NCBI GenBank assembly: GCA_002118135.1
Contig: BDIU01000422.1
Location: forward strand, 1-64,000
Reading direction: 5' to 3'
Length of the DNA stretch: 64,000 nt
From: Trebouxia sp. TZW2008
Lineage: Eukaryota > Chlorophyta > Trebouxiophyceae > Trebouxiales > Trebouxiaceae
In this document: positions 1-64,000 of the stretch, in pieces
How the letters are laid out: the number at the start of each line of letters is the position of its first letter
How positions within the stretch are numbered: the stretch's first letter is position 1
The notes under the pieces: generated by a model
The model's database searches: none
What the model was told of the DNA's origin: nothing
The model's input: only the letters and a program-made list of their open reading frames with translations
Made by a program: the position numbers and the translations under genes

Positions 1-210
1 AAAGTTGAAATGTACGGTGTAGACACATCTGTATACATGTATATACGCCATGTATACGCTGTATATGCTCGTTTCGGCTGGCATGGCAGGAGTGCGTATA
101 ATGTGCCATATACAGTGCATTATACGTCTACACGTAGATCTACGCAGTATTATACGCTTTTGAAAATGAAAATTCGTGTATATGCCAGGCCTAGCTCTGG
201 GGGCACTTGA
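1..210. repeat. AT-rich TATACG/TGTATA-rich simple-sequence block
   Basis: Alternating purine-pyrimidine sequence built from TATACG, GTATA and TACAC words, partly palindromic. The same kind of sequence recurs at 45395-45575 and briefly near 62690-62730. No convincing coding content. It may be a remnant of a repeat family or simply low-complexity intergenic DNA. Positions 210-324 upstream of the first gene show nothing else recognisable. Confidence 0.5.
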
Positions 211-324
211 GTGAGTAAGCTGTGTCAGCGCAGTGCTTTCCGACATATCCTGAATTTGTGCTGGGCAACGCGAAGTGATCACCGCTTCTGCTGCTTCTGG
301 TGCATTTGTGCTTGCTAGGATTGT

Positions 325-3300
325 ATGGCTGGGCTTGGCCGTGTCCTGTCTCTACAAAGTGGTGTTGTGAGGCATGCTGCTTCTGGGCTAAACAAACTTG
401 GAAGGGTTCCCACCGTCAGCAGCAGGCAAGACGCGGTTGATCATTACAAAAACAACGTGTCGTTATTGTCCACAGCGTCATTTTTCGGCAATTGCACTTG
501 GCGCGGTTCGGGCTGACTGCCGCACTCCACCTGCAGGTCGTTCAAGCGCCCATGCGTCCCGTCGACAGCAGCAAGCGCCTGTCATCTATGTGGTGGACAA
601 TCCAATGCGGTTGCGCGGCGGAAGCGACCCCGCACTGCAGCTGCTGCTGCTCCCGAACGACAACGGTGTTTCGCTGCTCAAAGCGCTGTTGCGACTCGGC
701 AAGCAGAAGCGGGCGACTTTGTCCAGGTAACAAAGCCTCACAAGGTGCATTGTACGCTGCACGACGGCTCGGTCCACGTCGCATGTACGTGTGCAGCAGC
801 AAGCTTGGCTGTCATATGTAGTAGGCTAGTACTGACTTACACTGACATAGTCTGCATGACCCCCTGCTGGGTCCCTAAGACAGTACCACATGTTGATACA
901 CTGATTGAGTATGGGACATGACAGTGTGCAATGAGCAGTGAGCAATGAGCAATCGATGTCTGACTACCAATCAAGCGTTCAGCTGGCTGCTATTTACTGT
1001 AGCATGCTGGAGGAAGATGCTTGAGTGCAATGAGCAATTTGTTACATTCAGCTATTGCATGTACACAGGTGCATTACACCGGCACACTTGATGATGGAGA
1101 AGTCTTTGACAGCAGTCTAGACAGAGAACCTTTGGAGTTCGAAGTGGGCGGCGGGAAAGTCATCCCTGGCTTTGATGACTTAGTCATGGGGCTTTCGGAA
1201 GGGGAGAAGCGTAAACAAATTGTCCCTGCAGAAAAGGCATACGGCAAGTCACTCTTCAAGTGCTGCTTGAGCATTGTGACATCCACTAGCTGAGGCATAC
1301 ATTCGCCTGCAATGTACGTCACAGGACACATACAAGCCTTGTGACACTTTCTGTCCAAGCTCTGCTGTCTGCCTTCATGGATTCGTTTGCTTGCGCCTTT
1401 GAGCAGTAGTGTAGTAATTGTCGATGCTGTGGCTGCAGCATTGCTCCTAGCTGCTTGCATGTCCGTGTTGCTCTATGTTGTATTGAGCGCTCAGCAACAA
1501 AGGCATTGAGCAGCTCACTCTGTAACAGGTGCTTGAGCATTGTGACACCTGCCTGTCTACGCTCTGCTGTCTACCTTCACGCATTTGCTTGCTCATGCCT
1601 TTGGACAGTAGTGCATAAGTTTGTGATGCTGTGGGTGCAGTATTGCTCCTAGCTGCTCCTGTTATGACTGCTCTCTGCTGTCTTGAGTCCTGAGCAAACA
1701 GGCCAGCTTGCATGCTTTGTTTGGTTGTGCCATGCATGGCTGTGCATTGCGCAAACAGCCAATGCGCAGCCAGCAGCGCCCTTGCAAAATGTTGAAAGCC
1801 AGCTGGACAGTTGTTCTCACATCACCTATGCAGCACCCATTGATGCAATGGCAAATTTTGTCCTCATGGTAGCTGTTTTCTCATCACATTATCCTTACCA
1901 GAAACGGGACTGCAGTCAGAGTGCAGTGGTTGGGTCTAAATGCTTTTTCTGTACAACAAGAACAATTTTGTTTTGAGTGTGCTGAAATCCAGCAGTCACA
2001 GTACCCTGACAGCAATGCGGGGTCATGTGATGCAGGGGAATGGAGGAAGGACATGACAGCCAAAATTCCCACAAATGACGCCCCACCAGAGTTGCACAAA
2101 GGAGTGGAAGTACAGCTCTCCAACGGCCTTCAGGCTACAGTGACTGACGTCACCCCTGACCATGTTTTGATTGATGCAAACCATGCATTGGCTGGCAAAG
2201 ATCTCAACTTTGAAGTCGAGCTGGTTAAGCTGCAGAAGGTGTGTTGTCTATGCAACCACACCTCATGTCAAGGCGCGTAGTGTGCCAGAATGGCATCACA
2301 TTCCATCAAAGTATGCCTTGCCTGCTGCAATGCTGCTGTTTTTGAGTCACTTCATGCTGCATAGTTGTCAGATACGCGGACTAGGTCATGCTGTACCTTC
2401 CATATGTCAAAAGCATAAAGGAGCAATCATGATCCCCATGCCATTGTCATTTTGTTGTAATGTCAATGGCATTTAACTGCATCCCTTGCCTTGCCCTGCC
2501 CTGCCCTGCCCTGCCCTGCCCTGCCCTGCCCTGCCCTGCCCCGGCTTGCCTTGCCTCCACTCCCCTCCCCTCCCTTCCCCTTCCCCTCTCAACATTGTTG
2601 CTGCTACCTGCAGACTGAGACCCTGGAGCAAGCTACCTTTGCAGCTGCTTCTGGGGAGCTGAACTGGCATTCTAGAGAGTGCCTGGCGTTGTCAATCAGA
2701 TTGTTTGCTGTTGCTTGCAGACTGAGACCCTGGAGCAAGCTACTTTTGCAGCAGGCTGCTTCTGGGGACCTGAGCTGGCCTTCCAGAGAGTGGCTGGTGT
2801 TGTCAACACCGTAGCAGGATACACAAACGGCGACACCACTGACCCCACATATGATGAAGTATGCTCCGGCACCACAGGGCATGCAGAAGCTGTGCAGGTA
2901 AAGCAATCATTCCATTCTTTTGCTAAAGCCTTTGTGCTTGCAAGCAACCGCTGTACAGTTGCTGACTCACTAATTGAAGTATGCTCCGGAACCACAGGGC
3001 ATGCAGAAGCTGTGCAGGTAAGGCCTTTAGTGCATTCCTTTCCAAATGCGTGAGTCGTCCTGCCTTGAAGAAACACGCTAGACACTTTGTGACCCAGCCA
3101 CAGCATCATTGTGAATGTCAGATGATGTCTGACTTGCAAATCTGCTCTAGCTAATCTCGGGCTGCCTCTTTAGACGAGACTCCCATTATGACGCCTGACG
3201 GCGTAGACTTTTCTTTTTCTTTTCTTTTCTTTCTGCTCAGGTTGTACATGGCCTCAGCGTGGTTGCAGGTCATATGCAACTTAGGATAATAGCAAACTTA

Positions 3301-4597
3301 TCTTAATGTAGGGTTTAGGGTTCATAACTTGGATAATAGCAATGGATAATAGGATTTATCTTAATTGCTGCAGTTGCATTGCTTTTTAGTTGTACATGCC
3401 AACCGCTGCCTTGTGCACAGTCTGATCTATTCATTGGGTTCCTCACTAGTCAGCCATGAGTTTGCCAATTTGACCCAGTCAACTTTTGTATTGCAGCTCA
3501 TAAAGTCAAAAAACATGTGCTGGCTCTCTGGGTCATGTATGAACCCCAGCAGGTGTAGCAATTGCAGCTTAAACAGCCAGACGGCGCTGTGTAGTGATCA
3601 ATTACCCCCTTGCAAGTCAGAAATTCAAGGATGTGTTGTGCGACAGTCAAAATTCCCACTCGCAAGATAGGTTGTCATGTGTCCTTGAGTGACTCTGTGG
3701 TATTATCCAGGTGATGTATGACCCAAAGCAGGTGAATTACAAGCAGCTAGTGGAGGTCTTCCTGCAGAATCATGACCCAACATCGCTGAACAAGCAGGGA
3801 GGCGACCAGGGCACTCAATATCGCTCTGGAATCTACTTTCACAATGATGAGCAGAAACAGATTGCGACCCAGGTCATTGCTGATTCTGCGTCGCAGTATG
3901 CGGTAAGTCCCTGTTGGTAAATCCCAGTCAGCACAAGTCAGCAAAAGTGTGCACCAAAGGAGCTGTCCCAAAGCATGTGCAGTGTGCACAATTCTGGACC
4001 ATTGCTACTCTTTGAGGCTGTCAAGCGTCATGGCAGCGCAGACCTTTCCTCTCTGTTGTCTTGAATGCACAAGACATTTGTGCATGGTGTTCAAAATGAC
4101 TCCATATGACAGCTGGGTGGCTTGTGCACGCAGCACACTGCATTCAGCGGCTGCCCATTGGCTGCTGCCCACACCAGTCATTATCCTTTTTCTATTCATT
4201 GAACAGTTTGCTAGAAAACAAAATACGCAGAGCGACTGTAGGCTTTTTATATCGCTCTGCATTGTAGCGGTAAGTTATCGTGCTTTTCTATGTGGAATCA
4301 TTGTTCAGCACTGCATTCCATCTTGTCAATCAAACGCAAGCAGAGCTTTTGTGGGAATCTGTGTGCATACAATTGTGCAGCCAGCAGTTTTAATGTAACA
4401 ATCAAACTGCATAGTGTCTGCTGACGGAACATGGTTATGGCTGCATGCAGGATCCCATTGTTACTGAAATGGCAGACGTTAAGGGCTGGACTGCAGCTGA
4501 AGGGTATCATCAGCAATACCTGGAACGTGGAGGGAGGTTTGGCAAGCCTCAAAGTGCCAAGAAAGGCTGCGATGACCCCATACGCTGCTATGGATGA
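325..4597 (+). CDS. FKBP-type (SlyD-like) peptidyl-prolyl isomerase fused to methionine sulfoxide reductase A
   Basis: Supported exons are 537-726, 1069-1243, 2036-2238, 2721-2897, 3711-3902 and 4451-4597 (stop TGA). All phases agree. The N-terminal half has the FKBP core ([16 protein letters not shown], then a VIPGFD-like stretch) and continues with a SlyD-like half ending [18 protein letters not shown]. The C-terminal half is MsrA: the catalytic GCFWG motif lies in exon 2721-2897, followed by [20 protein letters not shown] and a plant/algal tail ending CDDPIRCYG. Established roles are prolyl isomerisation/chaperoning and thioredoxin-dependent reduction of methionine-S-sulfoxide; coupling them for repair of oxidised, misfolded protein is inference. 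Intron 1243/1244 uses a GC donor (GCAAGT). The 5' end is uncertain: ATG at 325 is plausible, but the donor joining it to exon 537 (acceptor CTGCAG) was not fixed. The Arg/Ala-rich region before the FKBP domain could be an organelle transit peptide. Confidence 0.85.
1256..1690 (+). repeat. Intronic tandem duplication (about 175 bp x2) next to the FKBP exon edge
   Basis: Positions about 1258-1450 and 1528-1670 are diverged copies. Shared stretches include TGCTTGAGCATTGTGAC, GCTCTGCTGTCT and ATTGCTCCTAGCTGCT. Both lie in the long intron after the FKBP exon. The first copy begins right at the exon/donor boundary. Confidence 0.7.
2484..2545 (+). repeat. (CCCTG)n pentanucleotide microsatellite
   Basis: About ten perfect CCCTG units, followed by a pyrimidine-rich tract, inside the intron between the FKBP and MsrA halves. 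Confidence 0.95.
2600..2705 (+). repeat. Degenerate copy of the MsrA catalytic-exon 5' edge with its acceptor site
   Basis: CTGCAG followed by ACTGAGACCCTGGAGCAAGC repeats the start of the real exon at 2721. It continues for about 85 bp, through the part that encodes GCFWG in the real exon. In this copy GCFWG is lost (the GCAGGCTGCTTC of the real exon is shortened). Confidence 0.85.
2974..3025 (+). repeat. Copy of the MsrA catalytic-exon 3' edge with its donor site
   Basis: GAAGTATGCTCCGG..CCACAGGGCATGCAGAAGCTGTGCAG plus GTAAG repeats the end of exon 2721-2897 with about one change. It lies about 115 bp downstream in the next intron. Confidence 0.9.
3155..3240 (+). repeat. Dispersed hairpin repeat, copy 1
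   Basis: GGCTGCCTC, then TAGAC, then a stem ACGCC (3191-3195) / TGAC loop / GGCGT (3200-3204), then TAGACTTTTCTTTTTC. Other copies lie at 5356-5425, 14915-14952 (minus), 51891-51960 and 57900-57962. Here it sits in an MsrA intron and its T-rich tail runs into a CTGCTCAG that could act as an acceptor. Confidence 0.75.
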
Positions 4598-4631
4598 TCA
4601 ACATTCATGCCTCGAGTTTTTGCCGTCACAG

Positions 4632-4653
4632 ATCCTGTAGATCGCTACAGGAT
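4632..4653 (+). other. Perfect 9-bp hairpin 35 nt after the MsrA stop codon
   Basis: ATCCTGTAG (4632-4640), loop ATCG, CTACAGGAT (4645-4653). It lies in the presumed 3' UTR of the FKBP-MsrA gene, close to the convergent 3' end of TYW1. Its role (3'-end formation, RNA stability) is inference. The rest of 4598-5031 holds nothing recognisable. Confidence 0.7.
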
Positions 4654-5031
4654 TTGTAGCAAAGAATAACCTAGTAACGGCTGCAGACGCCTTGTAGCAT
4701 AGTGACTGTCAACAAGTTTGTCACGCTCTGAGGGGTAATTCAAGGTTCTGAATCAAGATCAAAGCGCTTGACAAGCACCATTCTTACAGCAAGAACCACA
4801 TTGTTGAGAGTGCGGAGCAGCTTGAAAGTAGCTAGGTAAACCAGAGAGTTTTAGACTTCAAGCATGTCAAGCCTTTAGGGCGATTTTGACACCTCTGCTT
4901 TTGGGACTCTGTTAGACTACTTTCAGGAGACAAGTTTCATCAGACGGCAGAACAGCATATGATTCAAAAAAAACAGTTGTTTGCCTCAATTGTAAATCGT
5001 GACAGGAGGGCCTTGACATTGATCATTATAT

Positions 5032-8000
5032 CTACACGCTTTTCTTCTCTGGATGATTTCGGATTTTCTTGAAGCGGGTCTCCTGAGGATCAAAGCCAGC
5101 TTCAATGGCGCCATAGACTGCCCAATCAGGCGTGGGCAGCATGTAATCAGTGGTGACAAATGGCTTTCCAGCAGCTACTAGCTCCTGCAGAAGACAACGC
5201 AGTCATTTTCTGTGTATAGCTGTGCAGCAGATGCATCAGCAATGGTGTGAGCAGTGTCACTGACGTTCTCCTGTCCAGATGACAAGTCTCAACATATCAA
5301 GCATTTGGCAGAAAGACAGCATGCGATTGCAAGTCAACGCAGAGCTGTTGTTTCTGGGCTGCCTCAAGACAGGTGCTCCTGCTATGACTCCTGATGGAGT
5401 AGACTTTATTTTCCTGACTTTCCTGACAGCTTTGAAAGATATCGTAGAGATGACCAGAGCCGACTGCAAACAGCAGGCTCGCTAAACATTGCTACCACTG
5501 TGGATTGGATGCACTTAGCACAGGTAGCATCAACAGCCCTGTGCAAAACCATAGACACCAAGACTCTTGGAGGTTGTCATGATCTATCCAGGTATGCCAC
5601 CGCCCTTCTTTCCCAGAATTTTTCTCGCCTGGCTAATGCAATGCAGCAGGAGTGAGCATGCTCACAAGCCAGCCCATATTCACCGCTACAAGCATGACAT
5701 CTCGCCTCACATGGAGTTTGTTGTAGAGGCGGTGTTGCCTTACCTGAAACTTGTCGTAGTCTATCCAGGTGTGCCACTGCCCATCTTTCCAAAAGCGGTC
5801 TCGCCTGGCCAGCAGAATGCAGCAGGAGTGAGCATGCTCACAAGCTAGCCCATATTCACCGCCACGCGCTTCACAGATGGCTTCTCCAAACGCACATACA
5901 TCAGCATGGTAGGGCACGTTCTGCATGGTCAGGCTGCTTGCCCCGCTGCTGCCGCAGTATGTCACGCCCTTGATCTCTATGAAATCGGGTTTGCCCAGGT
6001 CCAAAAGAGCTGCGTAGTTGGCAATTTCTTCCATGTTCCAGCCTTTGACCAATGTCAGCCTGCATCAGCCACTTGCATTGCAGTCACATTCCAAACATGC
6101 CCGTCACATACAAGACGTCAACGGTACCATAGACACTTTTACAAAGACAGAAGCACAGGTGTTATGTGTTGTGTGATGCAGCTCTATGTCCAACAGAGCA
6201 GCACATACTATACAACACTTGCGAAGCTGTATGCTCCAGCTCTCAACCAGTGTTGGCCAGTGTCAGTGCATCAGTGATCTGGCTTGTCCACACAGATATA
6301 GAAGCCTACATTACATGCTGACAGAGTCACTCAGTGTGTTGTGCTCAACTCTGGTAGAGTAGCATACACAGCACTTTGATGAATTTGGCAGACCCCAGAG
6401 TTGAGCACATTGCGTTTGATCCAATTACAGAAAACAGATTTTGCCATAATTAGTCAGGAAAGCAAGGAAGCAAGCAAGGAAAGCTGACCTGTAGACTGTC
6501 CTCTGGTGCTTGTCCCTGAGCAGTGTGAGGCACTCCCTGAACCGCTCCCAAAAGTCTTTGAACAGCGGCCGGTCGATTGCCTGCAGTCAACATGGCATTG
6601 TTGCCGTAATGGGTGTGCTTGTAGGGGCAATTGCGCAACTTATGCTCTGCCCAATAGGTCCCAACTGCCATGCACCATCTGCTTTTGCACTTGTTCCATA
6701 TTGAGCTGTTCCGTTTTGGGCTGCTGATGCTCTGTCAACCAATCGCCAAGAATACATGATGACGCCAAGTGTGCCTAGTAGCGGCATCAACAAATGCGCG
6801 CACGTCTTGATGGCAGATGCCATTGTAAGCCCACAAAAGTGCGCTGTCAATTGAGCTGCCCAATTACCACTCCCACAAAGGCTTACATTGAGAGTGTCCT
6901 TGGTGGCAGCATTGGCAGACACAAACAGCTGGGTCGCTGGCACCGTTGCTCACATGCAATCACACTTGAAAAGTCTGCACAGCAATGCAAAATGCTTACC
7001 TTGTTTAGGGTGCCTCTGATAGCAGCATAAACAGACACGTACAGCTGGGTGACTGGCACCATCGTTTGCAAACAGTAACACTTGATATTGTCTATATTGA
7101 CTTGCTCAACTTCAGAGTGTCTGTGGTGGCAGCACCAATAGACACATAGAGCTGGGTGAATGGGCCCATTGGCATACCTGAAGAATGTCTCGCATAGCAG
7201 CATCAACAGACACATCAAGCTGGATGACTGTTACTAGGTGGCCCATCCTGTCCAGGAAGTTGGCATTGGTGACAGGAGGATGACCAAGCATGCCACTAAG
7301 AGTGACTTGTTGGTTTGCCCCTGGTTTGCCCCTGGAAAGTGGGCATTGGCTGGCATGTGCTACAATCAGCAATGCTCACCTTAAGAGTGTCTCTGGTAGC
7401 AGCGTCAACAGACACATAAAGCTGGGTGACTGGTACCAGGTGGCGGATTCTGTCTGGGAACTGTGCATTGGTGACCAGGAAGGATGAGATATGGCGCCTA
7501 TGCAGCTCTGTTAGGATGGCATTGATCTCTGGGTACATGATTGGCTCTCCCACCAGAGACAGCGCACAATGCCGCACCTACAATGAAAGTCACATTGTTT
7601 GGAAGGATTTTGATGACCCAAAAGCAAGGGATATTGATGACTCAATGAACAGCCTAAGACGGAAAAGCCATGAAGTACGGCAAAATGGTAAGACCATGCT
7701 CCTGCAGTCAAGATGCTTGTCACTCCCAGCACTTGCTGTTGTCACTCAGGCAGCGTCAGACATGCATTTGACAAGTAAAGCTAGTGTATGGGTTGTAGTG
7801 CCTGCAAATGCTGCTGTCTTTGCACATCATATGAGACAGTGAAGAGCGCATATGGGTTGTGTTGAAGATGTAGGATTTGCAGACATACCTGAAAGCCCTC
7901 CTGCAGCCGAGCTGCTTGTACTCCTGGCACGCCCTTGTACTCATTGATCATCTTGACATGGTTGTCTATTGCGCCATGCACAATGCCCAGAGGGTCATCC

Positions 8001-11000
8001 ATCTTCCAGCGCCACTCTCTTCCCACTGCACACAGAAGTGCAGCTCTTGACAAAACATGCAGCAAAGAATGGAGAAGCAATGCATCGAGCAGATGCAGCC
8101 AAGCACAGCGGCCTCACCAGGGTTGGTAAGTGAGCGCCAGCAGAAGACACACTCCTCAAAACAAGCCAAGGAAGGGGATGAGGCAGATGGGGCACAATAG
8201 CTCACCAGACGTGATGTACAGAAGTTCATGGCCTACCAGGTTTGGTGTCATGGCACTGGCAGAAGACACACTCGAAGGCACAAGCAAGAATTGGATGTCG
8301 CAGATTGTGCAAAGCACAGCAGCCTCACCAGGGCTGGTAGGGTGGCGCCAGCAGAAGACATGTTTGTCAACACAAGCCAAGGAAGGGGATGAACCAGATA
8401 GGGCAAAGCGCAATTGCTCACCAGGGTTGATGTACAGAAGGCCACCATGTTTGGTGTAATGGCGCTAGCAGAAGACACACTCAAAGGCACAAGCAAGAAA
8501 GCGGATGTTGAAGATTGTGCAAAGCACAGCAGCCTCGCCAGGGTTGATGCGGTGGCGCCGGCACAGGACATGTTTGTCAACACAAGCCAGGGAAGGGGAT
8601 GGGGCAGATGGGGCACAACAGCTCAGCAGGGTTGATGTACAGAAGGACATGGGCCACCAGGTTTGGTGTAACGGCACTGTCAGAAGACACACTCAAGCAA
8701 GAAGACACGCTTGTCAACACAAGCCAAGGAAGGGGATGAACCAGATAGGGCAAAGCGCAATAGCTCACCAGGATTGATGTACAAAAGGTCATGGCCCACC
8801 AGGTTTGGTGTAATGCCACTAGCAGAAGACACACTCAAAGGCACAAGCGAGAAAGGGAATATCGTAGATTGTGTTAAGCACAGCAACTCACCAGGGTTGG
8901 TGTGATGACGCCAGCAGAAGACGCACTTGTTGGCACAGGCTAAGGAAGGGGTGGTCTCCATGCAGCGGTGGGACTCGATGCCATAGAAGCTGTGCTTGTA
9001 GCAGCCCCCTCTTCCACGCAGCATGGACTTGGTCCAACGGCACAGCTTCACCCCACTATGTGACCCTGTTCAAACAACAGCATAGACATAGTCATTGTAG
9101 TAACCTCCGCACAATATGATCACTGGTCAAGCCATTCTACTCATCAGTACTGGCCAAGGAAGGGATGGTCTCCATACAGCGTTGGGACTCAATGTCATAG
9201 AAGCTGTGCTTATAGCAGCCCTCTGTGCTCCTAAGCATGGACTTGGCCCAACAGCATAGCTTCACACCACTGTGCGAGCCTGCACAAGCAGCAGCAGCAT
9301 AGACACAGTCATTGGCACAGGCTGAGGAAGGGGGGGTTGATGCCATAGAAGCTGTGCTTGTAAAACCCCGCTGCCACACAGCATGGACTTGGTCCAACAC
9401 CACAGCTTCACTCGCTGTGCGAGCCTGCACACACAGCAGCACAATGCTTGGTCACCGCACTGCAGGGTCAGGGGCACAGTGAAGCCCCCGCCTCAAATCA
9501 ATTAGCATCAAGTCAATCCAGGCCTGCTCCAAGGGTATGCTATGGCCTGATGTTTCATGTGTTAAACATCATGCTCCTAGCAAGCTCAAGACGCTTGTTC
9601 TGTTACTAACTCATCAGTGATGGCACATTTGTCTGACGCCAGCAAGATCAAGCCAAACACAATGGAGGCCTAACATGCTGCTCTCCCAACATTGTCAAGC
9701 TGCTTGTTCGACGTCAGCAAAGTCAAGTCAAATGGCATGGAACCTGACACTGTGCTGACATTGAAAAAACTATTCAGCAGGCCAGTGTAGCCGACATCGA
9801 AAAATCTATTCAGCAGGCCAGCATGGCCGCTGGGCAAGCTACACTGTTCAATCAAGTCAAGCGGCACAGATACCGGACACTGCGCCCACGTCAGATAAAC
9901 CATGAAACTGTGGCAGCGTGGATGCTGAGCGGACCGCACTGCTGAACAGATCCTGTGGCAATGTGCAGCAAACATGGATAAGTGTGAAATTGTACAAGAT
10001 CGAGTCAGACAGCATGGAGACCTGACACTGTACCCACGTCAAGAGAAACCATTCAACAGGGCAGCAACTGAGCCAGCTACAATGCTGAAGAGTTCCTGTT
10101 GACATGTGCAGCAACTGCATTTGAAATGACAGCTATGCCAGATCTGCATGTTGTGCAACTCATGCAGTAAGTTCTGAACTTGCATAAGAATGCTGACAGC
10201 ATGTGATGCAGTGATCAGACAAGACCGTTGACTGTTCACGTGTGCAGCTCATGCCTCAGCTCAGAAGCTGAGCGCATGAGAAATTATGTAATTTCATTTG
10301 ATAAAAGCTGTGAGTCACAAGCAATTCCATATTGGCAGGTCAGATACAGGGGCCAAGTCCCAATGCACCTTGAAAGCAAGACCAGATATATGTCATAAAT
10401 TGCCTGAATCTGATGAACATGCAGCCATTGCCACTGTGTGGCACATGCAATCAGCCTCGTCAAATGGCAAAAGAGCATGGCTCTTCTTGTGATGAACTTG
10501 ACTGACCAATGAGTTTGTAGCCTTGCTTGCTTAAATTAGCTCTGAGTGCAGGCGTCAGCATGTCTCTTACAGCAGCTGTTTCCTGTTGTGATACTGCAGG
10601 CTGACTGGTGCTTGCGGCTTTGCCAGAGGTGACTCTGCCGCCTAAGTCTTCCATGTCAATGTCATCATCACTGCCTGCAGCTTCAGGAGACTGTCCAGAG
10701 TCTGAGCTGCTTTCATCATCTGAGGTTGCATACCCATCAGATGCGGACTCCTGCAGTCAACAGCAGCAGCTTAACCACGCTTGCTCAACTTGCATGATGG
10801 TGCAAGACAAATGGCTTGCTGTGGCAGGAGACTGTCCAGAGTCTCAGGTGCGTTCATTGTCTGAGGTGGCCCAGCTATCAGTTGCAGACTTTGTAACTCA
10901 CAGCAGCAGCTCGCTTTCAGCATCACTGACAGCTGGTTCTGGGGACTTTCCAGAGTCTGAGCTGCTTTCATCATCTAAGATTGCGTAATTGTGGACTCCT

Positions 11001-12799
11001 GCAAACGACAGCAGCAGCTTGAACAGTGCTGTTTGGTGAACATGAGCAGTGCGTCTGAGCCAAAGTGCTTGCTGTTGCATGTCAATTGGTCCTTTGGCTT
11101 TGACAATGGAGAAGCAGCAATCAGCGTCCACGCCTGCTCCTTCAACATCAACGTGGGCATGTACTGTTGAGGACAACTTCTCAGGTGAAGTCAGGCAGAT
11201 GTAAAGCAAGCCTACATCACTTCAACATGTCTATTGCATTGTCTGACTGCCATAACATGCAGTGACAACATTGCAACTCACCTCCAGGCCAAGCACAGGC
11301 TCTACTGGCTCCTTGATGGCATCAGCATCGGCATCAAGGGACTGAGCCTCAAGAATGGCTTGACCCCAGGCTTGAAACTGCTCTGGCATTTTGCCAGAGT
11401 CCTCGTCTCCACTACCAAAGTGTGCCAGCCTGTGGGCGCCTAATTGTGACAGCTGCTTGTCCACCTTCTGCCCAACCTGTTGAGCAACATCAGGCATTGG
11501 TATTTTTTGGCTTGGCACTGTGAGTATGATGCATTGCAAGTATGACAGGAACGAGCAAACGGTATGAACGCCAGCAAACTTGGTGCATGCAAAACACAGT
11601 ATGCACATAGTATGACTGCTAGCAGGTTTGAAGCTGCTACTCACCACTTTGAAGTGGAAGGATGATGCACCGCTCATTTGTGATCTGCCTGCTCACAAAT
11701 CCCTCACAATGAGCACAAACACACAAAGCAGATATGACAGCCACCAACAATACGCAATGCTTCTCCTGCAGAAGAGCGACTGCTGCTCACCACATTGAAG
11801 TGCTCAGTGTAAAGGCTGTTGCCGCAGCCAAACACAGCAAAGGACAAGCTGAAGAGAGGCTCAGCTCCAATACGGAAGTCTGTTGAGCTTTCATCAAGCC
11901 ATTGGCAAAACCACCTGTGCAGGCAATCCTTAGCATGTCAGAATAGGTATGATCGCAACAAGAAAGCAGCAGCAGCAATGCATGTGTTGTCAATGCCTCA
12001 AAAGCAACGATGCTACATTCTTGCAATGTTCAAACGATTTTCAAGTCAATGCTGACAGCAGCATTCGCCATGCACTTTGACCACCTCATGAATGAAGATG
12101 CCGTTTGTGACATGAATGATTGTGCCATTTGTAAAGGTAATGCAGTAGAACAGCGAATACACACATGATTGCTCAAAACATGATCTCTGAGCATTAGCAG
12201 GACCACAGGCTCACTTTGCTGCATCGGGGGGTGAACCTCCTTCATAGGTAGACAGCACCACAAATACCAGATGCTCCTTCCATAGCTGCTCAACCTCATA
12301 GATGCTCAGGTCTACAGCTTGGAGCTCGACCCCGAAAGTGGCTGCTTGCCGCACAAGCTGATTGGCATAGGCAGCTGTTGTGCCCTTCTGTGACCCGTAC
12401 AAGACTTTGCCTGGGAGTTTTGTGCTAGCGGGTGCAGCTGCTTTGCACTCTTTGCCCTTACTGTTTGTTTTGCAGGCGCATTCTGTGCCTTTGTCATCAC
12501 TGTTCTTTTTCGTGGGATCCTGGTCATGCAAAGCCAGATTCAGCACACGGCACGTTATGCACGGACCTTCGGCAGGTCGCGCTTGAACTTCGTACCAACA
12601 GGGACTGCGAGTGATCACCAGAAAGCGCTTTGCCCGACGGCGTGGCGCCCGACGGCGCAGGAACGTCTTTCTTGTCGTCAGGCACGAAGTAATCCAATGC
12701 ATAAGTTACCACCGATCTTAAGACCAGGATCAGTATCGCAAGCGCAGGTCCGACCCAGAGGGGCATGTTCGAGAACCAGCTTTCATTGTCGGTGGTCAT
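5032..12799 (-). CDS. TYW1: tRNA 4-demethylwyosine synthase (TYW1), flavodoxin + radical SAM
   Basis: Exons (5' to 3'): 12799-12596, 12519-12215, 11914-11791, 11476-11282, 10750-10507, 9065-8892, 8025-7889, 7577-7380, 6580-6489, 6059-5744, 5184-5032. They sum to 2142 nt (713 aa plus stop) and every junction phase fits. An N-terminal hydrophobic segment (about residues 14-35, PLWVGPALAILILVL) suggests a membrane anchor. Next come a flavodoxin-like domain with the FMN loop YGSQKGTT (about 108-115) and AVFGCGNSLY, an acidic linker (DDDIDMEDLGG), and the radical-SAM core with C401-X3-C405-X2-C408 (CANKCVFC). TYW1 hallmarks follow: SLVGEPIMYPEINA, VTQLYVSVDAATRDTLK, IDRPLFKDFWERF, FIEIKGVTYCGSS and ACEHAHSCC. 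Known reaction: N1-methylguanosine-37 of tRNA-Phe plus pyruvate gives 4-demethylwyosine, at the ER/cytosol. The introns contain many degenerate copies of exon edges (listed separately). Confidence 0.96.
5356..5425 (+). repeat. Dispersed hairpin repeat, copy 2 (compensated stem)
   Basis: GGGCTGCCTC, AAGACAG, then stem ACTCC (5387-5391) / TGAT / GGAGT (5396-5400), then AGACTTTATTTTCCTG. Relative to copy 1 both arms changed (ACGCC/GGCGT to ACTCC/GGAGT), so pairing is kept. It lies in TYW1 intron 10, antisense to the gene. Confidence 0.75.
5570..5690 (-). repeat. Degenerate copy of TYW1 exon 10 3' edge
   Basis: On the minus strand the copy still reads GEYGLACEHAHSCCIALARR, like the true exon end at 5744-5860, then becomes garbled and runs into a donor-like GT. 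It lies immediately downstream of the real exon in the same intron. Confidence 0.85.
6740..7262 (-). repeat. Array of about five degenerate copies of TYW1 exon 8 3' edge plus donor
   Basis: Minus-strand copies of the segment PVTQLYVSVDAATRDTLK plus donor occur near 7190-7260 (VIQLDVSVDAAMRDILQ), 7110-7165 (shifted frame), 7000-7060 (VPVTQLYVSVYAAIRGTLN), 6885-6945 (ATQLFVSANAATKDTLN) and weakly near 6750-6800. The real edge is 7380-7450. Copies close to the exon are not consistently better preserved than distant ones. Confidence 0.85.
8105..8870 (-). repeat. Array of about seven copies of the TYW1 4Fe-4S exon 3' edge, partly a higher-order repeat
   Basis: Minus-strand copies of SLACANKCVFCWRHHTNPG plus donor recur at about 110-bp spacing: about 8130-8180, 8260-8300, 8345-8395, 8460-8500, 8555-8605, 8675-8730 and 8815-8860. 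The real edge is 8892-8960. A higher-order unit of about 210-220 bp (two half-units) is visible across 8190-8790. Cys-rich copies such as CFEECVFCWRSLTNPGE are still readable, but several lose one or more of the three cluster cysteines. Confidence 0.9.
9130..9450 (-). repeat. Two copies of the TYW1 4Fe-4S exon 5' edge
   Basis: Minus-strand sequence at about 9140-9265 reads GVKLCCWAKSMLRSTEGCYK and on to PSLA, copying exon 9065-8892 from its 5' end. A second, more decayed copy lies at about 9290-9450. Both are upstream of the real exon in the preceding intron and carry an acceptor-like segment. Confidence 0.88.
9690..10110 (-). repeat. Intronic diverged tandem repeats (not exon-derived)
   Basis: Repeated words such as CTGACACTGT.CCCACGTC, ATTCAGCAGGCCAG (9773-9785 and 9808-9820), AATCAAGTCAAG and TGGAGACCTGACACTG occur in the long TYW1 intron 5. 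No match to a TYW1 exon is visible. Confidence 0.6.
10825..11000 (-). repeat. Two copies of TYW1 exon 5 5' edge
   Basis: GGAGACTGTCCAGAGTCT..GAGGT at 10825-10890 and GGGGACTTTCCAGAGTCTGAGCTGCTTTCATCATCT at 10930-10995 repeat the acidic 5' part of the real exon (10676-10750). The second is followed by GTGGACTCCTGCA, a copy of the acceptor region. Confidence 0.88.
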
Positions 12800-13588
12800 G
12801 CCTCGTCAAGTTGGCGAGCCTTCCAAAAGCAACAGTAGTCTCGCAAGCAGCGCTAGTCTTTCCCCACAGCGCGCTCGATCGTAGAAAGTATCAACTGTTA
12901 ACCGGGCTGCAGGCGACGCAAACCCTATTCCACACAAACCAAATTTGGCAGTGATTTTCTGTGAAATACAGCACAGCAGTGCATAGATTGTTCTGACATT
13001 GTGTAGGGCTTGTCATTTAGCAAGACTGAATGGAGATCAGGTGTTGCAGCACATGCATGCAAGCAGTGGCTTTCGTGTATGGCAATGCTTGATTGTGGCA
13101 GCAATGTTGCCAGCACGAGTCATTTGTCAAGAGCTAGACAGCTGTCAGCGACAGCATGACGAGAAACAAGATTGAGTGCATGACCACGTGCTCAGATGCC
13201 TGATCTACTCCAGTGCATTCAGTACAATCAGCAGGGTAAGTACAGTATCTAAGCAGCAGTCTCAGACTATCTCAGCTGAAGCTGCTGTGTGTTGTGTCAA
13301 TCGATTTGCGACTACACTGATAGTACATCTGTACGGGCTGGTGAAGTGTTTGGTGTTCAAACTAGACTGGCAGTACGTCTGAATGGGCTGGTGAAGCGCT
13401 TGGGGCTGCGAAGATCACTGATTCCTGAATCATCTTCATATAGGAAATGCCAGGGTAGTGCTGTCTGGGGATTTACCCACAGCATGCATCATCAAGTGTC
13501 TATAGGTTTGCCACAAGTGACAATCTCTCAGGGGGCTGGTCGAATGATATGGATAGTTGGGCTGCTAGGAGAAAGTAGAGTAAGCTGG
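12800..13588. other. Intergenic region between TYW1 start and the J-protein 1 stop
   Basis: About 790 bp. It should hold the TYW1 promoter (minus strand) and the 3' end of the upstream J-protein gene. No TATA-like or other site can be assigned with confidence and no coding segment is recognised. Confidence 0.5.
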
Positions 13589-16500
13589 CTAGCGCCTCAG
13601 CCTCCTGTCAATGACCTCCTTGCATCTGGTCAGCAGTGTGCTAACCAGGTGACTGCTGGTCTTGAACTCCTGGGCTGAGTACCGGTCTGGGTGGTACTTC
13701 AGCATCATTTCTCTGCAAACACATAGAAGAAAGCCTTAGCTACCCAGCCCACAGTCCCTGCCCTTGTATGCCCTTGCTCAACGCAAGCGATGCAACTAAG
13801 CAGACCGGATAAAGAAACAATAATTTCTTACAGCAACCTGGCAGCAGGTAGTTTCATAGCAATGTCCCCAGCTCAGATTCTGTGTCTCTTGCATGCCTCC
13901 AGTCAAAGAAGGCAGTGTATTTCAGCAGTGGAAGAAACAGCACCTTATAGCAACTTGGCAGCAGGCAGATGCACTGCAGCAGTGAGACAGTGCAGCAACT
14001 GCAGTCAGTGAACAAATTTGCCAGTTCTAGAAAGTGCTAAAGCAAGAGTTGAACCCTGCACCTGCAATTCTTGCAGACAACAACTTTACAAAGTGCCTAA
14101 AAAGACTTAATCCCTGTACCTGTATTTCCTGCGGGCAGCAACCAGATCGGTAGGCACACCAAAGGGATTGCCTGCCACGCCCAGCACTGCACTAGCGCTG
14201 AAGACATCATCTTCGTCGTCTACGCCAAGGAACATGCCCCTTGACTTCAGGGATGCAAGCCTGGGCAAGTCCACATCCCTCTTCAGCTCATTTGCTGCCT
14301 TCAAGTCCTGCACATACGTACTGACCTCACGTCATGTACAGAAACGGTTAAAAACAACAATTTGCAATAGGCATGCAAGTGCTGCCTGCTGCAGTACCCA
14401 TAGGAAAGGCGGCACAAGACAGCACAGCACAGCACAGCACAGCACAGCACAGCACAGCGCAATGCAACGCAGCACATCACACTCAGATCATCACAGCAAG
14501 GTCCCGTTCCCTTCAACTCAACCTAATACAACCCAACACACCACACAAACTAGAACGAAGAAGATGCAAAAGCCAGCCTCTGAGGTCATGCTCATGCACT
14601 CAAGCGAAATGCACTCACCCTCAAAGCTGGTGAGCGCAAACCAACGGCTTCATAGCCCCTGCTCCTAAGCGCGAAAGGGAAGCGCTGCTTTGCGCTGAGC
14701 TCCACAGCCACAGAAGCATCAAAGATTGCACAGGCATAGTGCTTGAGGTTGTACGCTGCCCATCCCCGGTTGTTGTACAGGCACAGCTTGTATGCTCTGG
14801 CTGAGATGTGCTCAGCAGCCTGGTTGTACAGGTCAAAGGCGCCCTGCCAGTCCTTGGTTTGCATCAATGCCAGTGCACGCTGCAAGTCAGCAAACAAAGA
14901 TGTCATGAAAAGAAAAGAAGAAAAAGAAATGTCTACGCTATTGCGCGTCAAGAATGTTATGAATCCATTCCGTTTAGGCAATGTTGGGCAGTCCTATGTG
15001 CCAATCAGGGATCACATGATTGCAGAAGCAAGCCAAAAACTGACAAGCATGCGTGCATGGATTTGACATTGTACTCATATCACAAACAACTATAATGCAG
15101 TGTGACCGCACAGCACATCACATACGCATTGCTACGTGCCTTGCAGCTTTCATACTGAAACTCACACACAGCTCAGATTCAGCAACCCTTCTTGCACTCA
15201 CACAAATTAGGACACACAGTTATGTGTGCACAATGTCACACATGTTCATCCTGATGCAAGGCCAAAATATCATTCTTCCTTGTCTTCTTCTTCAGAACAG
15301 TGCTCATAGCTGAACATGGAAACCCTTACCTCAAGCAGGTCATGGCCCAGGGTGCCCTGCTGGTTCTTGGGAGTATTCAACAGCAGGGCGTCAGGCAGCT
15401 GGGGGTCGGGGATGGGATCTGCTCCTACTTTCCACCCATGCGCGTGTCTGTCACCATTGGAAGGGGGTGGCGCCCGCTGGCGAGGAGGGGGTGAGCGAGG
15501 GAACTCTTCTGGCATCTGCTCACGAAAAAAACTGTCGAGCCGATAGACCAACAGCATTATGAAGGTGTGCACATCACCCGGAGAAATCTGCAACAGACAT
15601 GCCCTTTAGCCTCACTTGTGCAATTGTGATATGGACACTCTCATTGCACAGATAACGTAGCTGGGAAAAAGCATCTGCAGCTTGCGCAACAGCAGTTTTG
15701 GCAAAGAAATCCAACAAAAATTGAGTGCAAGCTGGGGGAGCATAACTTGTGCAAATGTCAGAGATGCAGCTATTGCACACATTCTGCAGGTGACTGACCC
15801 ATCAGAGCAATTTACAAGAACAAGTTACATTTAAAAAGCTCTTGATTACACATGCACAGAGCAAAACAGCACTGCTTCCAGCCACATGCACAATTCAATT
15901 AAATTGCCTGTGAAAAGCTTACCTGGCGTGCAACTAGGTTCAGTATGGCCACAATGCCCGCAAGTACGAACAGCGTGATGTATTTGAGAAAAGAATCATC
16001 CCACGTCCACATTGCAGCTGACTTTGCCATCCTGGCACAAAGGGATGCAAAAGGGATGTAGCTGAGAGGGTTGGCCAGAACCTTCAGGGGAAACTTCGCC
16101 ACGGCCACCACACATGCCTCAAATAACTCCAAAGTGTCGCTGATTGTTCGCAAAACCAAGATGATAGTGAACATTGTACTGAAACAGAAGAACACCAGGC
16201 TGAATTTTGCTATGTTCTGTATGAAGTCCTGTCTTCTCGGGCCACCAGCATTGATCCTGGCCCGCATCACATGGATTTTAGCCTTGACATATTCATACAT
16301 AAGCGTGGCATTGTTCACTACTTTGCTGTATATAGCGTATAGGCCCTCAAGCACATCAGCAAGCACAATTGCTGTGTTGCGCAAGAATCGCAGATTTGTG
16401 GTGACAGGCCACAGCAGCACCGCTACGATGCTGAAAATGAAGTTCAAAAGCGTCTTCATTACTGCAAACGGATTCTCATGGGCTGCTGCGATCAACACTG

Positions 16501-16711
16501 CCGATGTGCTGCAGACACAACCTGCACAGCTGCTTAACAGCACAACCAAGCAAATTGGACAAGCTTGCTCAAAGAACCGCCCATTGCTATGCTTTGACTG
16601 AGTCAAGCACTTGACCTTGTCGACCGCCGCTTCTTCGAGGAGCGCTCTTACTGCAGAAGGATGGTCCTTGCGCAAGGAAGTTAGATCGGAAATCTCAATC
16701 GTCACATGCAT
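13589..16711 (-). CDS. Membrane-domain / TPR-like / C-terminal J-domain protein, copy 1
   Basis: Exons: 16711-15923, 15587-15330, 14879-14619, 14307-14120, 13712-13589 (TAG), 1620 nt, 539 aa, phases 0,0,0,2. Residues 1-263 carry several hydrophobic stretches (for example SIVAVLLWPVTT, FSLVFFCFSTMFTIILVL, YITLFVLAGIVAIL), so integral membrane. A Pro-rich linker follows. Residues about 350-436 form a TPR-like helical hairpin (ALMQTKDWQGAFDLYNQAAE, LYNNRGWAAYNLKHYACAI). The C-terminus is a J-domain (SAVLGVAGNPFGVPTDLVAA; HPD at 506-508 in LKYHPDRYSAQEF). J-domains recruit and stimulate Hsp70. A membrane-tethered Hsp70 co-chaperone is the inferred role; the compartment is not visible. The gene has a tandem paralogue at 19411-22395. 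I do not recognise a named family with this domain order. Confidence 0.85.
14050..14086 (-). repeat. Copy of J-protein 1 exon 4 3' edge with donor
   Basis: TTGAACCCTGCACCTGCAATTCTTGCAGACAACAAC resembles the exon end/donor at 14106-14142 (TTAATCCCTGTACCTGTATTTCCTGC..). It lies 60 bp downstream (minus sense) in the same intron. Confidence 0.7.
14419..14462 (+). repeat. (CAGCA)n pentanucleotide microsatellite
   Basis: About eight near-perfect ACAGC/CAGCA units inside an intron of J-protein 1. Confidence 0.95.
14915..14952 (-). repeat. Dispersed hairpin repeat, copy 5 (minus strand)
   Basis: Read on the minus strand: TTGACGC / GCAATA / GCGTAGACATTTCTTTTTCT. It keeps an ACGC/GCGT stem and the TAGAC plus T-rich tail of the other copies. 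It lies in J-protein 1 intron 2, sense to that gene. The left part (GGCTGCCTC) is not seen here. Confidence 0.55.
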
Positions 16712-19410
16712 GCACAGCTGTCATCATGGAAAGACCATCACGATACATGATCCGCGGTTGTTGTGCGGCATGCGCTTGAGGCTGGGTAGTGGCTCGGCCT
16801 TTCGTGCGCCTGCCACACAGAGTACGTCAGGTTGATACTTATACCCTGTCCATGAAACCACACAAAAATTGTCGAGCAAGGCAAGGGCACTGCACGCATC
16901 GCCCCTGCGCAGCTTGTTTTGCCTGAGCTGCGCTGCATGCATAGTTTTCGCTCATATGCATTGCCGGCTAAAGCGCTCAACGCAATCTGGAAATGGCCAT
17001 GCACCGATGGATGATGAAGTGCAAGACCTTCATATGCACTCGATCCGCGATTTCCAACGGCAAGGATTCAGCACTCTGAGGCGCTCAAAAATCGAACAAA
17101 TGATACTTCGTTGACAGCTGAAACCCTCTTTGGTGAAGTTTGAGTCCGCCTTTGTACTGGCAGACAGCCTTGCTCAAAAGTGCTAAGCATGCATGCGCTG
17201 CTGTATGCACTTGTGTTGCAGGCCACACCCAGCAGCAGTGTCATGGTGAACAAGAGCTTGCATGCTGTGGGCTTTTGGTTTGATTCAGATCATATGGCGT
17301 CAGTCTTGCAGCTGCATGCTGGGTATGACCAAGATGGACGCCTCAAGCGTTGTTTGGCTTTGCAAACAGGCTATCACAGGCCGGTGAATGGACAGCTCAC
17401 CCAACATGAATATGCCAGTTGCTTGGGCAGACAGCATATTGGCAGACCTTCACGCACAGCAGCATTGTCAGTGCGCGTCGTTGAAAGTGGTACAGCAGAC
17501 CCATGCATCGTCATGGAGCACTGACACGTGGCTCAGTGGTCGCCCGTCTGCTCACCACTACCATTTACGATGAACGACGACAAAGAAAGCAGGTGTGACA
17601 AGCACCAGCAGTAAGCGGCATTCCCCCTGCAGCCTGCATCATCCCATCAGGCATTGTGGCATCATCAGGTATCAGGCGTCAGGCATCACACAGGCGCCAT
17701 GCACCGTCATGATCATGGCATCAGGCATATGACATCAGGCATTATGATCCAGGCATCAAGCAGGAGGACTGAGTCTGTATATCCACCTGCAGCCCATGAG
17801 AATGGCCAGGTCCAACAACAAGTGTTCTGTTCTATGCTGCAGCATGACTGCATCATGCAAGGCTTGCGTTTGAATGCTCATGTATCAAAATGCTTGCAGA
17901 TATTCTGTGGGTCATGACCTGTAGCTTGTTGACTATGCTTACTTTGACTCAAGCTTTGTCCAGCGCGTGCTTCCGCAGCTGTGTGAACACATCAGCTGTG
18001 ATCCAGATCCAGATCCAGATGCATGTTGCTGTTGCAGTCTGATCCATTCTGCATGCTGGTTGAAGTGTATGTCCATCAGAAAGGTGAAGCAGCACATGCT
18101 GGCCCAACATAATCAAAGCTTGAGTGCTCTGCAACAGCATAGCCATATACTGTTTCGACGCAGAAGTAAAGGATTGCAGCACACTTGCAACTGCAGGTGA
18201 CACATCATTTGTATGCTGTCTCAGATGAGGTGTTGCACAGCACAAATAGTCAGTAAAATTACTCTCAGTGTATACTGAAATGGCTTTGCATAAGCCAGGG
18301 TGTCTGTAAGGCTGGGTGCAATGGACATATAGTCATTGCCACAGTGTGGCACATGGGATCAGCCTTGTTGGCTGGCTAAAGCATGTAAAATTATTCTCTC
18401 TCTCTCAAGCACTGCAGAGCCAGATAACAGACTACTTTGCAGAACTTGGCTGAATATGCACCAGCTTGAATATGACTTGTGATACAGATGATGCGTATCC
18501 GTACGGCGTCCAGCACCAGAACATCAATTCGCAGTTGCTGTTGACAGGCGCTGATATTGCATCAAGTCAGTTTTGCATTGCTTCTGTCCAGCAATTTGAA
18601 ATGAATTGACTGTACCGCTGTGCTTGAGTGTGGCTTTGTGCATGGCAAAAACACTCAAATGGCTGTGATTGACCTTCATCATGCAAACATTCAGCTTGGT
18701 GCTGCTGCAGTGCAGACAGCTGAATCCATCAATGAACACCAGCGCTAGCGTGCATACATGCACAGTACGTTAGCTGGCTCAGTGCCAGCACAGACAGCAG
18801 GAAGCATTTGCCAAGCAATGGTCCACAATCGAAATGTGTCGCACAATCAATTTGTGTTGAAAACGCACTTGTGCAAATTTCTGCTACTGAGTCTTTGTAA
18901 AGCAGACTGTTTGTGCAGGCGCAAGATCATCTTAACGTTTCTGTGAAGCCTGACAGTGCCTTGTGAGATTACATTCTTGAGGCTAAAGTGCACTGCAGCA
19001 AGAGCAACTGCTGTCTGTCAACTACCAGACAGCTATCAGCAATGCTGTGACTCATCACTAGCTACAGAAAACATACATATAGCTAAACTTGTAAACTTCT
19101 CCATACTTTTGCAATACAAGCTGACACTATGTACATGATCCTATCAGCAGCCTCAAATTAGTTGTGTCAAAGCAAAATATGCTGGCCACGACTGTATCAC
19201 ACTCATGTTTCTGTAAGCTGCTGATGGTCTTAATGCTGCAAGGAGCTGATTGCAATGTTACTCTTGCTGCAGTGAAATGCCATTTGGGCTGTGTGTCTGA
19301 TCATATGACATTGCTTGGTAGATGATATCTCCCATCTGATCACTAGACACAGTGTATCACGGGCTCTGATGTGTGTATAGGTCTGCCAGGAAACTGTACA
19401 GAAAGCTGGG
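16712..19410. other. Intergenic region between the two J-protein paralogues, with an ATCAGGC repeat
   Basis: About 2.7 kb without a recognisable gene. Positions 17640-17770 contain an irregular repeat of CATCAGGC/ATCAGGC words, and 18000-18022 has AGATCC repeated three times. Position about 18326-18385 shares a diverged 45-60 bp repeat with 10420-10480. It should include the promoter of J-protein 1 (right of 16711). Open frames up to about 115 codons look accidental. Confidence 0.5.
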
Positions 19411-22395
19411 CTAGTTGCTCAGCCTACTGTCAATGACCTCCTTACACCTGGTCAGCAGAGTGCTGACCACATGGCTGCTGGCCTGAAACTCCTGTGCTGA
19501 GTACCGGTCTGGGTGGTACTTCAGCATCAAGTCTCTGCAAGAACCCACAGACTCAGCTTTGCCCACTTGCATACAACTTCCTGTCATGAATCAACTGATG
19601 CTGTGTTATTAGGTTTGATGAGCACTAGCATATGCACACTATTGTGACCACACTATTGTGACCACTGGTGAGACAGGACTTGAGCCATGCACACCTAGCA
19701 TTTGGGCTAGATTGTGTAAGGTGTCAGACTACTGGTATTGCTAGCAGATTGTATTGAGTTGATGACATCAGACTTCCAATCAGCAGCAGTCAATGCATCA
19801 AGACAGCATGGGTTCTACTTGCTTCTAGGCAGATCGCAGACTGGACAAGCTTATTGCATTGTATGACAAGACCAGACTTCCAATCAGCAGCGCACAATGC
19901 AAGAAAAAAAAATACATCAATTGCCCCAGCAAGTCTTGAGCTGCTAGTATGTATGCATACTTCTTCAAGAAAGTGACCTTGTACCTATATGTCTTGCGGG
20001 CCGAAACCAGGTTGAAGGGGACACCAAGCTGATTTCCCTCAACTCCCAAGACCACACTTGCACGGATGAACTCGTCACCCCGGCTGTAGGCCCTCAGGGA
20101 TGCAAGCCTGGATGAATCCTTAGTCCTCTCCAACTCAGTTGCTGCCGTCAAATCCTGCAGTTGACAAAAGAATTGGCAACAGCTCATTTGCTATAGTCAA
20201 ATCCTGTGTTTGCTATTCATGTCAGCTCATTTGCTGCAGTCAAGCCCTGCGTTTCATGTCACTGTAAGCACTAGCTATGTAAAAAGGTTCTTGTCTTGTG
20301 AAAGAAAGGAACTGCGCCAAGCCTTAATGAGTGTCTTGTTTATGCTAGCAACCAGTACACATTTCCAGAGATCTTTAGGGCTGAGCAGCAACCAGAATGC
20401 AGAGCCCTTTCTGAAAGCAACAGGTACAAATGATGCGCAGCAGGTGTATGAGTGCGTGCACAAGTGCAGGAGATAGTTACCTTAAGGGCATTTGACTTCA
20501 GCCCAATTGCCTCATAGCTCCTGCTCCTCAGCACAAGAGGGCAGTGCTGGCTTGCGTGCAGCTCCGAAGCCACAGAAGCATCAAAGATTGCACAGGCATA
20601 GCGCTTGAGGTTGTGGGCTGCCCAGCCGCGGTTGTTGAACAGGCACAGCCTGTATGCTGTGTCTGAGATGTGGTCTACAGCCTGGGTGTAGAGGTCAAAG
20701 GCACTCTGCCAATCCTTGACCCTCATGAAGGCAAAAGCACGCTGCAAGCCAAAACATCTTTTGTCACGGGTGTGCTGGTGACATGCACATGCGCAACAAA
20801 CTCTTGTCTGTGCAGATCAGTCATGCGCGGACATAAGATGATGACTGCATTGCATTATACAGCTGCTGCAGCTATCTTGCTGCACATAGCATATGCATGC
20901 TCTTCCTTAGTATGTATAGGTTCCTTGCAATCCACCTACATACTGAGGATGTGTGGCTTGCACTCAAACAGGACCAGAATAGTGACTCAATTTCAAATAT
21001 GGCAGCCCTCATGCAAATTGAAGAAAGCTATTCTTCTTCTGCAGAACAATGCTCATTTTCTTCTTCAGAACAGTGCTCATACTTCTTCTTCTGGAGCATA
21101 GTGCTCATTGCTGGGAGTAGCAACCCTACCTCAAGCAGGTCATGGCCCAGGGTGCCCTGCTGGGTGGAGGGGGTCCTCAACAGCAGAGCATCAGGCAGCT
21201 TGGGGAAGGGGTGAACGGTAGGCCGGAAGCTTTCTGCAGCAGCTGCTCCTAAACCACATTTACCGAAGCCAAAGGAAGGAAACTCATGACGATGAGGGGA
21301 ATGGTAGCCATTTGATGGAGGCGGGTCACGAGGAGTGGAGTGGTATGCTTTGCCGGTGGGTTCCAAAAAAAGGAATTTCTCAAGCCAGCAGATGAGCTGT
21401 AGAATGTAGGGCCTGATGCTGCTTCCTCCCATCTGCAACAAACATCAATGCATGTCAACCCAGTGGAATTCAAGGAACAACATCTGCAGCTTCGCAAAGT
21501 CACTGGACAGATTGCTAATGATGTCAGACGCAAGTTCAGCTCGATTCTGACTGCAAGCACTGAAGCAGCAGACATGGATAAGCCGGCCGACACTCACTTT
21601 GCACAATTGCCAAGCAAAATGACCTGCACACAAGCATTTAGGAAAGCATAAGCAGTCATATAATACAACCTGCTATCTGTTGAAGGTGTTTGTGATAAAG
21701 AAAAGCATACATGTGAAGATTTGTGATAAAGAAAAGCATACATGTGAAGGGCTCAATCCGTCACTAGTCATATAACAAGATTGGGATCCTGATGCTGCAC
21801 GCTTTGATATCATATATATACGAGATATGTATGAGATACATAGCTAGCTTACCACAGGCAAGAGCTCTTCAAGCATCTCCTTCAGGCACACACATCCCCA
21901 AACTGTCAATCCTCTCGGGACACAAGCATTCCATGCCCATTTCGCAGCTGAATCAGCCAACTTGGTGCTGAAGGTGTAGCTGAAGGGGTTGGCAAGGAAA
22001 CTGGATTCAAGCAGGTGAACGCGAAGCCTTCTCCAGAGATAGACAAGCTTAGACAGCGCGGCAAGTTTGAAAGGCCCCACGAAGCTCTTGCGCCTCTGAG
22101 CGGTAGCTTCAATCAGTAATGTTTCCAGGGTGTTGTCGACATATGTCACGAACTGTGCCAAAATACTGTCTAAGCCCTTGGCAAGCAAGACTACACCTTT
22201 GCCAATTGCACGCAAGGTCGCCGTGACCGGATAAAGCAGAAATTTGATGAAGTTGTATAGGCAGTTAAAAAGAAGTTTGCACATAAAAAAGGGGCTCAAA
22301 CAATGAGCTACAACCAACAAAGCTTGGTCTGCTGCACTGGCAATCAGCAGCAACCCCTGCCAGCACAACACCGCAAATTGACCGAGACCGAGCAT
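19411..22395 (-). CDS. Membrane-domain / TPR-like / C-terminal J-domain protein, copy 2
   Basis: Exons: 22395-21853, 21432-21130, 20741-20481, 20154-19985, 19534-19411 (TAG), 1401 nt, 466 aa. Exon 3 (261 nt) and exon 5 (124 nt) are the same length as in copy 1 and all intron phases match, so this is a tandem duplicate. It has a hydrophobic N-terminal half (for example FAVLCWQGLLLIASAAD), a linker ending LPDALLLRTPSTQQGTLGHD (very close to copy 1), a TPR-like region (FMRVKDWQSAFDLYTQAVD) and a J-domain with HPD at residues 433-435 (LMLKYHPDRYSAQEF). The membrane part is shorter and more diverged than in copy 1, whereas the linker, TPR-like and J parts are well conserved. This suggests a shared chaperone function with different membrane placement (inference). 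Confidence 0.85.
20175..20260 (-). repeat. Two copies of J-protein 2 exon 4 5' edge and acceptor
   Basis: CTCATTTGCTATAGTCAAATCCTG (about 20184-20207) and CTCATTTGCTGCAGTCAAGCCCTG (about 20225-20248) copy the real edge CTCAGTTGCTGCCGTCAAATCCTGCAG at 20134-20160. They lie upstream in the preceding intron. Confidence 0.85.
21030..21118 (-). repeat. Three tandem TTCTTCTTC..GAACA.TGCTCAT units next to the J-protein 2 exon 2 donor
   Basis: Units begin near 21031, 21058 and 21081. The paralogue has a single unit at 15285-15308 in the equivalent place, so this intron edge was expanded after the gene duplication. Confidence 0.8.
21687..21751 (+). repeat. Perfect 31-bp tandem duplication
   Basis: TTTGTGATAAAGAAAAGCAT..GTGAAG occurs twice in direct succession in J-protein 2 intron 1. 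The two copies are virtually identical, so the event is recent. Confidence 0.95.
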
Positions 22396-25102
22396 TGTGA
22401 TGCCCGCTGTTGCACTTTGAATGCCTTAACGCATTTGCGATGCTGACTGACGCTTCATCGAGAAGCGCATTTCAGAACGACAGTCCTCTTTGTGAAGGAA
22501 GATGGATCGGAATTCTGAATTGTCAATTGAGCGGGGTTTGTCGGCAAGGGTTTTTGGCTCAAGTTGCTTGCACAAGCGCAGGCACAAGCGAGTCAAGTTG
22601 CCATTAAGGCTCGTTGGTCGCCTGAGCTGTTCAGTATTGACAATACAGTGGCTCCTTATGTGCTGTACAGCTGCGCATTAAGCGCAGATGCAGCAACAAT
22701 AACTTAAGTATAGCGATCTCTGTGTTTGCATTTGCTGTAACAGTAAGGTGGAGCTGAGATGCATATGCGGCTGCGCTGAGGCTTGTTTGCCATCGATCCC
22801 AAGCACGGATTGGCATTGGCGGGTTCGGCATTCATGTTTGTAGGGTTGAATGTCATACCGCTTTTACCTAACGAACTATGCAAGGTTTTGTACCTGATTG
22901 GCTGCAAATTTGTATGTCGGAGTGTGACAAGCTCGAGCAATAGGTTGCACTGGTGTCAAGCTCAACTGGATATCGGGCCTTGTGTCATTGGTTGGGTTCA
23001 GCCTGCTTGAACAGCGCATATCAGTAACCTGCAAAAACCTAGATTTGCTTTACTCCTGGCGTTGCTTGACCCTGCGAATGCTGACTGCATCAGCAGCTGC
23101 CACCACGCACAAAAGAAGGACAGCAGCTTTTTTGCCCAAAACAACGCAATCCCCTTTTTTAAGCACGCAGCACTTTGTACTTGCATCACAGTGGGAACTG
23201 TATCATACAGTAAGGCCTCCTGCACATATTTGCTGCAGAACCTTCAACATAAGGCCACACTTGTGTCAAAACCATAGTGCAGCCCCTGCAGTGTCTCGTG
23301 CAGCGTGCCAAGTGTTCAATGCTACCATTCACATGCCATCAATGATCAACTTTGACACTGCAATTGGCCAATGTTGTGCATGCAAGCGATATTGCTGAGC
23401 AGGATTTAAGCACAAGCTTCTGCAGAATAGTCTGAGCAAATGATGCTGTTGATGCCGTAAGCGATTGTGCAAGTCCAATATTTGCAAACTGCTTGTATGC
23501 TGGCCACCGAAGCTGATCAGACCATATATCTGGCCATGCCTAACAAATGTCTTCCCGCCTCCCTGACTTTTGAAATGTCAGGCCCATTTCAACAAAGACT
23601 TTTGTTGGGGGCTGCCTGAGGCCCAAGCAGTCAGCAGCCTTGAGCCACAGTTATCTGTATACCTTTGCGCAACAAAGTGTCAAGTAACAGCTGGCTGAGC
23701 ATTTGGTTTTGATGCAGCATCATGCTGTTGCAGCTTCGTGTGCGGTAGAGGCTAGCTATGTTTGCAATGATGTTCAAGAGCTGACTGCGATAGGTGTAAA
23801 ATGCGTCTGCCTGGAAGCATACAACACGCACAAGCGCATGAACCACACAACCGCTTTCTCTGACTGATCGCGCTCGCGTCGACAGCAATTGACTTAGCAT
23901 GTTACAACTCGCTGTCAATGCATGGTGTGCGTTGTGCCAAATGCCCTGTTTTGCATATCTCAATTCAGCGTCAGCCTTGTTGAAGATCAAACCTGACGTC
24001 AGTCGACACACTCCACGGCAAACACACCTTGCCGCCGAGGCTCTTGTGATCGAGCTGCCGCGTGTGCACCTCTCCACCATGTGCACTGCCGTTCTGCTTT
24101 GCTTCCAGAAGGCGACATGCGCATGCTGGGTGGCCACAGTTTTGATCTGAGTTGACCTATTGAGGCTGAGCTGTGAGGGCATACGGTTGGTGACCACCAA
24201 GATAGGACACACAGCCACTGCGATGCTGCAACGGCGGCCTTGTTGCCGGAGACCAGCGCGATTCTACCTGACGTCAGTCCCGATCAGGTACCGCTGACAC
24301 CCCTCGTCGTCCTGCTATTCGTTAACCAAGCCTTGGCGGCCTGCATGTGTGTCGCCTATCCTTCTAGACTCTGGATAGAGAAGCGGAACAAGCTTCGACA
24401 CTTGTTGTAGCATACTTCTGTGGTTGCGTGCATGCTTTTGAGCGTATATTCGGGATGTGTCTGCGCTCCATGCGCACTAGAGACAGTGCGCTTGTTGTAC
24501 GATGCCCACAACCATTTTCGAAACTGTCTGCATGGCGCAGTACAACAATATAGCATATTGAATGGTCAGCACACAGCATATACCTGCTGACAGCCATCTT
24601 TTGAACCAGCTTTTCAAGCAATAGTTTCCCCTCCATAAACTGGTTTACCTGCACCCTTCAGCTTCCTGCCTCAAAGGCCACTACAACGCCAGTGCAGCAC
24701 TGTACACCTTGTTTGTGCAAATTACATCTGACACTTCACTGTGTTGCATTGCTGCCTCCTCGCTTTTCATTGTTTACAAACGCATTAGTAAGCAGGTGGC
24801 CTTCATGTTTGCAGGAAAAGCAAGTCACAGATTGCTCAAGCTTGAGCAACGGCAAGATGGACATGTGATTTCTTACAATGCAGCCTCGCTGAGGCAGGCA
24901 GCAAACAGCAGTACTAGTAGTTAGGATCAGCTGTGACAGCATTGCTACTGAGGTAGAGGAGGCCTTTCTTCACAGCTTGGTTGGCAGACGCAGTTCAGCC
25001 ATATCAATCACAGCAGCAACAGCAAAAGCAGAACACAACTCAAGCGGCAGCAGCATAATTAGCAGCATTTAAGCCTTTCAGCACACTCCAGTCAGAAGCA
25101 AT
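22396..25102. other. Intergenic region between divergent J-protein 2 and USP-like genes
   Basis: About 2.7 kb. It should contain the promoters of both divergent genes. Open frames (up to about 195 codons on the minus strand at 23631-24218) start at GTG, have no recognisable domain and are not called. No RNA gene was recognised. Confidence 0.5.
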
Positions 25103-28100
25103 ATGGGCCTTCCCCGGAAAGGAAAGACAGGCAGCAAAAGCAAGAGCAGCAAGAAAACAGAGGGAAAGCCTAAGGAACAACGGAAACCTCAGCCACAGGT
25201 GAGCAGAAAGCATTCATGGCAATGCCTTCCATCCCGCCTAAGCTTCATTAAGCACAACCTGCACTGGGGCCTTGCAAGGATGCAGAACGTGTGCAGCAGT
25301 CAAATGCATGCTATGCTGAGCGTCAGATGCCTTGCATTTGCACGGGCAAGGATCTCGTGCACAGTTTACATGGTTTAGCATAGCACACAATTCAACTGGT
25401 CGGAGACAGTTAATTGCTCCAGTACATACTTAGCTGGACCTGCTGAGCCTGTCTAGCATACGCCTACAAATGAATGAATGCTTGCGCGGGGCACAGGTGT
25501 CAATTCAGTCAATCATTCAATCAGTATTAAATGTGGTTTGTGCAGTTGGATCCAAACAAGGAAGCTCAGCTGCAGTTGCTGCCTCAAGAGAGGGTACTGA
25601 ACGTCAAACCCTGCTGGGAAAACATTCCTGATGAGCAGAGGGTGGAGCTGCTCAGTGTAGAATTGAGTGACCTCAAGCTCAGAGCAATTGACCTTGCTGA
25701 CAAGGCCAAGAAACAAGCAGGTCAGTCATGCTGCTGACTCATCTTTTTGCTTGAAACAGGCAGTCGTGTGTCCAAAATAGAAACCCCTCTTAACAGGAGT
25801 CAAGCAGCAACAGCGCTGCAGTTGCATAGATGGGTGTCTGTTCTCCTGTTTTGGGTGAGCTCAGCCATAGGCGTTTTCAGACTCAGGAGATCAGCAGTTT
25901 CAAATTTTGGGAGCAAACTGCTGCTTTGCTTGAAGTTTGTTGGCTATCCTGAGCCTGTGCTCACGTACAGCTGGTCTTGCAGCAAGGCATTGACCAGACT
26001 TGAGAGCAGTTGAATCACAGCTGCAGCATGACAAAAGCCACACATGCTGTTTGGACAAGAATTAGCCAACTGACTGCCCAAACTAAGCCTGCTTCTTTGT
26101 ATGCTTTGCGTCGGGTCATGTGGGTCTGCAAGGTTTCTAGCTCCGCAGCGCTAGAAACCTGTACACAGGGTTGCACAATCAAGAAGTATGGCAGCAACAT
26201 AGACATTCCACCAGCTTTGAATGAGGCTAGCAAGGTCATGGACTTGTGGCTCACTTGTGACGCAGATATGCAACTTTCAACAATGCAATGTATGACAATG
26301 TATCTAAAAGCAAAAAGGATCCAGATTCAAGCAAAGCCATCGGAATGCTCATGCGCTGCTCAAGGATCAGGTCACCTTGCATTGCTTGCACAAAAGGTGC
26401 TGAGCTGAATGATGGCACCACCATCACCACCAGCATGAAACTCGCCTCCAGGTGAGATCTTGATAGGGGCACTTGGCACAGTAAGGTGTCAAAGCACAAG
26501 CCGTACAAGCCAACTTGTCTGGACGACCTTGTCGTTGACTAGTCTCCCCGCTGTTTGTGCAGCACTAGAGGCTCAGGAAGCTGCTGAGCTGAATGATGGC
26601 ACTACCATCACTGTTAGTCTTGAGCCAGGCCTAGATGAGATCTTTGAGGAAGGCACCAGGCGCCTGCTTGAGAAGTCAACCTGGAAGCTGTGGCAGTGGC
26701 CGCCAGAGGAGCGCGAGTTCTTTGATGCTGACTCTTTCAGGTGATTGTCAGCCCGTGCTGCATTTGCCCTACTATTGCCTCAGCGCGGCAAGGGCTGCCT
26801 TGCACTTTCCAATGGAAGCATTGATGCATGCTTGATTGCAATAAGCAGCCACAGTAACCCTATCGGCATTGTGTAATTTGTTCTCTGCGTTGCGCTGATA
26901 GGCCTTAGACAACAATTCAGTATGTGCACTCCTGCTGCACAGTGTGCCACCGCAGCAAGTGCTTGAAGGAGTGCATCTGAGTCTGCACTGAAGTTGGTCT
27001 CTCTACAAGTACCCATTGTTCAGCTTGGCTCAATCAAATGCTGTGATCCTGCAGGCAGTATGCTGAGGAGCAGCGCATTGATGAAGAGCTGCGTAAGATG
27101 CTGCCCAGAGATGAAGGCAAACCCATTGAGAAGCCTGCTGAGAGGGCTCTGCGTGAGCGCATGTACGTGTTACATTCTGTATTCTGCCACCTCTGCAGTA
27201 TGCAAATATCTTGCCAACTTTGACCATTGACCATGCTCAGGATCCTGTAGCTCTTCTGTACAGGCCATGCTGATTGCCAGCTGCAGTATCCCGTGAAGAT
27301 TCTCATTTCATGTGGTGTGCTGGCCTCTGTAGCAGATGCACAAACAGTTTTGTTTTTTGCTTCTGCCACAGAGGTCAGCAGTTGTGCACTGGAAACCCGT
27401 CCCGTCATATACTCAAAACCTTCCAAAAACAGAATTTGTTTTTTGCAGCAGAGGTGCTGCGAGGCGCGTCCTTTGAGTGGTGACACCCATTGCTATGAGA
27501 ACACGCAACGTGTGAATGATCATACATGCATGTGTGCAGGGCTGAGCTGTTGCAGAAGGTACACGCCACCAACAGGCAGCTGCAGGATAACATGCAGACA
27601 CAGCAGACCCGGCGTGTGGGCAGGCGTGACAGCCGCAACTCCACAGACCAGGTGCCTGATCAGATCAGGGACAGCAACATTGAGCTGATCACCATCATCC
27701 TGGAAGCTCTGGAGAAAGAACATGAGTACTTGTGAGTTGACACATTCTATACTGCAACACTTATGAATCACTTTGTGTACCTATAGGCAATGTCGATCTT
27801 GCCGCCATTTTCCTTCAGTGGGTGTTGATGATGAGACCTCCAATGTGCTGCAATGTCATAGTTTGGAGAGTGCAGAGTGTGCTTCACAATGCTTGCGTAT
27901 ACTTGCTGCACTGATCATCATAGTTTACAGGAATTGAGGATGGATGCTCAGTGGCTTAGACAATCAGTGATGTCACACGCATACAGCTGCTTGTCTGTGA
28001 AGGATAGGTGCAGATCTTGCACCCTTTTGCAAGCTCGTTCTTGGCAGTCGTGCATGTTCAGATATGGGAGCTTTTGCTTCTTGTCTGCAGGTATAATGCT

Positions 28101-31100
28101 GTGCTGTACCCTGTGACCCACTTTGTGTGTGAGATGCTCCCAGAGCAGATGCGTGAGAGTACCCGCACAGAGCTGTTCTTTGATGATCTGGAAAAGCTGC
28201 CCTCTATGGAGGTCGCCAGAATCTGTGAATGGCTTACTGAGAAGGTGGATGGCTTCAGTTCCAAGACTAGGGCTGAGCCTAAAGATGCTGAAGAAGAGGT
28301 ATGCACATCCCATCAATACTGTGGGCAATGTCCAAGCTGCCTACATGAAGTAGAAGTCATGCTCATGGCGTCTCAATGCTGCAAAGCCATCTCACATGGG
28401 CGCTTACGAGTATCACCTTTGCGCGCTTCCGCCCTGTCTGAATTCACAGCACGCCTACTGACCATGCAGCACTGGCACATCAACCTCTTGCATCCCATGC
28501 ATGGCAACTGGCCACCATCGTCTCTTGTGATCCACGTACAATTGCACGAGAAACCACGCCCGAGCTGTGCAATGGACACAAGCAAACGAGGTCAAGACAA
28601 ACGAAATACTATGAGTGCGCATCTGTGATGCCCAACAACAGCACAAAAAGCTGCAGCAACCGTGCCAAGCAATTGTATGCAAGCAGTGATGTGTGTGTGT
28701 ATGGTGTTGCTGTGGCCACCTGGCAAACTGGTCATGTGGCTGGGCTGAAATGTCAGTGTCTTTAGCATCTGCATCCTTGCTGTCACAGGAGGAAGAGGAG
28801 GGTATTGGTGATGTGGACCTCTTTACACTCACAGAGGATCGTACAAGACTGGTTGTGAATGTGAAGTGGCTGCAGCATCTTCAGGTACTCACACATGACC
28901 AGCCTATCTGCTTGCAACCCTAAGCCTGTCTCACCATTTGCTCTACCCCACCCTAAAGTTGACCCCTTATGTTGTCTCAGTGATGTTATCAATGCACACC
29001 CAATGCTGCAACAGCATTTCACTTTGTCAGCCCTGTGATGCACAGCATCACACAAACAGCTCGTTCTTGAAGCCCTGTCTGTTGGCCTGCTGCTGCTGCT
29101 GTAATGAGCATTGGTCACGCACAGGAGCGACTGCTTGGTGAGGATGGACATCCAAGGAAGGTGCATGAGGGTGAGGACCCCCACCGCATGGGCCTAGTGC
29201 TGGAGTGGGTGTACGGCACCATTGTCTCCACTGCTGAGAAAGCACGGGATGGAGCCAAACGCACCCTTGGTAAATCAGCCTTTTTCGTGCATTCATGAGG
29301 TCAAAGTGCCACCTTGAACAAGATCTAATGCATGGCATGACAGAAGCAACTTGTTTTTGTGGAGAGTGTGAGCTTCCTGCTTTGCATGGTAGCCCACCCT
29401 CTGGTGCAAGAGCTACAGACAACCTTACCAAAAGACACTGAGCAATTACATAGCAGTTCTACAAAGCTGATATTGCTTTTCCACTCCTGGTCTGCATCCA
29501 GCTTTTGCATCAATCTTCTGAGATGTACACATAGAATCATATATCATAATGTCCTTTTGTTTCTGGAGGAAAAGTCGTGTTGCGTGCACACCCTGCTGTC
29601 TGAGGTACCATCGGCACCCAACAGGCCTGCTTTGGTCATTCTATGTCTACCTAATGATGTCTGGCCAGCATGCTGATTATGCTGCAGTCAGATGGCTTGA
29701 GACATTGGCTCAAATGTGGCTGCAGCCAGCATTCTGTCAGCATGCCATTTTTTCAGGCCTTACACAGCTACTCAAAGTTCAGTTGGCAGCTGCTGATGCA
29801 CAGAGTACTGCTGGAAATGCAGGTGGTGACTATTGGAATCTACAAACCTTCAGTCACCACCTGCATCAGTCAACAACACCTCTGTGCTTCAGCAGCCCCT
29901 CTGGCCTGAATTCAGGCCTGATGCTGCTGCACAGCTTGTGGCATACTGGTGCTACTGGTCACCTGCAGGCATGCAGCTGCTAGCAGCAGACCAGCTTCAA
30001 ACCGCTGCACAACCTCTTGTGAGGTGCTGCTGCACAGCCTCCTGTTGCCTGTCCCCAAGTGCTGCACAGCCTCCTGTGGCAAGTCATGACACACAGGCAT
30101 GCAGCCAGCAACAGTACACCAGGCTCTAAGCTGAGGCCCAGCATGTCCTTGAATGTTGCAGGCGTTGTCTGCGCAGCCGCCAGCTGTAGACAAGGCATGC
30201 TGCTGCTGCACTGCCTCCTGTTGCCTGTCCCACGTGGTGAGTTGCTGCAATGTTCATTGCAGGCATGCAGCCGCCAACAGTATATCAGGCCTATGAGCAG
30301 TTGGTGGGTGCGTTGCAAGGTATGGCGCAGTGGCAGGCCATAGCAAGAACAGCCAAGGACTTGCTGAATGACTTGCCGTTGAACACAGCGCTGTGACACG
30401 GTATAAGTGTTGTCTGCAGGCATGCAGCCGCCAACAGTAGACCAGGCCTATGAGCAGCTGGTGGGTGCATTGCAAGATATGGCCCAGTGGGAGGCCAGAG
30501 CAAGAACAGCCAAGGAACTGCTTACAGACATGATGCAGAGCAGGAAGGAAGCCACTGAACTGGCTACCAAGTATGATATCAGGTATGGTCATATCTGACT
30601 GCAGGCATTGCTGCTGAACTTCAAAGCTTGCTGTGGACAGAGCAAAGGCTTTGCATGGTTTAGGTGATACATCGAGGTTGGTGTCTGGTGGCTCATGTTG
30701 CCATCTGACAAGAGTGATATGGTCTGTCACATGCAGGCACTATGCAGCATGCTTGCCGCTGCTGCACTTCAAATCAGCTTTCAAGTTCCAATTGCTCTCG
30801 AGCTTTCACCAAGAGTTTGAGTGTGGCAGAGTCAGCAAGACCCTTTGCATTGCCCCTGACTCTCTGGACTAGCTGATGCACTGCCTCATCTCTGCAGCAC
30901 ATCACTGATATTGTTTGTTTATCAACAGCTCCATCTGCCTGCAGGCCTGATCCCAACAACAGGGCAGGGCTGCCCCGTCATGCTCTAGCAGCCATCGACA
31001 GCCAGGAGGACACCTTTGTGCAGGAGTCATCAGAGCTGCCTGATCACGCCATCATTGCCTTGCTGAAGCGTGAACACCTGCTGACTCGCGCCAAGCTGAA

Positions 31101-34100
31101 CGCCCTGTACTTTGAGCACATCATGGGCGAGCGCCGTCTCAGGAGCCTCAAGACTCAGCTGCGCCAGGTGAGGATCTCATCAGCGTATTCTGTATTGTCT
31201 GCCTGTCACAGACTGCTGATGTCAGTCCAGCATGGTTGGCAGCAGGAGGTGTTAGCGCTGCAGCATCTTGATCATCCCGTGCAGCACTTGAAGCCCTTTC
31301 TCAGATCTACAAAACCCATTCGAGGTCAAGTTTTGATTTGTTTTGCAACACTACAGCAAGCTGTCTTCAAATGCAGAACATGTGCAACCCATCCACTGCA
31401 ACTTCTTCCTATAGTCAGCTGATTCATGGCCGCCGCAGGGTGAGCCTGAGTTTGACCGCCTCAAGCGTGAGCTAGAAGAGGTCAAGAACCAGCCGCGTGG
31501 CCTGGAGGGCACCTTCCGCACAGCTGCTGAAATGGAGCGCCATCGCGCCCAGCTGGCTGATGCTGCCATTGAGGAGCAGCTGGAGGTGCAGACTGCCTTC
31601 AGAGAACATGGGGCTCGCCTGCAGGTTTGATCCTAAACCCCCCTTGCCCCCTTCATGAAGCTTGCCCACAGGTGTCAAATTGTGCTGTTGTGTCTCTGCT
31701 GTTGATCACAGACTAAGCTTCAACACTGAGTAACGGTGGCTACAGACCACGTGATAGGATGCTCAAGTGATGATCATGTGCATACACACGAAGTGATTGT
31801 ATCACATGGCATCTATGACAAGCGAAAGCGATCAGAGCACAGTGGACAGCAGACAGTCCAGCTGTAAGGCTGTTCACAGACGTCCCTTGCCCTTACACAA
31901 AGCAATGTTGTCACAGGGCATCTATGACAAGCGGCAGCGCACAGAGCATGAGATGGTGCACCGTGAGCAGGAGATCAAACAACTGCAAGGCTGGGCGCAA
32001 ACAGTCCTCAATCTCATCAACAAGTTTGAGGATGGTCTGAAAGAGCTGGGCCCCTTAGCAGCTCTTGAAGAAGCTGACAGCCGCCCAGGCTCTCCTGATG
32101 AGCCACTGCTGGGTGACGAGGAGCCCACAGCTGTGGCCACTGCTAGGGCCCTGACCAACCGTGCCAGGGACCTGACTGCCCACCGCCAGGGCATTGCTAA
32201 GCTCAGGCAGCATTTCAGCAAGGTGTGTTGCTTGCTCTAGCTACACACATTGTCATTTCTTGTGTGTCATTGGGCATTAAGCCTCCTTGGTTTCTGCACC
32301 ACCTGCATGCACTCAAATGTGTTGTGCACTTTGCATGAATACAGTCTTGTCCTACTTTCAACGAAAACATTTTTCCAGCCGGTTCACCTCTGGCTGAAGC
32401 AGTGCAACACAGTCATTCATGACACAATCCCTTGCTCATACACCTTTGCTCAATGTTCATGTGTTGACATGAGATCACTTGAATGAGGTATATTGTGGTG
32501 CCTGCTCAGGATGTGCGGCGCCAACTCTATGTTGATGAGGATGACCGCAAGTTCTTCAACTGGGTTCAGTCACAGCTGAAGCAGACTGAGAAGCGGCTAG
32601 AGGACGGCCGAGCTGTGCTGCACCACTTAGAGGCTCAGCTCATCAACGTGGCCTGTGATGACCCTGGAGCGGCCATTGGGGCACAGCTGGCCTTGCCTCT
32701 TCTTCAGGAAAGGCTGGATGCCAGGGCTCAGGACTTTGCCAGGCAGAAAGCTGCTCAGGCTGAGGAAGACATCATCAAAATGGAGGTGAGAAACTGCAGA
32801 CGCTTGCATGACGTACAATCTTGCAGGCATAAGGTGTGACATTGCAGGCACGTCGCATATGCATGCAGACAAGATGCGCGTTATGGCAGGCATGAAGTTT
32901 GTCATTGCAGATATGGAGCATTTGTTGCATCAGGCCTTGCCTTGCCTATTGCACAACTATCACATCTCTGTCTCTCAGCCCTACAGACCCTAGACGAAAC
33001 TGCTTTCTCCCATGGCTGCAGGAAGAGAAGCTGGAAAGGGAGCGCAGTGAAAGGGAAAGGAAGCTGAAGCAAAAGCAGAAAGCAAAGGACAGGGTGCGCA
33101 GCGAGAAGGAGAAGCTCGCTGCTGAGAAGGAAGCTGCTGAGAAGGAGGCACGTGAGCGCTCTGAGGAGCAGCTGCGCCTTAGAGAACAACAGAGTTTGGC
33201 TGCCAGGTAAACAAGCCTTCCATTGAATGCTTTTGCCTGTCAAGGTGTGCCTGAGCTGTATTTAGCAGCATTGTTTACTGCAACAGTTCAGCAACTGATT
33301 CTCTGCTGCCTTGCTACCATGCCCTGCTGCTGCTCAAGCAGCAATCAACTCCTTTCATGTTGTCACAGAATTGCGTCTCAGGCCCCTGCCCACATTGGGA
33401 ATGCCCAATGTGCAGTGTCACATGTGCAACGTGTGACAGGTCGAAGGCTCAGCAGCATGACTTTGTGTGATCTCATTGCTTATTAGCTATCATCGAGAAA
33501 GGCTCCTCTCTGTTCAACGCTGGGTTCAAGGTTTAAGGCATTCAAGGTTTGGACCATAGCTGAGTGATGTTGTATGTCATGTGCAGGGAAGCTGCAGCTG
33601 TGAAGCGCGAGGAGCTGAAGCGTGCAGAGGAGGCTTTGATGGAAGCCCGCAGGCAGGAGCTGCTGAGCGAAGAAGATGGATATTGGCGGCAGCGCATGGA
33701 CCAGCAGCAGCGTGTTGAGAAGCTCAAGACTGAGCTGGCTGAGCAAGAAGAGCTGAAGGGCCATTCCGAGGTGTGTGGTCATGGCCCGTCTCAAGCCCCA
33801 TGCTGATTCTGTGTGCATACAGTGATGCATCGTCATCAGCATTTGCTAGCATTAATGCTGTCTCCAGTCTTCCAGTGCGTGTATGTGTACAAGCTTTTTT
33901 ATCCTTGCAACCTTGAGCACGCTACAGCAGCATGGGTCGATGTTGTTATTGTTGTAAATGTGACCAAGTGAGATTTGTGGAACTTGTGAATCAGTCGCAA
34001 CTTGTCCTTACCTATCGGCTAGTCCTCTGCCTTTGCGCTCCAGCACTGCGATCTTCTGTTGACACTGAGTGCAGTGAGAGGAAGATTTGATACAATGCAG

Positions 34101-37100
34101 TGCAGGAAGCTGACCACGGCGTGACAGTAGAGCATGCCCTGGCTTCAGAACACACACACTATATGTCCAAGGCAAACAGAAGCCTATCCCTGTTTTTTGC
34201 CATTCTGGCATCTCTGCTAATGTCCTGCAAGTCACGCACACAATGCTTTTTTGTCTGTCCGCAACTGCTGAGGACTTTTGTGTTCATGCAGGATGGGACA
34301 GAAGACACCAGCCCATCTTCAGCCACTCCACCTGATGACGCTTCCGACATTAGTCATGTGGATGCCCCACATGGCAATGCTATGGATGGCGCTGACTCAG
34401 CAGTGACTCACCTGCCAATGGCTAATGGCTTCCACCTTCCCAATGGCTCAGCAAATGTTGACAGTGATGGCTTCACTCGCCAGCATGAAAGACGCCCATC
34501 AGCAGGGCTCAATGGCAGATCAGGGGCTGCAGGCCGTTTTGCAGCAGAACAGCCCCTTGCTGATGGTTTCAGGTAGACTCAACTCAGTTGTAGCAGTGCG
34601 TGAGCAAGTGATGTGTAGCAATGTCAGTTCTGCTGAACAACGTCTCCAGCCAGTTGACTGTGCCTCCTGAGCTAAGATGCTAGCCGTACAAGGCTTGAAA
34701 AGCTTCCAAAATTACACACAGTGCATGCTTTTGTGACCAACAGCTTGTAGACAGTTTTGCAGCAGAAAAGCCCCTCGCTGACGGCTCTGGGTGGAAGTAC
34801 AACACATTTGCAGCAGTACATGCGCATGTGTAGTATTGACTTCCTCCGCACATGAGGGCATCATTCATGCCTTGCTTGACAGGCTGCTGTATCAACCATG
34901 CCTGCAAAGATTTCCAAAATGCAGCACAGTGCATGTGTTTGTGGGTGATGATTTCAGGGCATCGTGGAATCGTGTATCCTGAGCATATGATCCACACACA
35001 CATATGCTGCGCTGGTTGCTTTGTGGGTGCTCGGTGATGCAGAACTGAGCCCAATTTACTGCAGCTTGCCATGACTAATTGAGACTTGCTTGCAAAACCA
35101 TCACGCTGGCCAATTTAATGTTTTTAGCATGTACAGTTGACTCTGTGTCACCAGTCATTACTTCAAGTGCTTGCAGGCATCACAACAGAGGCAGTCACCG
35201 CAGCGGAAGCTATGACCGGTATGATGGCCCAGCCAACAGAGGCTCCAGTGCTGAAGGCAGAGACAGGTACCCCAGACCAGGCGGCTACCAGCGAGATGGC
35301 AGCTCAGACCACTCAGATCAGCAAGACAGGTACAAGTCACATACTAGCTGAATGCTGGTAATTCAAAGCACGAAAGATGCGCACCTTGTGACTGTGCCTT
35401 GTGTCCCTACTTTTGCCTTTGCCTGCCTGGCTTTCACTACGCTGTATGCCCTCAAGTACCTGAACTGCCTGCTCTGTTGTGTGCTCATTTTCCTACGGAT
35501 ACAAATTCTGCAAACCGACTGCCCTGTGATTTGGCAGATTCGGGCCTCGCCGTTTCAACAGGGATCTGGACAGGCAGAGGGACATGGGTCGCGGCCGTCG
35601 CATGCATCCGGTTAGAGATGCGCCACGGCCCTTGCCAGTGGCCAGGCATCCCAGCGCCAACACCGTCAGCGCCAGCAGGGGTGCTGACGGTCGCATCGAG
35701 ATCGCCACCGAGCGGCCGACCACGCCCGCCGCTCCGTCACTCGTCAAGCCGGAAGCCCCTGCCGCACTTGGACGGCCCCAGCCCAAGGTAGCGGTTCAAA
35801 AACCAACCATCCTCCCAGCAGAAAGCTCCCCAACCAGCCCTCTGCCCCTCACAGAAGAGACTGCGCCACCTGCTGCTGTGCCATCAGTGCAGCAGCCAGT
35901 GTCTGATGCTCAGGCAGCTGCACAGGTTGTGCCTGCTGCTGAGCATGAGGATTCGCCTCATGAAGCTGCTCCACAGCACGAGCTCAGACCTGCTGTGAAG
36001 CCTAGTGATGTTTTGCCCAGCCCCCAAGCTGGCCCTCCCTCAGACCCTGGACCTGCTGCTGCACTGCCTGATGCACTACGTCCAGTGAGCATAGCAGCTC
36101 CTCATCCCAGCAACCAAATTTTGCCTGAATCGGCACCACAGAGCCCCTCAGCTGTTCCTGCTACTGCACAGCCAGCACAGCGTGCGCAGCATGCACAACA
36201 TGCTCCAGCAGAACTGCAGCAGCCTCAAATTCCCCATCCAGGACCTGCGCATAATGCTGCTCAAGGACCTGCGTCAGAACCTGGTCAGCCACAAGGGCCT
36301 TTGCCAAACACCCCTTACTTTAGCCCTAATGCCTTGCATCAGGCGCCTCTTTTCAGGCCCAAAGCTACCCCTTGTGGGTTCCCTGGGGTCAATCTGCCTA
36401 ATGGCTATGCTGGGCCTCAACAGCAGCAGCCAACTCCTGGACCACAAGCTAATCTGCAAGGCAACAGGCTGCGCAACTTCCCGCATCCCCAGCAGCAACT
36501 GCTACAGCACCTGCATCAGCAGCAACAGCAGCAGCATCATCAGCAGCTAGCAAGGCGCCAGCCTGATAAGCCACAGATGCAGTTGATGCCAGGTCAAACA
36601 CACCCTCAGTTCCACAATGTACCTCAGCCAATGCAGGTGCAGTCACATGCTGGTGCACAAACTGCCCCTGACCAAGGGCAGGGCAGTCACAACAGCCCTC
36701 AGGGCCTTCAGAATGGCCATCAGGGCATTCAGAATGGCCCTCAGGGCAGGAACATGCCTGTGCCTCAGTCTCAGTTCCCAGGGTCTAGTCGCAGCTCGTC
36801 CATTGGTCAAAAACGACCAATGCCCAGTCAGGAACCGCAGCATGTGCCTACCCACCAGATGCCCCCCCAGCAGCAGCAGAGGGGTCCCCCCTCCCCTGCT
36901 GGCCCCATGCTGATGGGCAGTCTGCCTTTCAATGGGCCGATGCACCCCAGCAATGTTCCTCCCTTCATTCCAGCACCCAATGGCATGTCGGTCAGTGCTT
37001 CCTTGCCAGGCGCAAGAGGCACTAATAGCATTCCATACTCCCTCATGATGCCGAATACTCAGCGCCCTTCCATGACCCACATGCCACTGATGACGCCAGG

Positions 37101-40100
37101 GCACATGGCAGGTGCTAAATCAGGACCCATGCATCACCAGGGTAACATACCCTACAACGCCAACCCATACCTGTCCAACATGAGTCAGATGCCAGCCCCC
37201 CTGACCCCATCTTCTTCACATCCTCAGGTTCCTGCTGGACCCCAACAAGGACCCCAGCAGGGACCGCTACCTCACCCCCAACAGATTCAGGGGGGTCCAT
37301 CCTCGACCCCCCCTCAACGCACATCTTCTTCCGCTAGTAGCCTCCCTAACGGTCACATCAGGGCTCTTTCAGGCTCAGGGCTAGGGCAGGCCCCAGCCAG
37401 CCCTCTAGCATCGAAGGGCAGCAGCACCCTACGCGCAACAGCAATGCCCTTCGTCCCTGGGGGCATGACGCAGCCTGCTTCTCCTGCAGCGGCCCTGCCC
37501 TTTGTCCCTGGGGGCATGATTCAGCCTGTGTCTCCTGGAACAGCCCCTGCAGCCCTTCAGGCACAGGGTCTGAATCAAAAGCCAGTGCACCAGCTGCAGT
37601 CGCCATCTGCCTCTGCTATGCCTTTCTATCCCACCTCACGTGCAGCAGGTCAGTGCTGTTACACATGAAATTTGCTCTGTGAAACAGCATGCCTCAATTT
37701 GGAATGACCAATTTGCCTGATCTGCTGTCCTACCAGGCTCCTTTCAACTTGCTGTGCACTTGCCTTGTTTTTTGGCTGTAGCACTATCTCAGCTGTTGTC
37801 ATATACACGGCATTCTTGCTGTGATTTTCACTGCTGACGCAGCCTCAAGGTCGTCTTGTCAACACTGCTTGTGCATGTCCTGCAGAGCTGATGCCAGGTC
37901 AGCTGAGCAATGCAGAAATGCCACCTGGCAGGCCACAGCCACCGCACACTGAGAGGGCAAATGCTGATGCCGCTTCCAACCAGGCAGCAGCGCCACCGCA
38001 GAACCCTGTGCCTGCCTTCATGACAGCTATCCTTCCTCAGGTATCAAGCAACTCCTTAAAGTTCTGTCCAGCTTTCTGCTGCGCATACTTTGCAAGTTTG
38101 TGTTGTTTATTGCGGTCTTCAATCTTGCTGAGTCAAATATGGGCCGTGGCTCGGGGTTTGAAGTCTGTAATCCCTCAGTTGGTTGTCAAATGTAAGTTTG
38201 TATGGAGCGATGACGATTCGTAGGCTCGTTGGCTGAGCGCAAGTGATGACGATACATTACGGATGCAACTGAGCTCTGATGCATTTCCTTTGCACAAAGT
38301 TCCAGCACGCGCTTCCTTTGTGAGTGATTATTGCGTGTGTGACCATATGTCAAAAGGACAAATCATTTGTTCTGAGCCCTGCCCTGGTGTGTCAGCAGTG
38401 AGTGCCAAGAATGCTGTGCATGTATGCCAATTTTGGTGTTGTGATGCTTTGCGCTTTGTCAACATGATACACACAAGCTTGCTTACTCCATCTTGGCTGC
38501 CTTCAGAACAATTGGGAATACCGCTCATATGGCAACACATTGATACTACAATGTGCGACAATTGAGAAACCTTTCACTGCTGTCCAGGATGTTCCATCAA
38601 TTTTATCACTGCCCAGCCGCCTAGCACAGCCTGCATCCTCCTTAGCCTCTTCTTCAGAGCCTTCAGTAGCACCTCCCTCCACCCCCCACCCCCAAACAGC
38701 CCCCACCCCTGCCTCCCAGGCCTCAGCACACACTCACAGAACGAACACCAACACAGCTGAGACCTCACAGCCTGGCACCTCAGGGCCTTTGTCCTCAGAT
38801 CAGGGCCGGGCGCTTGCAACTGCCCCAAGGCTGTTGCCTTCAGATCAGGGCAGGGCACCCGAGGCATCCTCAAGCAGCCCTCAGGATGACAGCCCAAAAT
38901 CTCGCTGGTCACACATTGCAGTATCCCCAGAAGACCCCCATATGGGTCTGGCAGGGGTCAGGCCAAAAGGCAGCAGTCCAACAGGCAGGTCTTCAAACGT
39001 CCCATCAGCATTGGGGAGACTTCAAAGCAGACCTGTACAGTCAAACAGAAGTAACAGCAATGCGTCTGCAGCTACACAAGACGCAGACTACGCACGAACA
39101 GACTCTACTGGTAGCTTGAGGGATACTGGAGTGAGTGAGAGGCGAGCATCCCATGCAGCAGCTGGTGAGTCAAGATTTGTCACCATGTCTCAGACTCACA
39201 AGCATCTGTTCACAAGCAATCATTCCTTGCTTATGCATGTGACAAGTTGAAAACCACTGCAAGGCATAGCACAACTGCTGCAAGCCTGTCGGGCAAGCTT
39301 TGCAAGCTGACAGCAGACCAACTCAAACATGGATGACTTGGTCTGCTGCCATGTGCAAAGCTTGCTCGATGTTTTGGCAGGCAGCAAAGAGCTTGTGCCT
39401 TCTCATGTCGCCTGCATTTCCACAAACATCGTTTTGTGCTTGATTATGTACTTGCCTGCAGCTCCATACGAATTGTACTGTGCTTTAGTATGTACATGCC
39501 TGCATCATCGTCAGGCATGCGCAACCTGGCAACTGTTTGAGAAAATGCTGTTCTGGATCTTGGCTGCAGGCACATCTGGCAGCTTGCCTAGGGATAGCAG
39601 CGCCTCAAGCTTCACTTCAGCACCACACAGACAAACATCAGGTATCAGTCCACCCATTCAACAGTGCTCTTGAGCTTCTTTACCAAGTTTATGTATAGGC
39701 TCATGCATAGCAGTTGAGCAAGGCTTCTATCCTCTGACCATGTTCCAGAGTGCACATTTGTCAGAAACTGGAATGCTTACCTGTGTCCACAAGGAGGGTG
39801 ATTGTGTCCACCAAGCATGTCCTGCGCACTTTCGCACAATATTTCAGGTGCTTGCTCTGTAGTGCTCTCTGTTTCCGGCAATCTCAGCGCTACACACTGA
39901 GCCTATATTTTTGGGCTATGTGCTGATACAGTTGGCCATACAGGTGGCAGGCGTAAGATTGTGAAGAGGCACGGATTGGTCTACGAGCACAGACAAGACG
40001 GCATGAGGCGGCTTCAGCTCGTACGAGGCCTGAGCAACATGTTTGGCCAGTACAACTGTTTCCTCAACGTGGTCATTCAGTCCCTTTGGCATCTACCAGC

Positions 40101-43100
40101 CTTCAGAAATGCCCTTCTGAGCCTCCCAAGTGCCCTCCCTGACAATGGGGCATCCCCAAAAGATGCTGCTGTCCTCCGTGCCCTTCACAACATCTTCTCA
40201 GCATTCTCCAGAATGCCGCCAGACTCTCAACAAGCAGCAGCACGTAGAGATGCTGAAGTCCAGTCAGCTTCTGCTGACTCAGCAGCTGCTCAGCAGCTTC
40301 AGCAGCAGGAGGAGCCTGACTCGGCCGCTTCTTCAGCAACCACTGCTGAGTCAGATGCTGTAGTGAGGCAGAGCATATCACCTGATGAACTCAGAGAGGC
40401 TTTGAGTAACCTGGACCAGGGTCAAAGCCCTGTGGAGTTTGAGCTATCTGAAATGCATGATGCTGCTGAGGTAATACCAGGGCTGGACTGTGTGTCATTT
40501 TCCTCTCCCTTGATGCTGTTTCATACATGCCTGTTTGTATTAGTGGTGACTGTCATGTTCCTGTATGTACGCCTTGCGGTCAGCATTGGTGAAAAGATGG
40601 GTCACAAATGAGCACATCATTGGCTGCAGACAAAACATGGCAATTTGCTCATCCTTTGTCTGTTGCTCAGGTCTCATGTTGCCTTCTCAAAACATGACAC
40701 GAGCTGTTGCGATGTTCAGCGGACTCTCAGCTGAGGCCATTGCGGCATGCAGCTTGAAGTCTGCTTTGCGTTGCAACAGTTTTGATCATGCTCTGTGGTG
40801 GAACAGCATGGCACTGCATATAGCTGAGGAGAAGTGTTCAAAAGACAGCAGCTTGTTTTAGCATCTATCTGCTTGGTATCACACTGAAAAGGCTTTGCAC
40901 GCATGCTGCATGGTATAAACGCATGCTCCATCCTATGTCAATGATAACAGCAAGCTGAGAGGCCACAGCCTGTTGATTTGGCATCACGCCTATGTGGACA
41001 GCTCACATTGTCACCAGAAATGAGGAAGAAACGGTTTCATTTCAATGATGACAGCAAGAAATGAAACATTTTCTCCACATTTCTGGTGCCGAAAGAGCTC
41101 CCCATGCAAAAGATGTGTTGAGTCATCTCGTTGGGTTTCCTGAAACCACGCGTACATGGACAGATCACACTGTCACTAAGGAACCTGGAGAGCGTGTTCA
41201 CAGGGCCGCAAGAAAGACAGAAACAGGAACAGGCAGTAGGGCGGGGAAGACTATGATATACTACAGTGGAACAAGGTCAAAGAAGGCAAATTCACATGGC
41301 TACCATGCAGGCTTTGGGAAAGGTGTTTCAACTGCTTACATCTTGCTCAGCCAGGCCAAGTACCTCAAAAGCATGTTCACCTGGCTCCAAGAAGGAAGAA
41401 TAGCAAGAACCAAATGGACACAGCAGACAAGCAAGAAAAAGGTAAATTAGGAAAGAAAGTGTCTCATGTTGCTCCTGTGCAGGTGCTAGGAGAGGTCTTC
41501 AATTGTGTGCACCGTGCCCAGTTAGGCCAAGCAGCAGCAGCAGGGCTGGACCCCCAACTGCCCCAGCTGGTCAGGGTGCCCCGTGCTTCTTCCTCCAGCA
41601 GCTTGCCAGGCCTGGCTACCCCCATTGACCCCTCCTCCAACTCCCAGCTGCCCTCCAGCATGGCTCAGCACATCTTTGGTCAGAAAGTCCAGGTACTCCT
41701 TGCCTAAGTTCTCCTCTCTCTTCTTCAAGCTCTTCTCCTTCTAAGCTCTGTTTGCTCTTGACCTTCTTCAAGTGCTTCATGTCTCGGTACAGTCAGAACT
41801 TTCAGACCTTTGCTGTCCTGCTGACCAGGGCTGTGCTGTTGGCGCCATTTTCTGTTCTTTGCTCAGCTGAAGTAGTTGCTGAGTGCGCACAAGCATTGAG
41901 GTTGGACTTAGCATGCTTCTTCACTTTCTTTCATCCAGCTCAGGCCATCACAGCATTTGTCACATGCTCAGCATGCGCAGCTGTAGTGTCACACACGTCT
42001 TGTTAGCTGAGAGGGGCTGCCCATAGGCACACAACTGACAGGGGCCAGCGCCACGCTTGCATTGTCTTGAAATGAGCCAAGTCTGCACAGGTCAATGCAT
42101 GCTGCATCCTTATAAAGCCCTTGAACACCATAACAGTGTCATGAGTTTCGCTTGGATGCTACATCAAAGTTGGTCTTCAGCACCCAGCCGCCCTCTCAAA
42201 TGGGTGTGTTGGGTCTACAAGCATCACAACAGCCTCTCCCGGTTGACAGTATATGCATTGCAAGTGGCTGTAGCGTCCGCCCTTTCAACTCGGTGCGCTG
42301 GGTCTGCCAGCATCACAACAGCCCTGCATTGCCAACAGCATATGTAGTGCAACACACATGCCTTGATATGCTTTTCCAGGAATTACATTTGTGTCTGCAC
42401 CCTGTCTTAGGTGCCTTCCTGCGTAGTGTTGTGGGCTTTCCACTTTCCAACAGGACCAACGTGCCTTTTGGACTTGCTTTCTTAGTTGCCCAGATTTTTT
42501 GTTTTGACTCAAATGCCACTTGATTCTATTGCAGGTGCCTTGCCCGCCCGATGATGTGGATTCTCCACTCTCAAAGAAGGCCAGAGCAGAGGCTGGTCAG
42601 TGGCAGCAGCAGCAAAAGAGAGCTAGTGCTAGCCAGCAACGGCAGCAGGCTCAACAGCAGCAGCAGCTTCAGGCAGCAGCTAAGAGGCAGAGCAAGGACA
42701 GCAGCATGATAGAGATGCAGCATTACTGGCAGTACTTCCACCTTGTGCCGGCACAGGTGTGTTTTGGTACACTGCAGTTGAGATGCTGTGCCTGTTCTGT
42801 CGCAATTTGTCGTGGGCTCAGTATGATTTGCGCTGTCTGGTGTGCAAGCAGGGCCAGCACAGTGGTTGACTGCCAAAGACAACTTTGTTACTGATTGGCT
42901 CATGCGCTCTTCAACCTTTGTGGCCTGCATGAGCAGTACTCCATTCAGCCTGTTGAGGTGAGGTGCATGCAAGATACAAGCAGTGCCACCCTACTGATAG
43001 CTTGCCTGGCTGACTGCGTACAAACACTTGCCAACTTTGGCGCAATCCTCTCTGTCAGCGTTCAAAGCATCAGGGACTTGTCATCAGTGCTGATTGGCGT

Positions 43101-43942
43101 GTGCAGGCGATGAGGATTGCATATGATAGCCTGAGCAGGCAAGGCAGCTTTGAGGCTGTGCTACGGGAGGCCGACTATGCAGAGGCACACCAGCGCAGCC
43201 GCCAGCCTGGTGCAGCCCCCTTGCTGGACATCACCTTACTTCACCAGCCCAGAGTTTTCACCCTGGCATTGGTCTGGGAGTCCGCCAAGGTACGCTTTTC
43301 TATCTATTGCACTCTGCTTTGTGCACTTTTGCTGCTGGTGTGTTATCTTTTGACGGAACAATGCATGCTGGAGAACCCCTTGATGGAGTTGTCTGTTGTA
43401 ATCAACCTGTTTCACCAGCCCACAGTCTCCACCCTGGCATTGGTGTGGGAATCTGTCGAGATTTCCTGAGATGAAATTGCACGCAATTGCATGTGCGCAA
43501 CTAGTTTCACAAGCGTGTCCTATGTACCTCCTGCCTCACGCGTGGCAAAAGCCAGTGCTGCCTCCTGTTGTAATTACAACCCAGATCAACGTCAGGTCTA
43601 GGCGAAAGCGTTTTGTCATATTCCTCACATTTCATTTGCCCGCTGCAGGTGGCTGAAGAAGCCATATTCACAACAGTAGATGCTCTTCAAGAACGCATAG
43701 ATTTGAGCAACCTCTTCAAAGGCGTTGCGCCTCAGAGCAATGCTCACTATGCCCTCAGAAGTATCATCTGCTACTTTGGTCACCACTATCAAGCCTATGC
43801 CCTTAGTGAAGAGCTTGATCAGTGGCTGCTATTTGATGACACCAACATTCAGCTGATTGGTGATTGGCAGGATGTGAAGTCAATGATTAGGGGTAGTAGA
43901 CTACAGCCATCTGTGCTTTTCTATGAGCGCTTGTCTGCTTAA
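25103..43942 (+). CDS. Giant USP-like (ubiquitin C-terminal hydrolase-related, DUF627/DUF629-type) protein
   Basis: Twenty-six exons, all phases consistent, 7506 nt, about 2501 aa: 25103-25198, 25546-25720, 26563-26740, 27055-27162, 27540-27731, 28091-28298, 28789-28884, 29125-29269, 30420-30582, 30945-31167, 31439-31624, 31917-32222, 32510-32785, 33022-33206, 33587-33770, 34292-34572, 35177-35329, 35538-37648, 37886-38040, 38588-39164, 39570-39641, 39944-40470, 41483-41692, 42535-42756, 43107-43289, 43649-43942. The order is a Lys/Ser-rich start, helical region, long charged coiled coil (exons 10-15), then a low-complexity Pro/Gln/Ser region (one 2.1-kb exon). The C-terminus is USP-like: Cys box FGQYNCFLNVVIQSLWHL (Cys about 2062), His box ICYFGHHYQAYA (His about 2450), then WLLFDDTNIQLIGDW. 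The ending LQPSVLFYE resembles plant USP-related proteins. Cys and His are kept, so catalysis is possible, but plant relatives are often regarded as inactive. The cysteine zinc-finger part of plant DUF629 is not evident. Confidence 0.88.
26390..26460 (+). repeat. Copy of USP-like exon 3 5' part
   Basis: GTGCTGAGCTGAATGATGGCACCACCATCACC at 26397-26428 copies GCTGCTGAGCTGAATGATGGCACTACCATCACT of the real exon (26579-26611). It ends with CTCGCCTCCAGGTGAG, a donor-like site. Confidence 0.85.
29960..30380 (+). repeat. Three copies of USP-like exon 9 5' edge with acceptor
   Basis: GCAGGCATGCAG plus a decayed continuation occurs at about 29966, 30094 and 30260. The real edge is 30417-30420. The nearest copy (30260-30380) still encodes PPTVYQAYEQLVGALQGMAQ and then diverges before the donor; the distant ones are progressively more decayed. 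Confidence 0.9.
31795..31885 (+). repeat. Copy of USP-like exon 12 5' edge
   Basis: TATCACATGGCATCTATGACAAGCGAAAGCG.. copies TGTCACAGGGCATCTATGACAAGCGGCAGCG.. at 31910-31940 and stays recognisable for about 75 bp. The acceptor AG is mutated to TG. Confidence 0.85.
34735..34840 (+). repeat. Copy of USP-like exon 16 3' edge
   Basis: GTTTTGCAGCAGAAAAGCCCCTCGCTGACGG at 34753-34783 copies GTTTTGCAGCAGAACAGCCCCTTGCTGATGG at 34537-34567. It lies in the following intron; the donor AGGTAG is lost. Confidence 0.88.
42170..42352 (+). repeat. Intronic 90-bp tandem repeat
   Basis: TGTGTTGGGTCTACAAGCATCACAACAGCC (about 42204-42233) and TGCGCTGGGTCTGCCAGCATCACAACAGCC (about 42294-42323) are the cores of two diverged copies in USP-like intron 23. 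Not exon-derived. Confidence 0.75.
43395..43472 (+). repeat. Copy of USP-like exon 25 3' edge
   Basis: TTTCACCAGCCCACAGTCTCCACCCTGGCATTGGTGTGGGAATC copies CTTCACCAGCCCAGAGTTTTCACCCTGGCATTGGTCTGGGAGTC at 43240-43283. The donor after GCCAAG is lost in the copy. Confidence 0.9.
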
Positions 43943-45853
43943 TCCAGTCAGTGACTACCGTGTACGACTAGGACTATTACTGCAGTAATTTCATGATTTG
44001 TCTGTGTATGCTACAGTCTGGTTTGCATTAGATTTTGCAAAGTCTCTGCCAACCTCACATGCAACAGAACCCATCTTCTTGTCGCAGATTTTGCTTTCAT
44101 CAATAATCCTCTGCATCACACCTGTAATTCATGATTTGCCAAATGGGTCGTTCAAGTTTGCAGACATAGGGTGATGGACAGTTTAAGCGATATATGGCCT
44201 GCCTGCTGGTGCCACTTGGCAAGCTGCCAGTGTCGTTCATTGTCAATTGATGTCATTCTTACCATGCTTCGCATGATGACTGCTGCATCCAGTAACGTCA
44301 GCCAAAGTTGTTGCAATGTTTGATGGGCACAATGTTGTCTGTTAGTTCGGAGCATCAAACGCATTGAACCGTGATGCTTTTGGCACTCTGCTATCATTGA
44401 TGGTGCAATCTAGTCAACAAATCAGTCGAAGTTCATAGCAGTAGCAATTTGCTGTGACCAGCTTCTATGTCAACGAAAGACAGCATGCCCTTGAAGCAGC
44501 TGGAAAATGCTGTGATGGCTCGTTTGTGACGGGCTCTTTGCCTGCTGTGGTCATGCACTAGGACGTGTGGGTTGCACAAGATGACAGAGATGGGCAATTG
44601 GTCTCATGCGTTTTGTACGGCGGTGCTGAAAACAGCATTCAGCTGCTGCAGCAACCATACTGACTTTTCACTTCCGACACTATGCGTGCGCCAACACAAC
44701 TGAGCGCTTGCTTTTTTATTGAATGCTATGCAGCTGCTGAGTACATGAAACAGAGAGCACTGACCCTGATCAAAAATGTCGGACAAGCAGCTAAAGCTCC
44801 ACAACAGCAGATTTTTGAGGTGAAGGAGTATTGCTTCAATGCTGACAATCTGCTGAAGCACTTATTATCCCCTGTACGTTCACTTGGCGAGTCATAGCAT
44901 AGCATGGCGGCAGGTATCGCGGTTGTCGGAAGTGCAAGGCAGTTTGAACAACGCTCAACTCTTCGTGTACCGTACGACGTATCACGCGCAGCGTAGCGTC
45001 AAAACAGCGTCGGCAGTTCGGTCCCAGATAGTGCTGTTATCTACGCTTTGCTGTTATCTACGTAGCTACGGATACGTAGGCTGTAGAAGGCCCAAACCCC
45101 TTGTATCTACGCTCAGAACGCTGGTATACAAGTTCCTTAGACGCTCAGCGCCGACCTGACTTTACAGCTTGTTTTCAGCCTTTTGTGGCCATGTCGTGCA
45201 CGTGGCAGCGTTTATTTCACTTAAAATCTGTTGTCACAAGCTTGTCAAGCCTCTGCACATCACACAGACAATCTGAACGGCAAAATGTTGGCATCAGGTT
45301 TCGATTACGTAAAATCTAACGCCAGCCTTAGGGCTTGAGTCACCCTATCATGCTACGTGGACATTACGTGAAGCCGTTTTTGGGTGGCATTTTACTGATA
45401 TGTACTATATACACGTATTTATCTCGTGCAAATGCCTTATACACAGTCAAGTATATGCAAATGTAGACGTGTATAAGCTCATTTTTAAGCCATGTAACGC
45501 ATGCTCATATACGCTTATACCTGCATTCTACTTATACACGAGTATATACAGCGTTATATACGCATTTTTTGGGGGAATTCTGTGTAGATACCAGCACTAG
45601 TCCCAGACGACCTGCGGGCCAGATTACTCGTCACCCCTTGTTTGAAATTTTGACTTGGAGCAGAGCATGGAATGTAAGGTTCCAGTAGCACGGGTGCGCA
45701 CGACTTGACAGTTGGGCAACATCGCTGTACTCTTAAGAGGTTGCTTGTGCCTCTGGCCGCCAGATAATTGTTCTGACTAGTGACGGCCTTGAGTCTGTGG
45801 ATTTACAGACCCGCGAGGCGCTCTGCGTAGCAGCATTGTGTGCTGGTCTGCAG
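43943..45853. other. Intergenic region, including a TATACG-rich block
   Basis: No recognised gene. Positions 44985-45085 have repeated TATCTACG/TACGTAG words (GCTGTTATCTACG twice in 30 bp and a TACGTAGCTACGGATACGTAG palindromic cluster). Positions 45395-45575 are TATACAC/TATACG-rich like the left edge of the window. The region is richer in CG dinucleotides than its neighbours. Confidence 0.5.
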
Positions 45854-47361
45854 ATCAGAAGCCCTTCCATCCCAGCTAAGCAGTGAAGCACCGCCACCCA
45901 GCCAAGGTGTTGAAACAGACAATAACGCACTGCTTGCTCAGCAGTCGCCCACAGAAAAGCCACAAGAAGCAGCGTTCACAACAGCTGCAGGCCAGAATCA
46001 GCCTCAACATGAGGGCCTTGGCTCACACAAGACTGCAGCAGGTGTTGTATTACCCTCAAGTGAGTCAAGACAGGCAGGACCCCAGGCATTGGACACAGCC
46101 ATAGTAAACCTAACTCAAAAGATGGCCGACTAAACGACTGACAACCTTGGTCAGGCAGCACTTGATGAGATTAGCGCTGTAGTCAGCTCACCGCACAACA
46201 AACACTTGGGTGCAAGCAAAACCCATGCTGACATTCTGCAAGCATCCAACACACCCCACAATGCAGCCCCAGGTGCATCACAAGATGCGCACAGTACGCT
46301 GCAGCACAACCTGGCGTTCCCAATCAGCAGTATCCCTTTGTCAGCAATGCAAGGCTTCACAGGAAGATGAAAGCACAGAAAGTTCAGACAGTACTGACAT
46401 TATTCCAGGTGCCAAAGAGGCAGCTGCTACTTTGCATGGCAGTGCTGCATTTCGCACAGAAGGCACTGACCTTGCAGAGCTCACAAAACTAAACAGCATA
46501 CCCACCACTGAGAATCCAGCCAAAGATGAAGATCCAGCAGAAGTGAACAGCCGACTGAAAAGCCCAGGCAGGTCACCTGTAAGGCAGCTGTTCACAGACG
46601 TCAATGACTCAAGCAACGCAACAGCCAACATGACCAGCAGCACTACTAACGCTACCAGCACCAAACAGGGCCAGCAGACAACCAGCACTGACCACAAGAC
46701 GAGTGACAGTGCATCTGCTTGGTTACATACAAAAACCGACTTTGGAGAGGCACCTGACAGCAGCTGCAATGCTGAGGCTGATGCTGGGAATGCAGACCCG
46801 GCAAATGCATCTGCAGACAATGCTGATGAAGTAGGGCCAGCAGCCATCTCAACCAAGATCTTTGTCAGCATGGCAGGCGCTCTCCTGAGCTTCAAGATGC
46901 TGACATTTGCTGTAATTGCAAAGACATACAGGTGAGGACCTTTGGTCAACCCTGTGTATCTGGGGCGTTTTGCATGCTGAAGTGCATTTGCTACCTGATG
47001 AGATTGGAGGTGTCAAGACTTTCTTCATGTACACCAGTGCTGCAAGATTGTTGAGGTTGACATAAGCATGCTACCAAACTCAGCGCTCAGACTGTCCACA
47101 TCATGACTCAAGCATCAATCTGGGCATTCAGCAGCATCTTGATCAGGTCATCATCATCCCAAGCTCAACTGACTGCACTCAGCAGGCCTTGTTCCCAGCT
47201 GATTTGACTTAGCAGTGCATTGCTTTCGCTGCAGGCAGGAGAGCCCAGCTGTCAGCGGCTTACTGAACAGAGCTGTATACCACTGCTACCATGCAGTTGG
47301 AGCGGTTGTTGGGGTGTCCATTGGCCTAGGCTCTGAGCTGAAGAAGCTTTTGGCTTCTTAA
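45854..47361 (+). CDS. Uncharacterised Ser/Thr/Ala-rich protein with two C-terminal hydrophobic segments
   Basis: Well-supported part: exon ending at 46931 (AG, donor GTGAGG) joined to 47235-47361 (TAA); phase fits. The end encodes KIFVSMAGALLSFKMLTFAV and, after a short loop, YHAVGAVVGVSIGLGS, so two C-terminal membrane segments are likely. Upstream is low-complexity (EDESTESSDSTD.., NASADNADE). The 5' part is unresolved. A coherent frame from 45854 (acceptor CTGCAG) to 46103 could donate at GTAAAC (46104) to the acceptor at 46362, removing an in-frame TAA at 46131-46133. The removed piece itself looks coding (NLGQAALDEISAVV), however, so a broken gene or assembly error is also possible. The first exon was not found. 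No family recognised. Confidence 0.5.
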
Positions 47362-48857
47362 TCTTATGAACAATCAGTCATGCAATATCAAGGAAGCTTC
47401 TAAATGTCAAAGGCCTTACAGGCCATCCACATTCATCGTTTCGGCTTGCATGGGAAGTCTCTAGGACTTCGAAATGAGGTTTTGTGTCTCATCAGGCATC
47501 ATGATGGCTGTCGTTTTAAGGGATGAATGGCTTGACTGAACATGCCAAATCAGCCCCAACGTCAACGGAGGTTAAGGGCATTGGCAGCATATTTATATTG
47601 TCAAAGTCGTGTTTGCAACATGTGTATCAAAGGCATCACTGGGTCAACGAAACAGGCGTACAGCAGTGATGGAATGCTGACGCGTTGTCAGTCAGTGATG
47701 TGACATTTAGTGACTGTCAGTCACACCACCACAGTAGTGAGCAAACACCGAGTTCGGAGAAATTGCTGCAAATGACCTTGCTGCGGTCTTACAAAGTTCA
47801 TAAAGGGCGCTTGTCAGAAAATCTCGCTGAGCACATTACATACCAGAATGTAGACCTTCAATGCGTTCAGCGTACGAGCTTGGATCTAGATGTAGAGCAT
47901 GAAGACTCAGCAGGCTGCAAAGCCGAAAGGAGGAAGTGTTCTGAGTAAAGCTTTGACAACAGTAGAGTATCAATGCTGTTTGGCAATAGCAACTTGGCAG
48001 AAGAAATGGGCTAATTTTAGGCTGTCACTATTGGCAATACCGAGTCTGCAGAAGAAATAGGCTAAGCATTTGGCTGTCACTATTGGCAAAACTGAGTCGG
48101 CAGAAGAAGTGGGCCAAGCATGTGGCCATCACTATTGGTCAGCACCTGGTCTATACTTGGCAGCGTGCTGCACAGCATGATATGCTTGAGAGGAGACATG
48201 CACAACCTGCAATAGCTGAAATCTGAAACAAGACTAAGGCATGAGCAGCATCACAAATCAGTGTGATACAGCTGCGGCTGATGATAGCGAGGAATCTGTG
48301 GTTGGACCACAAGCACCATCAGGTAGACAAAATTGGTCGCCCAACTTAAGACATGCTGCGCTCTCAAAAGACTGGGTGACACAATGCTGTGAACTTGTCA
48401 AGAGGTCCAGACTGTTGGGCATGGGAAGTCAGATCAAAACCACCACACACCACGCACACCCTCACATATGCCACAGCAGGCGCCTGCCGCGTAGCAGCAC
48501 CAACCCAAAACGCCCTGAGGGCGTAACAGCTGCTCTTCATGGCTGTCAGAGCACCTGCAAAGACAGTTACAACATTACAGCACTGCTAGGGTTGAGTCCA
48601 AAGGTAGCGCTGATATATGACCAACCAGAGCTGTCAAGCATACAACATACACAGAGATCGCTGCAGAAGGCACCATCACAAAGCGATCAGCAACATAAGA
48701 TGCGTGCAGGCAGCCCCTGAGTACTGCTTAAACCATCAGGGCACAATGTGCTGCCTTGTGATACAGACACACAGCTGGGACAGCCACCAATTGTAAGCAG
48801 ATACTCGCACACACAACTGTCTCAGAAACAGCAGGCATGGCAGAGAGCAGTGGGCAC
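47362..48857. other. Intergenic region with a tandem repeat
   Basis: A 159-codon ATG frame at 48241-48720 (+) has no recognisable domain and no splice context and is not called. Apart from the tandem repeat at 47977-48145 nothing is recognised. Confidence 0.4.
47977..48145 (+). repeat. About 55-bp tandem repeat, three to four units
   Basis: Units contain TTGGCAATAC..GAGTC.GCAGAAGAA.T.GGCTAAGCAT.TGGC and GTCACTATTGGCAA. Unit starts lie near 47980, 48031 and 48085, with a partial unit near 48128. Divergence is 10-15 percent by eye. Confidence 0.85.
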
Positions 48858-51800
48858 TCACTCATTGCTGTAGGGCTGCAAGCCAGGCTTGGGCTGGCAG
48901 CAGTCATCCTCAGGGAACAGCATGCTGTATGAGCTGGGCTGAGGCGGGTCACAAGGGTCTTCTGGGAACAGCGTGCTGTATGAGCAGGGAGTTGCACTGC
49001 TCCCCACGGGGAAGGGGCAACCATCTGTGCTGACTGCTGAGTCAGAAGATGAGGAAAGGTCAGCAGCAGTTGAGGGGTCCCTAACAGGAAGCTCGTTCTG
49101 TCTGCAGTCACTTACTGTTTGCATGCTTTCTGCAGCCGTGGAGCTGCGTCCACCTGCACTGCTGCACTGTGCAACAGCTGAGGCATGCTGAATTGGGCTG
49201 ATGTCTGATGAGACAGTCAGGGAAGCATTGCCCAAAATTCTGTCTTGGGCAGCAGCTGATAGATGATCATTTGCCTCACTCTGGTCATGAGCATCAGTTG
49301 TGCTGCTATCTTGAGCAGCATCAAAAGCACAGTCATCTGTGCTGTTCTCAGCATTTGAGGAATGGGATGTGCTGAAAAAGACGCCATCAGACGTGAGGCT
49401 GGGGCTGCAGTCTTCATCAGACTCTCGAGGGTAGGGAAACTCAAAATGGAAGGAATTGTTGTCATCATCATCATCATCATCATCCAGCATAAATTGATCA
49501 AGCTGAGAGGATGCTTGCTTGGTGTTTGGGCCTAATTATGCTTTAGAAGCCTGCTGGGCACTGCTTGATGGCATGTCTGAAGCTGCATGTGTGACAGCTG
49601 ATGAGTGGCGATGCTGAACCTCTGCAATGCAGTCTAGGTGGCTGTGGCTGCTACCATTTGCTTCACAACCTACGTCCATACCAGACATGCACTAAGAACA
49701 GACCATGTTGCATGATTTCCCGGACATTTAGCTTACAGTCAACCTTTTGCGGTGTTGTCAGCACGCTGTAGATTGTGTGATGTCACAGTGTGAATGCAGA
49801 AAACATCAGCTGTGCAAGTCAGGAGATGCACAACATCTAGCACACATGGCGAGAAGCACAACACATCAGGCTATGACATTGGGCATCCATCAACAATGGA
49901 CACTCAATTTCAGCAATAGTATCCTGCCTGGAGCATTCTTACCTGACAATGACTGCAGCACAGACTTGGGTGACTGTGCTTGGTGGTAGGCCTCCATCTC
50001 CGCAACAGTGCCAGCAAGATAGGCATGCTGGATGGCCTTTGAGCACATGCGCCACTCTCCAAAGGGGTACAGTATCTTGCTGAAGAAGTCAGCGGCCAGA
50101 TCAGGGACGGCACTGCACTGCCGCACCCTGTCAAGGAGTGGGTGCTCAATGGGCCTCTCTTCAGCCTCCGCATCACACACTGCATCCATCTGCCACCAAG
50201 CACCAGTCAGCAGGCATGTGATTTTCAAGGAAGTGCATAGCAAGCTGTTATGCTACGTGCAACTGCTGGCTTGTTTGCTGCATCCAATTGCCACAAAGCA
50301 GCAGTCAGAATGCATACAATGACTGCAAGATTTAGGCAGGAGGCAGCATGTGCTTCTGAGCATTATCACCAGCACCTATTGCCTCTACTTGTCAAAAAGC
50401 ACCAGTCAAAATGCACTCATTGTTCTGAACATGGTGTGAGCAGCATTCACAATCGCTTAGGGCAGACCCCCGCCTGTTTAGTTGCAACAGGGAGGCACAG
50501 AGCTGAAATTAGGCTCACGGTGACATTACACAAAGATCAGATGCATGCATTTTGCACAAGAAGCTGCTAGCATGCTGAAGTCTCACAGCAAGCTGAAAGT
50601 CTATGCATGGTTTCTGCACATGGTGTCTGTTCAAGATACAATTATGGCTCGTCTTGCTTGTTCCTAGCACAAAAGTTCCTTGCACATTGGGCCTGTGCAA
50701 GCCTTTAAGGTCTAGGGTTTACTCACTGCAAGGTACACTGGAAGCCTATAGCAAGGTACACTTGAAGGTATAGCAAGATCACTGCAAGACGCACTTGGGC
50801 TATGAGCAAGCAAGACGAGCTGATAAATGCACAGTGTCAAACAGGCTGCAGAGCATATCTCACCCACTCAAGCTGGGCTTCCACAATACACTGGTACCTC
50901 CTCCAGGTAGACTTGAGACTACTTGGCACTTCAGACTCAGAAGCCACAAGTGGTTTCTCATTCTGGAAAGGCAACTCGCCCGTAAGCATCTCGTACAGGA
51001 CGACTCCAGCAGACCACATGTCTGAGGAAGGCCCATTGATTCACAGCTTGCAGTCAAAGCGCGTGTTCCCATTGACATGCTGGAGAGAGCGCAGCTGCTC
51101 CATAGAGGCATAAGGGCCAGTGGCACCTACAGGGATGATGTCCTTGATGCTTGTGTCTATCTCACCGGTTTTGACCATGGTACCTGCATCAATGACATTG
51201 CTGTTGCTGTGTCATCACAATGGTGTCTCCATTGGAATGCTATGCCGGAGGCAACACAGCTGCTCCATTGAGGCATAAGGGCCAGTGGCACCGACAGGAA
51301 TAATGTCCTTAAAGCTTGTGTCTATCTCACCACTTTTGGCCATGTTCCCTGCATCGACAACATGCAAATTCACGACGAAACATGCAATTCCAGCATCTGG
51401 GTGAATACAGGTGCCTCCTGCACAATAACCATGTTGTTTGACACAACTTGACCATTACATGAAAGGCAGTGCAATTTCTGTGTCGCCCTGTTTGTGTATC
51501 ATGACTGCGTGTACGCCAGTGCTGTTTCTGTCTGACATCCTTGCAAGATCGGACAATGATAGTCAGGAGCATTGTCAGGTGTTGCAGGAATGGCAACGCC
51601 AGCTACAAACAATTACTTGATCTTGGACGGGCCAAGCAAAATGGCGCTGTCACCACCGCTGTGAGCGGCCACCCATGACAGGCAATACATACACAGAGAC
51701 AGGAAATCCAATCTTGGTGATTCTGGCGTCCACCTTGACTTTGTATGGCTAAGAACTTCAGGAGAAGGGGCTCACCCGTGTCAAAGTCAAACTTGGCAAG

Positions 51801-52589
51801 CCCAAAGTCAATGAGCCTCAAGACAAGATGCGTGTCATACACATTTGGCACCTGTGCTAGAACGTGTAACATGTGCCAATACAATTCTAATGCTGCCTCT
51901 GCAGACAGAAACTCCCCTTATGACGCCTAATGGCGTAGTCGTGTCTTTTCTTTCCATTCTATTTCGATTTCATGACTACTATCACTATCATCATGTATGC
52001 CCTCGAAGTTGTCTTACCTCTAGCAGCTGTGCAGCCACCACAAGCATCTGTCTCTCAATCTCAGCAGGTGTGTAGCTGGGTCTTGCAAGCGCTGTGTGAG
52101 TCAAGCTTGAACCTTCTACCAGCCTGAAAAGCAGTGCAGCGTGCTCACAGCTGCTAGACATAATGTAGCATGAGGTGCTCACATGACACACATAGTACTG
52201 TTCAATTATGCAGAACTCACTCCATGACCAGGCACCAATCCTGGTCCATACTGGAAGCTCTCTCCACAAGCTTGACAACCCTTGGAACCGCACTTGCGTT
52301 TGCCCTTCTGAGTGCACTGGCTTCGTTGCCAAGCAACGGTTCGTATTCAATTTCATCTTCCCTGGAGACTTTCTTGACCGCAAAGAGCTTCTGCGGCCAT
52401 GTGTTGACTTGATAGTACCTGTGACAGAGCTAGCTTAGTTTTCTGTCAGACCAAACCCTTGCGCGCAATTTGGGCATACCTTTCAACGCGTGTCACGCAG
52501 CCGCCCTTCCCAAGCGTGAACGGTTTGTTTGATGTCACTGGAAGATACGCATGGCTTCCTACAACTGTCGGGCGGTCCTGAAGAGTCAT
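48858..52589 (-). CDS. Divergent protein-kinase-like protein; HRD loop missing and in-frame UGA (possible pseudogene)
   Basis: Exons: 52589-52480, 52418-52221, 52123-52018, 51851-51776, 51183-50864, 50189-49943, 49531-48858, 1731 nt (576 codons plus stop), phases all fit. Kinase signs: Gly loop LGKGGCVTRVER, AVKK (Lys about 52-53), NEASALR helix-C-like Glu, RLIDFGLAKFDFDTG (DFG 153-155), activation segment PVGATGPYASMEQLRS (SME where APE is usual), DMWSAGVVLYEMLTGELPF. The C-terminal tail is acidic and Ser-rich with a poly-Asp run. Two defects: no HRDxKxxN-like catalytic loop exists between exon 3 (ending AAQLLE) and the DFG exon, whose intron carries a dispersed repeat; and codon 211 is UGA (51043-51041) inside an otherwise continuous frame. 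The activation exon has a second complete copy at 51215-51348. It may be a pseudokinase, a decaying gene, or affected by assembly error. Confidence 0.75.
51215..51348 (-). repeat. Second full copy of the kinase activation-segment exon
   Basis: Acceptor GATGCAG at the same phase, then a frame reading GEIDTSFKDIIPVGATGPYA, near-identical to the exon at 51183-51075. Many differences are synonymous (ATC/ATT, ATC/ATT, GTA/GTC, TCT/TCA), so both were under protein-level constraint. This copy diverges after MEQL and hits a stop. It could be a mutually exclusive alternative exon or a decoy. Confidence 0.85.
51891..51960 (+). repeat. Dispersed hairpin repeat, copy 3
   Basis: TGCTGCCTCTGCAGACAG, then stem ACGCC (51923-51927) / TAAT / GGCGT (51932-51936), then TAGTCGTGTCTTTTC. 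It occupies the middle of the 166-bp kinase intron where an HRD-encoding exon would be expected. Confidence 0.75.
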
Positions 52590-52916
52590 GACGAGGAAGC
52601 GCTTCGCAGACAAAGCTTGAAGGCGACGGAAGCAGACTGAGCGTGAGCAGCTTTCAAGCAGCGTGTCAGCAGCGAAGTCAAGGCTGTGATGGCAAGACGC
52701 GAGCGAGCATAGAGCCAAACCGTGCACGCACGCACGCACGTACTCGAGCCATAATCCCTGAAGCTGCAAGCTGCCAGATGCCCAAACAACCTCCGCTGTG
52801 CCGCATCGAAAACTTTTGAACCGTCAACATTGATTTTTGCTTCTGACTAGCTGACCGTAGCTGTGTTTGCAAAGTCCAATGTGTACAGTCCCCGTGCTGG
52901 CAGCAAAGTTTTGAGC
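52590..52916. promoter_or_regulatory. Shared divergent promoter region (kinase-like / Smr-like)
   Basis: Only 327 bp separate the two divergent ATGs. A (CGCA)n tract lies near 52724-52740. No TATA box or motif can be assigned. A bidirectional promoter is inferred from spacing only. Confidence 0.5.
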
Positions 52917-55900
52917 ATGGCATTCCAAAGCGTGGTGAGGTTTTTCAGCAGGGTCCTGACGGGCTATGAACAGCCTGAGTATTGCGCGCCGGCACCTGAT
53001 CCGGTCCAGGTTGACCCCTCAAAGGCAAGATGCAGGCGTCATCTCCTGCTCTGCGCTTCGATTAAGCCTATGTTTTCTTCTGAGATGGTTGACCGCCTTC
53101 TGTGCAGGGTACCGGCCATGGTGATCCTGAGTTTGGAAAGGTTCGTTTAGAGGAAAGCGGTGAAGTTGACACAGCTGCAGCCCCTCGGGCGACAATCGAG
53201 GTGCCGCTGCAAACGCCTTTGCAGGAAGGACTGCCGCCAGTGAAAGGGTCCAAGGAGCTCACGACTCCCAAGAATGCTACTGCTGCAAGTGCAGAAGATG
53301 TTGTTCTTAGCCAACAAGCTGAAAGCAAAATCCTTGAAAGCCCTCCAAAACACACTGGTGACACGCACAGCTGGAACATGTCTAGAGGTACAAGACAGGT
53401 GAGTGAAGTCTTTGCTGCACAACTTCAGTCCTTTGACCTGCAAAACTTCCGTCTCATGCAGGCTCCAGATCTGTGTCAAGCTGCAGGAAGTCTGACTTGA
53501 GAAACACGACTTGTGTGCGTGCAGTGTGGGGCTAGAGGCGTCCCCGTCATTCATGCTGCTCAGAGCCAGCCTGCAAAGGCAAGCCTTTCCACTGCAACTC
53601 ACAACCCAAAAGCAGCACCCTCCCAGCAGCTGACGGTCAGTATCACTGGCAAGCGTTAGCTCGCTTACAGCCAACCACTCAGCTGTGTGTTGCTGAAATG
53701 ATGCATTGTGTTGCAGGTTGGGCAGGCAATGGGTGTTGCAAGCCCAAAATACCGTGCTCATGATAAGCATGCAGTTAGAGCCAAACTGCAGCATCAGGTA
53801 CGTGGCATACACAGTAGCGCTTGCTTGTGTCTTTCAATCCCAAGCCACTGCCCAGCAACCGTGGTTATGTGTGACCTTTAGTGGGCCAAGAAGCGACAGG
53901 AAGAGAATCTTGAGCGGAAGAAGGGCTTGCAAGAGGATATTGCCCAAATGGATCAGTCAATGACGTCCTGTCGAAACAGGCTCAAGCTGAATCCTGAGGA
54001 TCATGCACTCAGAGCAGAGTACCAGATTCATATCGCTGCCTGGAAGGCTGTCAAGGCTGATCTGCAGAAGGTACATCAGCTATGTTGATGACACAATCAA
54101 TCTGCACCGTCTGAGCTGTTTCAAACTCAGGAACAGCATTCAATCATGCCTAACCCTGCTTTGATTGTCTGACTGCAGTTAGAGAATCCAATGATGGCCA
54201 AGGGGGAACATGTCAAAGAGAAGAAGGCATTGCCCAAAGATCAGGTACACTTGACCTTGTACTCTCTACCGTTGCCATGCTTGCGCTTGGTATAAACGCG
54301 CTATAACCATTGCGACTTATGGGAGTTGCAATGCCGGTTGTGCTGCATCTTACGCTTTTTTGATTTGCAGGCTGTTAAGATTCCAGCTGACTGGGCAAGC
54401 AGCAGGATCAATAGGAAAATCATTGCCCCCGCTTCAGCCAAAGGTGATGATGGCACCAATGGCATTGTTGTTGCCGCCCCCACTCCAATTTCTGCCGCAG
54501 TCCGGCGTCAAAAACAGCATTGCTGCTGCTGCTGCTAAAGCTGCCACAGCAAAAGCGGAGGCGAGCAAAAAGCAGGCAGCTGCTGAGCGCAAAAGGGCTG
54601 CTCAATTGCTCCGCACAGCGGTAAGCCTGCTGCCCAACGACCATTCAGTGTCACCGGAGTGCAGTAGTGTCTTGTTGCATTGATGAACACAGTCAAAAAC
54701 AGCAACAACTGACTCACTCTTGCTCTTGTGTTGCCCATGACGAGACCTTTTTTGTTCTGCTACTGGAAAAAAGCATTTGCTGCATCGACTCCTGCCTGTA
54801 TTGTGACGTATTGGAACTATGTGTGCCTTGTGCAGGCTGAAGTGGGTAGGCAGGAAGCTGCGGCAATGTCAGCCCAAGCTCAGGTGAGCATTTAGGTCTT
54901 GATGTCTGCATTGACCATGCAATTTTACCCTACATGGCAGATTACACATGATCATGTCACTGCAATACACTTGACATGTTCTGAATGAGTTGTCAAGTAC
55001 AGCAAATACGTTGTAAACATGGTGGTGCCATTAGGAATTTTGACAATGCAGTGTATTTGTTCTTTGCAGATTACACATGATCATGCAATACACTTAGTAT
55101 GTGCTGACTGAGATGTCACATACAGCAAACAGAATGATGAATGTGATCATACTATTTGCATGCACTTGATGACTATAGGATCTCAGATGCAAGACTGAAG
55201 CGCTGGAAAGGCAAAGAGAAGCAGCAGCCGCAAAGAAGAGGCAAGAAGAAAAGCTGCGCAAGGTATGTCTTGTTGAGCTTTCTACCATGTGCCTTCAGCT
55301 AAGATCTTGCTTCGGCTACAAACAATGTTCAACAATGTCTGTTACTCTGCAGAAGCAGAATCAGGGGCCCACACTCCAACAGTGTTTGGCTAAGGCAGAT
55401 GAGACGTGGAAGGTAAGCCATTACTTGCATCAAACCAAGGAATCATTGTACATAACACTCAATTTGTAATCTGCAATACGCAGTATGCGTTCTTTGACAG
55501 TATGGATCTTGAAAATGCAATGCGAACTGCAAAATTCCTAATATACTGGTGCCAACACGTTGTGCGCAAGCACTTTGAGGTTTGAATGCGTTGAGCGCAT
55601 TTGCCGCTTGACCACATGGCTTCAAGACATAATGTCAGCGTCTTTTCCTCATGCAGGACCTGATGCGAAAGCGAGAAGCCAGAGCGAGAAGCCAGAGCGT
55701 TCATAGAGGCCAACCCTAGGTATGGCCATTTCAAACTGAAGGCCTCTTCAACTTGCGACTTGCACGCCTTCAGCTCTTGCAGCACTTTGGAATGCATCCA
55801 CAGTTGGATGCGCTGTGTGTGCACTGGAGACAATGCTGCGTTTACTGAGATTGCAGACAGGAGGGGCATGATCCTGTTGCTTTGCGTTCAAATGGGTCTT

Positions 55901-56641
55901 GTGGGTAGACAGGCATACTGTGATTCACTGCACGTGTTTGCAACCTGCATTCAACACACTGATTCAGCTTTCAATGACCCATGTGGTGTTGCAGAAACCA
56001 GAGGGATGGACAGCTGGCTTTCCTGAGGCCAAATGAGATGCAGCGCCAGCTGAACCCTGTGCAGGTCTTGAAGCTTGACCTGCATGTGATAGATGCAATG
56101 AGGCACAGGGGCAAGTCACTGTCAGGCGTCCAGGCAGCTGGGGTGTGTGAGGTGTGGGTGCAGATACTGAACACAGCCCTATGTGAGTCACCAACCAACT
56201 ACATGTGCATCAGCAAATCTGGCTTGCAGTTTTGTGCCTGTGTCGAAATCACTACTGATGTGCATCTGCAGTCCAGTGTATGCGGCAGTGACAGCTGTGT
56301 AGCTGCAGTTGTGGACTCAAACGTCATTCAACTACAAGTCGATTATAATGAACTGGACACGTGTCACAATGCAAATGGCAAATCGGAGACTTTGGGTCTG
56401 TTTGGTTTGTTTTCACTCAACACAGTTCCACTGTGTCTGAACATGCGCTGCAGACCCTTTTGTGCCTGAGGAGGGTGCTACTGTCATCACCGGACAGGGT
56501 CGGGCAGGGTCTGGTGATGGTGCCACACACTATGAGGTCGGCAAAGTGCTCACCAAGCTCCAGACCAGAGAAGTGATCAGCAACGTCAGGAGCGGTGATG
56601 ATGGGGGATCATACATTTTCTGCCCTGTCAACCGCATGTAG
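52917..56641 (+). CDS. Coiled-coil protein with C-terminal Smr-like domain; frame broken in two exons
   Basis: Exons: 52917-53024, 53108-53398, 53525-53635, 53717-53797, 53882-54070, 54179-54244, 54371-54620, 54836-54883, 55179-55262, 55353-55412, 55484-55579, 55657-55719, 55995-56182, 56454-56641 (TAG), about 602 aa if the two shifts are discounted. The first intron has a GC donor (GCAAGA). The middle is charged coiled coil (KKRQEENLERKKGLQEDIAQ; EALERQREAAAAKKRQEEKL). The C-terminus has LKLDLHVIDAM and, about 45 residues on, ATVITGQGRAGSG, resembling the LDLH and (T/H)GxG signatures of Smr domains (nucleic-acid binding or nicking; a tentative match). Exon 54371-54620 is one base too long (run of five A near 54512). 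Exon 55657-55719 carries a 13-bp tandem duplication. Both disrupt the frame, so this copy may be inactive or the assembly wrong. Confidence 0.7.
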
Positions 56642-57965
56642 TCCCCAGACCACGATACACAGGTAAGCCAAGGCTCAAGGAACGATCTGCCTGGCCATCA
56701 TTCTGACAGCTGATTGATTGGACGCATGCTGGGTTGCTTCCCCGCAAAGCATATTGATTTTGCAACGTAGAGCTTGTGTGTTTCCTGCCACGCTCAAGGT
56801 GTTTGCTGCAGTGTTGTTCAGCAGCAGGGACCTGCACATGACCACACTTGTGTACCGCAAATGTGAATGCCACGTAGACACTTGATACAGACCTTGCCCA
56901 CGGAACAGCAACTAGCCCTCTAGCTCAAAACAATCAAGTTCTGCTGTGTTGCACCTTCCAAGCCATCACGGCCCAAAGTCAAGCCCACATGGTGCAGAAT
57001 TGCTGTTGCCAAGGACAAATTGCCGGCGCTCTTGACAATCAGCCATCTTGTCCAACATAACCAAGTCTTTGAGCATTGTACAAATTGCCCAAGTGTTCAG
57101 GCTGAACTTTGTGCACGCAAGCAGTTAGCTGACTGCATGGTTGCTGCTGCAGGCACGGATTAACATTGACCAAGAACTTCCAAGTAACATCACAAAGCAA
57201 CAGACAAAAGCATCAACATGAGCTCCCGCAAGGAGTGGTTCTCAAACCAGCTGATTCCCTGAACACCACAGCAAATCAAAATGCCATGATGATTGATGGA
57301 CGTAGGCATTCCACAATTGTACAGCAACTGCACAGCAGAAATGCTGTTTTGTATCCTGTTCATGTTTGTCCTGGACAAAGTTGTTAGTTTCTAGTGATCA
57401 GCAGCTAGTCTGACTTGCACTTTCTGTTTGTTGAATATTCACACAGTCTGCTTGATGGATGGTACTGCATATATGACTAGCTGCTTACTCTGTGAGAGCC
57501 CTGCTTGGATAGTGGTAATGCACTGCTGCAAGATTGCCATCTGTCACTGTCTTTTCGACTCAACCCTATCAAACAGAACAGCAGGCACAAATGCAATACA
57601 AAGAGAACAGAAAAACCAGTGCCAACAGACTGTCAATCACAGCCAACCTTATTTGTGCTCAAAACATCCCGCTACAACTGCAGAGCATACGCCAACCGGC
57701 CATGCAAACAAAGCAACTCACGACCCTGCGCTTAATTTCGGGCTACAATCTGCAGCAGCTATCTTGATGCATTCCATTTTGCCTAGGTACAGCCGTGCGT
57801 GCCATTTGGTGCAGCAACAAGCTGAATCACAATCCTGTGCTTAGTTTCAGCCTACAATCTTTAGCAGCTATCTTCTCGCATCCTACTTTGCTTAAGAGCA
57901 ATCTCAGGCTGCCTCTGTAGACAAGGGCTCCCATTTTGACGCCTAACAGTGTAGACTTTTGTTGC
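56642..57965. other. Intergenic region between convergent Smr-like and DnaJ-X genes
   Basis: No gene recognised; open frames up to about 138 codons lack domain or splice support. Near the right end is dispersed hairpin repeat copy 4. TAATTTCGGCTACAATCT-like words recur near 57735 and 57843 (CAACAAGCTG, CAGCAGCTATCTT), suggesting a diverged 100-bp duplication. Confidence 0.4.
57900..57962 (+). repeat. Dispersed hairpin repeat, copy 4 (weakened stem)
   Basis: ATCTCAGGCTGCCTCTGTAGACAAGGGCTCCCATTTTG, then ACGCC (57939-57943) / TAAC / AGTGT, then AGACTTTTG. It closely matches copy 1 over about 55 bp, but the stem has one mismatch and one G-T pair. It lies directly beyond the DnaJ-X stop codon, antisense to that gene. 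Confidence 0.75.
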
Positions 57966-60900
57966 TTAAGCATAGCCATGCGTGCCGTTTGCGGCAGCAG
58001 CAGGCGCCTGATGCTGTTGCTGAATGGACTTGGCAGCCGCACTGAAAATGGATCCTAGCTTCTTGACTGCTTTCGCTCGAGCATGCAGCTGTTTCTTGCC
58101 AAGGCCTTGCTCATGCAACACCTGCAGTCAATCAGCCCAAGGTAAGCAACAGCCAACTGCAGTGTCTCAAATCAACAGGTTGGCATAATTGATGCGAGAG
58201 CTGAGCATTGTAACCCAACATTGCATGCAGGCAGATTGAAACAAAACAGTAGAAGGGGAATACCAGCAGGAAGCCATTACCTTGTCCAAAACCTGTGTCA
58301 GTGTGCCTTCAATATCAGCTACATTCAGCTTCCATAAGTTCTCCATGATCTGTCCCTGCTTAGCTTCAAAGAACGCTGCTGCGCTGTCCTCTGACAGTTG
58401 CCCAGCCTGCAGGTTCCTCTCAGCTTCCTGCTGGATGGTCATCATGCCCACCGTTCCCACCGCTGCCCCCACAGCTGTCTTCACAGAGTGCCCTTGTTGC
58501 CTAACCCACTCTGAGGCAAAAGGTAGCCCCAGAAACTTTGGATCCCAGCCAAGTACGAGCCCTGCTCTGTGCTCATACATGTACCTGAACAAACAGGCTG
58601 TTGTGACATTCAGCCCATAACAAGGCCTGTTCTGTGCTCATATGTAGCTGTAACAGCAAGCTGCCGCAAAAGCAGCACAACACAAGGCCAGCTCTGTGCT
58701 TGTACATGTGCCTGTAAAAGCAGAGTGTAGTGAGACTCCAGAATAAGGCCTGTTCTGTGCTCATAGATGTGTCTGTGACAATAGGCTGTGATGCAAGTCA
58801 GCCCAGAACAAGGCCTGCTCTGTGCTCATACGTGTACTTGTAACCGCAAAGTGTGGTGAGATTCTGTGCTCATGCATGTAGCTGTAACAGCAGGCTGTCG
58901 TAAAATCAGCCCATGTAGTTTGGAACCCAGCCAAAGACAAGCCCCGCGCTATGCTCGTACATGTACCTGTAACAGCAGCTTTTGATGAGATTCAGTCCAG
59001 AAGAAGGTCTGTTCTGTGCTCATACATATATCAATAACAAATGGCTGTGACAAACCATTCTAGCCGTTCTGTGCTCATACATTTTCCTACAACAGCAGGC
59101 TGTGCACATGGACACCATGGGCATGACACAACGCTGACTAATGAGCTGTCAAACTGAACTTCCTTAGGAACATGAATGAACATGCTCAACATGAGTGATT
59201 CTTGTCTGAATGCCTGACCAGGTTCAGTGTTGTGTCATGATGACTAGCTCAGATGGCTGCATAGCTCCTGCTATACCATTCATGCTGATTGTACAGCAGC
59301 TTTGCTTGCATCAATTGCAGCCTGCTGTGTCAAACAAAAAGACAACATGACCGACGTCACTGCAACACGCATCCGCAGCTTTCAAGGCCATAGTTAGCAT
59401 GTGCTCCAGTCATTCCTTCATGTCATTATGAACGTGGGCTAGGCAGGCTCAGCAGGCCCAACTAGGTATGTACAGAAGCAATCAACTGTCTCCAACCAGT
59501 TTGATCATGTGCTAACCTACACCAATTATATTGGACATGAAGGGCGGAGAGCAGCTCCACTGCTGAGCATGCACAGGAGGTTATGCATTGTGCCTGACTG
59601 CATGAAACATCAGGACTGTCGCCCACGCAAGGGAAGTTTCAAAGGTGACCAATGCTGTTGCAGTGATTGTGGTGGTTGCAAGGATGTACAGACAAATGTG
59701 AACAATTCCCGCAGTCAATTTGGCCCGACACAACTGCTGAGGCCTGCATCATTCGCAATTTACGACATCAACATCAACAAACGATTCCCGCAGCGTACTT
59801 AGGCAGAGCATTACCCAATGGTGTGCAAAAAGGTTTTCCCAGACGCCGCTTTGGCCAGGCGCTGTGCTTCCTGTGATGCACTGTGCACAAAGGCATCCTT
59901 GTCACCATGACAATATGGCTCTATCCTGGCAATCAAGTTGGCTTGCAGCTTGTGCTCTCGCTCCTATGGACAAGGCGAGATCTCCAATTCAGTGACAGAG
60001 GCTCTTGTGCTGTCCCAAATATCCAATCAAGTATGCAGAAAAGTCGACACGCGACAGCAAAGTTATGTGTTCAACAAGGCGCTTGGAAGAAGTTTGGTCT
60101 TGCAAAGGTGGCACATGTCAGCACTGTCCGACACAAGATGCTGGTTGCACGGAATGTGTCAAGGTGGTGCTGAGATAGGACGGCCTTTGCAGTAGGTCCG
60201 CTCATAAGCAGCTGTACAGCATTGGCTGCAGTGATGCTGCTGCAAAGGGCATAACACAAAGCAATTGCAGCACATGCAAAGGAAGGCAGGCACTGGCAAA
60301 GCTCACAACCTGCGTGGCCTGCTTTCACTGGGTCTGATAAGGGAGTGAGATGAGGTGAAATCTGATTCAAGCTATTCAACAACAGCATTGGCTGCAGGAA
60401 AGTTGCCAAAGAACTTGTACGCTCAGAGCAAGTGCTGCAGGTTTAAAGCAAGGCAGACTTTGCAGATACTCACCACTTGCATGGCCTGTAGTTTCTGTCT
60501 GACTTGCTGCTGGTTTGGCTCAGTAGAGATGCCAGCTAGCATTGCCAATTGGAGCTGTCCAATGTATTCCTCAAAAGCATCACTGCCAAAGACCATGCCA
60601 AAGACCATTGTGGCGTCCAACATCTGCCCTTCTTGCATGCTTGCTTTGCCATAGCTATCATACCTGCAAGGCAAGCAGCCAGTCTGTGCATGGAATGGCC
60701 ACTAGATCACAGCTGCTGAACAGTTTTTGGCATGCATTTTTGGTTGATAGCAGTCTGATTTGTGCGCACTGTTCTCTTTTAGCTGGGTCACTCAGCACTT
60801 GATATGCCTGTCCCAGCGCCTGAAATTTGGCAGCGGCCTCAGGATCGTTCGGGTTTCTGTCTGGATGCACCTGTCAAATGCCATGTCATCAGTGTAAGCC

Positions 60901-61051
60901 TGTGAGTCTGGTCTTGATGCTGACCGATCCAGATTTTGCAGATCATGAGGGGTACCTGACGGGCCTTTGTGTAGTACGCTTTCTTGATCTCGGCCGCGCT
61001 CGCTGTCGGTGCGACACCGAGAACTTCGTACAGTTCAGTTTCCTTCACCAT
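57966..61051 (-). CDS. DnaJ protein with DnaJ-X domain
   Basis: Exons: 61051-60956, 60870-60770, 60663-60474, 59963-59815, 58584-58281, 58121-57966 (TAA), 996 nt, 331 aa, all phases fit. The N-terminal J-domain starts [23 protein letters not shown] at residues 34-36 is split from helix II by an intron ([13 protein letters not shown]), followed by [16 protein letters not shown]. The rest matches DnaJ-X proteins of plants and fungi: [34 protein letters not shown], then a helical C-terminus with [20 protein letters not shown] and [13 protein letters not shown]. Role: Hsp70 co-chaperone that stimulates ATPase activity; cytosolic or membrane-associated position cannot be read from the sequence. 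The intron before exon 5 holds an expanded array of copies of that exon's 5' edge. Confidence 0.93.
58600..59105 (-). repeat. Array of about eight copies of the DnaJ-X exon 5 5' edge with acceptor
   Basis: Forward-strand units of the form GGCCTGCTCTGTGCTCATACATGTACCTGTAACAGCAGGCTG recur near 58625, 58683, 58746, 58813, 58863, 58944, 59008 and 59068. The real edge is 58560-58600. One unit (58920-58980) also copies deeper exon sequence (GGAACCCAGCCAAAGACAAGCCC). Spacing is about 60 bp, and several units keep an acceptor-like CAG. Confidence 0.92.
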
Positions 61052-61910
61052 AGTCGTGAATCGCGTCAGGCCAAGGCGATGTCCGGTCACAACAACACCT
61101 TACGAAACAGCTATAGCTTGTTGGAATCAAAGCCGGATCGTCAGTCAACTTGACTATGCACTCCAGGCGTGAAGCGGCGTCAATGCTGTCGACGTAAGCT
61201 ATTTTTGGAGAGTGTCTGAGCGCTGCAGATTAGCAAGCAGAGCTGCAGCTGCAGCACTGAAGTATGGCAATCAGCCACAGGACTTGCGACAGCGAGTGAT
61301 TCGGCAGCTGTTCGCGTGACTCGACAAAATGCGCTGTACAATCGGTTTGAGCTCTTCGGGCTGAGACTACACCACCGAAATCCTGCCAACTGCAGTGTCG
61401 AGCCCCGGGGGGCGAAGCTTAGATAAGACTCACGTTGACGTTTGTCATGACTCTGTTGACCGCTTTTGCACAATGGACGTGCCAACAGGCAGAAGAAGAA
61501 CGCAAGCAAGACTTGGGCATCGCACACAGCACAATGCAGAGATCATGCAGCGCAATGCATGACCTCTTTGGCATGTAAAGTTGCATCTATTACAGGGCTG
61601 AGCTTATGTTTACCCTGTTTGAGGCTCAAAGCTCACTTGGGCATGAGATTATCTGCAACACCACTGACTGACCTTATGATCACCCTGTTGCAAGTACAAA
61701 CAAAATATAATATGTGCAGGACACAGCGCTAGCCTTCTACCTTGCGCAAGCCAGTTTAGAAGTGATGAGACTCTGATGCAGTTTCAACTGATGCACTTTG
61801 AATTTGAATAAAGACTGCCCTCGCTGCCCTCGCCAAACTGGCCTGTAGCGCACAAGAAAGTGATGTATGCTGCTGCTCATACATGATGCATTGTATGTTC
61901 GTCTACAACC
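61052..61910. other. Intergenic region upstream of DnaJ-X
   Basis: About 860 bp holding the DnaJ-X promoter (right of 61051) and the unresolved 3' end of the next minus-strand gene. No motif or coding segment recognised. Confidence 0.4.
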
Positions 61911-62475
61911 TCAAGGCAACAAGTTGACTTGTGAGGCCAGGTGAGAACCTCTGAGCATGATGGTATGGAAGGCTAACGTGCACAAACATACTAGGGAGTC
62001 ATCGTCCTGTTTGGACCAGACGCCAAGAATCAGGTCATCTGGAGTGATGCTGGCAGCAAAGTTCTTCAGCATCACAAGCTGACGCCCAGCAAGGCTGTCA
62101 CAAGCCACAACAAAGCCTAAAGTCTGAGTTGCAGACGTGTCGGTGGCCACATATAGTCGGATGTCTGGCTTCATTCCGTAGACTGCAGCCAAACCATGCA
62201 GTTTGCTCGCTGTCCCACTCCATCACCAAAGGTTTTGCGTCTGCACCTCCACTGAGCTGCAGGCAGCACTGGTCGTACCAGTTCTGCAGGTGTTCTCCGA
62301 CGCCAGAGCCGAAACTCCGCGTGTATGTGTCAGACATATCGATAGCTTTCGAAACATTTTCTATAAGAAGAGGTGCTTTCACTGCAGAACGCAGAGGTGG
62401 TGCCAAGATTTGCACTCTACTTTCAAGCTGACTGTAGAAGTCATGACTGATGTCGGATAGGCTGGCGGTAGACAT
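61911..62475 (-). CDS. Uncharacterised protein, frame interrupted (incomplete model)
   Basis: An ATG at 62475 opens a coherent frame (MSTASLSDISHDFY..; SFGSGVGEHLQNWYDQ) until about 62205. A second frame, offset by one base, then continues with KLHGLAAVYGMKPDIRLYVA, TLGFVVACDSLAG and MLKNFAASITPDDLILGVWS. Composition and apparent continuity suggest one protein with a one-base shift near 62203-62206; alternatively a 70-75-bp intron (donor GGTGCAG, acceptor GGCTGCAG) joins them. A clean donor (CTA/GTATGT) follows at 61992/61991, so further exons to the left may exist; without splicing the frame stops at 61911. The HGLA..YGM..DIRLYV stretch is faintly reminiscent of R3H-type modules, but I do not assign it. 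No family recognised. Confidence 0.45.
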
Positions 62476-63164
62476 CTAACTGAGCGTTGACGCAATGCAA
62501 GCAAAACTTGGAACCATGGGTGTGATGTGCTGAAGTTCTTAGCAAGCAAACCTTGTGAACACTAAAAACAGTCAAACCAGGCAGCGCACGTAATTCGCGT
62601 CGCAATCTTCTTCTTCCCTGCCTAGTGTCAGATTGGTGCGTTACACTGATCAATGAAACAGCACATGAAACACAGCGTGCACTGTGTACATTCTGATATC
62701 AGTGTCTACATAGCTATATACGCCGTACTAGACGAGCTCACTACCTTCAAATTACAAAACACCAGACTGGAGCAGCATTTGCACAGGATCATAGCTATCG
62801 CATCTGAACATAGACTGCAAGGTAGAAGCCTTGCTGACCAAACACCAATGTACTGAACAAAAGGCACATCTCATCACTGATGACGATGAGACAATGCAAG
62901 GTGAGTGCATTTGCTCATCAACACCAGTCTCTTGCTATCAGAACTACACAAGCATTCCGTTAGACACTTGTGAATCTCGACACTAAGTACACGCCTTACA
63001 TGACTAACTAACATACCAGTATCTTTGAAGCTGTGATGGTCTGCAGCAGCATGTTAGTACAGCTGAATGATCGATGACACCAGTACTATACAGGCATCAT
63101 GTCAGACGAAGTCATGACTCTCACTACATGCCATGTTTCTGGAGCACTTATGGTCCGCAGCAAC
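62476..63164. other. Intergenic region
   Basis: About 690 bp with no recognised gene. A short TATACG/TACATAGCTATATACG stretch near 62700-62725 resembles the simple-sequence blocks at the window start and at 45395-45575. Confidence 0.4.
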
Positions 63165-64000
63165 TCAATATAGCTGAATGATTGATTGGGCAGGAATCGG
63201 CACATACTCATTCCTCAGACGCACATATGGGTTGACAGCCTCAGTATATTGCCAGAACCTGACTGCGTCCCGCTTTGAAAGGTTTTCCGTATTGTCTACC
63301 ATAAGCTGTTGCTTTGAAGGAAGGCCCCTTTGCTGTGCAAGGAAATGTACCAAGTCTTCTGCCAAGGGTGTTGTTGGACTGCAATGAATCAGCATCTGTG
63401 CATGCTGCTCCACTGTTAGAATCTGCACAGCAACAGAATAGAATCAGCTTTGGAATGTTATGCAGACCAATCTCCTGCTAAGGGTGTCGTTGGACTGCAA
63501 TGAATCAGCATCTGTGCGTGCTGCTCCACTGTTGGGATCTACACAGCAACAGAATCCAATCAGCTTTGGCATCCTGTGCAGACAGAATGCTGCAAAAACA
63601 AGAAATCAGACACAAGAATCGAACAGTACACCTCATTCTTTGCTGAGACATGACTCACCCCGTAGTAAATACTCCAAGTATACTTGTACAGAAGCTCATA
63701 TGCTTCTGCAGCATTGTTTCTGAGCCTGGATCCAATGCTTGTCAGCGTTGTGGCTTCAGTGATTGGGTTCGCATCCTGCTTTTCCAAGTCAGTTATCAAT
63801 GCAGCTTTCTGTCTGTTCAGCTCCCGATGCTCGAGAAGGTACACTCTTCGTATGAATAGCAGGTCCTCAATTTGGCCATCGCATAAGCAGAGCCGCGCCT
63901 GGCCAACACCAAGAACCATCTCAGTCACAGATTGAAATGTATTGGTGCAGCTTTCTGTCTGTTCAGCTCCCAAAGCTCAAGAAAATACACCCTACGTATG
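63165..64000 (-). CDS. C-terminal part of an uncharacterised helical protein (partial, runs off the window)
   Basis: Two exons are clear. One ends at 63659 (donor GTGAGT) and encodes a charged helical stretch (YLLEHRELNRQKAALITDLE, then NAAEAYELLYKYTWSIYYG). The last, 63422-63165, runs ILTVEQHAQMLIHCSPTTPL to NEYVPIPAQSIIQLY and a stop; phase fits. The first exon's left (5') boundary, around 63850-63970, was not fixed and the gene begins beyond the window. The pattern of a helical dimer-like segment followed by a TVEQHA.ML-type helix is reminiscent of the region after the basic zipper in algal bZIP-like factors, but no basic region is in view, so this is only a suggestion. Confidence 0.6.
63356..63583 (-). 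repeat. 112-bp tandem duplication across the last exon's 5' edge
   Basis: 63356-63467 and 63470-63583 share GTTGGACTGCAATGAATCAGCATCTGTG..TGCTGCTCCACTGTT..ATCT.CACAGCAACAGAAT and adjoining intron. The lower copy spans the real acceptor at 63423; the upper is an exon-like copy inside the intron. Confidence 0.92.
63945..64000 (-). repeat. Copy of part of the penultimate exon at the window edge
   Basis: TGCAGCTTTCTGTCTGTTCAGCTCCCAAAGCTCAAGAAAATACAC at 63949-63993 copies 63799-63843 (TGCAGCTTTCTGTCTGTTCAGCTCCCGATGCTCGAGAAGGTACAC). It continues to the edge of the window. Confidence 0.88.

Follow-up and report, generated by a model that had tools for sequence, protein, structure and literature searches.

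Short local direct duplications and exon-edge copies in introns of the alga Trebouxia sp. TZW2008

The window analysed here, a stretch of 64,000 nucleotides from contig BDIU01000422.1 of Trebouxia sp. TZW2008, carries genes whose structures are predicted, the exons by a gene finder trained on the same sequence, and whose names rest on Pfam and on an initial annotation. Pfam matches above the cut-off were obtained for six of nine gene models (MsrA twice, the TYW1 C-terminus, flavodoxin, TPR and DnaJ-X); of the remaining models, one has a Radical_SAM match below the cut-off and two have no match. PMSR is the Pfam match of exon 2721-2897, Wyosine_form that of the TYW1 model holding exon 5744-6059, and DnaJ-X that of the model holding exon 58281-58580. 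The acceptor consensus in the predicted genes is TGCAG, which is typical of green algae, and 47 matches to Chloroa_b-bind (PF00504) show that the organism is photosynthetic; together they suggest a green alga. The local duplications found in the window are listed in Table 1.

Table 1. Local duplications in the window, with the exon or partner stretch that each resembles (identity in per cent where given).
Feature	Position	Strand	Exon, partner and remarks
MsrA acceptor-edge copy	2594-2695	+	exon 2721-2897; partner 2700-2806, 86%, near-perfect tandem
MsrA donor-edge copy	2975-3049	+	exon 2721-2897; partner 2855-2929, 85%
TYW1 donor-side copy	5574-5689	-	exon 5744-6059; partner 5751-5865, 84%; stops 7 bp inside edge
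TYW1 donor-edge copies, four, decayed	6878-6944, 6991-7061, 7103-7163, 7176-7283	-	exon 7380-7577
Copy of part of exon 9137-9424	8935-9097	-	partners 9149-9314 and (8977-9082) 9339-9441
Acceptor-edge copies, two	10825-10911, 10917-11020	-	exon 10571-10750
34-bp copy	26394-26427	+	partner 26578-26611, 94%; source starts 15 bp inside exon 26563-26740
Acceptor-edge copies within 30025-30365	30094-30124; 30258-30365	+	exon 30420-30582
5'-edge copy	31786-31839	+	predicted exon 31905-32222; partner 31895-31948, 80%
3'-edge copy	34746-34830	+	exon 34292-34572; partner 34528-34610, 74%
3'-part copy	43411-43453	+	exon 43107-43289; partner 43240-43282, 88%; stops 7 bp inside edge
Acceptor-edge copy	50278-50315	-	exon 49943-50189, only 10 exon columns; partner 50180-50217, 84%
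Copy of start of weaker predicted exon (score 7) 51077-51178	51242-51363	-	partner 51077-51198, 84%
Array of about 65-bp units	58537-59050	-	includes 5' edge of DnaJ-X exon 58281-58580
117-bp tandem duplication, 88%	63349-63583	-	across end of weak predicted exon (score 2), right-edge gene
Local duplication without predicted exon, control case	1233-1697	no strand	same kind as exon-edge cases
Local duplication without predicted exon	54937-55129	no strand	further ones: 9851-10114, 42188-42323, 57718-57894

Comparison of the window with itself (BLAST, E<=1e-3) returned 61 self-matches, 49 of them less than 3 kb apart, and a laxer scan (offset <600) detected 76 near direct pairs at a raw score of at least 32 and 64 at a raw score of at least 36; under that scan, ten of ten shuffles of the window gave 0 pairs. 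Moreover, in a wider sample of seven contigs (279 kb of the genome), matches less than 1 kb apart are direct in 283 cases and inverted in 4, and seven shuffled stretches yielded no near matches. The 283 direct pairs have a median offset of 202 (5-95%, 96-682) and a median length of 102; direct pairs at larger distance are few, except in contigs C336 and C392. Near pairs occur in each of the seven contigs, with identity quartiles of 75-84%, and clusters of duplications occupy about 18% of the sample. The local copies are real duplications, beyond chance, and many relics of direct local duplication were shown to lie in exons, introns and intergenic DNA, at a typical offset of 100-200 bp; among 200 non-redundant events from the 279 kb, 67 involve no exon of score at least 8. 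The initial annotation had described degenerate exon-edge copies, a few hundred bp at most from the original, in unrelated genes on both strands. The self-match scans confirm this for several genes, the copies having the same orientation as their source, and the seven contigs show that the pattern is genome-wide.

The 70 exons with a coding score of at least 5 have 140 ends, of which the pairs of raw score at least 36 span 16 and approach 5 more to within 15 bp on the exon side. Six of the 21 marks (five of the 16 spanned) fall at 8200-8635, in a tandem array with doubtful 'exons'; with that array left out, 11 edges are spanned and 4 nearly reached, which is close to the 16 or more originally claimed, although the set is a different one. 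Clear cases are both edges of MsrA exon 2721-2897, TYW1 7380, then 9424 and 10750, DnaJ-X 58580, and 30420, 31905 and 34572 in the long gene at 25.1-43.9 kb, where 26563 and 43289 are nearly reached. TYW1 5744 is nearly reached, and the edge at 51178 and that of the right-edge gene belong to weaker exons. The J-protein edges were not recovered in the region assumed to hold these genes (11-25 kb), which has only three pairs of raw score at least 34, none at an exon of score at least 8. At least one copy is a straightforward tandem duplication across a junction, as first suggested: in the acceptor-edge pair of MsrA, the offset is 106, 102 columns align and the spacer has 4 bases. In the donor-edge copy of the same exon, the exon part differs from its partner by 2% (43 columns) and the intron part by 31% (32 columns). 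The four TYW1 copies at 6878-7283 differ more from one another than from the exon, and their flanks are near random. The copy at 30258-30365, which is in frame, is possibly itself an exon.

The wider sample holds 91 events that pair an exon with non-coding DNA. Fifteen of these alignments break off within the exon, 31 extend past its edge by 0-12 bp and 45 by more, so that crossing of the splice site, put forward as the rule, holds in part. Only two of the 91 cover both exon edges. That copies of 3' edges follow the exon and copies of 5' edges precede it is a matter of geometry, because a copy in the adjoining intron has no other possible place. Edge/non-coding pairs are more frequent than expected (48 against 25.4 among the 200 events), and so are exon-interior/non-coding pairs (43 against 22.6); pairs with non-coding DNA on both sides are depleted (67 against 108.5). 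Exon/exon pairs number 26 against 19.1 expected, and 2 against 5.2 at an identity of at least 85%; because they are not depleted overall, removal of duplications from exons is not shown. A non-random placement at edges finds some support in the number of distinct edges covered (127 against 106.7 +- 11.6, p 0.05) and in the pairs of at least 85% identity, which span edges 31 times against 18.7 expected, but junction-spanning pairs number 102 against 110 +- 10 when all predicted exons are used and redundancy is kept. With exons masked, duplication coverage of non-coding DNA is 0.037-0.047 within 60 bp of edges and 0.109-0.114 beyond 200 bp, without a peak at the edge; with exons unmasked it reaches 0.182 in the first 15 bp, because exon-anchored matches extend into the splice site. 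Exon edges are not singled out, interior matches being enriched equally, and the proposal that exon-intron junctions are regularly targeted is not supported. A weak junction bias, or selection on a subset of copies, may still operate.

On average the copies radiate from the exon like a star: the identity is 0.83 between exon and copy and 0.78 between copies (21 pairs). Their flanks are unrelated, with identities of 0.57 and 0.56 where random sequence would give about 0.5. In a paired test on 28 events with at least 25 columns on each side, divergence was 0.176 in the intron and 0.157 in the exon (p 0.42), the intron being the more diverged in 16 of 28, so that no clear one-sided decay appears there. 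Among 47 indels in copies, 40 shift the frame, and in-frame stops number 24, against up to 40.6 if all changes were random and lay in the copy. Frameshifts or stops break 35 of 77 copies, for which selection as decoys, as once suggested, is not needed; changes in these copies have a pos3/pos2 ratio of 1.67, as expected from drift against a constrained exon. The 42 intact copies exceed the 29.7 expected under drift and show 155 synonymous and 129 nonsynonymous changes (neutral synonymous fraction 0.27), with a pos3/pos2 ratio of 2.58. Polarised changes on the copy lineage amount to 0.122, 0.078 and 0.154 at the three codon positions (53 synonymous, 62 nonsynonymous), a test into which synonymous change of the exon lineage leaks. 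Codon-position mutability was rejected as the cause of the third-position excess (expected values 0.185, 0.185 and 0.186). The frame-shifting indels and the neutral look of the broken copies, which the intact subset does not share, also led us to reject the notion that all copies are functional exons.

Over ten settings, neutral simulations gave 0.36-0.53 exon-involving events for each non-coding one. The observed numbers are 91 to 67, or 70 to 57 (1.23) at offsets below 350, an excess of about 2-fold over the calibrated simulation. Part of this excess consists of copies that look coding; when the likely coding copies are subtracted, the ratio is, by rough arithmetic, about 0.9, still 1.7-fold over 0.53. 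Truncation at the splice edge is roughly reproduced: for three classes of divergence the best matched of four calibrated settings gave 31%, 52% and 60%, where we observed 12/23, 16/32 and 4/13. The least diverged class is truncated more often than simulated (52% against 19-38% in the four settings) and the most diverged class less often. Neutral substitution with small indels only was rejected, because under it too few matches are truncated at splice edges.

We favour, with a probability of about 0.65, the reading that untargeted short local duplication followed by one-sided decay accounts for most exon-edge copies. The duplications would arise from a general process, such as slippage during replication, template switching or repair synthesis in which a neighbouring stretch is copied. 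A duplication spanning a splice site would be tolerated, because the exon and its outer splice site stay intact and the extra piece leaves with the intron; many duplications lying wholly within an exon would be removed. Thereafter the exon would change slowly and the copy would drift, and intron/intron pairs would drift on both sides, as seen in the pattern, so that similarity persists longest over the exon and a few splice-site bases, where it often ends. This gives a false look of purposeful exon-edge copying, and introns seem seeded with exon edges because a conserved exon keeps edge-catching copies recognisable longest. A minority of intact copies may be, or may have been, real pieces of coding exons. 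Several results speak against this reading: the excess of exon-involving events over the simulations, the mismatch in truncation in the least and most diverged classes, the paired test, the undepleted exon/exon pairs and the number of in-frame stops. Only four pairs of at least 88% identity have an aligned length similar to the offset, and low divergence is not associated with full tandem alignment; the copies have diverged too far to display breakpoint hallmarks of strand-annealing repair (microhomology, chimaeric inserts).

Junctions could instead be hot spots of short local duplication owing to damage linked to transcription or splicing, such as R-loops or nicks where the polymerase pauses. 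The 2-fold excess over neutral expectation, the 31 of 91 alignments that end just past the splice site and the edge-spanning pairs of high identity would fit such a bias, as would the intron flank past the alignment end (score 2.1 against 1.6 for random pairing in 37 events, local-alignment ends being selected in that way). We nevertheless consider it unlikely, since exon interiors are equally enriched, masked coverage drops rather than rises toward edges, and splice-edge truncation follows in good part from one-sided decay. Rather improbable, too, is the retention of copies by selection as splicing decoys or alternative exon pieces: the surplus of intact copies and their synonymous changes, together with the polarised changes, argue for it, but nearly half of the copies are broken and have a neutral look, no more than one exon edge is reached in 89 of 91 alignments, and the polarised test is subject to the leak mentioned above. 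Stitching of alternative haplotypes or unresolved repeats in tandem during assembly might be suspected where the sampled stretches C2 and C3 contain 242 and 256 N; it predicts near-identical copies, however, whereas a difference of less than 5% is seen in just 2 of 200 events, and near pairs with identity quartiles of 75-84% lie in all seven contigs. We hold such an artefact to be very improbable. Introners or other dispersed intron-generating elements would fit the repeat-bearing introns but are hardly credible, as three stretches (the copy-bearing TYW1 intron, the 8069-8960 array and one spacer) searched against the whole 68.5-Mb genome each matched their own locus only, 6878-7283 matching just the adjoining exon, with no sign of a dispersed repeat family.

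A tentative and rather doubtful extension is that segments containing exons enter neighbouring introns as copies, or persist there, at about twice the rate of other DNA, a part being kept in frame. The cause would then be a duplication bias tied to transcription or splicing, or selection on decoy or alternative exon pieces, and the alga would be continually supplied with partial exon copies that bring splice sites with them. The 2-fold excess, some of whose copies look coding, offers a testable lead to the origin of partial exons. Because conserved exons preserve evidence that is lost from introns, random short duplications can mimic deliberate exon-edge copying; surveys of intron gain and decoy exons need this control. 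The density of relics also makes this alga useful for measuring short duplication.

A search of titles and abstract openings found no description of a genome whose introns habitually carry copies of exon edges, which does not prove its absence from the literature. Tandem exon duplication yields a local copy of an exon with its splice site; here, unlike in that process, whole exons with both splice sites are not what is copied, 89 of 91 alignments reaching one edge at most, and of 77 copies 35 carry a frameshift or stop, the other 42 being intact. Thomas et al. 2004 are said to have described short paired duplications, or doublets, and Achaz et al. 2001 close direct repeats, likewise local and short duplicate pairs; we know of no description of either as remnants that stay recognisable because exons are conserved. 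Gao and Lynch 2009 reportedly belongs with cases in a potato RdRp gene and in Drosophila. In the potato gene (PMC4974935), the boundary between intron and exon was duplicated in tandem, as in our case, and the copy kept the branch site, tract and 3' splice site; there, as in Drosophila (PMC2891723), a new spliced intron results, whereas the copies examined here lie inside an existing predicted intron and are decaying. Alignments read by eye do not show two copies bounding a new intron, the arrangement of an AGGT tandem duplication with an offset equal to intron length. The repair-mediated proximal duplications of vertebrates, as set out by Pace et al. 2009 (PMC2671141), have a donor within 5 kb and a mean of 162 bp (median 147, maximum 619); they were found as transposon inserts, with copies within 50 bp excluded, and include partial exons and splice sites, one copied exon being inverted. 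Unlike that inverted case, 283 of 287 near matches here are direct; like those duplications, ours are short, lie close to their source (<5 kb) and carry copies of partial exons and splice sites.

Short local duplication occurs genome-wide in this alga, outside exons as well as within them. In a sample of seven contigs (279 kb, the window included), matches less than 1 kb apart are direct in 283 cases and inverted in 4, and no near matches were found in shuffled sequence of the sampled stretches. The share of a stretch that lies in clusters of duplicates ranges from 2.5 to 24.9% (50,230 of the 279,165 bases overall); after redundancy is removed, 200 duplicate pairs, or events, remain, and their offsets peak at 140–180 bp. 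Young duplications are nearly absent, only two of the 200 events being less than 5% divergent, and there was therefore either an old burst or a collapse of young tandem copies by the assembly. Moreover, mismatches in the non-coding pairs are twice as frequent at CpG sites (0.357) as elsewhere (0.16–0.18), which suggests CpG methylation in the genome.

The window covers bases 1–64,000 of a 69,165-base contig, in an assembly of 68.5 Mb and 527 contigs from an organism that is photosynthetic, as judged from the presence across the genome of 47 matches to PF00504, a chlorophyll-binding family. Exon models came from a purpose-written gene finder trained on the very sequence analysed, and all exon edges are predictions. 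The splice signals that it reached are sharp (donors CAG/GTGAG-like, acceptors TGCAG/G), and six of the nine gene models submitted have Pfam matches over the cut-off (MsrA, in two pieces, the TYW1 C-terminal domain, flavodoxin, TPR and DnaJ-X). Unless stated, we use strong exons, those with a coding score of at least 8 (n = 225 in 279 kb).

BLAST comparison of the window with itself (E ≤ 1e-3) yields 61 matches, and in 49 the two parts are less than 3 kb apart; a laxer scan finds 76 pairs less than 600 bp apart at a raw score of at least 32, and none in each of ten shuffles. At a raw score of at least 36, copies run across 16 of the 140 exon ends predicted with a score of at least 5, and a further five marks stop just inside an exon end; the doubtful tandem array at 8200–8635 accounts for 6 of these 21 edge marks and 5 of the 16 spanned ends. 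Thus, the claim of the initial annotation, that introns here hold degenerate copies of neighbouring exon edges, is real and partly confirmed, by the self-comparison and by the shuffle-controlled scan; the J-protein edges that it names were not recovered. Arrays and other repeats are collected in the table.

Repeats and duplicated features in the window and at L016, a locus on contig C392
Feature	Position	Remarks
Tandem array, 210-bp unit	8069-8960	2.8 copies, 81%; apparently between predicted TYW1 exons; no other match in the genome; weak exons placed inside by the gene finder
Tandem array, ~65-bp unit	58537-59104	4.7 copies, 68%; adjoins a DnaJ-X exon and takes in the exon start
Predicted gene	L016 2717-6434 (C392:22717-26434)	Presumably resembles a PhoD-type phosphatase; exons 3250-3399 and 4152-4336 (locus coordinates), each with decayed copies of both edges
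Tandem gene copies	13559-16704, 19380-22525	~5.8 kb apart; six matching blocks, 70-84%; naturally suited to the dating of changes in introns
Dispersed inverted pair	25371-25457, 59438-59524	83%; 34 kb apart
Short direct family, three copies	3153-3222, 51886-51953, 57900-57963	Dispersed
Single inverted pair	3201-3232, 14909-14938	Dispersed
Single pair	10413-10473, 18321-18381	Dispersed

Expected numbers for the 200 events were obtained by rolling the exon map. A strong-exon edge is paired with non-coding DNA in 48 events (25.4 expected) and an exon interior in 43 (22.6 expected); wholly non-coding pairs number 67 against 108.5, and exon/exon pairs 26 against 19.1 (2 against 5.2 at 85% identity or more); 64 events have any edge-spanning copy (49.7 ± 6.4 expected, p = 0.016). 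The pattern is unchanged at score cut-offs of 5 (edge 47 against 31.5, interior 44 against 25.0) and 12 (39 against 18.8 and 35 against 20.1). Exons are therefore over-represented, their interiors about equally with their edges. When redundancy and all predicted exons are kept, junction-spanning pairs number 102 against 110 ± 10 expected, or 31 against 18.7 in the subset of at least 85% identity, and distinct edges covered 127 against 106.7 ± 11.6 (p = 0.05). In an exon-masked scan, which sees non-coding similarity only, there is no peak of duplication beside exon edges: coverage is 0.037, 0.042 and 0.047 across the first 60 bp and 0.109–0.114 beyond 200 bp, a minimum at the edges that is partly expected because matches clipped by the mask are harder to detect. 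Unmasked coverage of the first 15 bp past the edge is 0.182, because exon-anchored matches extend into the splice site. The interpretation given in the initial annotation is partly supported: local duplication stands, a habit of copying junctions is not demonstrated.

The simplest reason for the prominence of exon edges is that selection conserves the exon. For exons with more than one copy (21 pairs), identity averages 0.78 between copies and 0.83 between exon and copy, and the outer flanks are near random (0.57 between copies and 0.56 between exon and copy; random, about 0.5); in a few pairs the two copies resemble one another more closely than they do the exon, and are copies of copies. Among the 91 exon/non-coding events, 31 alignments end 0–12 bp past the exon edge, 15 inside the exon and 45 further out, and 89 touch no more than one edge. 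Beyond the alignment end, the flanks of 37 events ending near an edge score 2.1, against 1.6 under random pairing. Mismatch between exon and copy is 0.151, 0.109 and 0.228 by codon position, mutability being equal across positions. Counting against one-sided decay, the intron part shows no significant excess of divergence over the exon part (0.176 against 0.157, p = 0.42; 28 events with at least 25 columns of each).

Coding state was examined in the 77 copies that have 40 or more exon columns. Intact copies number 42 (29.7 expected under neutrality), with a position 3 to position 2 ratio of 2.58 and 155 synonymous to 129 nonsynonymous changes (neutral synonymous fraction, 0.27); the 35 broken copies have a ratio of 1.67 and 135 to 209 changes. 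The copies hold 24 stops, where up to 40.6 would be expected if all changes were random and in the copy. About half are therefore plain relics, and some intact copies look coding; a polarised test points the same way, with a result that the exon's own changes can inflate.

We place at roughly 0.65 the probability that untargeted short local duplication and one-sided decay explain the copies. When uniform tandem duplications, rejected if within an exon or across two edges, were laid on the real exon map and left to drift under ten settings, the best-matching setting reproduced the observed non-coding pairs in 10–90% divergence (0.102–0.241 against 0.109–0.228) and median aligned/offset ratio (0.68 in both). 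Neutral decay roughly explains the truncation at splice edges: 31%, 52% and 60% in three divergence classes under the best setting (19–38% in the first class under the other three settings of its calibrated group), against 12/23, 16/32 and 4/13 observed. None of the ten settings yields the two-fold excess of exon-involving events, the exon-involving to non-coding ratio being 0.53 under the best-matching setting (0.36–0.53 over all ten) against 70 to 57 observed (offsets below 350); by clusters, 59 are exon/non-coding, 38 non-coding only and 19 exon/exon only. By rough arithmetic, the ratio falls to about 0.9 once the copies that are probably coding are taken out, and what remains could come from missed exons, copy families counted repeatedly, a skewed age distribution or a real bias. 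A genuine bias linked to exons, or selection, seems to us a rather unlikely source of this residue. Introners are disfavoured as a source, since the three stretches tested speak against them. Untargeted duplication would also entail a purging step, in which duplications inside exons would be removed; as exon/exon pairs show no depletion, this step is only inferred.

The nearest described process occurs in vertebrates, where repair duplicates proximal DNA; the copied pieces have a median length of 147 bp and include splice sites and parts of exons (PMC2671141). Tandem duplication across a junction is also known from isolated cases, such as the potato RdRp gene (PMC4974935). Unlike those cases, the algal copies are strongly direct in orientation and are visible by their anchoring in exons.
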